Shown piece by piece: positions 1-64,000 of a DNA stretch of 64,000 nucleotides. Origin of the DNA: Owenia fusiformis (lineage: Eukaryota; Annelida; Polychaeta; Sabellida; Oweniidae). The stretch is from assembly GCA_903813345.2 (NCBI GenBank), contig CAIIXF020000001.1:26029915-26093914 (forward strand), given 5' to 3'. Position 1 is the first letter of the stretch; each line of letters opens with the position of its first letter. The notes under the pieces were generated by a model, which was not told the origin of the DNA, did not search any database, and saw only the letters and a list, made by a program, of their open reading frames with translations. Made by a program: the position numbers and the translations under genes.

Positions 1-849
1 TAATCCTGCTATGTGATGACAATGGTAAGAATGTATACCTCTGTAAGATTGCATATAAATGGTTATATCAGTTAGAAACATACTAATATTGCCAGAGTGT
101 ATGTTTCTGGCTTTCTGGCACAAGGAACACTATGTACACTTATCATGTCCGAGTCTAACTAAAGTGTTATATCACGTAAGTGTCAAGACACGACAGTTTA
201 ATGTCATATGACATCACTGAACCACTCAACAAACAAATGTTATCTGAGACTTACATTTCAACCTTTGCTGATAAGTCTCTGATTTAATTGCAAATCTGTT
301 GATTTCCATACGCTTTTAAAGGTCATCACATACTTGATTCATATTTTTATGTCACTGTAGATAATTGCTTATCGTTTACATCAAAAATCTGATTATTTCA
401 ACGAATAAAGATCAAGATTTAGAGACACAAATCAATGGTAGTTATGGTATTCTGATGTTCCAAACCATTTCATGTTCAATATCACCATAGAAAATGAAAC
501 AAAAAAAACATTAAAATATCATTAAAGACAGGAAGCCCTTTAGCACCTTCGAACTTGTTGTGGAAGCTTCCTTAAATAAGTGGCTTTTAAGAATGAATTT
601 CTTTTAAATAAAAAGGAAATTTATCAAGAATAGTTGATGATGTTCATTGTAAATAATTAAGTTACAAATACAAATTATAGTAGACAATTTAATTGTCAAT
701 AAAGTCATATATGCGAAGGGACTATCGTTTGTTTTATCTATAATTGATAATATGTCATGATCTATTAAGGTATAACAGAGAGTCAACATCCTTCTTATAT
801 ACAAATATCCTTAGGGTTGATAGTTTAAAATATCAACTCAGAAAATTGT

Positions 850-1160
850 CTAATATATTGAGGTAATACATAATTAAAATGTATTAAGGTCAAAGTTAAA
901 TGTATTAAGGTAATTTATGATAAAATATATGAAGATATTGAGGAAATACATGGTCAAATGTAGTAAGGTCATACATAGTCAAATATATTGAGCCAATATG
1001 TGGTCATATATATTAATGTAATACATGGTAAAATGTAAGATCATGAAACATATTGAGGAAACATGGTCAAATATATTAAGATCATAAATGGTAAACATAC
1101 TGAGATAATGCATGGTCAAATAGACTGAGATGGTCAAATATATTGAAGATATGGTATGGT
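850..1160. repeat. Degenerate short tandem repeat
   Basis: About a dozen loosely matching units of roughly 25-30 bp built around the words TATTGAGG, ATACATGGTCAAAT and ATTAAGGTCA. The units differ at many positions, so this is an old, decayed array. No coding potential is visible. Confidence 0.55.
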
Positions 1161-2789
1161 CAAAGTAGAATGATTGTGAAGCTCAAAATCGACAATAAAT
1201 CAAAAAGGTCAAAAATCAAATTTGACTCTTAGAACTATATTATGTATCAAGACTGACTCGGGGCAATTATGAAGTATTACAATGTCAATATGAGTATATT
1301 TCAAAGTCATAGTTTTTGATTTATATGTTATGTTTTATTTCTGTCCAGTGTTAACCTCACCTTAGTTACGTGATATAAATCACTAGGATATTCAAATTAT
1401 TTTGTATATTTTGAGTGTTTTGTGTCAGTGTTTAAACAAAGATCAGAACAGGCCAAAAACAATTTTTACATATAATAGTCACAGACAGATTGTTGGCAGA
1501 CAGATGCACAGACTGACTGACAGATGAGCTGATGGGTGAGTGGGCAACTCCATTGTCTTATATTATTGTATGTACTATGTGAACCAAAAATACCTATATG
1601 AATAATAAAAATAGATGTCGGATGATAAAAAATAGACAGAAGTACTAGCAGGAGCACTACATGCTATTAAGTTGACAAACTGAATGAAATGCAGACAGAG
1701 ATAATACCAGGTTGTGAATGAAGCAGTTAATCAAAAACAAGTCTTTTAGTATTTTTGGTTTTTGTGAGTTTCCTCTATACTATGGTATTACACAAATATG
1801 TGATGTTTACATAAAGTGGCAATTGGATGCCAAAGCAGTTATCTTGTACCAGTATCCACTTGATTAGCTCCAACACTGCTTACCACTTTAATGAATTACT
1901 TCAACAGAAAAGAAATAACATGCAATCTCTTTTTGGCATCCTGTCCATAAAATTTTGTTGAAATTATGAATCAGTAACAGAAAAACTGAAAATAAATGCA
2001 TAAATGTTGACACTATCTCCATCAATAATATTAATTCATATGCATTTCTCAAAGAATAGGAGGAAACCTCCAAACACCCAGTAAAATTCTGTTGGAGTTT
2101 GGTTTTCATAAAAATAATAGTGAATATAGAAAGCTTTTACAGAGATTTCCAGGGTGGTTTAGATTGTTGAATTACCAAACTTGGCACATTCTGATTGTAC
2201 ATCATTCAAAGTGTGACCATTTTGGCACAATTTTCATGTTATATCTCTATAGACTCGAAACCTATAACAAGATAGGATAATATTATTCCAAGTTATTAGG
2301 CCTTAATGAATATATCTCAGCTCTGGGATAATCTGACTTTCTAATACATGGTAACAAACTAAAAGTGCCTTCACTAAGAATAATTGGTAAATTGACCTAT
2401 TGCTTTCCGCAAGTACGCCAGTTCTGCTTGCTTCTCATATACCCCAGAGTCATACATAGAAATATGCCATATAAGGACAAATTTCTGCGATGTGCAACAA
2501 ATTCGATGACTAAGCCAAATTAATAAGAAATGTATAATAAGATAATATTATGCTAATTCAAGGCTAATATTATTCTATTCTCTGTTATAGGTCATTGAAA
2601 AAACAATGGGTCCTAATGCAAAAGCACCCTTGATCCAAGGGTATTTCAATTTATTATGGGCTGATCAAGTGATGCCTGATCTTGAAGGATGATACGAAAG
2701 TCCTTTAAGAGAAGTTTCAATGTGACCAGAAATCTACAGAATCTCAATTTGCATCTTGGACATTACGATGATAGTCATAATAAACCAGA

Positions 2790-2932
2790 AAATGCCATTT
2801 GTCAGAGATGCCAAACACCAACCACTGGATGCTGAACACTGACCGTTGTACACCAGCCAACAAAACACCATCTACAGAAAAGTTGGAGACTACAACAATA
2901 CGTCACCACTTCTGGAGATGACCTAAAAAGCA
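2790..2932 (+). repeat. Interspersed repeat, family A, copy 1
   Basis: A diverged copy of a roughly 100-140 bp interspersed repeat seen five times in the window (also near 18.3, 23.6, 49.3 and 60.0 kb). Shared landmarks, in order, are a TGCCATTTGT block, CCAAACACC, AGTTGGAGACTACAACAAT and a terminal GTCACCACT with a partial inverted copy. Short palindromic ends and lack of coding suggest a MITE or SINE-like element; the family is not recognised. Confidence 0.6.
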
Positions 2933-5900
2933 CTCCTTACATATAATTTTGTCTGAAGTATTTTAACATCCATTTATGAAGAAATCAAAAGTTAATCAAT
3001 TTTGGGATTTTCATTAAATCCTTTGTGTGGGATACTATGAAATTGATTATCTCAAGAATCAGTAAACAGTTTTATTGGTTGAGGCTAAGCAGAATGCATC
3101 CTTTACCTTAATGTTTGAATAGAATGTTTAGAGTGAAATAATTTATTACAGTAAACATAAACATTCTCACTGATGTAATGTATTACCTAGAATAATCGGA
3201 TATTTGGTTATTTCCTAACATGTATTTAATTACATTTCAGATTACCACTCCCCAAATCCTCAAAGAAATGTATTTAGTGATCTCCAAGTTAGAACTTATA
3301 AGTTGCTTCCTTAAGAAATCAATGAATGCTCACCAAAACAAAATGGATGTACATCAATATATCGGTCCTTGTCTCTAACTACAACATTTCCAATATCCTG
3401 TTAATTTTTAACAGTTATTTTTGGGTCATGCAACGGGAAATTAGATACATGGAATTTAACTAGGACAATTAATCAAAAGAGCATTCAATGAAAACAAAGG
3501 TTACAAGCCTGCTATCAATGAATAATTACCAGTATATTATTCTATGTTCCTACTAATTCTGCTTCAAACTGCGAAAGAATTATCCCAGTATTACATATAA
3601 CACTAGTGAATATGACTCATATACTTTGGTCATTTAAAGAAACAGGTACATCTTCCTGTATCTATGTTAATCATTTGACAATTTCGTTGATTTTATAAGT
3701 TTTAAAATATGAAGCTAATCAAGTTATCGATAAACACATATACTGTTAAGCTTTGGTAGTGCCATCTATACAACTACAAGGAAAATTTCAACAAGATAAA
3801 TCTATTCATTTTCACACGGTTCAGTCTTCCTGCATTTTCACACATTCTGCATAATATTATTCACATTTTCTAGCTCACATATTCTGCATATTATTCACAT
3901 TTTCTCAGAATTCACATATTTCTTTTGTGCAACATTGATCTATCACTCACATGCAAAAGACTTAAAAGCTGTGCAGTATATGATAAATTAGCTTCGCTCA
4001 GGTAGGTTGTCGATAGAGCTTGCTAAATGTTTTCCTATCTGGGAAAAAGCTTGTCAACATATGGAAACATTTAGGTTATCTGTTGGCATCAGGAACTAAA
4101 CTGGCTAGGAATTGCTATAATTCTGGTTTTATTTCAAATGTGTAAATGGAAGAGCAGAATACAGAAACAAAATGCTATATTGCTTGGTCAAAAGTGTTTG
4201 AGAGTGCTATAATAAAAGCCTCTGAATACCTAGATTAAAGTTAATCTAGGAACAATGCAACACAATAAATTCATAGCAAAATGGGTTTCTGTCTGAAACA
4301 GATCAACTATGTAATGGATTTTCACAGTATACATGTATATAGCACTTCAACCAGTACAAAGATCTCAAGTTCTTCGTATTAGATAACAGTTCACTTGTTT
4401 AGATTCAAGAAATGAAAAATGACCATATCCTATAGGCAAGATAGAAAGACCATGTTGAAGGCTCTGGCTCATCCTAGGTGGGTACCAGGGCATAGCAGTG
4501 TTTCTCAGCACTTTCCCCAATAAATGCTTTTTTAACACCTCATCACCCTTTAGAAGACATTGCTTATATCAGACAAGGGTGAATCAGTTTTCCACTTGTG
4601 ATAATATGAACTTATAACTCTGCTGCATGTTTTACTTGGTTCTGAATCAAAATAACTGTCTATTCTAATACATCCTCTTCTGACATTGCTCTACCTTACT
4701 GAAATTATAAATTACACTTGTAAAACATATAAAATCTGTTCTATATGAGGATGTATGCCTACTTATGAATGCCCAGCAAACATCTACAAGTGTTTCAAGG
4801 GTACCTGCCTCATATACATGTACAATGCCATCTGAAATTCAATCAGATTCTATCAAAGAGAGAAATTCAAAGATGTATAGAAAAAATAACAGAACGTAAG
4901 CTAATGGAATCAGGAACTGATTCTTTATACCATTGGAAAGCCAACCAATAAATATACAACTTGATTATCATAACACTAATGATATAGTTTCCAGTTTCAA
5001 ATTATTTGTGAGGGATGCTAATTTTACATCATCACTTGGCAAATTGTATGTTTTGCACTGATATACAGCTTTTTTATGTCTGAGTTAATTTACCAGTAAA
5101 CCTTGTTCTTGGTATATAGATCTGTAGAAATTATCTCAGATAATCACACTTAGAGAGAAGCAATAAATAATACTCTCTTGAAAAAGCTGCTCTTTTACTA
5201 AATGCTATAATACGGCAACATCAGAATTTGTAAAACATGTAGGTGTTTATAAATCTTGAGCTATGAATCCATGTATTTTAATAAATTGCTTCAAAAACAA
5301 TTGTTCTGTGATGCAAATGTTTTGTTTGTACTTGTATGAGGGGGACAATGCCTGTTAGGCCTGAGGTAGCACCTTAATCTAATTTTCTCAAACCACTTTT
5401 GCCTAATTCTATGTCACTACCGCTTACAAGATACTTTGCTTCACTAGCATTCTGAAGTTTTAATGAGTGAACAATTCCATATGACAACCATTTGAGCCCA
5501 AAAATGCAGATTTGGAGAGATTTTGAGATTTCCATAAAATATAGAGAAAACTTTGTTTTTGATCAAAAAAATTATTGCGGATCTACATCAGTGAAAAAAC
5601 CTGGTGAGTCCCATGACACATACTGTATAAATCTTGAGAGATAATTTCTAAAATACAAGTATAAGTTCAATGTATATGTACATGTAACAAATGTAATAAG
5701 AATGTCATAAGAAACATTGACACCAATTCTTGGTACAAGATAGTAAATTATCTCTTATCGTCATTAGTAATTGTGTTGTTTTTAACAACAGATTTAATGC
5801 TACTATTTTAATATTGAAGTACAGGTAATACATGAGGACTCAATTTCCAGTGGCATAAAAGGTGTCTCTTTGCAACTGTTTTTCAATTGTTCAGACACAT

Positions 5901-6519
5901 GAACATACACAGCCTACAGATGTTAATAGATTTTCAAATCAAAATCAGGTGAGAAAATTGAATCACTTCAACAAATATCAGATATTCAAATGAACCACTA
6001 CTTTACTGGACACACACAAAACATGTGGTAGCACAACAATGCATATGCCTGTATCTGTACAAGTTTAAAGGGGCAACAAGGACTGTAGAGAGAAAATTCG
6101 AATTTTTTTATTTTTTCTGAGCTATCCGGTCAATGTTTGGCTTAACATCTTCCTTGACATAACTATTTTCTTAAATGTATGGATTAACTCTCAATTTCAG
6201 CATTAAGAAGTGTAAATTCAGCTCAAAGCTTCTATAAAGGGAGTCCTACTCATAGATTTTTAAGATTCACCATATTTCAAGAGGAATATCAGCTGAAATA
6301 ATGTTCATCCAGGGGGTTTCTTTGTAGATAATAAAAATATATGTTAGTCTTGATGAAATATCCAAACTTAAATATATTTTGACACTGGTCGATGATCGTT
6401 GAATGGCCCCCCTGCACTGATTGTTGCAACTTTAATAAAAACTGAAAATCCAAAATGAAAACAATCAGCAATTAATAAATCTCTTACCTGCCAGCTTGCT
6501 AATGTCAAAGACTAAAGGT

Positions 6520-6690
6520 CCTCCTAAATCTATCTATAAAGCAGTGCAGTTCGAAACTTGTGTGTTTGAGAAGCTCCTGTAGAGCATTGCACCTGGCCAC
6601 AAGCTGCTGGGTCTGCCCATGTAAGTGAATTAGCAGCTTCTGTAAGTAAGCACAAACGCCATGTTGATGATGTTGTAACACACTATCTCA
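6520..6690 (-). other. GC-richer patch, candidate exon or SINE core
   Basis: This patch stands out from its AT-rich flanks. On the minus strand it has a plausible acceptor (TTACTTACAG near 6640) followed by about 44 open codons rich in Leu, Gln and His and ending in a stop, and a GTAAG donor near 6486. A second minus frame is also open. On the plus strand it carries AGTTCGAAAC, which resembles a tRNA-type B box, so a SINE-derived element is an equal possibility. I cannot decide between them. Confidence 0.25.
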
Positions 6691-8660
6691 TGGGATATTT
6701 TAGGACTTGGAGAAATGAAAGAATATTTATATACAGTCTTCGAGCCTGTTGAGAAAGAGAAAAACAAGTGTATTGACTTAGCTCTAAAATTCTTATATAT
6801 TGGTATCAAATTATGGCAAAGATACTGACTAGTATTCAGTTTAAAGTAATTAATTTTTAATGTTAAAATAGACCCATTCTTTATGTGATAGTTTTGTCTA
6901 TCACATTTGATTTGAATTTTGTATAGTCTAGATAAAACATTGAGCTTGACTTAGTAGTCTATGAACCGAACTGTTCTTTGATGTTAAGATGTGATATAGT
7001 TTGACTTTAATATGTGTGACAATACAGCTAAGTTTTATTAGTTGTGACATTTAAAGATGATCTAGTTTGAATTTATTACCATCAGTTACCACATTAAGGC
7101 TTAAGTTAGCATGACATCTCAAGGTTTGAGATTAAATCATGAAAAGTAAAAGTTTGAACTTGACCTGACTTTTTGACAATTATATGCATACAATTTAATA
7201 ACTCGAAAAGTGGCAACTCCCAGAGTATCAAATACCATCCAACCAAAAAAACAACATCAAATCAATGTCACCAAACATCATCAAATTGCTCATTATTTTC
7301 TATATTGCATGATAGAAACAACCAGGCACTAGTACAGTAGGATTGCATCCCTCTGACAAGATCTACACATGTGAAGTCACTTAAGTAGAGGTGATGAAGA
7401 TTTGGCACCAAAAGCATGTCGTCTAGTTACATTCGTACGACATGTTGAGAATGGGATGTGTTTCTTTGAACCACTTTCATGGATGGACGAGTTCATTTCC
7501 TGCTTATTTATCAACCAATTTTCTTAATTTGTTTACAAAACGCATGTGAGAATGAATGAATGCTATATCCATTGGTGTGAATTATTTCTTATGAGGGAGG
7601 TTAAGTTACACATTTTTAAGTGAGTGTGTAATATTTGGACTCCAGGGATTACTCTCCTACACTCAATTCACTTTCCCGGGGACTTAATTACAGTTATCTT
7701 CCGTATACTTTTATACTCAATTCAATTGGCCAAGTAAAGACTATAAATGAGAGAACTAATTCATAATTCATGTTCACATAGAAGTTCATAAAGAAATATG
7801 TAACTTAACATCCCTAAAAAAGATAAGTGTGACCAGGAAAATTTAGTTTATAAAAAAAATTAGAGATTTTACGAGGAAAAAAAACACTTTTTGAAATTAA
7901 AATAAAAAAGTTTCACAACATTGGGCAAGACTACAATATATAAGCCAAAATTATTTCAACTTTATATGGGGCCTTTAAGCTTAAATATGTTGAAGACTTA
8001 AACACTGCCACTGGAGTTTGAATATCATTATAACAATACTTGTAATGTCCATCTTCCGGTGAAATACTTGGTTCAAAGATGAACTTAATAGCGACATTAT
8101 AACTAAATTGTATTATGCCAGGCAACAGAATATTGTTTGAGTTTGAATAATGGCTGCCAATACTCCTTGTGTTAAACCAGTTCGGAATCTACATGAACAT
8201 TTGAAGACAATGTGAAAAAATGACTTATTTTTTGTGTCACTTAGAATCAATTCAGAACATTGTTAACCAGATAGAAGTGTGCAAGTTGAACATATTTCAT
8301 TTCATATTTTATTTTTATGGGTATGAATATAATGGAGTGTAAATAGCAACAATAGATGACCTGATTACAAAAAAGAAGTCATCGATGTTGATAATTGACA
8401 CATACTTTTTTACTCAATTAGAGAATTTTGGCAGTGACTTCACCAGTTCATATATTGCTGAATTGACCTTTTGCGATCAGAATTCAGGAATTTTGTTTAT
8501 GGATACTGTTGTCACGTATTTCGTCTTATTGATGTGACGTCATATAGAAATGATATTAGACATGATGGAATCACGAAATGGCGGACACGTGGCAGTTTTG
8601 AGCAAAAAATATTGTAGTTTCTTCTATGAAAACCATGGGTCGGATATTTACCAGGTATGC

Positions 8661-8846
8661 CGATTTGACTAGATCATGAGTATATCTATATATGTGCGAA
8701 CTTTGGGTGAAATTCATACTAAACATCGATGCCTATAAGCGCCCCCCGTTTTTGTCAAAATCGGGGGGCGCTTAACCACTATCTAAATCATGTCAGTACG
8801 ATAGACTTGGTATGTGCTTAGGATGAATGTTGATCTAGTCAAATCG
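8661..8846. repeat. Nested hairpin with a GC stem
   Basis: The outer arms CGATTTGACTAGATCA (8661) and TGATCTAGTCAAATCG (8831) are inverted copies. Near the centre TAAGCGCCCCCCG (8736) pairs perfectly with CGGGGGGCGCTTA (8762-8774) across a short loop. This is probably a small fold-back MITE. The C6/G6 stem is very unlike the local base composition. Confidence 0.75.
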
Positions 8847-11800
8847 AAGGCTTTCGTGAAAAATAAATCAATAAAACACGAAATATAGAAGATAAACTGG
8901 ATGGCCTAACTGTGATGTCACTAAAAGATAGAATCCATTCGGTGATCGCAAATCATCAATTCTTTGGGGTTATGCACTGTGCAACTATATCTCATATTCA
9001 TATCTCATAATCATATTGATGGATGGTAATTTGAACCTCTGGAGAATTTTTGGATGTTTCTTCACCTGTTCATATAATTTCTACAGTGCAACTCAATTAG
9101 GTTGTATGTCAATCAAACCAAAATAATTTAGTAAAAATGATCACATAACAATATTTTATAGAAAAATACATTCCTATTTGAGCTGCAAAATGTTTGTATA
9201 TTTCAAAAAAATTAATCTTCTACTGTACTCTTGGTATATTTCGCGTGCGATTTAGTTATTGTGCTTTTTGCGATTGTAGTAAAATTGCAACAATTAATCT
9301 TCGGGAAATTGTCAATTAAATCTCCGGGGATTTGTGAAATTACCTGGGACTCCATTGTATTTTGTGACTTGTACATTTCTCCAGTGTTATTAGGCGATAA
9401 ATGGGATACTAAGCAACAATGTCTGTTACAGTGGCTTATTAGATTAAATAAACTAAAAATGACGATGTAATAGAGGTTAAGGTGCAGCATACCATTGACC
9501 AAGATCTAGTTGTAATTGTAAATCTTATCCAAATATGACATTAGGTAGGTGTACTTACTGTACATGAGGTAACCTTACAGAGCTTGAGGATTCAGAGAAT
9601 AACGCAAAATCAACTGGGAGTACAGTATATGGTATCTGCGGTCTCTTGTCACAATTTTTGAAAGTAACATGTCAAAGAAGCATAAAAATGCAAACATTTG
9701 CATCTAAATTTTAAATGTATGTTCCATATAATATTTTACTATGGTCCTTTGAATCGCATTGTAGACTAGAGCCAATATGTCCAAATCGGAACAGGGGGAT
9801 AATTCCAAACAGGTTGCAAACAATAGCAAGCACTCATTGAGTTTAATAATAGTACGTCTTTAGGCTCTATATAATATCTATATACTGAAAGATACCATAT
9901 AATAAAAACAATCTAACAATAAAATAATTAATTATGATGATTAGGTGTTCAGAATTACCCCAATGCTAGTGTTTGGAATTACCCCCACAAACTCTATGCC
10001 TTTAAATACTACTAAATAATATGTCACTTATAAATCAATTAAATTTAGGATTCTTAACATGCAGTGCTGACAGGATCCTGTATCATTAGTTCAAGGTACC
10101 ACATAATTGCTGGAATTACACCATGCGTTTTAGAAAGGCGCCTAAGGTTTTAACCCGGATTGAAAAATAGGTGTAATCACGATTGGGGATTAACAAAAGT
10201 GCTTTTCCAAAACTCCTAGAACCCTAGTCACTAAAAAACGCCTTAAATCATTAGGCGCTTTTGGAGTGTAGTGTAATGCTGATCATATTTTGTAAAACGC
10301 CTTACCCGGGTTTTTACCATTTGCCCTAAACGACATAAGACGTATTTCGAATGCTACACATTTGGGCCACTGCAAAAATACAGGAAATGATGGATGGGAC
10401 CCAAAAATGCAATAGGTCATCAAATTATACCACAAAAATTCAAAGTAAGTTCACATCACTGGCAAAAGTCTCGGTTACATTTTCTCATAGATGCTAAAAG
10501 AATACATTTATTGTAGATGTACACATCTGCTGAAATTTTTTAGAAATGTTGGTGTAATCAGGAATGGCAATTTTGTAAAATTATACCACAGATGTGCAGT
10601 ACATTTGGTGTTCGGAATCAACATACTGACTCTGTCGCTTTCCTTTGCATATTCTTTGCACTTATGCATATGCATAGATTCTTTTTGATGAATCTTTCAA
10701 TAAAATCTTTAAGATGAGTAAGCTTGGAGTGAACCATGCGTGTACAATATTCCTAACCCCATAAATGTGGGGTTGATTTTTCAAATCCCCCACAACTACC
10801 TGTGTATTGAAAACCAGGGGTTGAAAAAAGCTGGATTAGTGGTTATTTAAATAAAATTCAGCTACCGACTTCTGAGAACATTTTCAACGCCAAAATTCCA
10901 ATACACGAGTAGTGAAGGTGATGCAAGGGAAAGATCAATACCCGGTGATTTCAGCGGGAAGTGGCGTTTCGTTCAGTGGATGAGCTGCGCGCGCACGCAT
11001 AAATGTGATTATCCAATATAATTAGGGGAGGGCTATTTGAAGTAGTTTTTGGTCTCAGGCGCGACCCAGGGCTTTTGTCTTAAGGACATTTCGTTGAAAA
11101 TGAGCCATTCGGCTGATAATTGGTAAGAGTTTGCGATCTTATAATGTATAACTGTTACTCAGACACATATTTTGACACGATTCTGTTGGAAATAAGCTTT
11201 GAACCGAGAGATATTCACGATTGATATGCACATTTTTGATTGTGCCATTGCTTTTCTATTGCACAATCCATGTATTGATAGAAGAAACATTAATAATGCA
11301 GATTGGTTTACCTTCAATACATGGCAGACACTACATATCGGTCTATTAATACCAGTTTGTGCCTTAAATAGTTTTATATTTCCATCCACGGCCTGGAGCC
11401 TGGGTGTGTTTGTCTCTTATGTGTATGCTTGTGCATGGACTTCTAATAACTAGCAGAATTTAACATGATGCAAACTCGACATTATAACTCATGCTGTAAC
11501 ATTTTGACTTCGCTGGAAAACAATAGGAATTATTATTCTTGCCAATCAATCATGAATCACAATCAAAATTTCAGAATGATCAATCAGGCAATTGTCTAAA
11601 TCAAGTTATAACATTATATGATATTCAGCAAGAAGTCCGGTAGAAATACAGAATATTTAAACATCAAAGCTGAAAGTTAAAAGCTAATCTGTCAATTTTC
11701 TGTCTGCAAAAGAGCGTTTACATTTGACACAATAACAGACTGAGGCTTTGAAATCTAGGATTCCCCAGGAAAATATGACGTCATACTAATTAGCATAAGG

Positions 11801-12116
11801 ATTTCCCTATTGGTATGGGTCGAGCCTTGTTCGAAAACACAATCCATAAATACATGCTAATTTCTAAGGAGATAGGAAGTGTATAACGTGTTTATCGATT
11901 TTGTTTAAAGATTTAATCAATTATCAAATTGTTTAAGTGGATAAAGTGGTCACACTTGCTTCAATTCATAGCGAAATCGACGGATAGAAACTGACCGAAT
12001 TTCCGATATCCTACCCCGTATTACTGTAGGCTATAAGCACAGTGACCTACAGAGGGCGCTATCACAAACAAGTACTGCACGAACCGATAAATTCCCGGGT
12101 ATTGTAACGCCCTTGG
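8847..12116. other. No gene recognised
   Basis: Non-coding by inspection. Opposed open frames at about 9.2-9.5 kb (79 and 96 codons) lack recognisable motifs, and their overlap on both strands argues for chance or decayed transposon sequence. The DNA from about 10.9 to 12.1 kb is somewhat richer in CpG and includes TGACGTCA-like words near 11.78 kb, which could mark a promoter for a gene I could not identify. Confidence 0.5.
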
Positions 12117-12132
12117 GTGATGTGTGGATTCA

Positions 12133-12405
12133 ATGAACTCAAAATCCATGGTCTTGGCAGGAAAACTTATAAATCTTGTCGTCATTCACAATTTAGACCG
12201 TTATTTGGATACTGCAAACAATCAAAGTATGTATTCACACTTACCTTACTATATGGCTTGCTTGATTCGACAATTAGAGAGCTATTATTTAGGATATTTA
12301 ACGAAATGTGACAGACTTTTAACTTTCAAAACATCAAATTTACTCCTCGACAGATGGCAGCACTTACTAAATCATGAACCGCCAGGAAAAACAGAGTTGA
12401 TTTGA
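12133..12405 (+). CDS. Hypothetical ORF or exon, unrecognised
   Basis: An open frame of 90 codons from the ATG at 12133 to TGA at 12403-12405. The product is leucine, tyrosine and asparagine rich, without signal peptide, clear membrane segment or known motif; residues near the end read DRWQHLLNHEPPGK. A GTAAGA donor follows directly (about 12412), so if the ORF is real the gene would have an intron in its 3' UTR, which is unusual. The frame lies just downstream of a CpG-richer stretch. It may be a first exon in another frame or noise. Confidence 0.25.
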   Translation: MNSKSMVLAGKLINLVVIHNLDRYLDTANNQSMYSHLPYYMACLIRQLESYYLGYLTKCDRLLTFKTSNLLLDRWQHLLNHEPPGKTELI

Positions 12406-13255
12406 AGAGTTGGTAAGATTTTCCGTTTTGCATTTCATTTAAATTTTGCATTTTATTTTGCATCTATTGCTGGCCCAATAGAAGAATAATACCCAGACTA
12501 TAGAAACTCATTATTTCAGGTTTTGCGATCAATAGATGTCAGGTGTTGATACAGGTTCCTGTGTTTTTCTGTCGGTATCTTTTTTTGTCTTTGATTCTGA
12601 TCACGAGCATTGGCTTTCTAAGATTTTTGACATCTACTAAAAAGTCACTCGACTTTTTTGCAAAAAACCTTCCAAAAAGTAACAGTAATGAGTTCACATT
12701 GTCGTACCATCAAAATGATCCACCGCCTAACTTATGCACCATTGAACTCGGTAATATTGTACACATACTCGTACGTAACAATTACCTTATATTCCCAGAG
12801 AAAACTGGGCTTGCTTTTCAACATTTCAAGCAAAAATTCTCTACGGAGCTTTTGTTTTTCTGACGTAATTTCTTCTAAGAAATCAGTGACGTGATAGGTT
12901 CAGTTCATCTTATTTCGAAAGCCTCGAAAGGGGTGTCATCTATTTAGAATATTTATTTTCATCTTGTCCAGTCCTATATACAACCTGCCCTTATCCTTTT
13001 CGCTTGTAAAGCGGCGTAGTAATGTTGAAATTATGGAATAGATTCTCTGAGAGTGGCGACATGTCTGCATCAGGGCTGTCAACTTGGGACCATCTAACAT
13101 GAGTGACTTCCAAATGTTGAACACCTTCCTTCAAACTTTGGACAGCTTCAGTGAACACTGGCAGATTTTGGACACCTAAAACTTTTCCTGTTCCAATCCG
13201 TCAACTGGGGGTGGGGGGGTAGGTGTAAATATTTTCGAAACAAATGCGTGATATA

Positions 13256-13859
13256 GGGTTTGTGTAAAAAAACGGGTGACCGGGTAACCGGGTAACTGGG
13301 TGACCGGGTACTTAACGTTCCTAGGAGGGCTAGGATTTTTTTATTTATAATGTTGGATCTGGACGATACATGTACGTTATTTTCGACGTCACGTTTTGAG
13401 GTTATTTCACATCGTAAGAACGTTTTGACAACGTTAACTTTTAACATTAAAATAACATCGGTAATGAACCGATTTAGTGAGAACATATTGACATTTTGCT
13501 GAATATTAAAATAACGTCAGATCAATACGGTCCATGAACGTCATTATTGACATCACGTTTTGAGGTTATTTCAAATCGAAAAAACGTTTCGACAACGTTA
13601 AATGTTAACGTTAACAATACGTCGGAAATGAAAAAACTTAGTGAGAACACAAAGTTTTTGTCATGTTTTTTTCCACCAAAAAATATTTTGATATTAAAAG
13701 CCTGTTTTGACAACGTTGAATTTTAACGTTTGAGTTACGAACTTTACGGACACGTTACAGCAACATTCTTTTTATATCATCAATAGATGTCTCATGTTTA
13801 CGTTGCCTCGATCGACCGGGTACTCGGTTACCCGGTCACCCAGTTTTTTACACAAACCC
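13256..13859. mobile_element. Fold-back DNA transposon with 9-bp target duplication
   Basis: The ends are inverted: GGGTTTGTGTAAAAAA at 13256 and its complement ending at 13859, each followed inward by a run of GGGTGACCGGGTAACC-type words (about 50 bp of arm). CGTGATATA flanks the element on both sides (13247-13255 and 13860-13868), a 9-bp target duplication typical of Mutator-like elements. The 604-bp body has no transposase. It sits inside the larger inverted-repeat element, so it is the younger insertion. Confidence 0.85.
13374..13735. repeat. Tandem repeat inside the fold-back element
   Basis: Two long diverged copies and one partial copy of a unit of about 160 bp rich in AACGTT. The shared word CACGTTTTGAGGTTATTTCA occurs at about 13390 and 13555, and GACAACGTTAA-type words follow in each copy. 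Both frames on the minus strand stay open across part of it, but composition suggests this is non-coding element sequence. Confidence 0.65.
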
Positions 13860-14599
13860 CGTGATATATACACATATTTTGTACCAAATGCGTGACATAA
13901 ACGGCAATCGCATGCAAAGACCGAACGGAATGCGTTCGCTTTTTTCGCCGTTCGCTTTTTTACCTTATCAGCATTTCACAAAAAACGATTTTTAAAAATA
14001 TCAGCAAAATGCGTGATTTGCGTGATATTTAATCATACACGCTAAATTGATGCGTGATTCCTATTTTTCCAGCAAATGCGTGACAATCACGCCTAATGCG
14101 TGAGGGTTGACCGGGCAGCTGCATCTCTACCATCTTGCATTTGACACCCCTCATTTTGGGCGAGTCCAAGTAAACGGCACATCCGGGTGATTAGAAAAGG
14201 GACATTTTTTTTTAAAAATCGAGCGGCACCAAAGATACTTCTGGTCAAACTGAGTTTATGACGAAACTTATGAAAGAATCAGTAAAAGGTAAGTAGTATA
14301 CATTAGGCGGATGCCAAAAATTAAACGTGGCGCCAATTTAAAACTTCAGAATGCTTTCAAAATCACAAAAAAGTCGAGTGACTTTTTAGATGTCGAAAAT
14401 CTTAGCCCATGTCATGAGGAGCAAAGAGGACAAACCATTGGTTCAAATCCCATTCGTCAGATACCTAATCGTCTGAATGTTCCAAATCCTATTCATCCAA
14501 ATCTGTGGTCCAAATCCCATTCCACTCTAACCAATGATCTGAACCATAGGCCCAGGAACATGTATAAAAAAGATTGAGTCGAATACAATAAGAGATTAA

Positions 14600-14960
14600 G
14601 CTCTTAAAGCAACCAACCAGATGATTAAGGAAGCAACCAACAGACCAATCAAACCAAACCAATCAAGCCACCAACCAGCCAAAAAAGCAACCAACCAAAC
14701 ATTGGTTGGCTTGGCTAGTTGTTCTTGTTTGCTTTGATGCTTGGTTGTTTGGATGGCGGGCTGTTTTTTTGTTGCTTGGTTGGTTGCTTTTGGCTTGTCG
14801 CTAGGCTGCCTTGTTGGTTGGTTCTTTGGCAGATAAGATGGTTGCTTGCTTGATTGGTTGGATGCATGAAATAGTGGTATGTTAAGTTTGATGTCAGTTA
14901 GGAGGGTGGTTGATTGCTTGAATTGTTGGTTGGTTAGGTGATTGGCATCTATAAGAGTGC
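14600..14960. repeat. AACCAACC / GGTTGGTT inverted low-complexity block
   Basis: The left half (about 14610-14700) is rich in AACCAACC words and the right half (14701-14945) in GGTTGGTT and TTGCTTGG words, so the halves can pair as a long imperfect hairpin. A 155-codon minus-strand frame across it is a by-product of the simple sequence. Confidence 0.7.
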
Positions 14961-15169
14961 TAAGTAATGTATTCTGGCACCACGCCACTGAGGCAAGAAT
15001 CTGACAGATTAAAAATGACAGGCCATTTTTTGTAGGCCAAGTAGTTTTGGAAATATTCATCACAAGCTAGTGTTTATGAATTTTAAGCCCTGGAAAGATG
15101 AAACGCAAAATGTAGATGCATCTTGGGCATACAAATTCAAATTTTTAACCCTGCTAGGAATGTTAGGTA

Positions 15170-15226
15170 TCTGATCACCTGGCTACCAAGTTACCTGGCT
15201 ACCCAGTTTTTTACCTAAACACATTG
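15170..15226. repeat. Degraded end of the 13.3-kb fold-back family
   Basis: The words ACCTGGCTACCCAGTTTTTT and CCTAAACAC match the right end of the element at 13256-13859 with several substitutions. No matching left end is evident, so this is an old solo terminus. Confidence 0.5.
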
Positions 15227-15459
15227 TGAGAGGGGTGTGGATTTTTGTGTGTGCATCCAAATTCTTCTGATCTCACCGTAATGGTCAAAATGGAACCCTG
15301 CTTCAAAAAATAATTAATAACTAGCATTGCTTTTCTATTTTCAGGCAGTTCTTGAGTGTTAAAAGGAATGAAGATTGGACAACAGAAATAGCTTATTTAC
15401 ATTATAATAATAGACCATATTGTGGCATTGCTATAGAAAACCAAATCTTGATTAGAACA

Positions 15460-15714
15460 ATGAGTGATGTTAAGTCAGAACTAAGCATACCTTTTCCGAC
15501 AGAGGAACAAGCTACAATTGCTTACAACTCTCTACGTGTTGACAAAGAACCCAAACGTGGTGGAAATACCAGGGAGCTCAGAGTTGATGGGAATGTGCTA
15601 CATGTCAGTTTCAAGGCAAAGGAGCTTAAACAGTTGAGAGTCGGTGTAAACTCATTCATGGATCATGTGATCCTGGTTGTCCAGACTCTGGATCAGTTTG
15701 GGGGAGCACTGTAG
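15460..15714 (+). CDS. EKC/KEOPS complex subunit PCC1/LAGE3
   Basis: An 84-residue protein, about the length of yeast Pcc1, with the family signature throughout: LSIPFP at residues 8-13, AYNSLRVDKEPKRGG at about 22-36, then LRVGVNSFMDH and LVVQTLDQFG near the C-terminus. Pcc1 proteins dimerise the Kae1/OSGEP core of KEOPS, which makes N6-threonylcarbamoyl-adenosine on ANN-decoding tRNAs. I chose ATG 15460 because the family core begins there. The frame stays open upstream to 15345, directly after a TTTTCAG acceptor, so the coding part looks like one exon with an upstream 5' UTR intron. Human LAGE3 is spliced within its coding sequence, so either the intron was lost or this is a retrocopy. The identity is clear; the start is slightly uncertain. 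Confidence 0.85.
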   Translation: MSDVKSELSIPFPTEEQATIAYNSLRVDKEPKRGGNTRELRVDGNVLHVSFKAKELKQLRVGVNSFMDHVILVVQTLDQFGGAL

Positions 15715-16229
15715 AACTGTAGATACTGGATGAGCTTTCAGCTTTCATCAGTTCATAAGGTATTACCTTTGTTTGCTGTACACGTTTCCAATGTTCAGTT
15801 TAAAATCATATATCAGTTGTTCACAGTTTGGTCATCTATTTATATACAGCATCCCTTCATATTATTGTTATCATCAATATTTATGATAATAAGAGCAAGT
15901 CAGCAGAATGCAATACATGTTCTAGTATATAATTATGTATTTATATCAGGTGAAATATTACAAAGCGAGATTATTTTGGAATATATTGTATCATTATATA
16001 CCTCATATGTATTCTAAATGCTCATTGGCTTATTCATGGTCACATGATATAAAATAGATGAACTAATTCCCTGGAAATTCCTAAATCCCTGGTATCAGGG
16101 AAGATAAAATGTACTTATCACCAGTAAGGTCATGTGACCAGTCATTAGTACGTTTTACCTTCCCTGAGAGTTGAAATTATAGGAGTTGAAAGGCAAAATG
16201 CCTTTGAATCCCAATAAGAACCTGTAAAC

Positions 16230-16235
16230 AATAAA
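16230..16235 (+). terminator. Candidate poly(A) signal for PCC1
   Basis: AATAAA about 515 bp downstream of the PCC1 stop. It is the first exact hexamer I noticed on the plus strand after the gene, but its use is uncertain. Confidence 0.3.
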
Positions 16236-16293
16236 TGTTGAAATGAAAACTTCTCATTTTGTTTTTGTTTACAGAGTACAAGTACACATTTTC

Positions 16294-16402
16294 GGGAAAT
16301 AGTGTAAAAATTTTCCCCTCTGGAATATCCTGTCCACTGACATGTTCCCTCGTGTCAGTGGACAAGATATTCCCTCGGGAAAAATATTTTGCACTATTTC
16401 CC
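16294..16402. repeat. 109-bp near-perfect palindrome
   Basis: The left arm starts GGGAAATAGTGTAAAAATTT and the right arm ends with its complement. The two arms of about 52 bp match at most positions and close at TGTCCACTGACATG / CGTGTCAGTGGACA. This is a fold-back MITE or recent hairpin. It lies downstream of PCC1, possibly inside the 3' UTR. Confidence 0.85.
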
Positions 16403-18285
16403 TCAATGGCAGTCGCTATTTGTATAACTGCATCATACAGTATTTACACATTTATTGTCAAATCAGTTAAAAAAAATTAGATACATTTAAATGATATTTA
16501 TTTTTCAGGTAAGAGAGCACCACTTTCCAGAGAGAGAGGGAGGTTTGTTTGAGCTACAACTACAGTTGTTCCCAAAGAGGGAGATCAAAGACAAATACAA
16601 CACTCTTAAGATAGGATTCCTTAATACTGTTAAAATGGGAACTCATTGTGATATGGCATATTGATGACTTGAATGAGACTCAAAATGATTGCAATGATGC
16701 ATTTAAGATTTTGATCTTGTAGTTCTGGAATCGGATTATTCATGTGAAAATAATTTTTTATTTTGAACAATGATCATGTGAAAATCCACATTGAAAAAAA
16801 ACAAAATATAATAACTTTTATGAAATAAACATTTAATTTTTGTTCATCTTAAGTCCTACATTTATTTAGGTCAAAGACTGAGTAATCTTGTATTATAACA
16901 AATTGTAGCACTCTTGGTAAAATGTAAAAAACACCATAAAACCAACCCAGCATGCTCACAAAGCTAATATGAATATGATTTACCCATCATGCCCAAAAAC
17001 TATTCAAGCCTAGAATTTCATACCAACTCGCAACCTTGAATTTTTCAAATCAATCCGTTTCAGTGTTTCGCTTGGAAATGCAAACAAGATACTCTGGTGG
17101 AAAATCCAAATTGGACTTAACTGTTCTGCAGTTTCAAATAAGTTCATCAATCAGTTTGCATGGAAACGTGCAGACAATAACATTAGTTGCCATCCACCTG
17201 TCAAGCAGATATCATGCCTTTTTGAGGTACTGAAAAGTTGCTTATCTTGCTTATGCATGATTTAATGATTTAAGCCCTGGACTCAGTGCATTGTTTGCTG
17301 AATCATACCATGAAGGTGTTGTTTCCAAACCTTTGCATGACTGTGCAGCGGGAATGCAAAGTTTAGGAAACAACGCCTGAGTGGAATGAAGCAGCTACAA
17401 TACAGTCTTGGGCTTAAATTCTTTTCACACAATTGCAATTTTTTCTACAAAATCATCCAAAAGGAACGAAATCACTAAAAGAACACATTTTCAATGAAAT
17501 TTTTTGCAAGGGTCAAGTTGGCAAGTTATCAAATCCAATGTGAAAAGTCCATTCATCACCATGACAACTGTTTAACTAGTGACCTTGCATGTGTTATTGA
17601 TATTTCACACACTGTTCATTATGTGAATACTCTGTTCTGACTGGTTGGAATCAGACACACCTTGCCAAGCTATGTGTGAATGTGAAACTATTCCATAGTT
17701 ATTAGACAAATGTTTCATTTGGGAAGAATAAGCCCAAAAACAAGGTCAATACTTTCAATGAGATTTTGTCTATGTGTCCGTCTATCTGTTTGTTTACAAA
17801 GTTTTTGGACAAATTATGTGGTTCCATAATTTACACAATAAGGTCCCGGGTCTTTAAAAATGAGAAAATGCTATGGTTTGACGAGAACATACTGGTAATT
17901 TACACCATGATCCTGGGTTCCTACCATATTTTGGTGAAATCTGAGTAAATCAAGTAAAAATCAAGAATTATTAAAATTTGAAACTTTTTAACATCAAAAT
18001 ATCACATTTTTTTACATTTGTCTTGTATCATTTATAGTGTTTCCAAACATGTTGCAATCAATGTTGAGCCGTGTATCAGTAACAACTTCCCAGGTTGAAC
18101 TTTTTTTCATACAATGATTTCATGATGAGCTTCTATTATCATATTCAATTATCCTTTTGTATTTTGTATGTTATTATTGGGTATGCTAATCCACAAAAAG
18201 TTTTTAAATTGACTTATTTTTGTAATTTAACAATTAGCATATTAGCATAAGGAATTGTCATGTGAGCCAACTGAATAGTTCCATT
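16403..18285. other. No gene recognised
   Basis: AT-rich sequence without convincing exons. A TTTTTCAG acceptor at about 16508 could belong to a 3' UTR intron of PCC1, but nothing coding follows it. Confidence 0.5.
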
Positions 18286-18410
18286 TTTATGTCACCACAA
18301 TGAGTGGTGACATATTGTTCTAGTCTCCAACTTTTTGTGGATCGTGTTAAGCAGTCACTGTCTGTAACAAATGGCAGGTGACAACATTTTGCATGTTAAT
18401 GCCTTGTTAC
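18286..18410 (-). repeat. Interspersed repeat, family A, copy 2 (best preserved)
   Basis: Read on the minus strand, it runs from GTAACAAGGCATTAACATGC through GTCACCTGCCATTTGTTACA and AGTTGGAGACTAGAACAAT to GTCACCACTCATTGTGGTGA. The terminal GTCACCAC / GTGGTGAC makes a perfect short hairpin. Confidence 0.7.
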
Positions 18411-18714
18411 ATACATGTACTGAAAATATGAAAACTGAATATTAAATATTATCATATATTTAATATTAGAATGTGTGATCAAAACCTTGATGTTTAAAGA
18501 CACAACACAGATCAGTTTAGTTAAACTTTTTATATTTATGTTCTATAACACGTATTCTAAAATGTAAAGATTTGGTTGGAAATACATAAATAAATAGATA
18601 CTATAGAAACTGTTGCCATGTAGACTAAGATGTCATATAATGGAGAATGAAGTGTTCGGCGAATATGTACATTTGAAGCTCAATACATAATATAAGTGTT
18701 TGCAATATAATTCG

Positions 18715-18880
18715 GCGCCGTCCTCGGCATCGAAAAAATTTGGGGCTGTTCCGGCACCGTTTCGACACCGTTCCGGCACCGAAACCTTTTGCCACCAAAA
18801 TTTGCCACCGGACTAGTCAGTCCATTTGGTGCCGAAATGGCACCGAAATTTGGCACCGAAACGGCGTCGAAAATCAGATT
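18715..18880. repeat. GGCACCGAAA-type low-copy repeat
   Basis: Short GCACCG and TTTGGTGCCGAAA words repeat about ten times in both orientations, at much higher GC than the flanks. The block can fold on itself. Origin unknown. Confidence 0.45.
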
Positions 18881-19309
18881 GCATTTTGGGGGTGTATAGA
18901 AGCATTCTTTATAACTAATCTCATGGCATTCTTTTCTGATTCCTCTATTTTTCTGAGTGTAGTTGTATTTTTATGGGGATGTAGATACAAAAGCAAGATA
19001 TACGAAGCTATTAAAACAATGAAGTAAGTAACTGTTGGGAAAAACAAGCCATTATCAGTTACTTTCATCTGGACATGTACCAATTTTATGGCCTTGCCGA
19101 GAAATAAATCTGGAATGTGATTTGAGCATATCACTATCATACAATGCAAAAACATTTCATTTATGAAACATTTCTATGGTGACTTTCTATTAAAGTCTTA
19201 CATGTAAATACAAATTGCAAACAAGAACACAAATGTGTACAAAATGTCCCCACCTATTGGTGATCCCGTCAAATGGTTATCCTAAAAATGAGTAGACAAG
19301 ATTTTACCG

Positions 19310-19990
19310 ACACAATTTGAGGACGGAAAATCCAAATGGCCACCTTAAAATTTACCCAGAATGCCAAAGAATTGGTCAGTTCTACATTTTCATACTAAGA
19401 ACCACCCCTGAAAATTTGAAATTGATCCGTCACACAGTTAACCAGAAAACATGTAAACAAGACTTTACAGACAAGATTTTAGGACAGAAAATCCAAAATG
19501 GCTGCCTTGACATTTACCCAGAATGCCAAAAAACTAATCAGAACTAGATTTTCATACTAAAAATCATCCCTGAAAATTTGAAATTGATCAACCAAACGGT
19601 TCACCTAAAAACATGTAGACAAGTCTTTACGGGCACGATTTTAAGACGGAAAATCCAAAATGGCTGCCTTGACATTTATTCAGAATGCCAAAAAACTAAT
19701 CAGATCTAGATTTTCATACTAAGAATCATCCCTGAAAATTTCAAATTGATCTACCAAACGGTTCACCTGGAAATGCGTAGACAAGACTTTACAGACAAGA
19801 TTTTACGACGGAAAATCCAAAATGGCTGCCTTGACATTTACCCAGAATGCCTAAAAACTAATCAGATCTAGATTTTCATACTAAGAATCATCCCTGAAAA
19901 TTTGAAATTGATTTACCAAACGGTTCACCTGAAAACGCGTAGACAAGACTTTACAGACAAGATTTTAGGACGGAAAAATCAAAAATGGCC
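19310..19990 (+). repeat. 162-bp tandem repeats inside the element
   Basis: The word GGAAAATCCAAAATGGCTGC recurs at about 19488, 19650 and 19812, with more diverged copies near 19326 and 19976, a period of about 162 bp. Each unit also holds AGACAAGACTTTACAGACAA and CCCTGAAAATTTGAAATTGA words. Copies are about 85-90% alike by eye. Confidence 0.75.
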
Positions 19991-20465
19991 GACAATAAAA
20001 AAGTGATTATGGATTTTTGCTGATTTCTTTTTGCAAAATTATCACATATAACTACTGTTAACAATAAAATAGGCTTTTACAACAAAGTACACATGAAATT
20101 ATTTATAAAGCTACTAAATAGTTTAAGTATGAAAACTGAAAAACACCATTCAATATGATACAAAGTATTATCGTGCGCTAACTTTTCTTTAAACATTCAA
20201 AATGGCTGACTTGACTGAGCTAACAGGTCCAAAACCTAATCAGATCTAGAATGAAGTGATCTGAACAAGATGTTAAAGTTTGAAAAGCAACTGTGAGGCC
20301 GTTTTTCTTAAAGTTTGCAGACAAGGATTTTAGCATTTGACTTCAAAATGGCCGACAGGAAGTAGGTATCGAGTTAATTTTTTTTCATCCACATCTTTAT
20401 GCACTCATAAGTTATCCCTGAAAATTTGAAGGTGATATCTGTAACGGTTTTGGAGAAAACTGCCG

Positions 20466-20522
20466 GACGTACGGACGGACAGACAGACGGACGGACAGAC
20501 GGACAGACAGATGGACGGACGC
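20466..20522 (+). repeat. GACGGACA microsatellite
   Basis: An irregular run of GACGGACA/GACAGACG words. It creates spurious open frames on both strands (RTDGQTDG and its antisense SVRPSVCP). Confidence 0.9.
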
Positions 20523-20687
20523 GCCTAGGCCGACAATATGGCCCCACACTATGTGGTGGGGACATAAAAAGGTTTATACTTTGTATTGCGAAAGCGTGTA
20601 AAATTGTTCAATATCTTTCCCCTATGTATTTAGGGTACACTGTCAGGATGTTTGACATACTGGCAGAACTGAATTATGGAACAGTAA

Positions 20688-20693
20688 TTTATT
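20688..20693 (-). terminator. Candidate poly(A) signal for urease
   Basis: AATAAA on the minus strand about 290 bp beyond the urease stop codon. Confidence 0.45.
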
Positions 20694-20978
20694 TCCCCTA
20701 ACTTAAATCACACCCTGTATATGATCTAAGCATCCTTTGAAACAGTACATTATTATCTGTTTTGAGTATTTTAGTCAAATATACATGGTTTTAGTGTTTG
20801 GGCTTTCATTGTCAAGTGCTCATAAGTGATCTCCAACTGTTTGCATCAGTTGCACACATGTAGAGTGGATCATATGTATAACCAATGTATAACAGGTCCT
20901 CTAATTATGTGTTCAGTATTCCAGCCATGTTTACTGTATTGTATATGAATCTCAAGTCTCTATGTGTCATTCATTATG

Positions 20979-23900
20979 TTAGAAAAGGAAATATCTCTGT
21001 GTAAGAGCCAGTCTGTTAGCTGGTGGGCATGTCAAATGTTCATCTTCCTTATCACCATCATGCTTAATGTTCACACGGTATGACTGTGGATCAACTGCAA
21101 ATAAAGTAACATGAAAAGTACATGTTCAATTCAATAATGAAACAATAGAACCTCTAATACTTTCAGTTATATGGGAGACATGAATATCATCTCATAGAAT
21201 AGAGGAATCAAGGGAGCATTTACATAACAGATTTCTCCTTTAGGAGACAATGTAAATATTTAAAATATAGCAGCTAAATGAAGCATCACATGTGTAGATC
21301 AAACAACACTAAAATGCGACAGATCTAGAATTTTTGCGGGAAGTACAAGTTCACTCAACAAACTATTGAAAACTTTTGTGATTTCATTTAATTTTTATTT
21401 ACATAAATAATTAGCCTACCTGAAAGTGTGGGGAGATAATCATTCATGATCATATCTTTCTTCGTTAGTTGGCGGCAGTTTCGTACAGCCTCAATTCTTT
21501 TGGATATTCCATAAGAGGCAACAGTGTTTGATTCTTTACCAAGTTTTGATGTAAAGATAACAGAGTGTCCTCCAATGGACTTTCCATAGGCTCCAAACAT
21601 CTTCCGCTGTTTCACAGGTTGTGGGGTTGGAATCGAGGCATTCGGCATTCCTGCAATTTGAATGACATGAGGAAAGTGGTAGATGTAGCAGCAAATATAA
21701 AGGGCTTAATTAGGATCAGTCTCATAAGGAATACAGATCTACTAGACATAATTCACCTAGGGATATAGGGACCAGTCATATATTTTTTGTAAAACCTCTA
21801 TTAAACATAATAATATACAGTGTTTCTTGTATCTTACCCATCTGTGCCCAAGCTATGTATCCCCCCTTCACTATGATCTCTGGCTTGGCACCAAAGAAAG
21901 CAGGATTCCATAAGACGAGGTCTGCAAGCTTGCCTACCTGCAATAAATCATTATCCTCTATTATAACTCATGGTACATTTACATATACCATATAATATAT
22001 ATACATGTATTGGTACAATGTAATCATTGACCAAATTATTCTTAGATACAAATCTTGGAAATAGTTATTGATTATAATTATTCTGAAATTGAAGTCCAAT
22101 GATAGCAATTTATCTCATTTGGCTTAAATTTACCTCGCGTAGCTCTATCCTAGCTACACCCCTGGATATTTTGACAAAATATTCTTACTAGATTGCTTCT
22201 AATAGACATGATCTACAGTGTACAAAACTCCCCCTTATCTTCTGCTTGCATTGGATCTTTAGCAAGTTCAAGTCAAAGCGACCGTATGTGTCGCTATGTA
22301 TATAGGGTTTGAAGACAAGAATCATTATATCTGAAGTAATAACGGTTATAATGTAGCACTTACCTCCACGGAACCAATGAGATGTCCCATTCCATTACTT
22401 ATTGCAGGGTTGATCGTATACTTGGCCACATATCTGCGAACTCTGATGTTATCATTTTCACCCTAAATAAAGAAATATAGTAAGTTGCATGATCTATTGT
22501 TGCACCAGTCAGAGGGTGTCTCAGAAATTAAGTTACGATTTCTGATATTTTACGGAACAAGTGACTGATAATTCACATCACAAGAAGAGTTGACCCTCAG
22601 CAATATGATCAGATTGTATTGTGTAACAGCCTCAGGTTTTATATTGTAACTATATGAAGATGAAGCTCTAAAGTATGTTTAATTGGTTGGTGTTCAATAG
22701 AGAGAGAGGGTAATTTATACAGAAGTCAGTAGAGTATGTGCAGAGGAAGGGTATCCTCTAGAGACAGGTGTTCACTAGAGAGAGGTTTTCACTTATACAT
22801 GTTTTACCGAAATTAAACTATTGAAAAGGGAAAATATTGACTAGCTATTATACATTTTAGTATTTACAAATGTGATTTTTGATATTATTTGAACCATTAT
22901 AATATGTTAAGAGCAAAGAATTTGGGATTTCTGAACCCCCTTTGATACCTCCATCTGTCTCACTCACCTTTTCCTCTGCTAGTCTGCCCCTAAAGTTCTT
23001 CATTTTATCTGCAGTCTGCCACGTTCTTGTTATAACTTCACCTATACGACCCATGGCCTTAAGTAAGAACATATTACATTAATCAAATGCCTAGTATCAT
23101 GAAATAAAAGTCATTTTAAATAAACAATTTAATGGGCATAAAATGGCTCTAAAAACACTGGTTCCTCTTTGACCCTGACATGGTATCTTTATTATCGTAA
23201 CTTCCGGTGTATTGAAGAAAACCATTGAGAAATATGAGAACATCATTCATAATGACACACTTTGTAAAATTTGGGGAAAATTTTTACCTGGGAGTCAGAT
23301 GCGATGATACTGATTGCTCCCATGTCGTGTAAAATATCCTCAGCAGCAATTGTCTCAGAACGAATCCTAGACTCAGCAAATGCTACATCTTCTTTCAAGT
23401 TCCTTAAAAAAACAACAAAAATGTAGATGAAATAAGATATGCAGTAATGGCGGCTTTCACATGGCTGGCATCACTATTAAATTAATAGCAATTTAGCACA
23501 ACATTCCAGAATTGCATAAACATGACACGTATATTACAAGGCATGCAAAATGTCACCAGCTGCCATTTGTTACAACTGCCAAACACAAAACACCGAACAC
23601 CATGCACAAAAAAGTTGAAACTATAACAATATGTCACCAGTTTTGTGATGGTGACACAAAGACCAAATCTTAGAAGTTATCTACTCTCTGTAGTGATAGC
23701 ATTTAATACTAATATCCTAAAAATATCCTGTATAGCCCAGTTTCACATTGGATTCAATAAAATATTTACTGGAAAATAGAGAAAATACTTACTTGTCCAA
23801 GTGGTGGCAGACCATTAACATATCAAGATGTTCATCTATGGTGTTTTTTGTATATGGTCTAGTTGGATTGGTTGAAGATGGCAGAACATTATTCACCCCA

Positions 23901-26900
23901 CACACCTTGATAATATCTGGGGCATGGCCCCCGCCTGCTCCCTCAGAATGATATGTGTGGATGGTGCGGCCCTTGAATGCCTCGACTGTTTGTTCCACAC
24001 AGGAGGATTCATTGAGGGTGTCAGTGTGGATCATAACCTATATGTTCACATACAAAACAGATACATCTTCAATGAGTAACAACACAGAAATCATGTTTTC
24101 AATTCTTTCTGTTGGTTCATGTATGCATGTACATTGACCAATGGTTCCCTGTAGTAGGCCTGGGGAGTTAACTGTTCCTAAACCTTGACAGGGAATCCTC
24201 GGCGCATGTTGGGTACCAGTTTTGACATTTGCTATGGCAATAGACCCAACTTCTAGGATCTGGTATGAGAATGCCCCCAAAATTTTGGTTGGTATGGGAA
24301 CATACTGATATCTGAGGGTTCAGCCAAGGACCCCAACCGAATTTTGTATACAGTGAATCCCCGGAGTAGTAGGCATGTATCTCAAACTCTGTTGGTATGC
24401 ACTTTTGTATAAAGATAAAAGTTTTTAAAAAATCATTTTGAAAATAAATTCCTGGCTATTCCTCTTCACACAATTATTTAGACCTCTATGTTAAATCTCA
24501 GGATTACATAGTCATAAGTCATAATATTCATACAATCTCATATAATCATAAACACTATATACCCTAAAGAAAATTAAAGATGGATATACCTGTACATCAA
24601 GTTTATCAGCTACATTGAGACACGTGTCTACAGCTGCAGGAGTAGACCCCCAGTCTTCATGCAGTTTTAATCTGAAAAAATATTCAGATAAGTTAGCGTG
24701 AACTTTTTTTTTCACATTTATGCTTAATATAAATAACCTCTCAAAGACAATACAATGTCACCATGAAGAAGTAGTGTTACATAAGAGAAAATGCAGCATC
24801 GAAATAAATAACTCTAGTGTCAACATGGAGATACACATGTAGTGTCACCAAACAAAAAGGTGTCACAATAGTGATACAGTTAAGTGCAAAACCCACATGA
24901 GTTATTGTCAATAACCATAACTTCTGTTGTAGAAATACTTACCCTATAGCACCAGCTTTAATCTGCTCTTCCAGTTCATCACACTTGCCAGAACTATTTG
25001 AAGTGTTCCCTTTACCAGTGAAACCAAAGTTCAGTGGGAATGCATCTGTACTTTGGATCATAGCCCTGACAATGAAAATATTCTATCAAAACTAGGTATA
25101 ATTCTGCATACATAAATTATTAGGCTCAATAGATGTTTTTTAAAAACCAAAGTTAAGTGGGAATGCATCTGTACTTTGGATCATAGCCCTGACAATGAAA
25201 ATATTATATTAAAACTAGGTATAATTCTGCATACATAAATTATTGGGCTCAACAGATGTTTTTTAAAGTTTAACATTATGTATTATCCAGAACATTTTGA
25301 ATGGTCATTAAGGTTAGAGTTTTATATATTTGCATGGTTTTTCCCCAATATGTTACATATAAAGAAGGCCTAGATTGTAATGTATCATGGGCCCCTAGTG
25401 TACATTGACAGCGGAGTTAAAGATTTGCGAGACAATTATATTGTTTTACAGATATGTCCTGTTGAATTAATATAAATCATTCATACTTGATATGATTAGG
25501 ACCAGGAGTACATGTAGTTGCATTTGACCCTGTAGCAGGACCCGTGCCCCCTCCAAATATTGTAGTGATCCCTGCAGCTATAGCCTCTTTAGCCAACTGG
25601 GGGCATATAAAGTGGACATGGGCATCTAGGGCACCGGCAGTTACAATCAAACCCTCACCAGCTATCACTTCAGTTCCCACACCAACCACCAGTTTCTGAA
25701 GTATGGATAGTTGCAAGTGGTTAGTTGACATCTGGTTGAGTTTCTAGAAGGCTCATGTTCAATGTCATGTCTGCTGGTTGAGTCTATGTCATGTCTAGTT
25801 GAATCTATGTCATGACTAGTTTACATATGATTGAGAATGACTGAGTCCAAGTCATGTCTAGTTTAGTTTAATTTAGTTGTCAGGTTGAGTCAATGTCATG
25901 TCTTGATGAAGCTATGTCATGTCCGTGTCACATCTGATCATGCCAGTTCTCAAGCTGGAAGTTTGGTTACACATTGGTTCATCTACTAATTTTCTATTAA
26001 ATGGCTTATAAAATACTGGAGGAACAAATAAACATAAAAAATATATATACCTCACTGACATTGTCCATTACATCAGGATTTCCTGCTTTCCCTATATCAA
26101 CTATCATACCATCCTGAAACAAACATTGCATCAATCTTCAACATAATGTAATCTTGCTTCAAAGCCTTTGGTCATGCTGATATCGTAGAATAACAGATCA
26201 TATCAAATAATTTACAAACACTTTATGAATCCTTAAAGACTTATTGTAACAAATACAGCATTCAGTGAAACCTGTATATATATCCGAACAACCCTCTAAT
26301 CCGAATACTTCTCAATGTGAACACTTTTTCTCTGACCCAAGTGTGTTCTCTTCCATTGACCTACATGTTAGAAAAACCTTGAAATGTGAACACCTGTTAA
26401 TTCAAACAGTTTTAACTGGTTCCATAGGTATTTGGATCAGACAGGTACTCAATTCTCACCTTAATTCCAATGTCAGCTTTTACAATACCAGTAGCAGCAT
26501 CAACTATGAGAGCGTTTGTTATAACAGTGTCTAAAGCTACATTGCTGCACACTCCTGCAGCCTGGCCCATGCCCTCTCTTAACACCTAAAACAGATTCAA
26601 TGATAGAGAACATTAAATTACAGACTCATCCACAATGTGCGTGCATGTATAGATGCTCAAAATGTCAACAACTTGAGATGACTTGAAAATTCATTGAGGT
26701 TAATGTGAATGCTATCTGACCTAACTGGGAAAAAATGTAACATTTATTTGAATTTTTATTTTAAATATTTATTTCATTTCAATTTTTCATAATAATTTTA
26801 CATAAAAGAGAAAATCTTTTCACAGGAAAAATCACTGCTTGAATGCCCATGGTGACAGGTCTAAAATGAAAGTCTGGTCACGAGAAACAAAATTTTTTTT

Positions 26901-27741
26901 GGTCTAACCTTTCCACCTCCAAACTTGCACTCATCGCCATATACTGTGAAATCTTTCTCCACTTCAATAAATAGAGTTGTATCTCCGAGTCGCAACTGAA
27001 ACGAACAAAAAATTATTCTAATGTTAAGCTAATGAAGAAAAGGAAATATTTGAATTTTTCATCTGATCTCAAAGTAACATAGCCTGAAATGGTCAAATTA
27101 CATATTTATCATTATTTGTACTTCTACAAATCACCGAGATTTTGATACAAATAACATTTCTGTATTAATGCACATTACATAGTTTGAGTGATAGTACGAG
27201 CTCAGCAAAAAGATGGCAGTAAGTATCCATATTTTCTCTATCCATCTTGTCGCTATGGTTTGTGTGTTCATGTTTGTAATAAGACAAAAAATTTTGTTTC
27301 TGTCATGTGTCCCCTTTTTCTGTTCTGGTTCCCTCAGGATTATTAGGAATAAAAGATCTAGGGAAATCAGCACAACGTGGGGGACCAGAGAGATGTCATG
27401 CATTGGTATTTACTAGTATATAAGCTTAGGTTGATAGACTGTTCATAATAAGATGGCGGTGTAGCCAACTGGTTTATATACATGTACTGTACTCTCTTTA
27501 AGAGTATTATTAACATATGAACTTTATCATTGCCATCATTATATCAGCCTAAAACCTAGAAACGTTACCAACTGATTCTTACCAATCTGCAAAGGGTGTA
27601 TTCACTAATTAATATGAACATATATTTAGTAGCATAACCACATACCTTATCTCCAACAGTGGGACCATATGTGTGGGAGTAATTGAACCTAGAAATGGTG
27701 CAACAGTCGGCTTCAGGTGCAACTACCTTACTCTGTTGAGC
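20979..27741 (-). CDS. Urease alpha (catalytic) part, exons 8-21
   Basis: Residues 268-860. Exon 8 opens with [12 protein letters not shown]. Exon 12 carries the HVH nickel ligands, exon 13 [10 protein letters not shown], exon 14 the carbamylated-lysine segment, exon 15 the longest catalytic block ([23 protein letters not shown], flap CHHLD), exon 16 [19 protein letters not shown], exon 18 KYTINPAI and exon 21 the C-terminus. A short Asn/Ser-rich insertion ([11 protein letters not shown]) in exon 13 shifts numbering about four residues relative to jack bean. Confidence 0.96.
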
Positions 27742-30700
27742 CTACAAACACAATTAGGAATTGGAACGAAGCATGGAAAATATGCTGAGGTCACCAGCTT
27801 GTATATTAAAGCTAGCTCTGACTGAAAGTCCAATCCTTTTACAGTTTGGTGTTTTCATCAGTAATATGGCTGCCTGTTGGTATCGGGGAAACTGTCCACA
27901 AATAATATGCCGTGCTTTGACATATTTACCCGAAAAATATTAATAAAATTGCCCCATCATATTCTGAGTTGGAGTTAAAAATTCAACTTGAAAATCCCTC
28001 TATTATGATTACAATGATTACATTTTCATGGAAGCATTTCAAAAGATCGTTGTCGGAAAATTTACAGTATTTGAATAGTTATGGGGAAGGGGATCATTAG
28101 CCTTAAAAGCTTTCCGATATCGTTCCTGGGAATTTTACTTGTACCATGTTGGATATAAACTTAGGATTCTTCAGTAATATAAAATACAAAAGATTTTATG
28201 CAGATACTGTACAAAGATACAGATTGGAATAATTATAAAAAAATTGACTGTTTTACGATATTATGTTAGATATAGTGTGACTTAATGCAATGATGCATAT
28301 CAACATTCCTCAAACACAGTTATGGGTGGGGGGGGGGGGTCATAGATAAACTGTTCAAATACAGATAGTAATCCTACATTGAACTTTGAGATGCTACCTA
28401 ATGTATGTACAGTATGTATGTATTCTTTATTTGCGTCTATTTATTTAGACAGTTACATGGTATACAATGATATAAGGTAAAAAAGGGAAATATAAAAGTT
28501 ACATGTACAAAAAATTAAAATGCCTTAACATCCTCGCCCTGACCCTGGTTGCTCATCTTTATCTTTCTATTGAATGTCCTTGTATTAAAGATGAAAAGTA
28601 CTTTGGTAATTTAAATACAGATAGTATAAATGTTTGCTTCGTGAATTATGTTTGTTTTAATGCCCCTTTAATGGCATCTCATGGTTGGGAGCTACTTGAA
28701 AATATATCAAGACAACATAAGCCTCAGCCAACAACAGTAACACCCACTTAAAGATATAACTACATGTAAGCCCAAATGTTTGGGTTAACTAGTTCTTTAT
28801 CACCCTATACAAAGAAATCGGACCGTTCCCAACAGACTAGAAAGGGTGACAAAATTGACAATGTGGGACCAGCGGTGAGAAAATGGTCCTTAACAGAAGT
28901 TGGCCATCATTTTTGAAAAGCTGTAATTATTTATTGATTGAGTAAAAAATATTTAGTAGGTAGTAGTAGTAAGGAATGCTTTGAAGTTCATTCGTGAAAA
29001 GTTCATGAAAAATTAATCAGGATTAAAAGGGCTGGAAAAAAAAGGAAAGACTTATTCTGTCCCAGCTACTATGTTATATTGATTTTAATAAAAGAAAAAA
29101 ATACACCTGTCTGAAAAAAGTTCTGTTAATGTTCTTGGTAAATAACTTCATAGTCTGGTCATCATTGTCACAGACTGAAAGTTTTTTTCCTATAGAGGCC
29201 TATCGATGTTTAGGAGACCTCGCAATCAATAAATCTTAAATGAGTCAGTTGGGACAATATAATGATGTCATCATCTTATTACTATGACAATACTCTGACA
29301 TAATCACACAAATGGTCCTAGAAATTATTTCTCTCAAAGTTCTTGATTTACTTGATGTACTGTATAGAATCATTCCCCTACAATTAGTATAACATACATT
29401 ACTTATAAGAGTTCATTCTGCTCTCGTCCTAAAACAGCTAGACAGTTACTTGCTTGACATATCAGGCTGCCATGACACGGGTTATAAGATCTAATAGGAC
29501 TCATATACAAGATTCATTGTGTTGATGTCAAATACAATACAATAAATATAAATCCAATGACAATCTGCTTTTTATTCGTAAATATAGTGCACCATTCAAA
29601 GGTTAAGTGAGACCCAGACAACGTGCAAGGGATTTTGAGAAAATAAAAATTGGCTACCTTAGGAAACTGATGTAAAAATGAAAAATGTGACTGATGTAAT
29701 TTAATTTTTAAGACTTTCTCAACATCATGGACAAGTAACTATGAGGCAGGCAAATCAACTACTTTCCGAAAATATGTGTATAATTTGGTTCCATTATTTA
29801 ATCCAATCAGCTCCCATGCTACTACCACCAATAAAAAATACCCAAACTATGCTTGTAAAAATATGTAATGTATTTCAATTCATCTTCATTACAGAAAAGC
29901 CTTTTAAACCACATTGTTCAATGTTACTTCAACTTGTTTTTGATATTTCATATAATATTGATTTATTTATTCTCACTTTTTAAATCAGTCGGGCAAAATG
30001 ACATATTTAAAAATACAATTGTTGGGATTAAAAAGCATTTTTCTGTACAATACATAGAAATATACAAAAACTTTTTGATTAGTCGATCAGTCAATTACTT
30101 TCTCTATTGAGAACACATCAATGTCTAGTTCAAAGTGAATTTGATAAAATGTACCAGGCAAAAGTGACATTGTTATCCTTGTGTGTCTACTTCAATGACC
30201 TTGTAAACCATGAATGAAGGCTTTGAACATCATGTAAGGTTGTTGACATCAAGCAATTTCTCAAAATTTTGTGACTGTTTCACACCATGAAGAAACGATG
30301 TATTCATATGCTGAGAATGTTTGGAGGTGTGTCAAATATAATGAAATATGATTAGCTGAAAATATATTCGAAATAAGGACAACTCTCTATATGGTCATTT
30401 TCTCTGACATAATCATATAATTATTGTGCACGACTTTAGCACTTGTTCCTTCCAGCTCGCTGATTGGTTGAGAATAGGCCAGCGCGGTAGGTGTGAAATG
30501 ATTTATGACCCGAGCTGTCACAAGCATCGGTCGTGGGGGCGGGGCTGCTAAACTGTAATATAGTCTATATAATAGGCAGAGGGTAGTTTATAACTAGACT
30601 CTGAGCACAGGGTACTCTGAAATAGATTATGTGACAAAGTAATGTTATGTATAAATGCTACTCACAGTGCTATCATTTTCCTCATTACCAAATCCTTGTT

Positions 30701-33700
30701 CCTTTACTTTCATCATGATCTTCTCAAGCTGATCAGGGTCCACAGCACCATCACATAATCCATTGCCACCACGTATAACCTTCTTACCCCCTATGGCCAC
30801 CAATTCAACAATTTTACTTTCACCTGGCTCAAACCGTAAAGCTGTACCAGCAGCAATGTTCTGAAAATACATACAGACAATGCTATTCTCGTTTTATATG
30901 AACATGTATACTGAAATTTCACTTTTGAAATCAAATCCAATTATAGTGTAGGATATTGTAGAATTATTTTTATCGCATTTGAATATCTTCATCATAAATA
31001 TGAGGATACTCACAAGCTGGTGAAAATTGTATTTCTAATGAATCATAGTATGAGATGTGAAGAAAAATTGCTGAACCTTTAAAAATTAAATATTTGTATA
31101 TATGTGCTGACCAAGGTTATTTGAAAAATTGAATCTTTGTGTGTTGACCAAGGTTATTTGAAAAATTAAATGTTTGTTGCTAAAGACACATTTTAAAACC
31201 AAGGACAAGAACTTCTATTCCAATTCCTTACCAGTCGCATTCCATAGGAGGCTGCCCTATCAAACCTTAGATATTTGTTTGTTTCTATAAAATTGTAATG
31301 GCTTCCTATCTGAAATAAAAGGATATATTTTATAAGAACCATGAAATAGTAAGACAGTTTCTGATATGCTTGGATAAATATGGTAATTTAAACTTTTTCC
31401 AATGGATAAGATCTACGGTTTTATTCATGTTATGTAAACTTCAATAGCACCAAGGGTACTGGTCTCATTTGATGCAATATTTTCAGGTGAAATGACAGCT
31501 ATACCTTAAACCATTTGTCACATTTCTTACATGTATACTCATATAGCAAGTTTAGCATTGTTAAACCTTTCAAAAAATGTTGTAGTCTATTGTTGTTACA
31601 TCAAAAATCAATGACAATGATACAATGTATATCCATATAATGGATAATCACTTGAGAGAACATATTTGTAAAATGAAAATCTTTGACAATTTTAGTAATT
31701 TTTTTGGACAAAAGTAGCGGCCATTTTGGGTTTTCAAGAACTGTTGTCTGAACTTCAAAACCTTTTTGAGAGGCTCAAGTGTGTAATTGGCTCACCTGTA
31801 TCGGTCTATCACACATTGATGTCACAACAAGTTGAACTCTTTCTCTGTCTTTGTTTATCTCAATGGGCCCTGCATTAGCTGGCACTAGCTCTCCTGGTGT
31901 TACATCCAAAGATGTGTCCACTTTTGTTAGTTTTTCCTCTTTCTGCAAGTACATACATGTATATGCAAGGACCTAATATAGTCTATTCACTACCTTCTTA
32001 TATTTCATTAACTTTATCATTCATCTCACATTCCAGACCATATTTGGGTTCTCTCTCAGACCAAGACCAATGCAATGGGCTTCATTTGCCTATAGTTGGG
32101 ACATTGGGATAAGGGTCAGGTCAACTAGACAGTTACCCTAAGATATTTACATTTTTCAATCGTTATTAATTCTTATGAAAATCATAACTAAGAGTATCAT
32201 TGCGTACCTTATTAGCAAATATAGTTACATTTGGAACTGGAAGAAAGCTTCCATATAAGGCCAGCTCCAAGTTACCATCTTCCCGGCAGATAGGTTTATG
32301 TACAGTCACCTGTGGGGGGAAATAATCAAACAGCATATATCATGAAGAATAATGATAAGAATGGGATGACAATTACATTTACTTAAAATCTAAACATGAA
32401 CTACTGTGTTGTTTTTGTTCTTTTGTTATATATTTAAATACACATACATCTCGGAGTGTCAAGAACATTACAGGAAGAAAATACAGAAGAACTTTTGCAG
32501 AGTTGCATAATTAGCAGGATGTAAAAAAACTCAACAAATTATCCTCAAAGACAGCTTATAAAAGGGTGCCCCGCCTACCCAAAGCAATGGCTACCATAGT
32601 AAACGCCATTACAATGGCATTGTCGCTAACCCATTGTATTTGATCTTATTTAATAGGTTAATATTTTCTACATCATCTGTGAAATTTTCAATGTGATTGA
32701 ATAAAGTATGAAGAATATGAGAGCAGTCGGTTACTTACTTTCTGATTGGGCCTCGTACCATGTAAAAAAGATTTTCCCCCAAAAATATTTAGCTGTGTAT
32801 TGATATTTGATGAAGTGATAATAAATGATGTACATTTGGGTTAGGTTTACAAACTCTTAAATAAATTAATCTTAAAACCAAATATATGTTCCCTAAGATA
32901 TCGCAAATGACAAAACTGACTTTACACAGGGAACAACAGATAAAAATTATGAAAGATTTTGGAATACTCCACCCAGCTGCCTGGTAAACTGATCTTTTAC
33001 TTTTTTTTATTGGGACAGGATAAGTATATTGATCAATCTCAGTCATAATATATATAATATTTCTTATACTAATGTATTTACCAACTTTGTACCATCATGG
33101 AATGTTGCCTCTATTTGAACATCTGGAATCATGTCTGCAACACCAGGTAGAACTTGTCTCTGGCCTATAATAATAAGCCATGTCTAAAATATGAGGTAGA
33201 ACTTGTCTGTGGCCTAAAATAACAAGCCATGTCTAAAATATGAGGTAGAACTCGTATGTGGCCTAAAATAATAAGTCATGTCTGATATATGAGGTGCAAC
33301 TTGTCTATGATTAAAAAAATTAAATCCTGTCTTTCTTCAATAGAACTTGTCTATGGCCTACAATAATGAGTCGTATCTGTCTTCAATAGAACTTGTCTAT
33401 GGCCTACAATAATGAGTCGTATATGTCTGAAATGGAACTTGTCTATGGTCTACAATAATGAGTCGTATCTGTCTTCAATAGAACTTGTCTATGGCCTACA
33501 ATAATGAGTCGTATATGTCTGAAATAGAACTTGTCTATGGCCGACAATAATGAGTCGTATCTGTCTTCAATAGAACTTGTCTATGGCCTACAATAATGAG
33601 TCGTATATGTCTTCAATAGAACTTGTCTATGGCCGACAATAATGAGTCGTATCTGTCTTCAATAGAACTTGTCTATGGCCTACAATAATGAGTCGTATCT

Positions 33701-35160
33701 GTCTTCAATAGAACTTGTCTATGGCCTACAATAATGAGTCGTATCTGTCTTCAATAGAACTTGTCTATGGCCTACAATAATGAGTCGTATATGTCTTCAA
33801 TAGAACTTGTCTATGGCCTACAATAATGAGTCGTATCTGTCTTCAATAGAACTTGTCTATGGCCGACAATAATGAGTCGTATCTGTCTTCAATAGAACTT
33901 GTCTATGGCCTACAATAATGAGTCGTATATGTCTTCAATAGAACTTGTCTATGGCCTACAATAATGAGTCGTATCTGTCTTCAATAGAACTTGTCTATGG
34001 CCTAAATAATGAGTCGTATCTGTCTTCAATAGAACTTGTCTATGGCCTACAATAATGAGTCGTATCTGTCTTCAATAGAACTTGTCTATGGCCTACAATA
34101 ATGAGTCGTATCTGTCTGAAATGGAACTTGTCTATGGCCTATATTAACAAAGTGATGTATAGGACTTTCTCCTGTACATGTTTTTGTCAAAAAATGTTCA
34201 GTGTTGGTAGGTGTTCACTACAAAGGGTGATTCATACAGAAGTCAGTAGAGTATGTGCTGAGGAAGGGTGTTTACTAGAGACAGGTGTTCACTATAGAGA
34301 TGTGTTCACTAAGACAGGTTTTACTCTAGTCGGAAATTCTGGGAAGATTTTTTTTTTAGTCTAAAATAATCCAAAGACACTAACTTAGACTGGCAAGGAT
34401 TGAAATATATAAGACAGATCAAACACAAAGAAAAACTTTGAAATAATTCTTGGGTTTCCTCTTAAAGCCCATTGAATGTACATTACCTAATAATTCACGT
34501 CCTTTCTGCATGAGGTCAGCAACAGTATTGGTACCATCCCGGACAAACTCCAGTAACTAAATAGAAAAGGTGATCATAGAATTTACAAACTAATGTACAG
34601 AGCTTCAGATTCAACTACGGATTTTATATTAAAACAGTCATACATTAACAAGACATCGGACATTGGCTGTACAATTCAGTCAGTGTAGATCAAAAAGAAA
34701 TAGCTGTTGCATAGCCAGAATGATACTTTGAGAAATAGTCCTCTATCAATGAAGTTGTAAATTAACTGTATACCTTATATTGATTGTGCAATCTGAATGA
34801 TGGAAATGTTTCTCTGTTCCATGATTGAATCACATAGCCTAAAGTAGCCATGATGAGATGGACAAGGCACTTGCCTTGTCACTTTTTACAGGTTTGGAAA
34901 TATTTTTGGCCTTGTCTTCCTGGTCACGCCACTGAATAGATTCATAAAATTAATGTAATAATAATATCGTGTTTTGGCATTTTAAGTTGAACATTGTATA
35001 CTTACTGATCTCGCCTGTATACATTTGTATTTACCTGACTTGAGATGAGAGCCACTGCCTCAGGATGGTTCAATTTTATGCCTCTGGCCAACCTTTTCTG
35101 TGCAAGGCATCCTGTCTGATGTATCAACAGGCCTTCAATCTCCCTAGGACTTAGCTTCAT
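20979..35160 (-). CDS. Urease, complete 21-exon gene (860 aa)
   Basis: Hydrolyses urea to ammonia and carbamate using a bi-nickel centre. Exons, high to low: 35160-35035, 34556-34487, 33164-33082, 32309-32208, 31942-31796, 31309-31232, 30860-30666, 27741-27646, 26995-26909, 26585-26460, 26113-26051, 25695-25487, 25065-24943, 24671-24590, 24037-23793, 23402-23288, 23057-22968, 22462-22364, 21937-21838, 21650-21420, 21094-20979. All introns are GT-AG and phases close. Gamma, beta and alpha parts are fused as in plants. Active-site residues, by homology with jack bean urease, are present: H417 and H419 (HVH), K504 (site of carbamylation, GLKLHEDWG), H533, H559, flap C606-H607 and D647. The C-terminus RYFLF is typical. 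ATG 35160 begins MKLSPREIE, the canonical gamma start. An AG just upstream may mark a 5' UTR intron. Nothing suggests decay. Confidence 0.97.
22680..22815 (-). mobile_element. Pogo/Tigger-like MITE fragment, urease intron 17
   Basis: Shares GTATGTGCAGAGGAAGGG, GAGACAGGTGTTCACTAGAG and ATACAGAAGTCA with the intact copy at 59076-59253 (in the opposite orientation) and the copy at 34.2 kb. The ends are eroded. Confidence 0.65.
23538..23660 (+). repeat. Interspersed repeat, family A, copy 3
   Basis: AAGGCATGCAAAATGTCACC through CATTTGTTACAACTGCCAAA and CAAAAAAGTTG to GTGATGGTGACA. It lies in urease intron 15, antisense to the gene. Confidence 0.65.
25021..25260 (-). repeat. Two-copy tandem duplication of the exon 13 acceptor
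   Basis: A block of about 120 bp holding the first part of urease exon 13, its acceptor and flanking intron is repeated directly upstream (copies at about 25024-25140 and 25143-25262). The copies are about 96% alike, so the duplication is recent. The outer copy keeps CTGACAATG (the acceptor on the minus strand) and about 45 bp of exon but has no donor of its own, so it is a decoy acceptor rather than a full extra exon. Confidence 0.9.
26263..26452 (+). mobile_element. Pogo/Tigger-like MITE, urease intron 10
   Basis: Starts CAGTGAAACCTGTATAT, followed by TCCGAACA and CTCTAATCCGAA words typical of pogo-type ends, and fades near GGATCAGACAGGT, within 10-20 bp of the exon 10 donor at 26459. The right end is diverged. 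Confidence 0.55.
27747..30660 (-). other. Urease intron 7, 2.8 kb
   Basis: The longest intron of the gene. It is mostly AT-rich, with a G-tract (28324-28340) and a GC-richer stretch near 30.45-30.55 kb containing a CCAAT-box-like GATTGGTTGA and GGGGGCGGGG. The latter could be a transposon remnant or an internal promoter. No exon is recognised. Confidence 0.5.
30666..31942 (-). CDS. Urease beta-like part, exons 5-7
   Basis: Residues 128-267. Landmarks are [17 protein letters not shown] (exon 5), [17 protein letters not shown] (exon 6) and [14 protein letters not shown] followed by [15 protein letters not shown] (exon 7). Exon 7 also carries a charged linker, [20 protein letters not shown], leading into the alpha part. 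Confidence 0.95.
32208..35160 (-). CDS. Urease gamma-like part, exons 1-4
   Basis: Residues 1-127. Exon 1 encodes [10 protein letters not shown]...[20 protein letters not shown], exon 2 [20 protein letters not shown], exon 3 [19 protein letters not shown], and exon 4 VTVHKPI plus the plant-like linker [13 protein letters not shown]. Intron 2 (33165-34486) is filled by the 46-bp minisatellite and a pogo-like MITE. Confidence 0.95.
33160..34140 (-). repeat. 46-bp minisatellite copied from urease exon 3 acceptor
   Basis: About 21 units of 46 bp, the inner ones nearly identical. Each contains AACTTGTCTATGGCCTACAA, which on the minus strand reads TTGTAG followed by GCCATAGACAAGTT. The true exon 3 boundary (33164) reads TTATAG followed by GCCAGAGACAAGTT. 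The array therefore starts at the real acceptor and runs upstream through intron 2, the units nearest the exon being the most diverged. If a distal copy served as acceptor, the reading frame would meet a stop within about 55 bases. Confidence 0.93.
34160..34328 (-). mobile_element. Pogo/Tigger-like MITE, urease intron 2
   Basis: Starts near TCCTGTACATG, then GTTCAGTGTTGGTAGGTGTT, ATACAGAAGTCAGTAGAG and GACAGGTTTTACTCTA at the end. It is a diverged copy of the element at 59076-59253 and abuts the end of the 46-bp minisatellite. Confidence 0.7.
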
Positions 35161-36716
35161 CTTGAGAATTCAGGCCTAAATCGAAAAGTCAGCATATATT
35201 ATTCACGATCAACAATCAAACCTAGTTTGACACTGCAGTGTTTAGATTATGTGCAGTTATTGATGAAAAAATGTTTGCATGTTCGGTTCGATTGACAGCA
35301 GTTCAGGCAGTTCAAAATACTAAAGATAAAAATTTGATAAGGGCATTAAAAGTGAAATATTTGTTTAATGATTGAATTTTTGTGTTATAGGCCATTAAGG
35401 TAGTTGTTCACTGGCAAAGGTGGCTCCATGCTATAGCATAAGATCAGTAATTTAACAATTTGGATAAAAGTTTAGCAGGTAATGGCATTTTTAATTCATA
35501 TGTTGCACTTAGGTACGAAGCTTTTTCTAGCTTTAAGTAAAAAACAAAGTCAGTGACACTAACTTTTTGATTTTGAAACATAATCATGTCATAAACATTT
35601 CATAAAGTTATACATAGGGCCTTCAGGGTTACAGCCACCTTAAATATAGTGAAATCTTAATGGGCTTAATTTTAGTGGCTGATCAGAGTACTTTATCAGG
35701 GAGGTACTGTCATATGTTTTTAAAAGAATTATTTGCCTGCTTCATCCCAGGCTATGACAATGAAGAGCCAGGTATTCATGTATTCGTTTTTCAGATGCAA
35801 CGTACACGTCTAACAGAAATTCTTTGATTCATTGCAGACTTATTTTTGTTTTTGATATTTTCAATCAAATGGTAGTTTATAATATTATACTTTTTGATGG
35901 TGGGACAATCAGTTTTTACAATTTCTATTTTGAGAACATTCAATAAAGGCCCAGGTGGCCAAGCATTTGAGAAAAGGATTCCAGTGCTCTGAAACTACTG
36001 TTATTTCTATAACAAAATGTTAGATGCCACTACCAAATTTGTTCATATTCATCAGACATTTTTGTTCAATCGTAAAAACGTTATCTCAAATTATGTATTT
36101 TGATGTAACAGTTTTAAGTATACAATCACGATGGAAAACAACAGTAGCCAATCATGTAAAAATGTTACTTTTCTGTTTCATATAATGCATTATTATAGCA
36201 TGAGCATTAGGCATTAATTGGGCATTAGGGAAAATATACCAAAGTGCAAATAATTTGCCAATATATACATATATTTTCAGAAAACACAGCCCCTTTAATA
36301 TCTCAACCGTTGAATATTGTTTCTTCAACAGATACAAGTAGACGAGTTCAAATTTTATTGTTTGAAGATCACACTCAGGGTGAATGAAGTACTTCATAAT
36401 AACTAGACATCTAACTTTTATGTTGTACTTGTAAATATGTTTTGAATAAAAACATCACTGTAATACAATTCCTTATTTGCCTTGGTCCCTTCAATCAAAT
36501 GATGTCGTGCAGGCTTTATTGTTCAGTAAGGGTAAATACAACTATAGAAAGAAAATGCAACATTAAATCACGTCACAAGACACGTTTCAAAAAATAAGTC
36601 AAATAAGAAAGTAACGAGAGATTTAATGTGAATGAATGGTGGATAAAGTATTACAACTTTAAAACAGTCATCATTACTGGAAGATAAAATTTCAAGAGGA
36701 GTAATATGAGGTTGTA

Positions 36717-36851
36717 TAATGGTTCATTCTGTATATCGTGTTTATACTCGAGTGAGTATATAATATATTCACAAGTGAGCGTAGCGAACGAGTGAATATA
36801 TTATATTCTCACGAGAGTATAAAATGCACGATATACAGAATGAACCATTAT
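36717..36851. repeat. 135-bp palindrome
   Basis: ATAATGGTTCATTCTGTATA at 36717 is matched by its complement ending at 36851, with arms of about 57 bp around a GTGAGCGTAGCGAAC centre. Confidence 0.85.
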
Positions 36852-37222
36852 ATGCCACTCTAAGCTCAATTACAGTTGATTCAAACACAACCATTATAAC
36901 AATTATAAAAACCATAAAAATATCCCATAGCCAACTCAGTAATGCCGATGTTGATATCGATCCATCTATGACGTCACTTGATTCTAGCAAATCATATGGG
37001 AACCATTTATGACGTCACTTGATTCTAGGAAATCATGTGTAACAAAACATACACCTCGTTCTTCGGTCAATATTCATTAGTTCCCAGAATGCACTTCTAC
37101 AGTGGTATACGCTGGAGTGTGTACGGAGGAGTTGTATACGATGACGATATACCACTCTCCACTGTATACCGTTGTTATAGACCCATGTTATACAACTGTA
37201 ATCGGACTTAGAGTGGTATAAT
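36847..37222. mobile_element. Inverted-repeat MITE adjoining the palindrome
   Basis: A roughly 30-bp arm at 36847 (TGCCACTCTAAGC, TTACAGTTG) recurs inverted at 37193-37222. Inside, a 45-bp segment holding TGACGTCACTTGATTCTAG occurs twice (36969 and 37011), and TATACCACTC words recur near 37150. TGACGTCA is a CREB/ATF-type site, so the element could carry regulatory sites. Confidence 0.65.
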
Positions 37223-40007
37223 CTAAATTATTTTGATTTCACCATTTTCATTTTCGTACACTGACAAAATAATGTTATATTGAACATTTTCTGAAAGAAT
37301 TGTATATGTGGTATCATTGGTATTTTAGGCAAGAGCCGACTGCCCTACTTATTGCAAGGCCATCTCTTAAAGAACTAGTATAACATGAACAGTGGTTTAA
37401 AAAAAACAGGTTAATTGGCCTCCATGTCTCTAAGGACATTCATAGATATTTTCTCGATTTGTCTATTGGTATGGATTATTTAAACAGCTCATAGAATATT
37501 GAAATCATTTATTGTCCAGATCCACTCATATTTGATTTTAACACAGATTCAAAATGATATAAAAAACCTACTGGGAGCTGTCATTTTGAATTAAAGATTC
37601 CAAAATGGCATTGTCAGTGTAGAAGAAAACATAAAATCAATCTTAGTTTCTGAATTGTTACAATTTGTGGAATCTACTAAAGTCATTACACGTCATTAAC
37701 GTCCATATGTTTCTCTAAATACACATGTTCTTTAGAGTATAATATCTGGCAATTTCTCCTATGTCTGTAATGCTATAAAGCTGTTTTAAAGTCATTTTGA
37801 ATCAAAAATAGGTCAATAACAAGGTGCTGACCGCTATTTCTGGTGGTGACATAATTACTATATAACTGTCTTTTCAAGGTTCTTAATTTCATCAGTTAAA
37901 ATGCAAAATATCACACTTCTGTCCCAGTCCCACTTACCAACATCTACATTGACCTTCCTTCATATCCTATATCCTTACAACTTTACTCCCACTGTGTATA
38001 ACTAATTCACCACCTTAATTACCAACAAGTATGCCCAAATTCAAAAAACAATGTAAAAAACAATGCCAACAAGTATGCCCAAATTCAAAACACAATGCCA
38101 ATACCTAATCAAGTAAAAAAAACACTAAACTCCATAAAATACATATCATGAAATCATAGACCAAGTAATGTATATAGCAAGGTATTGCAAAATAAAAATA
38201 TTTGGGCATGGCTTTCCTTTAAGTGATCATTAATGGGATTTGTGAACAACTGTGATCTCAAATGGTTAAGGACATTCATTGATGTACATGTATACATGGT
38301 ATGGTAGGATTAACTTTGATAAGCAATTGTAGATCAAATAATGGACGTGTTTAAGGACAACTATCAGGTAAACTGAGAGTTCACCTACTTAAAAACAATT
38401 TCCCATTTACAAACATTACTTCATATGTCACAATGACAATTGTCAAATAGAAGCTGTATTCAGTTGATTATTATACAAATTATCACAATTGAGAGTAATA
38501 ATTTTTTTCATTTCCACTTGTTAAGTTTGAGAGAACCTCTAGAACTAAAATTACACACCAAATTAAGATCTCCAAATTTAATGTGACAATTCATAAGTTC
38601 CAGACAAATTCACATTATCTGATAGATTCAATAAAAAAAATTATTGGGAGCAAAATCTAGAAATGGAATTGTAATGAACTTTATTTTTTAGAAAACAAAT
38701 ATGACTAGAAATAATATGAGCAAAAACTACTCTAAAGTAGAAAGAATTATTTGAAAAGGTAGTTTGAGATCTGATTCTACCTGATTCAAAACAAACCACG
38801 AATAGCAAAATTAAATTCATAAAACCTTTGCCTTCCTTGAGGACATTTATCTTGTTTACTTGATGTTATACTCCTTCTATGTTAATTTTTATACTGCACA
38901 AACACTCTTTACTTGTAAATAGTGATTATATTTTGGATTATCTGACTTGAGTCAACAGATAGATGGAAATATCAATGATATTTTAAGTAAAGGTTTCTTT
39001 TTAACTACCATTTCTTCCTCACACTACACAGGACCTGTGATTACACAAATTACTACACAGAAAAACAGAAGTAAGTAGAATGTTTTAAAATAATAATAAC
39101 AGAATGATGTCTCAGTGTCAACGAACAAATGAACACATGTGTGCAGAATACACTTTTAAGAATTCTACTACAGTCTTAAATCAAATTCACTAAATATAGA
39201 GTGTGGTTATGAAAGGTTAAGACTTAACTCAAGACTATGTTTGTGTTCATTCTGTTTTTTATAACTATGTTTTAAATCTAAGAAATAAAAAAATAAACTT
39301 ACTTCACTAAGTTCCTGGATTATAATATAGAGTTTGACCTTTTATTGTCTTCTTATGTTATCCTTAATTGGTACATGTATATTCTAAAATCCTGTAATAG
39401 TTTCTGTTGTTGATACCATTTCAATACAATAACTTCCTCTATTTTATAAATAATGTGTTTGTTTGCGCTTATTTTATAACCTTACAGTTCTGCAAGTTAA
39501 TTTATTGATAATAAAATAAGAACAGTTCAAGGCCAAATCAAAAGATTGTCTCTAACTCAAAATATGTAGGTACAGTAAACACACAACCATACATTGTTAT
39601 GTGCAGCTTTATGGTAAGTAATTCTAAAATAAAAGAATAAAACACATTGAGAACAATATTGCACCTTTTAATCCTTGCACCTTTTAGACTTTCAGGAGGG
39701 TATATATAATATATATATATATACTGAATTATAGCAATAGTATGATAAGTGTGAAATTTGTAGAAGAGTTAAATCAGTTCTAAAATTCATACCACAGTTG
39801 GAAATGTGTATAATAGGTTTTAAAAAATCCAAAATGGTCTTTTTAAAATTTACCCAGCATGCAAAAAACTAATCAGTTTTTAGAATTTCATAACAAGAAA
39901 CACTTCTGAAATTTAGAATCAATCCCTTCAATGGTTTGCTTGGATTGCATAGACAAAGATTCTGGCTGGGATAGTGATACAACTGGCCAGCAAACTGATC
40001 ACAATAT

Positions 40008-40543
40008 CACTGGTGATCCACTCGATTACGCTGGTTACCGAAACGGTTCCTTTTGGTAACAAAATGTTGGAACGTCGAAGGTACGATTTTTCTCTTTTCT
40101 TTATTTCACACGTTGTAGGCAGAATTCCCACGACATTTTTTACCACAAACGTGTATGAGTATCATATGTTTAAGAAAATATGCATATGTGCGAACAAATA
40201 GTTCAGAAGACAACAGAATTGTCGATTTAATTCTTCACTTAAGTTACATAAACGGTTTTTCGAAAAACAGTTAAGATCTGCACTTTTAACCCAAACCGTT
40301 TATATAACTTAAGTGAGGAATTAAATCGACGATTATGTTATCTTTTGAGCTATTTTTTCGCAAACATGAACATATTCTATAACATATGATGCTAATACAC
40401 GATTGTGAGAAAAAAACGTCGTGGAGATTCTTCCACAACGCGTGAAATAAGGAAAAAAGAAAAATCGTACTTTCGACGTTCCGACATTTTGTTACCAAAA
40501 TGAACCGTTTCGGTAACCCGCGTAATCGAGCGGATCACCAGTG
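40008..40543. mobile_element. 536-bp fold-back transposon with AATAT duplication
   Basis: The whole element is one long inverted repeat: arms of about 240 bp run from CACTGGTGATCC at 40008 to GGATCACCAGTG at 40543, including TTACCGAAACGGTTCC, a GTTGGAACGTCGAA block and AACTTAAGTGA near the centre. AATAT flanks it on both sides (40003-40007, 40544-40548). Opposed open frames inside it mirror each other and encode no recognised transposase. It looks recent. Confidence 0.88.
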
Positions 40544-41927
40544 AATATAGCACACAAGATAGATTGTATTATATTGGCAGGTATACAATGACATTCTGCA
40601 ACTCATACTCATGCAATGTTTGAGTTCAAAGTTCAAGGTGTTTTTGACAGTGGCAGCTTGTTGGTAAGTAAAGCCAAAAGTCAACTACAGGGAAGCAAAT
40701 CCGACTGTAAAAACATATCTTCTGTTACAGATAAACTTTAGTGCTGGGTTTTAGGATAAATAATGGCCGAAGGCCTTGCTCCGAGACTATTAGTTCTCCT
40801 AAGACCCAGTACAAATGGTTTGTCTAACTTAAACCCCACACTTACTCTTATGAAAGGTATTGGCACATGACCCAATTTTAGGAAAATTTGATTTCTTTTG
40901 TATTGACTATGAGGTAAGTGTGTTGAGAAGTGAGTGGGTGTAATTAGTTCAGCTTCAGTGCGCTGTATGTAGCAGGCCAGGTGCAGTTCAAAATTTGATT
41001 TCTTTTGTGTTTACTATTCAACTATTGAATGAGTGAATAGGTTGTAATAAGTTCAGCTTTAGTGCACTACATGTCACGGTCAATCATCTTTAGTGTCACA
41101 CTGCTTTTGGATAGCTTGCCAAGTTTCAATTCTTTAAAAACAATAGAAAATGAATGAAACAATCTTTGAAATGTGATATCATTTATAGAAAAAGAAAAAA
41201 ATGAAAAAAACTGAATTGAAAAGTGATCTATTTTCCTTTTTATGACCGCCATTTTTGTTTCAGACAATTTTCTAAAATTTCAATGATTGTATCATTTAAA
41301 ACAATTTATTAGGTACATTTTCTGAAAAATTCAAAAGATTCTGTTCAGTGACCTTTACTAAGCGCCTACTTTTAGCTATTTTTCAGTCACGTGTTTAGAG
41401 GGCTGAAAAAGTTATTTCATCATGTTAAGGATAATTCTGACCATGTCCATTGTGATCCTGGTCATGTTAATGACATGTGGAGCTAATTAAAATGACTGAG
41501 GTCAAAACAGAGCTCTGTTATCTTGGTTCAAAAAATGTTTGAAATCCAGCATGGTTTTGACACTTCCTGTTAAGTACCACGGCACCTTAAACCCCACTTC
41601 CATCAGAAGGTTTACTTACCTCTATCAAACTATATTTGTCAGGATAGCTAAATTGTGTGATAAGCTATAAACACATTCCATTCAGAAATAAGTGCATAAC
41701 TGTATAATTATTCAGCAATGTAAACCATAGTCTGGGCTTATTTATTATCTGACATTTTCATGGTTGACATATTTTCAATGATTTTTTTAAATCAAAACCT
41801 GAGAAAATTCAGACAAATAAATTAGCTAGATATTGGGTTAAGGTCAATGTAGACTTACTGCCATTTTGATGCAATATCATCATGGAGCCAAATGTTACAA
41901 TTTTCAAATATGGACTTCTTCTTTCCA

Positions 41928-42036
41928 ACATCTTTCAGTTTTGCACAAAGAGTGCGTTAATGTACATGTACCTAGAAAAGGAGTGTGGAGAATATTTTGT
42001 TAGTGTACTCTTTGTGTAAATGTGAAAGATGTAGAC
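41928..42036. repeat. Inverted repeat, about 110 bp
   Basis: ACATCTTTCAG...CACAAAGAGTG on the left pairs with CACTCTTTGTG-like and GTGAAAGATGT words on the right, with arms of about 35 bp and several mismatches. Confidence 0.6.
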
Positions 42037-42631
42037 CATATATGAAATGAGTTATTAATTCCTGAAAATAACATGTGACTCCAATGAGGACTGCATAAAA
42101 ATTCCAAAAGTACAATTAAAGGACAACTGGAATAGCTTTTCTCAACTTGCAGCTACAAAAATGCAGTTTTCTCCATTGTAAGCCCAACGTAGAGTTCTTG
42201 CGATAGCCATTATAAAATAAATGTTAGATAACTGCTAACGGTCATAGATAACGAATAAAACTAACTGATCAATCAAATTAGCCCCAACGTGATTAGTAAC
42301 GTCATATACAAAATATAGTTTTGGTTTATTCACGGTACCTTAGTGATCACAACGTCACAGCAACCATCGGATTGTTGTGTAAGCAAATAACAAAACATTT
42401 TGGCATTATGACGTCATGATCTAATGGACCAAAACGGTCCACGTGGGGACCAGTGAGAGATCACGTGGGGGCCAATAACGTCACAACCAATTCGAATATT
42501 GCTTAAGCAGCTATAACGATCGTTAGAGTGAAATAATTTTCACACTACTGATGAGAAAACATGTCCAAATACATTTATCAAAAAATTATATTGATTCCTT
42601 TAGGTTAAAAATACCATTTCATATCTGCTTT

Positions 42632-42891
42632 AAGGTTCAGCTGGAAAGTAACATTTTGGTAAAAAATTGCTATACCTGCACATGTTATTTTCTGGTACAA
42701 AATTAAGTATGAAGGTTTTGTATATTTCCTTGCTTTTTTCAGGAAAGTATCATCACATTGTCTACTTTTTGTAAACCTGGAAACAGGTCAATGGTAGCTC
42801 CTGTGAAATATCAGAATTTCCTGGAGTTCCCATTGACCTAATGTGCAGGTATAGCATTTTTTACCAAAATGTTATTTTCCAGCTGTACCTT
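42632..42891. mobile_element. 260-bp MITE
   Basis: Terminal inverted repeats of about 50 bp: AAGGTTCAGCTGGAAAGTAA at the left and its near-complement ending AGCTGTACCTT at the right, both running on through ACATTTTGGTAAAAAA and GCTATACCTGCACAT. No coding capacity and no clear target duplication. Confidence 0.85.
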
Positions 42892-43504
42892 CACTTGTTG
42901 AAATAAACTGTATAAAAGACTGCACTTAATTGTACACTAAATGCATATAGGAGCTTACATATATATGTAAGTACTTTACATGTATAATACAGCATGTACT
43001 AAAGATTACAATTTTATGATTAAAAATAACTGTGGGTTAGCTTGACATCTAAAATGGCATAATTGCACGTGAATATCACTCAATGCGCATGGTCTGCCAC
43101 TTGGACACCATTCTCATATCATGATCTAACATTGTCTAAACATTGAACTGGACATATGAACTGCTAGCAGCATTTTATGTGTAAAATTAAGAAAACTCAT
43201 TGACCTTCATTACTGATAAAGAAAATATTTGGGTTCACACTACTCCTTGACTCTAAAATCATTTTAGACCAATGACATATGAGGACACCGATACAGCCCT
43301 ATGAAAGCTGAACAGTGAATTGATCAATGGATCAAACTGCCTCTGACTCTGTGAGCAGGCCCCTCTTCCCAGGCCCCCTATTGCTCATATACTGTACTTG
43401 TACATAACTATTGATCCAAACTAAATACTGCCAAGTTCACAAGCATATTAAACATTCTATAAAAACCTGCAGGTACAGCAAAAGCATCCGGAATTCTGAC
43501 CAGA

Positions 43505-43544
43505 ATGAGCACCTCCACTGAAGACCACTGTAACTTCTTAAAAG
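43505..43544 (+). CDS. Possible first coding exon of UreG
   Basis: ATG 43505 opens 13 codons (MSTSTEDHCNFLK) and ends at an AAAAG donor before GTAATC. Its phase would join exactly to an acceptor at 44450-44451 (TTTTTAG) in the frame of the known UreG exon. This is only a fit of frame and splice sites; RNA evidence is lacking, and the alternative is initiation at 44427. Confidence 0.3.
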
Positions 43545-43629
43545 GTAATCAAGACTACATACTACAGTACATGTATTTACTTTTATATATCCTTAATACA
43601 GCTGATCAAATGGCTAGTTTAACTTATAT

Positions 43630-43796
43630 ACGGCATGCAACTTTCGGCTATTGGCTACAGAATTACCTACTATTTTATGGGCAACTCATTCAAGTAATGG
43701 TATGAACCTGCCACTATTCCATTCATATTTTAATGAGTTGGTCGCAGAAAAATAAGTTAATCCTTTTGCCGACAGCCGAAAGTTGCTTTCGTGAAA
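43630..43796. mobile_element. Hairpin MITE, family B, copy 1
   Basis: Arms of about 60 bp containing GCAACTTTCGGCT and the complement AGCCGAAAGTTGC, with a centre around CTATTCCATTCATATT. A second copy sits at 63588-63754 and shares CTATTTTATGGGCAACTCAT. It is AT-rich with no ORF of note. Confidence 0.8.
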
Positions 43797-44200
43797 TACA
43801 AGTTTAGTTTTCATAAATTAACTAACTGACTACTAAGTATTAACAATAGATTAAATTAACACATGGCATATAGTTTAAAAGCTTTCACATTGATGCGGGA
43901 AGTCAGTTTTAGTTGCTAATTATTTCCAGCCCCTATGTTGATTAAATGGGATGTTGCAGTAACTGATAAACATGTTGCTCATTCTGCTAGTCTGAAAAAA
44001 AAATAGAAAAAAGATAAATCTGAAAAATGATTTTGGTCTGAAGAATATGTGTATAAAACACATGAAATTAGCGCTTTCAGATATCATCAGAAAATATTGC
44101 TGTTATCACTAATAGCAATAATATAGATATCAAATATATTGCTATTAGCAATAATGTTGATATGATCAGCTGCAGACTCCATACAATTATGAGACACATG

Positions 44201-44378
44201 CAGGCCTGTAGCCAGGGGGGCCAAAAATTCTTTCAAAATCATGCAGTTTTTCACCATTTTGAGCACTTCTCTTAGCCATATTTTGGCCAAAATTGTCAAA
44301 AGTGAACCCCCCCTGGAAATTTTGGAAAACTGAACCCCCCCCCCCCCCCCCCCCCCCCCTTGGCAAATCCTGGGCCTG
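44201..44378. mobile_element. 178-bp MITE with ACATG duplication and long C-tract
   Basis: Starts CAGGCCTGTAGCCAGGGGGG and ends CCTGGGCCTG, flanked on both sides by ACATG. It contains GAACCCCCCC repeats and an uninterrupted run of over 25 C. The inverted CAGGCC...GGCCTG ends with internal G/C runs are a widespread MITE style in marine invertebrates. It lies 48 bp upstream of the UreG in-frame ATG, so it could alter that promoter or 5' UTR. Confidence 0.8.
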
Positions 44379-44426
44379 ACATGTATCAGTCAATAGAGTA
44401 AAGCAAACCAATTCAAGTAAAAATAT

Positions 44427-47400
44427 ATGCATCATATAAGTATGTTTTTAGCTGGTAGAGTTTCAACATCCCAAGACCAGCATAGTCACGGTGGAGGACA
44501 AGGACACAGCCACGGTGGAGAACATGGTCACACACATGAAGCAATGGAGAGTCCTGGCACGTACATTGAGCGTGATCAACCTAAGTACAGATCTGATTTC
44601 AAACAAGTAAGTAAAATACATAATATCAAGTATTTAAGAGATATAATTTGTTGCAAAATACATGAAATAACAAAACATGAAACAAGTAGGTTAGATTAAA
44701 GTTGCAGATCATTTCTGAACAAGTTCCAGATGCCAGAATATAGTCTATTATATGAAATTGTAATAAACCACCATGAAAATAAAAAAATTAATACTGATAG
44801 AATATAGACCACCCTGAATATATTTGCCAAAAGATGTCACAATATAATCTTAAAACTACAGTACACATTTTAACATGTTTTTATTTGAAACATCAAACTC
44901 AATGAAATGAAATCAATGTGAAATAATGTCAAGGTCACATTCGCTCTGATTTTCAACAACGGCGCACAGCCAATGAGTATCTTTTCAAAACTAAATGCAA
45001 TTTTGTGTTGGTACTGAAAGTTTCAGCAAATGTGACCATAGCACCAGGGAAACAGTTCATTGTTCAGTAATTATAATTTCGAGCCTACATGCACAAGTTT
45101 TACTGTACTACTGTAAGTCAAATCAATACAGAAGTTGAATAAATGAGTACAAATTAAATTAAAACTTAATGAGATAGTAGTAGACATTTGCAACTACTAT
45201 CCATGATCTTTGCACTCCTAATCTGGTCTATTAATATATAACGTAGATGTCTGTGTTATGTTTGTACGTACAACTAATACTGATAAAAGAAAGTTGTAAC
45301 ACGTTTGTTTAATTTCTGACTCCTTTTTCTATTTTATATTGTACTATAAAAGTTATTAGTCTAGAATGGGTAACAACTTATGGACCGAAAATGAAGGTGG
45401 CCAAAGATAACATCAACCTTTCTTATTTAATTATCTTAATTATAAATGCAGAAAAGTAGATATTTCTCCAGAAGAGTGCATATTTTATAAAGAATAATTA
45501 AAAAATATTAGAAATTGTACAATGAGGTTGGGATACTGAAAGTATGATATTTGTGAACTTTTGGTTCAGGCTTATGAACAGTCGTCAGCAAACTGAGTCC
45601 TAAGCCAGATATCTAAAACTAGATGTGTAAAAACAATTTAGTTCACCCATGGGCTTTCAACTAGTTGAAAACCCATGGTTCACCAAATCATCACTCAATG
45701 GTATACATAGTCTATAATGATTACTAATATGACAAAAAATGACAGCCTTTATTTATGAATACATATTGAACACCCTGTATAGCATCACATGTGCTTTCAT
45801 ATAGTATGAAAAATTCAACTTCTGTATTTTATTACACTGTTGTATTTCTATTGTTATAGAGGGCATTTACTGTAGGGATAGGTGGTCCTGTAGGTTCTGG
45901 GAAGACAGCTCTGGTCCTGGCCCTCTGCAATCTGCTCAGAGACACACATGGAATATGTGTGGTAACCAATGACATCTTCACAAGGTAAATTACCATCTGC
46001 TCCTGTATGGCTCTACATTTGCTGTCTTTTTCCCCAATTGTATTGGCACTAATTAACAAGACCAATTCCAGCTCAATGGAGTTGTTGCATATGAGGTCAT
46101 ATGAATAATTATTTAATTGTAAAATGTTACTTTACTCAAAATTTGAATTAAGGAAATTATTACAGGCATGGCCACTAAAAAGGTTTAAAAGAATAATATC
46201 AATATAATAATGTCTTGTGTGTTACTGTAGGGAGGACTGGGAGTTTCTCACCAGACACAAAGCTCTACCAGATGGTAGAATGAGGGCTGTGGAGACTGGT
46301 GGATGCCCTCATGCTGCTATTAGAGAGGTAGGAATATAGGAAACGCCCTCATGCTGCTATTAGAGAGGTAAGAATATAGGAAATGCCCTCATGCTGCTAT
46401 AAGAGAGGTAATCATGTGGGACATACCCTCATGCTGTTATAAGGGAGCTAAAAATGTAAGTGATGCCCTCAAGCTACAATAAGAGAGGTAAGAATGTGGA
46501 AAATGCCCATCCATTGCCATAAGAGAGGTAAAAATGTGGGAGATGCACTCTTGCTGCTATAAGACAGGTAAATATTTGTAAGATACCTTCCTGCCACAAT
46601 GCAGGAGGTGAGATTGTGAAAGATGCCCTCATGTTGCCTCAAGAAAGGTAAACATTTGGGAGATGCCCTAATTCTGTTATAAGAGAGATAAAGATATGTG
46701 AAATCCCCTCAGGCTGCTATTAGAGAATGTGGGAGATACCCTCATGTTGCTATAAGAGAGGTAAGAATGTGGGAGATGCCCTCATGCTGCTATGAGAGAG
46801 GTAAGAATGTAGGAGATGCCCTCATGCTGCTATTAGAGGTAAGAATGTGGGAGATGCCCTCATGCTGCTATTAGAGGTAAGAATGTGGGAGATGCCCTAA
46901 TACTGCTACAAGAGAGATAAAGTTATGTAGGATTCCCTCATGCTGCTATAAGAAAGGTAAGAAAGTGGGATATGCCCTCATACTGTTATAAGAAAGATGA
47001 GAAAGTGGGATATGCCCTCATACTACCACATACCACTATAGATTGAAACAACTACCACATACCACTCTAGATTGAAACATCTACCATCTTTTCTTTACAT
47101 TTCTTTACAACTCCAGCTAAAACATTTAAAATATTATTGCAAACATTTTTAGGATTACTCACTTAACATGGAGGAAGTGAAAGAGTTAACAAGACAACAC
47201 CATCCTGAGATGGTTTTTATAGAATCTGGAGGGGACAACTTAGCTGCTAATTTCAGTCGAGAGTTAGCTGACTACATCATATATGTCATAGATGTCGCAG
47301 GTATGTGTCATTTTAAATCATTATGAATAACAAAGCTCAAAGGACAATTTTATGAACTCAGAAAGAATACTGTAATGCATGTTGCAATTATATTAAATGA

Positions 47401-48630
47401 GCCAGGCCACAGGAAAAGGGGTCTTATCCTATGGCCAGGCTCAAATATATACATTTAACAACAACAATGATAAAATACAAAGGCAACAATGGACAAACAA
47501 AACAACATAATCCAAATAGAAGTTTCTATTATTTCTTGCATGAATCAGATTTAAAACTAAAAGAAATACATCATTGTAACTTTATTCATGCCATCTATGT
47601 GTATTTTGATTAGGAGGTGACAAGATTCCAAGGAAAGGAGGGCCAGGAATTACACAGAGTGACCTCCTAATAGTCAATAAGACTGACCTGGCTGAGGCAG
47701 TTGGAGCAGACCTTCAGGTAATCTATTACCTGACCCATATCTGTAATCTATTACCTGACCCATATTGGTAATCTATTACCTGACCCATACTGGTAATCTA
47801 TTACCTGAGCCATACTGGTAATCTATTACCTGACCCATACTGGTAATCTATTACCTGACCCATACTGGTAATCTATTACCTGACCCATACTGGTAATCTA
47901 TTACCTGACCCATACTGGTAATCTATTACCTGACCCATACTGGTAATCTATTACCTGAGCCATACTGGTAATCTATTACCTGACCCATACTGGTAATCTA
48001 TTACCTGACCCATACTGGTAATCTATTACCTGACCCATACTGGTAACCTATTACCTAACCCATACAGGTAATCTATTACCTGACCCATATTGGTAATCGA
48101 TTACCTGACCCATACTGGTAATCTATTACCTAACCTATACAGGTAATCTATTACCTGTCCCATATTGGTAATCTATTACCTGACCCATACTGGTAATCTA
48201 TTACCTAACCCATACAGGTAATCTATTACCTGACCCATACTGGTAATCTATTACATGATCCATACTGGTAATCTATTACATGATCCATACTGGTAATATA
48301 TTACCCGATCCATATGGGAAATCTTTATCTGACCCATACAGTATACCAATCCCAAAGCAAAAAAATGAAGTATTATATACAGAGTGTGATACAAAAAATG
48401 TACACAATTTGTCACTCCCAAGTTGCGACTTAAATACTCTTTTAGAATGCATAATCTAAACTTTTTTCAGGTCTTGATTATTTTGTATGTTAATTTTGCA
48501 GGTTATGAGACGAGATGCTGATATGATGCGACAGAGTGGACCTACCCTGTTCACCCAGGCAAGACACAATGTGGGCATACAGGATGTGGCAGACCATATC
48601 CTCAAGTCATATAAACAAGCACTTAGTTAA
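44427..48630 (+). CDS. Urease accessory GTPase UreG, 6 exons
   Basis: SIMIBI-class GTPase that delivers nickel during urease maturation, normally with UreF and UreH/D. Exons: 44427-44606, 45860-45984, 46231-46327, 47153-47300, 47614-47717, 48502-48630; phases close. Counting from ATG 44427 the protein has 260 residues. The N-terminus is histidine-rich ([19 protein letters not shown], about residues 18-36), as in plant UreG, and probably binds metal. Then come P-loop GGPVGSGKT (68-76), TNDIFTREDW, the metal-binding Cys-Pro-His C127-P-H129, ESGGDN (158-163) and the guanine-specificity motif NKTD (205-208). The start is uncertain: an acceptor at 44451 could join an upstream exon. Both the third and fifth introns begin with minisatellites that copy their donor sites. 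No break is seen. Confidence 0.95.
45646..45679. repeat. Short perfect-type hairpin
   Basis: CCATGGGCTTTCAACTAG pairs with TTGAAAACCCATGG, one mismatch, in UreG intron 1. Confidence 0.7.
46283..47015 (+). repeat. 41-bp minisatellite copied from UreG exon 3 donor
   Basis: About 16 diverged units of about 41 bp. Each contains ATGCCCTCATGCTGCTATNA then GAGAGGTAAGAATGTGGG. The first unit is the last 40 bases or so of the exon itself (codons for CPHAAIRE) with its donor at 46328. Later units repeat that coding end and the GAG-GTAAGA donor. The later donors are closer to the GTAAGT consensus than the true one (GTAGGA). Read-through from the exon meets TAG within four codons. Confidence 0.92.
47716..48335 (+). 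repeat. 25-bp minisatellite copied from UreG exon 5 donor
   Basis: About 24 units of 25 bp: GGTAATCTATTACC then TGACCCATACT. The first unit is the true donor (CTTCAG before GTAATC at 47718), and several later units have the identical CAG-GTAATC. GGTAAT/ATTACC is itself an inverted repeat, so each unit can form a small hairpin. Units are nearly identical in the middle and diverge at the distal end. Confidence 0.93.
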
Positions 48631-48781
48631 CTTTAGAACTCAATGCTGTAGTTATAAAGTGATCCAGTGAGATGAAGTGACTAAATGATATTGAATAGCA
48701 GACAAAGGCATTGATGACTGTGAAAGAATGGGAAAATCTATGGTGTCATTCTAGAAACTGTACTTGTCTTGACATAGTGAT

Positions 48782-48787
48782 AATAAA
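48782..48787 (+). terminator. Candidate poly(A) signal for UreG
   Basis: AATAAA about 152 bp after the UreG stop codon, at the usual distance for a short 3' UTR. Confidence 0.55.
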
Positions 48788-49268
48788 TACAGTGGAAATG
48801 AGATTACAATACTTTGTGAAAAGAAAAGACAGGTGTTTTACATTTTTCATGACCATTTATGGTTGATCTGAACTTTGTTATCAGCAGCAAAAGGAGTAAA
48901 AGCTCTCTTTCCATTGTCTTTTACATGGTCTGTGTTTGCCAAACTAGCTCATTTCCTTAAAAAAGTCAGTTGACATTCTGGATGCATTGGAATAGAAAAG
49001 GGTTGGCTGAATTTCCTTATAGCATAGACCCTGAATGGTTCCATGCCAGTATCTTATTTGCACTTTAGTTCTCCATGTATGTACTGACACACTGTTAAAA
49101 CATTGCAGTCAATCGGGATCAATCCTATTTCCCTGTTCTCATTTTTATTTTTATATATGTAATGCAAAACATCTAAATGATCAAAATAAAATGAACAAAG
49201 CAACAGTCAAGATTGTCTTGCCTTCTGATTTATTTTCAGATTTATCTTTTTCACTTAGCAACAGTAAC

Positions 49269-49375
49269 AAGGCATTAGCATGCAAATTGTCACCACCTGA
49301 CATTTGTTACAGACACCTAATGCCAAACTCCAAATATTGACCACCTGATGGCTTCATAAAAAAAGTTGGAGACCA
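49269..49375 (+). repeat. Interspersed repeat, family A, copy 4
   Basis: AAGGCATTAGCATGCAAATT, GTCACCACCTGACATTTGTT and AAAAAAGTTGGAGACCAAAT; the terminal GTCACCAC hairpin is missing or replaced. Confidence 0.65.
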
Positions 49376-50353
49376 AATAATAATAAAAGAAAAATATCAC
49401 GTGCAAATGAAAATTTGGAGATGACCAATTTAATACATGTCGCAAGATGTCAAAGCAATTAGCAGAGTTTAGTGATGGATAAACACGGCCAAAGGATTGC
49501 ACCATTCACTAACTATAAATACAAATACTTGATTTATAATTACTCTAGCTGCAAAAACAGCATTTTGCAGAAAAGATAAGAAAAAGCACAAAATAAGATG
49601 AAACAGTATAAAACCAATACAAAATAACAACTAGGAATTAATAATATTTGTAACAGAGAGACATTTAAGTTTAAAAAAATAGTACAAAACATAAAGTGCA
49701 AATTCATCAAATCTTTTAAAGGAAACACAAGGCAATTGTCCAATATAATGCCTAAGACAAGAAATTAGAAAAACGTAAGTAAAGTCATGCCAGACATCAC
49801 TGCTGTAGTTCCTAGTCATTAAAAAATCATAAATCATCAAAATATAAAATCATTAAACAGAAGTCACCTCATTTTGTCTGTTACTCTTGAAATTATGGTT
49901 TAAGTTATTAGTTATTAATGCTGATGGAATAATTTTAAGCCATTTTAAACAGGAATTTTTCTAAGAAAACTGCTGTGGCATCTATTAAAATCTATGGTTG
50001 CTTAACCGCATTAAAGAGTTTAAAGGCTATTTTTGACAGAAACTCCATTTATATGTGCGGCTTATTGTTTGAATGAGAGTCTTGTTACAAGGATCTAATA
50101 CTGGAACATTTGGAAATTATAAGATATTTATATCAAAATTACATGTATAAAAAATGACAACATCAAACAAATATGAACCCATATTGCCAAACTCAACAGA
50201 ATGTTATGATATTGAGGAAAGTTAAAATTGTACAAGATATTATCCACAAAATAAGCCAAAAAGCCCACCAATCCACACAAACAAAACAAGCCATAAAAGG
50301 TTTCCCCGCATCAGTCAACAAATATTTGGGTTGTGTTAAAAGTTAGCAAATTC

Positions 50354-50359
50354 TTTATT
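50354..50359 (-). terminator. Candidate poly(A) signal, cysteine-rich gene
   Basis: AATAAA on the minus strand about 105 bp past the stop codon. Confidence 0.5.
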
Positions 50360-50462
50360 TTAGGCCACAATGAGTGTACATGTAACATGGATTAAACCAA
50401 ATCAGTCCATTGTAATGAAAATCCACACAAAATAGTGAGTCTGAAGTCTGAAGTATTTTAAG

Positions 50463-53141
50463 TTATTTAACCACAAATTTTGCAAGGGACTTCTCAAAGA
50501 ACTCCCTGTCTGTCATGTCTGGTTTGAAGCAGTCTTTCCCTGAAGCTTCATCAATTTCACCAGACTTTTTAACCTTGAAATGTTGGCCATCATTGAGAGA
50601 TACCATGCCATTCTTATCAGTGGAAGGAACTGAATAGAGACCATGATGTTGTCCCGAGCTCACTGTCTCATTAAATTTTCCAGAGCACATGTAGGCTGAA
50701 ATGAAAGATCCTTATTGTACTATTTGTATTGTAAATTCACAATTTTTCTGTTGTTTTTGTTCTGCAGTTGAGCATATTTCCACCCCAATTTTTTTCTTTT
50801 TTTAATGTGAGAATTTAATATTTTAACCTTTATTGTATTGCATTTTTATATTCCTTGAGGTATAATGTCAACAAGTCATGATTTGAGTTTGAAGGTCAAT
50901 GGCATCAGCATGGTGTATGGGTGAAATAAAAACTTCACTCTGACTTCTTTGAGTCCCTTTTTATATAATCCTTGTGAGCTCTATTCAAGGAAAAGCAGAG
51001 ACTGGATCCAGCATTGAGATGTCTTTATCAATGTGAAATACAACTCACATGAGAATTGAACTCAAGTTAATGTAAAAGGTTGTAACACTGTCAAGGGAAC
51101 AATATAAAATTACTGAACTTAACCAGTCCAAAGGCTGACTGTATACAATCAGTGCCCTATTATGACTTCAACATGAAAAACTTTTGAAAGACTCATTTCT
51201 TACTTTCTTACACTATTCATCACATTTACTTATAAGTTCTGCTATCACAGACACCAAACTAATATATGAATATATATTTATCTTACATAGAAATCCAGAT
51301 GTTTGGCGACCTCCAATATCTGATATTTTCACATCAAGATGGTGTTTCTTTGTTTTCTTGATGAAGACCGTTAGGATCTTCCCAACCTTAACTTCAGCTA
51401 CTCCATAGCCATTAATCCTCACTCTAACCAATGGTTCTGTATCCAGATAAAACCTTTTGATAGAAGAAACAATAAACTCATTCATCAGTTCTATTCTTAG
51501 CACTGTTATTTTACCTTAGTTAGAGATCGTAAATTCCAATTTGATTTCTTGAGGTTTTTTTGTAAAGAAGATTAGAAGTTGAAGAACTGAAAAGGTATTA
51601 TCAACTGGTATATTTTGGTTGTATACTATATAGAGTCTACACTAACCTAAGATTGTCCTCCAAATTTTCAGGCCATTCCAATGGGTGACCATGTATAACT
51701 ACATGATTAAGATTTGCCACCAATTCTTTAAAGTTGTCTTTTCCCCTGTGACTTACAGTGACTTGATCTAGGAATTTCACCAATTCCTCACCATTTACAC
51801 CTGCATTTTGGGCATTTTTGAAAGCTCATTATTTTTCACTATACAAGTGTCTAATCCATCTATTTTTAAAATTGTTAGCGACTATAATCATTAAGTTGTC
51901 TACTGACTTTGAAGTTCAGAAAAAGTGTTGTTGCAAATTTTTAAAAGCAAACCTTTAGTCTCTTTGTCTAACTTCATCGCCTCATCCTTAGTCATAAATT
52001 TGGCAGTTACAACAGTGCCTATTGTAAGGGTAAAGCAAAAAATAGTTTTTATATTAAATGTTTTCAGAGTTTGCTACTCTAATAATTCATGAAACCGCCT
52101 GCCATGTATGTACATGTAGTTCAGTGTAATTTGGTTTATTCCCATTTCGCCCCTTCCCATTTCGCCCCTCATTTATTCCCATTTCGCCCCTTCCCAATTG
52201 GCCCCTTTCCCAATTGGCCCCTTTCCCATTTGGCCCCTTTCCCATTTTGCCCCTTTGCCATTTCACCCCTTTCTCGTGTTGCCCCCTTCCCATATTGCCC
52301 CTTCCCATGTCGCCCCTTCCCATTTCACCCCTTTCCCATTTCGCCCCTTCCCATCTCACCCCTTCCCATTTCACCCCTCATTTATTCCCATTTCGCCCCT
52401 TCCCAATTGGCCCCTTCCCATTTCGCCCCTCATCTATTCCCATTTCGCCCCTTCCTAATTGGCCCTTTCCCATTTCGCCCCTGTTCCATTTTGGTAGGGG
52501 CGAAATGGGAAGGGGCAAAATGGGAAGTGGCGAAATGGGAATGAATGAGGGGCAAAATAGGAAAGGGGCCAATTGTGAAGGGGCGAAATGGGAATAAATG
52601 AGGGGCGCAATGAGAAGGAGCGAAATGGGAAGGGGCCAATTGGGAAGGGGCGAAATGGGAAGGGGCGAAGGGGGAATGAGGGGCGAAATGGGAAGGGGGC
52701 ATAATGGGACGGGGGCGAAATGGAAGAGGGGCGAAATGGGAAAGGGGCAATTTGGGAAAGGGGCAAAATGGGAAGGGGTGAAATGGGTAGGGACGAAATG
52801 GGAAGGGGCCAAATGGGAATAAATGAGGGGCCAAATGGGAAGGGGCAAAGTGGGAAGGGGCGAAATGGGAAGACACCGTGTAATTTAGGTCATGTGACAA
52901 AAATGCAAATGGCTTCTTGGGGCTGACAAAATAACTTACTTAAATCATTACAAATATAATTAGAACACACAATGTTCCTTTTTTCATATACATGTATGTC
53001 CTAATCTTATAATAAAAGAAACAGTACCAGTGTCATTGTCAGTGAAGAATTCATAGGTTTTTCCAGGAGTCCCAAATGCCTCGATACAGAGCAATGAATC
53101 AGTGCCTTCCATTCCACATCTGACATGGGGGTCCCCGACAA
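50463..53141 (-). CDS. C-terminal ITIH-C/VWD-like domain, exons 13-17
   Basis: About 213 residues. The start VVGDPHVRC, then LLCIEAFGTPGKTYEFFTD and DTGTVVTAKF, match the pattern of inter-alpha-trypsin inhibitor heavy-chain C-termini (DPHF, then LCF-I--PG---L--D--TG--V-G). Later come VRVRINGYGVAEVKVGK, a basic strand VFIKKTKKHHLDVKISD, SGFLSYMCSGKF, and a tail ending EFFEKSLAKFVVK. GDPH also opens von Willebrand D domains, so VWD is the alternative. The ITIH resemblance rests on pattern only. Confidence 0.55.
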
Positions 53142-56100
53142 CTAAACATATTTAATTTGATAAGTGCCACCTCATTGGTTGATTAAAGAGTGTATAATAT
53201 TACACTTCTTGTAAAGGGTAGTGAATGGTCTTTTAAGACATACTACGTTTAAGCCATACATTGCCGATTTAGGCAATTTATGGCTTATTCTAAATTTAGC
53301 AATAACCTCGATGTGGCAATTCAGGATTTTTAGAATTTGCATGCAAAATCAAAAGCAAAATGTTTTTAATTTCAACTTAACAATTTTACAAAAGGTTGGT
53401 TCATCTGACAAAAAGTTATTTCTGCATTGACTAAACAATAACAGCTAAAATTGGATAATACATACATGTATTGTATGTGCAAATGAAACATAATAGTAAT
53501 TGTAAGTTTGCCACGTACCACACATGCTTGATCTGCATGTCTCTGGAATACCAGTTATCGCGTTTGTTGTACAGTCAGTATTCGCTACACAGCCTGAAAA
53601 TCAAATCATACAAAACTTAATCAAACTAAATCAAACCTACAAAATGTACAAAAATGTCAAAAGTGTTTCTATGTTTTTCTGGTCTACCAGTAGTTGGGAA
53701 TATAAATTCTGCTGTGTGTTTTGTTCAATGTGGAGGGGCTTCAAAAAAGTTCTGATTATATTAGTTCATTCAATAAGATTAGATCAGATCATTTGACAAG
53801 ATTAGTTAATTTGTCTATCCTTGGAAGTTTTCCTCAACTGTCAAGTGTTGTTCTCTGTTCTTCACATTCCTGACCTAAATTGGCCAAAATATGTCAATTT
53901 TTATGATATCCTCATTTTCAAGTGGGTGCAAATGGATTTTCAGGAAGGTGTAAGCCTATTTTCAAGATCTCAAAAGGGGCAGCACCCACAGGATATCACG
54001 AATATAACATGTGTTTATTTTATGAAATATAAAGAAAACTCTATTTACCACAAACTAAGTCACTGTTACAAACTCTGCCATCTCCAGTATTGCCATCATT
54101 GCAGAAAAAACTATCTGGTAACTGATTAAAGAGGTTTATGAAGCATCCTTTAAAATTCAGAAATAGACAATATAAGTAATGAAGAATTGAAGAATTCCCC
54201 AGCTTTTGAAGAACTTGAAGCTTGGAAGATGATGCAATCTTTGCAATGATATACTCCAAAATACTTTCCATGAGCCTTACTGCAGAGGGATCTACAAGTA
54301 TTAGGTTGGATATGCAAAGGGCTGGGAGTTGTATGTAGAATGAATTGGGGGAGTTTTTTCATGCATTTTGGTAATGTTTTTCATCTAAAAAACATCAATA
54401 TACTTTAAAACATTTTATTGACTATAAGATAGCACCATATAATCCAAAAAATATTTCTAATTTTCGAGGATTATCTGTGGATTAACACCCAGGTATTTTG
54501 ATTTTTCAAACTTCAGAGGGCTACATATCATCATTGATAATTAATGCTTTTGAATAATAAAAATGCTGTTTTAAATAGGTTTCACAAATGCCAATAAAGT
54601 GAAGACGTTCCTTAATCCCTAGAATATTCTGTTGGAGGAAATTCCCATAGAAATCCAATGGTACAGTTCCAAGCAGATTTTGAGATAACAGGAAAGTAAA
54701 TCTGTAATACACACCTCATTGGGTTGGGATATAAATCAACAAAAAAATGTGCACATAAGATGTACAATACAATGTGGTATTCTTATATTTTTTCAAGGAC
54801 AATCTCTTAACTTTGTTAAAATTATATTTAAACACATAGAGTAGCAAGCCCCGTAAATATATTCCAAATATATCAACAATGGAGCATGTTATGTAGAAAT
54901 CTGCCCACTACTATTTGAGTTATATGCTGGATGGACAGACAGATGGACGGGAGATTCACTATATCACTAACAAAACATTAATATCAACCATTATCATTAT
55001 TGAATTTTGATGGTCCCTTACCACATTTATCAATGGCACAGAAAGATCCCCTGGCTGCAGAATTAGAACCACTTGAGCAATCACCTGATGTAGTACAACC
55101 TAAAAGTATTGAATATTATGAGATAGTATTGCTATATCAGACACCAAATATCTAAACATAGTGCTGTTTATATAATGTGTAACATTATAAGTATAATATT
55201 GTAAGTGTAATATGGCACCTATGCCACAAAATTTTGTTCACTGGCTTGTCTTAAATAATATTCTAACAGAATGAACTGATTGTTGTAAATAGAAAGTAAT
55301 ACTGTGACATATTGTACAAAGTATCAATTATTATTCGAGGCAAAGCGTTTTATTGCTGAATAAATCAGATTATAGATGACCGCTGTAATCATAAATGTTG
55401 TGAAAATGTACATTTTATAACTTAAAGACCCACTTTGCATATTTTCAACATTTTTGATTTAAAACATGCACTTTGTCAAAAATGTGCATGCACTACTAAT
55501 GATCTCTGAACTTCAAATGGTGTTTTCTATGTGAGTCATTTTTTTCTTGGTTCAATATTAAAGCAAATCAAGCTTTGTGTCATATTTGAGTGAGTGTGGG
55601 AGTAACATGTTTCAATGATTTTTTTTTTTTTCTTCTTAATACGTATAGTGGGCCTTTAAGCAATATTCTGTTCATACATTTAATCCCTCACTTTTGCTAC
55701 ATCCATGTAAGTCCATTTCAAAGAATTACATTGGTAATTCTCTGGGTTCTTAAAAAAACAAATTCCAAACTGAATTAAACATTAAACAAGACTATATTCT
55801 CTAACTTTGAGCCAAACTATAATCTGCAACTTAACTTTCCCACCAAACTTAAAATTACAGGCAGGTCCTGACTTTATGTGAAAGTAACTAATTGGGGAAC
55901 AGTGATTTAAAACTTGTCAAAGTTAAGATACCCTCGTTAGGGAAAATACTTGAAAAGCCCTGAGCACTTAACTGTGTCAATCCGAACATGTAGAATGAGA
56001 AAAAATTGAAAAATTAAAATGCATGATGAACATACCACATACTGAGTTGACACATTTGAAACCATATCTCTCAATGTCACAGTCACTGTCAGTTGTACAG

Positions 56101-59100
56101 CCTACAATAAGAGAAACATGGAATACATCAATGCCTGGATGTCACAGTCACTGTCAGTTGTACAGCCTACAATAAGAGAAACATGAAATACATCAATGCC
56201 TGGATGTCACAGTCACTGTCAGTTGTACAGCCTACAATAAGAGAAACATGGAATACATCAATGCCTGGATGTCACAGTCACTGTCAGTTGTACAGCCTAC
56301 AATAAGAGAAACATAGAATACATCAATGCCTGGATGTCACAGTCCCTGTCGGTTGTACAGCCTACAATAAGAGACACATGGAATACATCAATGCCTGGAT
56401 GTCACAGTCACTGTCAGTTGTACAGCCTACAATCAGAGAAACATGGAATACATCAATGCCTGGATGTCACAGTCACTGTCATGTGTACAGCCTACAATAA
56501 GAGAAACATGGAATACATCAATGCCTGGATGTCACAGTCCCTGTCGGTTGTACAGCCTACAATAAGAGAAACATGGAATACATCAATGCCTGGATGTCAC
56601 AGTCCCTGTCGGTTGTACAGCCTACAATAAGAGAAACATGGAATACATCAATGCCTGGATGTCACAGTCCCTGTCGGTTGTACAGCCTACAATAAGAGAC
56701 ACATGGAATACATCAATACCTGGATGTCACGGTCACTGTCAGTTGTACAGCCTACAATCAGAGAAACATGGAATACATCAATGCCTGGATGTCACAGTCA
56801 CTGTCATGTGTACAGCCTACAATAAGAGAAACATGGAATACATCAATGCCTGGATGTCACGGTCACTGTCAGTTGTACAGCCTACAATCAGAGAAACATG
56901 GAATACATCAATGCCTGGATGTCACAGTCACTGTCAGTTGTACAGCCTACAATAAGAGAAACATGGAATACATCAATAAGAGAAACATGGAATACATTAA
57001 TGCCTGGATGCCACAGTCACTGTCAGTTGTACAGCCTACAATAAGAGAAACATGGAATACATCAATGCCTGGATGTCACAGTCACTGTCAGTTGTACAGC
57101 CTACAATAAGAGAAACATGGAATACATCAATGCTTGGATGTCACAGTCACTGTCAGTTATACAGCCTACAATAAGAGAAACATGGAATACATCAATGCCT
57201 GGATGTCACAGTCACTGTCAGTTGTACAGCCTACAATAAGAGAAACAAGGAATACATCAATGCTTGGATGTCACAGTCACTGTCAGTTGTACAGCCTACA
57301 ATAAGAAACATGGAATACATCAGTGCCTGGATGTCACAGTCACTGTCAGTTGTACAGCCTACAATAAGAGAAACATGGAATACACCAATGCCTGGATGTC
57401 ATAGTCACTGTCAGTTGTACAGCCTACAACAAGAGAAACATGGAATACATCAATGCCTGGATGTCACAGTCACTGTCAGTTGTACAGCCTATAATAAGAG
57501 AAACATAGAATACATCAATGCCTGGATGTCACAGTCACTGTCAGTTGTACAGCCTACAATAAGAGAAACATAGAATACATCAATGCCTGGATGTCACAGT
57601 CACTGTCAGTTGTACAGCCTACAATAAGAAACATGGAATACATCAGTGCCTGGATGTCACAGTCACTGTCAGTTGTACAGCCTACAATAAGAAACATGGA
57701 ATACATCAGTGCCTGGATGTCACAGTCACTGTCAGTTGTACAGCCTACAATAAGAGAAACATGGAATACACCAATGCCTGGATGTCACAGTCACTGTCAG
57801 TTGTACAGCCTACAATAAGAAACATGGAATACATCAGTGCCTGGATGTCACAGTCACTGTCAGTTGTACAGCCTACAATAAGAGAAACATGGAATACACC
57901 AATGCCTGGATGTCACAGTCACTGTCAGTTGTACAGCCTACTATAAGAGAAACATGGAATACATCAATGCCTGGATGTCACAGTCACTGTCAGTAGTACA
58001 GCCTACAACAAGAGAAACATGGAATACATCAATGCCTGGATGTCACAGTCACTGTCAGTAGTACAGCCTACAATAAGAGAAACATGGAATACACCAATGC
58101 CTGGATGTCACAGTCCCTGTCAGTTGTACAGCCTACAATAAGAGAAACATGAAATACACAAATGCCTGGATGTCACAGTCACTGTCAGTTGTACAGCCTA
58201 CAATAAGAGAAACATGGAATACATCAATGCCTGGATGTCACAGTCACTGTCAGTTGTACAGCCTACAATAAGAGAAACATAGAATACATCAATGCCTGGA
58301 TGTCACAGTCACTGTCAGTTGTACAGCCTACAATAAGAGAAACATAGAATACATCAATGCCTGAATATCTTACTTTTTGGAATTTCAATGTAAAATAAAA
58401 ATACCTTTAGAGACTTCAATGAATGGAGTTTCCTACAAATAATTGAGGCTTTAAGCAATGCACATAAGATCGAACGGGAAACCTGTAAGTATAAATCGCC
58501 CTATACAAATGCATGTAGTTTTCTCACAAAAACAATCGTTCGGTTTACTTCGTCCGTTACTTGACTACACATCATCGTGTACTTTGCTGATAGTAAAACA
58601 GATGGTTTTCAATGATACATATTTAAACATGCTCGTTTCTTAAGATATTTGAAGCTAAAACATGTATGACATACATCACTTTCATCAGAGCATTATACTA
58701 TGCATCGAAATCCAAATTGCCAGCATAGTATTCAAAAGACATGAGTATAATGATTCCAGTTGCCACCAACGTGAAATTGCAAATCTCCCGTTCTAAACAC
58801 AGATCTGAAACTGATAGGGTATCTGAAGTAGACTAAGTAGTGCTTGTTTTGTCTACGAGCTATATACATTACTGTATAAATTCATTGGTTTTGCGTTCAC
58901 GGTTAAGTTGTGAAAAATATAGCTAGCTTAAACTCTCAACTTTACAAATATTTCTTACCACATGCACCTCCACTGCATACAGCACCTCTGTAATTGGGAA
59001 ACTGATTTGTATTACTGCAGTCACTATTGGTGTTGCATACTGTAAAAGCGAAGCATTCAATTCATTTGCTAAGTACAGTAAAACCTGTCTTAATGAACAT

Positions 59101-62100
59101 CTCTCTCTCTAGTGAATACATGTCTCTACTGGACGCCCTTCCTCTGCACATACTCTAATGACTTCTGTATACATTTCCCTCTTTGTAATGAACACCTACC
59201 AACATTGAACGTTTTTCTATTGCAAAAATGTTCAATATACACAGGTTTTACTGTAGTTAATATTCATAACAACTAAAAATAAATAGTACCGTGGGTACTG
59301 GGCTCACATGGTGTTGCTCAAAAGTGAATAATGCCTAAAATAGCAGAAAAAAAAAAAAAAAAAAAGGATATAATTTTTTTGCCGATTTTTTGTAACAAAA
59401 TTATTTCATACAACCACTCTTTACATTGACATGGCTTTTTACAATGCAGGATGCCTGAAATTATTTGTAAAGCTAGAAAATGGGCTTTTAAAACAAATGG
59501 TCCAAAATTGGATTTCACGAAACAAAATTGGTGGCCATTTTGAAAATAGGCGAGCTTTGAACCAGGAGTCATAGGGGGCTTTTCTATATTGATGTTGAAC
59601 AAAAATAACTTAAAACAAGAATCCTTTCGACAGAGGTTTTAAAACAGGCCAATTCTTGACAGACAGATGGATGGACAGGTGGACAAACAGACGGACAAGT
59701 GAGTGATTGCAATAGCTCACCATGTGAGCTAATAATGACACAATATTAGGGCCTAATAAGAAACTTTTAACTTGCACAATGAAGCTAAGGTCATAGTATT
59801 ATAAGACCCTTTTAAAGTGTGCAATGGAACTAAGGTCATCCCTTATAACTTGGACAACATAGGCAAGGTCATATGTGACCCTCTTAACTAGCTGTGCAAT
59901 GAATCTAAGGTCATATAGGACACTTGTAATTTCCAAAATATAGCTAAGGTCATATGCGACCCTTATAACAGTGCAATGAAGCTAAGGTATATAAGATCCA
60001 TAGAATATGAAACAAGGCATTAACATGAAAAATGTCAAACCCCGAACACAGTCCACAAAAAATCAGAGATTACAACAATATGTCACCACTTGTGGTAGTG
60101 ACATAAAAAACTATGTATAACAGGCCGATTAACAATACTTGAAAGTCAAGCTAAAAACCTGTAAATGTATGTTTAGTATCTTCATTACTTCTGTGACATT
60201 CTGTATAGAAAAATCATACAGCCTCACTTACCACATTTCCCAGCAGTACATACTGGTCCATTTGAGCCGCGACCCTTTGCTCCCTCACAATCAGCATTTG
60301 TAGAACATCCACAAGTAAATGTAGTTGTGCTGCAAACTGGTCCATTCGCATTCTGACGACATGTATGATCGTTTAAACATTCCACTAGAAAAACATTAAG
60401 ACTATTACTATGTGATGTCATAACATGATGTCATAATTAAATATATACAATAGCTCATCTGTGAGATAATAAGGTGAATTTTAGCTGGTGACCTTGCCTT
60501 GGCACTCCATTCCTTTTTGCATCCTTTGGTAAGTGCCTGGGGCTTCTTTTAACCCTATTATCAACCCTAAATGTATTTGTTTATTCAATTTTATATTATG
60601 TCCATGGATATCCATTTTCCATATATCCTCCACTGTCTCTGCTATGCATTAATAAACTTCACACGATTCTTGACCATTAATCTTTCATCATTTCTACGAA
60701 TGATTGATTGATAGCATCATATTCAGTTATTTTGCAGAAGTTGATGTGATTAAATCCTGACCTAAACAATGAACTTAACATTTATTAATTGCATCATATT
60801 ACAACAGTATTGTTGCAGTTGAACAGTTGACTGAAATTGAAATTCTCTATATCCCCCAAACTTAACTATTAACTGAATAAAATGTGCTGATTGTGGCTGT
60901 AAAGTTATGACATATACTTTACACCCAAATTTTCTCCTAGCACATTGTAATATGCTATACCTATGCAAATAATGGTAAAAGAAAGATGTTTAAACAAGTC
61001 TGCTTTCATAGAAATGTGTAACAATTTTTCATAAAAAATATCAAAATTAAATACTATAGCTACCAAATTCAACTCAGCACAATCAATGAACATGACACAA
61101 TATGCTCTATTGTATTTTTTCGAAGAGTCTTATATTACATGTACAGTATACAATCGTATGTTCTCTTACCACATTCCCCTAGATGACAATATGGCAGAGG
61201 ATCAGTTATATCCTCACAGTGCTTATTCCTCTCACAACCTACAAAAGCCAAATCAAATTTTAACAGGGCCAATAATGCTGAATTCAGCCTCGGCCCTGTC
61301 ATTTGTAGCTCATATTGTATAGTAAAATAAAGGAACCATAAAAACTAAAGAAATTTAATCACTCAATTTGGTTGCTAAGATTCTACGATCAAAGTAACTA
61401 AAATAAATTAAACCTTGATTTAACCTGGACCTCAATTCTGTTGTTTTTCTTTTGAGATATTATCTGAACAGACTAGACTGCAAAACTCACCGCATCGACT
61501 ATTCATACATTTGTAACCTCCCTTGACAAGATTACATTCAGCACGATTTTTGTCTCTGTTACAACCTATCGAAGGAAAATTATAAATCTCCATTATGAAC
61601 TGAGTGAATTCCAGCAGTTGCTCATATAGACAGTGCATAAATATGTTACTATTTCACTCATAATCAAATATCTAGAAATTATATATCTTCACAGAACATC
61701 TATGGTCATTGCTTAGTTTGGTAGCATTTGTGGCTAAAAATTTCTTATATTGCAACTGATTATACTGTACAGTAGTATCTTTATTATGTAATAGGCTACA
61801 ATAAACACCGAGCAGAATTATAACATAAGGACAAGTTTTCCCTGGTCATTTTGTCAATCCATATGCCGAATTATTCCTTTTAATTATTGACTTAAGCACC
61901 ACCTTGTATAGGCTAATAAGAACTTCAAAGGAATGTGCCTTTTTGTTTTGCCACATTTTATTCCTGTATATTCATCTTTGAGTGTTAGAAAAGTCCTACC
62001 ACATTTGTTATTGACACAAGTGAGGCCATTGAAGGATACACCACAATCTGCGTCAACATTGCAACCTGAAAGAACAAGTAGGCACTTCATTACTACATTA

Positions 62101-63440
62101 TTTAAAGAATAAATAATGATAGGCCATTCAATATTGTGAAATTCAGCATGAGTTGGATGGAATGTCGTACAAAACACGAACCAAAGGTGAGTGCATTTGT
62201 ACTGACATTCTGTCCTACAAGTGTAGAATTTCACCATATTGAATGGCCTATCATTATTTATTCTGATTCAAACATAAAAATGGAGACATTGTTCAGAGAA
62301 TTGCCAAGTTAATTGGTTTTAGTAGCTGTTTTTTCCACTTCTACTACCTACCACACGCTCCACTTATACAGGTGGCCCCATTGTCATTATTGGTGCAATC
62401 TGCATTAGTCGCACAACCTGGCAATATATGAGTCATTGTATTAGATAAAAAAATCCCTTGAAAATGACTGAAGTTTGCACTAGACTGCACTAGGATTGAA
62501 TGGACAGATGTGCAATAGTTTAGTTGTGTGGGGGCAGATTTACGTTATTGTAAAATAATTTGACCGAAATATAGAGGATACCCAGGGAGGACTTGGAGGA
62601 TATAATATAAAAAAACTATGTATCATTTCTATCATATAAAAAACTATGTATTATTTTTATCAAAGTGCTTTATACGAACACCTCAGTGACTGATCATGGT
62701 ATAAATGAAAAGAGGGGGATCGAATTTTAAACAATACTGAGTTAAAAAGGGTTATTCACAGGGGCTTGTCTCGAGGGTCGTGCAAGCCGTCCGATGAGTG
62801 TGTATGTACTGCTTATTAAGAGTATCTTAAATTCTTTATAACAGTACAGAATTATTGGAGGGCTCACCCGACCCTCCAGACAAGCCCCTTTGGGGTTATT
62901 GCATAGTAATTCAATATCATACCACATTTGCCAGACAAGCACTGTGCACCCAGGCTATCTGGGTAGTCACATTGAGAGTTCAGTGTACATCCGCATTTGC
63001 TCGAAATACACACTGGCCCCTTCTCATCTATCAATATGACATTGCCACCAGTGGTACAACCATCATCATTCACACAGATCTCTGCAAGTAAAGAGAATAT
63101 CTGATTCATGGTCCACTTACAATTCAACATTAGAAATATAAAGTTTTATGAAAAGTTACCTATAATATAAGGATGTATGGTTCATTTGGTGCTACAAAAG
63201 CTTTAAATTTTAAGGGCAATGTGCCTTGATACTGATTTACTGATCCTCCAAAATGATATTTACGCAAGCCTAAAGCTCCTTAGGACCAGTTTAGCATAGA
63301 TGTCAAATCTATATCAAGCTAACAAGATGACTCACAGATGAAAAATTAAGGCCAGCTTGCAACTGGTTGAACTAATTTCTTACCACAAATTCCATTCTTG
63401 CAGTCCTCCCCTCCTGCGCAATTTGCTGACGAGTCACAAC
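50463..63440 (-). CDS. Cysteine-rich modular protein, 3' part (17 exons)
   Basis: Not recognised as a named gene. Exons, high to low: 63440-63384, 63081-62923, 62417-62352, 62065-62000, 61565-61491, 61238-61170, 60384-60232, 59039-58959, 56101-56036, 55099-55022, 54114-54049, 53593-53519, 53141-53028, 52018-51953, 51800-51647, 51453-51287, 50695-50463. About 580 residues are visible. The first 12 exons are all phase 1-1 and mostly encode one module, C-x(4-8)-C-x(8-18)-C-x(4)-CG (for example CNVDADCGVSFNGLTC then VNNKCG); two exons carry a double module. Regular disulphide modules imply a secreted or cell-surface protein. Exons 13-17 encode a non-modular C-terminal domain. The 5' end, including any signal peptide, lies beyond 64000. 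Every exon joins in frame. Confidence 0.85.
52138..52873. repeat. Palindromic 15-bp minisatellite
   Basis: The left half (52138-52487) is about 23 head-to-tail units of CCCATTTCGCCCCTT with variants such as CCCAATTGGCCCCTT and an occasional CATTTATT insert. From 52495 the array flips to AAGGGGCGAAATGGG units for about 380 bp. The halves mirror each other, including the order of variants in places, so the whole can form a giant hairpin. It lies in the intron between exons 13 and 14 of the cysteine-rich gene, away from both splice sites. The 15-bp period keeps several frames open on both strands; none is a gene. Confidence 0.92.
53251..53287. repeat. 37-bp hairpin
   Basis: AAGCCATA-ATTGCC pairs with GGCAAT-TATGGCTT around a 6-base loop. 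Confidence 0.7.
53519..63440 (-). CDS. Array of 4-cysteine modules, one per exon
   Basis: Exons 1-12 of the visible gene. Each starts with the last two bases of a Gly, Val, Glu or Asp codon, then usually Cys, and ends TGTG or TGCG, so any exon can be dropped or duplicated without shifting the frame. The most regular modules are CATNADC, CNVDADC, CTTDSDC and CVANTDC, each followed by a final CxxxxCG. Exons at 63081-62923 and 60384-60232 hold two modules with an internal CG-C junction, as if an intron had been lost between them. The modules resemble EB/EGF-like small disulphide folds, but the assignment is inference. Confidence 0.8.
56076..58368 (-). repeat. 65-bp minisatellite copied from a cysteine-rich exon acceptor
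   Basis: About 35 units of 65 bp, most over 90% alike; several lack GAG (62-63 bp). Each holds TTATTGTAG (minus strand) followed by 26 bases of exon sequence coding GCTTDSDCD. The first unit is the true acceptor and 5' end of the exon 56101-56036; the rest fill the intron upstream. Use of a distal copy would run into the TAG of the next acceptor after 22 codons. Confidence 0.95.
59076..59253 (+). mobile_element. Pogo/Tigger-like MITE, intact
   Basis: 178 bp with ends CAGTAAAACCTGT and ACAGGTTTTACTG, flanked by TA on both sides, the target duplication of Tc1/mariner/pogo elements. Inner arms carry AATGAACATC and GTTCAATA words. It is the reference copy for the fragments at 22.7 and 34.2 kb. 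Confidence 0.88.
59299..59732. mobile_element. Non-autonomous element with GCTCACATGGTG ends
   Basis: Left end GGCTCACATGGTG and right end CACCATGTGAGCT are inverted. The interior holds an A-run of over 20 at 59346 and a GACAGATGGATGGACAGG microsatellite near 59660. The layout parallels the element at 19244-20565 (inverted ends with a GACRGAYR microsatellite just inside the right end). Confidence 0.65.
60011..60110 (+). repeat. Interspersed repeat, family A, copy 5
   Basis: AAACAAGGCATTAACATG, a shortened middle, then TTACAACAATATGTCACCAC and TGGTAGTGACATAAAA. It carries an internal deletion relative to copy 2. Confidence 0.65.
62106..62264. mobile_element. 159-bp hairpin MITE
   Basis: AGAATAAATAATGATAGGCC at the left is matched by its complement at the right; the arms run about 40 bp through ATTCAATATTGTGAAATT. 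It lies in an intron of the cysteine-rich gene. Confidence 0.85.
62760..62888. repeat. Inverted repeat next to an exon
   Basis: GGGGCTTGTCTCGAGGGTCG and CGACCCTCCAGACAAGCCCC face each other about 90 bp apart, GC-rich in an AT-rich intron, ending 35 bp from the donor of exon 63081-62923. Confidence 0.7.
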
Positions 63441-64000
63441 CTACAGACAGATCAGGGGAGCCAATCATATGAAAGTGACACGTATCATTAACCAATAAGA
63501 AGCACTTATTCACATGATCATTACAACTGTCATGGCCAAGACTGAACTTGATTGACAAGTAGCCCCAAACCCCAATATTAGCTTGCATTCGCAAATGCAA
63601 CTAGCACCTGTTGGCTACTGATTAACCTGCTATTTTATGGGCAACTCATTTAAATATGAATACTATCTGCCCCTATTCCATTCATATTTAAATGAGATGG
63701 TCATGAAATAGTAGGTTAATCCGGTAGCAGACAGGCATTAGATGCATTCGCGAATACAAGCTTAGATCTATATCACTTTAAGAACGTTGTCATGTGAGCA
63801 GGTATTGATACAACATGTACTAGGATACATGTCATTTTGGTACATATATCATTGCACTTCATGCACAATGTTTGCACCTTTCACAAAGATATATCAGTTG
63901 AAACACCAAGGAACATAGTGGAATGATTAAGAAAATGAGAGAAAAAGATTGATCTTTAAAAATTAAAAAATCAAGTGAGCAATAAGAGTCTTTTTCCTTA
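63441..64000 (-). other. Intron upstream of the first visible cysteine-rich exon
   Basis: No further module exon is visible up to the window edge. The stretch holds one hairpin MITE. The gene must continue beyond 64000 because exon 63440-63384 starts with a split codon and lacks a signal peptide or ATG. Confidence 0.65.
63588..63754. mobile_element. Hairpin MITE, family B, copy 2
   Basis: Near-symmetric arms of about 70 bp running from ATTCGCAAATGCA to TGCATTCGCGAAT, with CTGTTGGCTAC / GTAGCAGACAG and TCATTTAAATATGAAT nearer the centre. Shares its core with the copy at 43630-43796. Confidence 0.82.

Follow-up and report, generated by a model that had tools for sequence, protein, structure and literature searches.

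Tandem arrays across splice junctions in three neighbouring genes of Owenia fusiformis and their likeness to mirage minisatellites

Five tandem arrays in the window, that is, the whole 64,000-nucleotide stretch of Owenia fusiformis DNA that was analysed, are built from units that contain both exonic and intronic sequence. In each, the authentic junction lies at the end nearest the exon, and its copies all lie towards the intron; the reading frames are intact when the exon-proximal sites are used, and the copied splice sites (decoys) look neutral in their pattern of change. We consider it probable that these are splice-junction minisatellites of the mirage kind, formed by local duplication and expansion, with neutrally drifting decoys and with the true site chosen through exon definition. 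The arrays are a further case of a structure already published from amphioxus.

Gene models and the five arrays

Three adjoining animal-type genes, encoding urease, UreG and a cysteine-rich protein, were rebuilt as spliced, with 42 GT-AG introns in total (Table 1), in a window of about 34% GC whose base composition and repeats may resemble those of molluscs. A 648 aa draft of the N-terminal part of the urease matched urease 4g7e over the full query (E 8.9e-271), and the UreG product matched Pfam cobW PF02492 (CobW/HypB/UreG; E 4.6e-35). The cysteine-rich protein gave no Pfam match at E 0.001, and the 5' end of its gene, which was not located, probably lies beyond the window. A search of the whole window at Rfam gathering scores returned nothing. 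With the exon-proximal sites, urease and UreG are open, recognisable proteins, and the cysteine-rich gene retains a continuous cysteine-module frame. UreG exons 4 and 6 in our numbering are exons 3 and 5 of an earlier, sequence-only reading of this DNA.

Table 1. Genes, exons and junction arrays, in window positions
Feature	Position	Strand	Description
Urease gene	20982..35160	(-)	21 coding exons, 860 aa; exact splicing with GT-AG introns
UreG gene	43505..48627	(+)	7 coding exons, 265 aa
Cysteine-rich gene	50466..63440	(-)	17 exons found, single open frame
Urease exon 13	24943..25065	(-)	Spliced translation
Urease exon 3	33082..33164	(-)	Gene model
UreG exon 4	46231..46327	(+)	Gene model
UreG exon 6	47614..47717	(+)	Gene model
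Cys-rich exon 9	56036..56101	(-)	66 bp, phase 1-1 module
Array 1	25021..25267	(-)	123 bp x 2; urease exon 13 acceptor; exon starts 25065; 45 exonic bases; TRF
Array 2	33145..34141	(-)	Urease exon 3 acceptor; exon starts 33164; 20 exonic bases; TRF and segmentation
Array 3	46302..47021	(+)	UreG exon 4 donor; exon ends 46327; 26 exonic bases; TRF and segmentation
Array 4	47717..48339	(+)	UreG exon 6 donor; exon ends 47717; 1 exonic base; TRF and segmentation
Array 5	56074..58363	(-)	Cys-rich exon 9 acceptor; exon starts 56101; 28 exonic bases; TRF and segmentation

Three acceptors and two donors are affected; the units measure 25-123 bp and number from 2 to 35 per array. The sequence-only reading had the arrays start exactly at an exon edge and copy 26 to about 45 exonic bases in most cases. 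All five do contain the modelled edge, but four of them begin within the exon, 19 to 44 bases from its edge, and the exonic portions measure 1, 20, 26, 28 and 45 bases. Its view that the units are unrelated and the arrays separate events is upheld, as none of the five has a match in the window outside itself at E 0.001.

The arrays differ considerably in size and uniformity. Array 1 has a single decoy, with its AG intact, that is 96% identical to the authentic copy, and its ends overlap by at most 1 bp (247 = 2 x 123 + 1). Array 2 comprises the authentic copy, 20 decoys (21 full copies) and one partial copy; its units are of 46 bp, except that the authentic and the next two copies are of 49 bp and are followed by one diverged copy of 47 bp, and AG is intact in 16 of the 20 decoys. 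Array 3, with 18 units of 40 bp and a partial one, is the most diverged of the five (74% identity between decoys; GT intact in 12/17). Array 4 has 25 units of 25 bp, the first base of the array being the last base of UreG exon 6, and GT is intact in 23/24 decoys that are 91% identical to one another. The 35 units of array 5 are of 65 bp, with AG intact in 34/34 decoys and 95% identity between them.

Drift and strength of the decoy sites

Overall, the splice dinucleotide is kept in 86 of the 96 decoys, which is near the average of adjacent base pairs. Compared with other positions of the same array, the decoy GT/AG is kept in 80% vs 90% for array 2, 71% vs 74% for array 3, 96% vs 91% for array 4 and 100% vs 95% for array 5. 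Among 44 distinct changes in the exon-derived parts of three arrays, nine are synonymous, with chance fractions of 0.17-0.24, and coding constraint on these parts was not found. On both comparisons, conservation of the decoys was rejected as a sign of function. All four multi-copy arrays vary less in their exon-derived than in their intron-derived columns; this is a weak trend (rotation ranks for exon-column variability 2/46, 6/40 and 5/65, and 20/25 for the one-column case), which a neutral reading leaves unexplained.

It also counts against a neutral reading that several decoy positions score equal to or above the authentic site. Such sites make up 8/34 GT at UreG exon 4, 3/24 GT at UreG exon 6, 2/93 AG at urease exon 3, 1/10 AG at urease exon 13 and 21/104 AG at Cys-rich exon 9. 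Many decoys are therefore as strong as the true site by a simple score, and the correct site seems to be set by its nearness to the exon. The arrays raise the question of how the cell recognises the true splice site when dozens of copies lie beside it.

We propose that each array would have started as a single local tandem duplication whose unit happened to cross an exon-intron junction. Growth into the intron may have followed by unequal exchange or slippage, with the copies partly homogenised. The exon-proximal site would pair with the other end of the short exon, i.e. by exon definition, and the rest would be removed as intron, leaving the remaining copies as spare decoys that presumably drift neutrally. 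Junction arrays may be tolerated, and the gene may still work, because exon definition picks the exon-proximal site.

The sequence-only reading had further suggested that, in the four large arrays, use of a decoy runs the frame into a stop, and that gene output could be tuned in this way through NMD. A premature stop indeed arises at 109/109 decoy sites tested, these being chosen sets of 12, 24, 38, 1 and 34 sites and not every GT or AG; together with the many sites as strong as the authentic one, this would suit arrays kept for such tuning. We did not accept the stops as evidence of NMD, since in AT-rich DNA (34% GC) an insertion of at least 25 bp is likely to give a stop anyway. The tuning proposal is left unsupported because the decoy dinucleotides are kept like other pairs, not clearly or consistently better than other positions, and the exon-derived pieces are without coding constraint. 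Published mirages, moreover, seem not to disturb splicing (PMC3087553 and PMC3902484, in the parts available), and we regard a regulatory role as very improbable. An assembly artefact or collapsed haplotypes can be given even less credit: tandem arrays are error-prone in assemblies, and the copy numbers may be wrong, but the units are unrelated, the exons are intact, and the copies differ by scattered and common point changes, as in natural minisatellites.

Frequency of arrays at exon edges

Tandem self-copies within the own intron were detected at exactly 5 of 84 exon edges (z 10-24). The next best edge scored 2.3, and no hidden degenerate array was found at the remaining edges among the 84 scored. 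Under a collapsed-array null, five of the six large genic arrays lie at an edge where 0.88 would be expected (P 3e-4); for the whole window the counts are 5/7 (P 2.7e-5) and 5/24 (P 0.003). Wider genic sets give 5/8 (P 0.0017) and, with weak arrays included, 5/15 against 1.5 expected (P 0.013). All these P values make the case look stronger than it is because the window was chosen for the pattern, with post hoc thresholds and as a single window. The claims that each array copies a real splice site, and that large arrays exceed expectation at exon edges, are both supported for this window.

For these counts, the palindrome at 52.1 kb was taken as one array despite its two arms, and TRF rows that abut were joined (33145-34141; 935-1131). 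A poly-C run at 44335-44359 and the repeat inside UreG exon 2 were excluded; the limit of 50 tolerated coding bases in the array-level nulls is our own choice. In a control with random mid-intron positions, 69 of 346 gave z above 4, and 26 of the 29 distinct 200-base bins concerned lie in or at known arrays, the others being near 22.6, 59.8 and 62.4 kb. Enrichment was judged by the array-level nulls because this control had fewer shuffles and a floor on spread.

Away from exon edges, the 64 kb hold only two large arrays, at 52.1 and 19.3 kb. The sequence-only reading had allowed the former as the one exception, which is correct within genes at a TRF score of at least 250, but smaller mid-intron repeats do exist (including 31103-31181, 47022-47086 and 62601-62662, by TRF). 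A small in-frame repeat also lies within UreG exon 2 (44487-44532). The 19.3 kb array has a unit of 162 bp and looks like a mobile-element repeat because diverged relatives occur elsewhere in the window (39824-39918 and 16978-17058); it was rejected as a comparable event. We also rejected a common palindrome rule: of all 85 edges, the one with the longest inverted repeat (9 bp) is the UreG exon 6 donor, and the other four array edges have stems of only 4-5 bp, similar to most edges.

Small local duplications show a different distribution. An offset scan of the window, which gave 0 hits on a block-shuffled version, placed none of 11 local duplications outside the seven large arrays at an exon edge, five of the 11 lying in genes, within introns. 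The scan superseded a self-BLAST that added two local duplications but missed several short-period TRF repeats. When the two-copy urease exon 13 array is added, 1/12 small local duplications lie at an edge; therefore, any bias may act on expansion or survival and not on seeding.

The concentration of large arrays at junctions can be read in more than one way. That no special process operates, junction-spanning duplications arising at the expected low rate and the window being an extreme sample noticed for being extreme, is quite possible, if short of probable: window and thresholds are post hoc, the broadest genic set has 5/15 arrays at edges against 1.5 expected (P 0.013), and the 0/11 small duplications at edges raise its odds. 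It sits less well with the concentration among the largest arrays (5/6 in genes) and with five strong cases in 84 edges, none of them intermediate. Those same observations, the 5/6 genic and 5/7 whole-window counts (P 3e-4 and 2.7e-5) and the sharp split with no weakly positive edge, would instead suit a process of the lineage by which tandem duplications form or expand preferentially where exon meets intron, e.g. through break repair tied to transcription or splicing, and similar arrays occur in several unrelated amphioxus genes (PMC3087553 and PMC3902484, as far as excerpted). Against this process stand the choice of a single window for its pattern and the P of only 0.013 with weak arrays, the end homology of at most 1 bp in array 1, the lack of a common sequence or palindrome rule at the five edges, and above all the small duplications, the likely seeds, whose 0/11 lowers its odds. 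The slippage at exon edges during repair or replication that the sequence-only reading put forward would be a process of this sort.

We hold it rather unlikely that exon-intron junctions in this lineage are hotspots where tandem duplications arise or expand whatever the unit sequence; of the two, expansion is the likelier because small duplications avoid junctions here. Selective tolerance when one true site survives, as the sequence-only reading also suggested, explains the survival of edge arrays, but not their excess over equally harmless large mid-intron arrays. With neutral tolerance alone, mid-intron and intergenic DNA should hold most large arrays, and only two others occur. A genome-wide excess at edges, if true, would suggest that repeats are born or expanded by a process linked to junctions. 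Were the hotspot reading correct, introns would grow from their edges inward, carrying dozens of spare splice sites of working strength, and a general route of intron lengthening as well as a natural test of exon definition would exist in amphioxus and at least one other phylum.

Known junction-spanning repeats

The mirage reading rests on a close likeness to the minisatellites of amphioxus Adh3, the globins Gb6 and Gb9, TnC and PGBD5. According to the available parts of PMC3087553 and PMC3902484, mirages affect donors and acceptors, have units of 10-160 bp, and leave the coding frame intact and splicing apparently normal; AG/GT is kept in many but not all copies, and boundary copies partly escape homogenisation. 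Length polymorphism and somatic instability are further traits of the mirage kind. The present arrays likewise involve both boundary types and combine exonic and intronic sequence in all five units, with 20-45 exonic bases in four; the UreG exon 6 array, with only one exonic base, is a weak case of the definition. Their units (25, 40, 46/49, 65 and 123 bp) fall within the mirage range, and the splice dinucleotide survives in many copies, though not in all. They differ in reaching up to 35 copies, compared with 3-6 in globin Gb6 (same partial sources), and in that five of them lie in three neighbouring genes, known here from one sequence. Among the matches listed, in a search whose coverage leaves out most subscription journals, the two papers seen to apply the name "mirage" to repeats of this kind both concern amphioxus genes, and we do not claim that they are unreported elsewhere. 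If common outside amphioxus, they would offer natural experiments on splice-site choice, in which one authentic site is set beside as many as 34 nearly identical copies.

Related structures are known from other genes, here taken from partial texts. In potato RdRp, a tandem duplication across an intron-exon boundary copied the splicing signals and a new intron arose (PMC4974935); the signals are copied here too, but the intron already present just becomes longer, and the gene models of the window show neither a new intron nor a new exon made from the copies. In human genes within segmental duplications, exon-intron boundaries carry internal tandem repeats (De Grassi and Ciccarelli 2009, PMC2812944), with units of minisatellite size as here and variable copy number. 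Those repeats persist in part in the mRNA and give rise to alternative introns among recent paralogs; the arrays described here are not known to be used alternatively. In amphioxus VCBP3, whole exons or parts of exons, some of them including splice sites, lie within introns (PMC2632668). The portions available of PMC2206037, PMC6823432, PMC4039745 and PMC3045353 do not describe boundary-spanning arrays. Junction arrays, if common outside amphioxus, could also provide ready-made splice sites through which introns lengthen or new ones arise.

Judged by their copies, the arrays may represent different stages: array 1 would be a two-copy stage, array 3 a diverged one, and arrays 4 and 5 would be expanded stages that are fairly uniform. 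In array 2, the authentic and the next three copies are 0.72-0.78 identical to the array consensus, and the other 17 are 0.93-1.0 identical. Less homogenised boundary copies are clear in this array (exon side) and visible in array 4 (intron side); array 3 has no clear gradient, and the effect is absent from array 5, where the authentic copy equals the consensus. The boundary pattern of array 2 resembles the cluster-boundary exclusion described for mirages in the available parts of PMC3087553 and PMC3902484.

Genes and tandem arrays across their splice edges

Three genes with GT-AG introns were reconstructed by spliced translation, yielding a map of 45 exons and 85 splice edges, 84 of which border introns wholly within the window (GC ~34%). 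A draft of the urease N-terminal part (648 aa, with a few junction residues wrong) aligns along its whole length with urease 4g7e (E 8.9e-271), and the UreG protein matches the Pfam family cobW, CobW/HypB/UreG. The 5' part of the cysteine-rich (Cys-rich) gene probably lies outside the window. Its protein has no match in Pfam at E 0.001; small phase 1-1 exons carry a recurring GC...DC...C...CG pattern, and after it comes a GDPHV stretch that we take to be reminiscent of a VWD domain. Urease adjoins its accessory GTPase UreG in divergent orientation across ~8.3 kb, in an animal-type genome. The base composition and repeat content may be reminiscent of a bivalve mollusc. UreG exon 2 contains an internal repeat (44487-44532, 24 bp x 1.9 by TRF) within a histidine-rich stretch.

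Genes and junction arrays (window positions)
Feature	Position	Strand	Structure	Exonic bases in unit	Basis
Urease gene	35160 to 20982	-	21 exons, 860 aa		spliced translation
UreG gene	43505 to 48627	+	7 exons		spliced translation
Cys-rich gene	63440 to 50466	-	17 exons; start not found		spliced translation
Urease exon 13 acceptor array			123 bp x 2	45	TRF + exon map
Urease exon 3 acceptor array	33145-34141		46 bp units, 49 bp copies next to exon; 21 full copies	20	TRF + exon map
UreG exon 4 donor array			40 bp x 18	26	TRF + exon map
UreG exon 6 donor array			25 bp x 25	1	TRF + exon map
Both UreG arrays together	46302-48339
Cys-rich exon 9 acceptor array	56074-58363		65 bp x 35	28	TRF + exon map

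The sequence-only reading had described five tandem arrays with unrelated units, each beginning exactly at an exon edge. Arrays called by TRF and compared with the exon map do include a splice edge in all five cases, and none of the five has a sequence match elsewhere in the window at E 0.001, in keeping with unrelated units. An exact start at the edge holds for UreG exon 6 alone; the other four arrays straddle the junction. The observation stands as corrected, and its interpretation in part only. In every array the authentic junction is the exon-side end copy, and the remaining copies (decoys) lie within the intron.

Tandem repeats across exon-intron boundaries have been described from amphioxus as "mirages" (PMC3087553). 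That report places them at both kinds of boundary in globin genes, cites Adh3 and further loci, and gives units of 10 to 160 bp, with splice signals retained in many, not all, copies; RT-PCR suggests normal splicing, boundary copies escape homogenisation, and the mechanism is called unclear there. PGBD5 and TnC are further mirage loci (PMC3902484). A boundary-crossing duplication in potato RdRp became a new intron (PMC4974935), and boundary repeats are described in human genes within segmental duplications (PMC2812944). In those features that could be tested, the five arrays qualify as mirages, the case being weak for UreG exon 6 since just one exonic base is included. The junction arrays here belong to a known, little-studied kind, and the novelties may be the host, the copy number of up to 35 and the density, with five such arrays within 26.7 kb of gene body after collapsing.

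The array at urease exon 13 represents a two-copy stage, and its 247 bases equal 2 x 123 + 1, so that homology at its ends amounts to at most one base. In the urease exon 3 array, the authentic and next three copies show 0.72-0.78 identity to the consensus and the other 17 show 0.93-1.0; divergence lies at the far intron end in the UreG exon 6 array, and is greatest overall in the UreG exon 4 array (74% identity among decoys). The authentic Cys-rich copy is identical to the consensus, implying that the coding edge may itself join in exchange. These patterns are ordinary minisatellite dynamics.

The edge excess in this window and its possible source

When 40 bases around each of the 84 edges were scanned against their own intron, five edges were strong (z 24, 21, 18, 16, 10) and all others reached at most 2.3. 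After each array had been collapsed to a single unit and positions within gene bodies had been randomised, the genic arrays gave P 3e-4 (5/6 large arrays at an edge), 0.0017 (5/8) and 0.013 (5/15), and the whole window gave 2.7e-5 (5/7) and 0.003 (5/24); an earlier form of the test on uncollapsed arrays yielded P values from 1e-4 to 3e-3, all these values being post hoc and from one window.

Beyond the seven large arrays, an offset scan found 11 smaller local duplications, five of them intronic and none at an edge (a block-shuffled window gave 0 hits), which counts against a simple junction rule. Among seed-like duplications, including the two-copy urease exon 13 array, 1/12 lies at an edge, versus 4/6 of the other large arrays; the excess thus lies in the expanded arrays. 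If real, it may originate from expansion or survival, not from the site where duplications begin.

Decoy copies and splice-site choice

The splice dinucleotide is intact in 86/96 decoys: 16/20 in urease exon 3, 1/1 in urease exon 13, 12/17 in UreG exon 4, 23/24 in UreG exon 6 and 34/34 in Cys-rich exon 9. Set against every adjacent base pair within those units, its retention is 80% vs 90% (urease exon 3), 71% vs 74% (UreG exon 4), 96% vs 91% (UreG exon 6) and 100% vs 95% (Cys-rich). Since these values are close and deviate in either direction, decoy dinucleotides show neither consistent protection nor clear removal. In the exon-derived decoy parts of three arrays there are 44 distinct single changes, of which 9 are synonymous (chance fractions 0.24, 0.22, 0.17), a chance-level share without coding constraint; 3/34 Cys-rich decoys have lost a module cysteine. 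In each of the four multi-copy arrays, exon columns vary slightly less than intron columns (rotation ranks 2/46, 6/40, 5/65, 20/25), a weak and unexplained trend. The proposal that decoy use tunes output through NMD had held that the frame then meets a stop; a premature stop does follow at 109/109 decoy sites tested, and such stops are expected anyway.

Sites were scored with a simple matrix for which the remaining 40 donors and 40 acceptors served as the basis. Scores at or above the authentic site occur at 8/34 (UreG exon 4) and 3/24 (UreG exon 6) decoy donor positions, and at 2/93 (urease exon 3), 1/10 (urease exon 13) and 21/104 (Cys-rich exon 9) decoy acceptor positions. The local signal alone is insufficient to choose the correct site. 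In exon definition, a site is chosen by proximity to the remainder of the exon. Closeness to the rest of the exon would pick the correct site alike for donors and acceptors. At the UreG exon 6 donor, a perfect 9 bp inverted repeat (47714-47733, TCAGGTAAT-CT-ATTACCTGA) is the longest among the 85 edges compared, with nothing like it at the other four array edges; the RNA of this region is predicted to fold better than shuffles (z -3.3), and the authentic GU could be hidden inside the hairpin.

Other repeats in the window

A large palindromic array occupies a Cys-rich intron (52135-52872), with ~16 bp units (TTCCCATTTCGCCCC) in one arm, their reverse complement in the other and a short centre near 52490. 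The array at 19270-19989 (162 bp x 4.4) has diverged relatives at 39824-39918 (77%) and 16978-17058 (70%), and therefore probably derives from a mobile element family. Nested inverted repeats at 40007-40544, with arms 40007-40116/40435-40544 (93% complementary) and 40136-40258/40293-40415 (84%), have the structure of a putative foldback or MITE-like element. An intergenic direct duplication lies at 13347-13649 (139 bp, 79% identity, copies 164 bp apart), and an intronless open frame on the + strand at 15460-15714 matches Pcc1 in Pfam (PF09341, E 4.9e-27).
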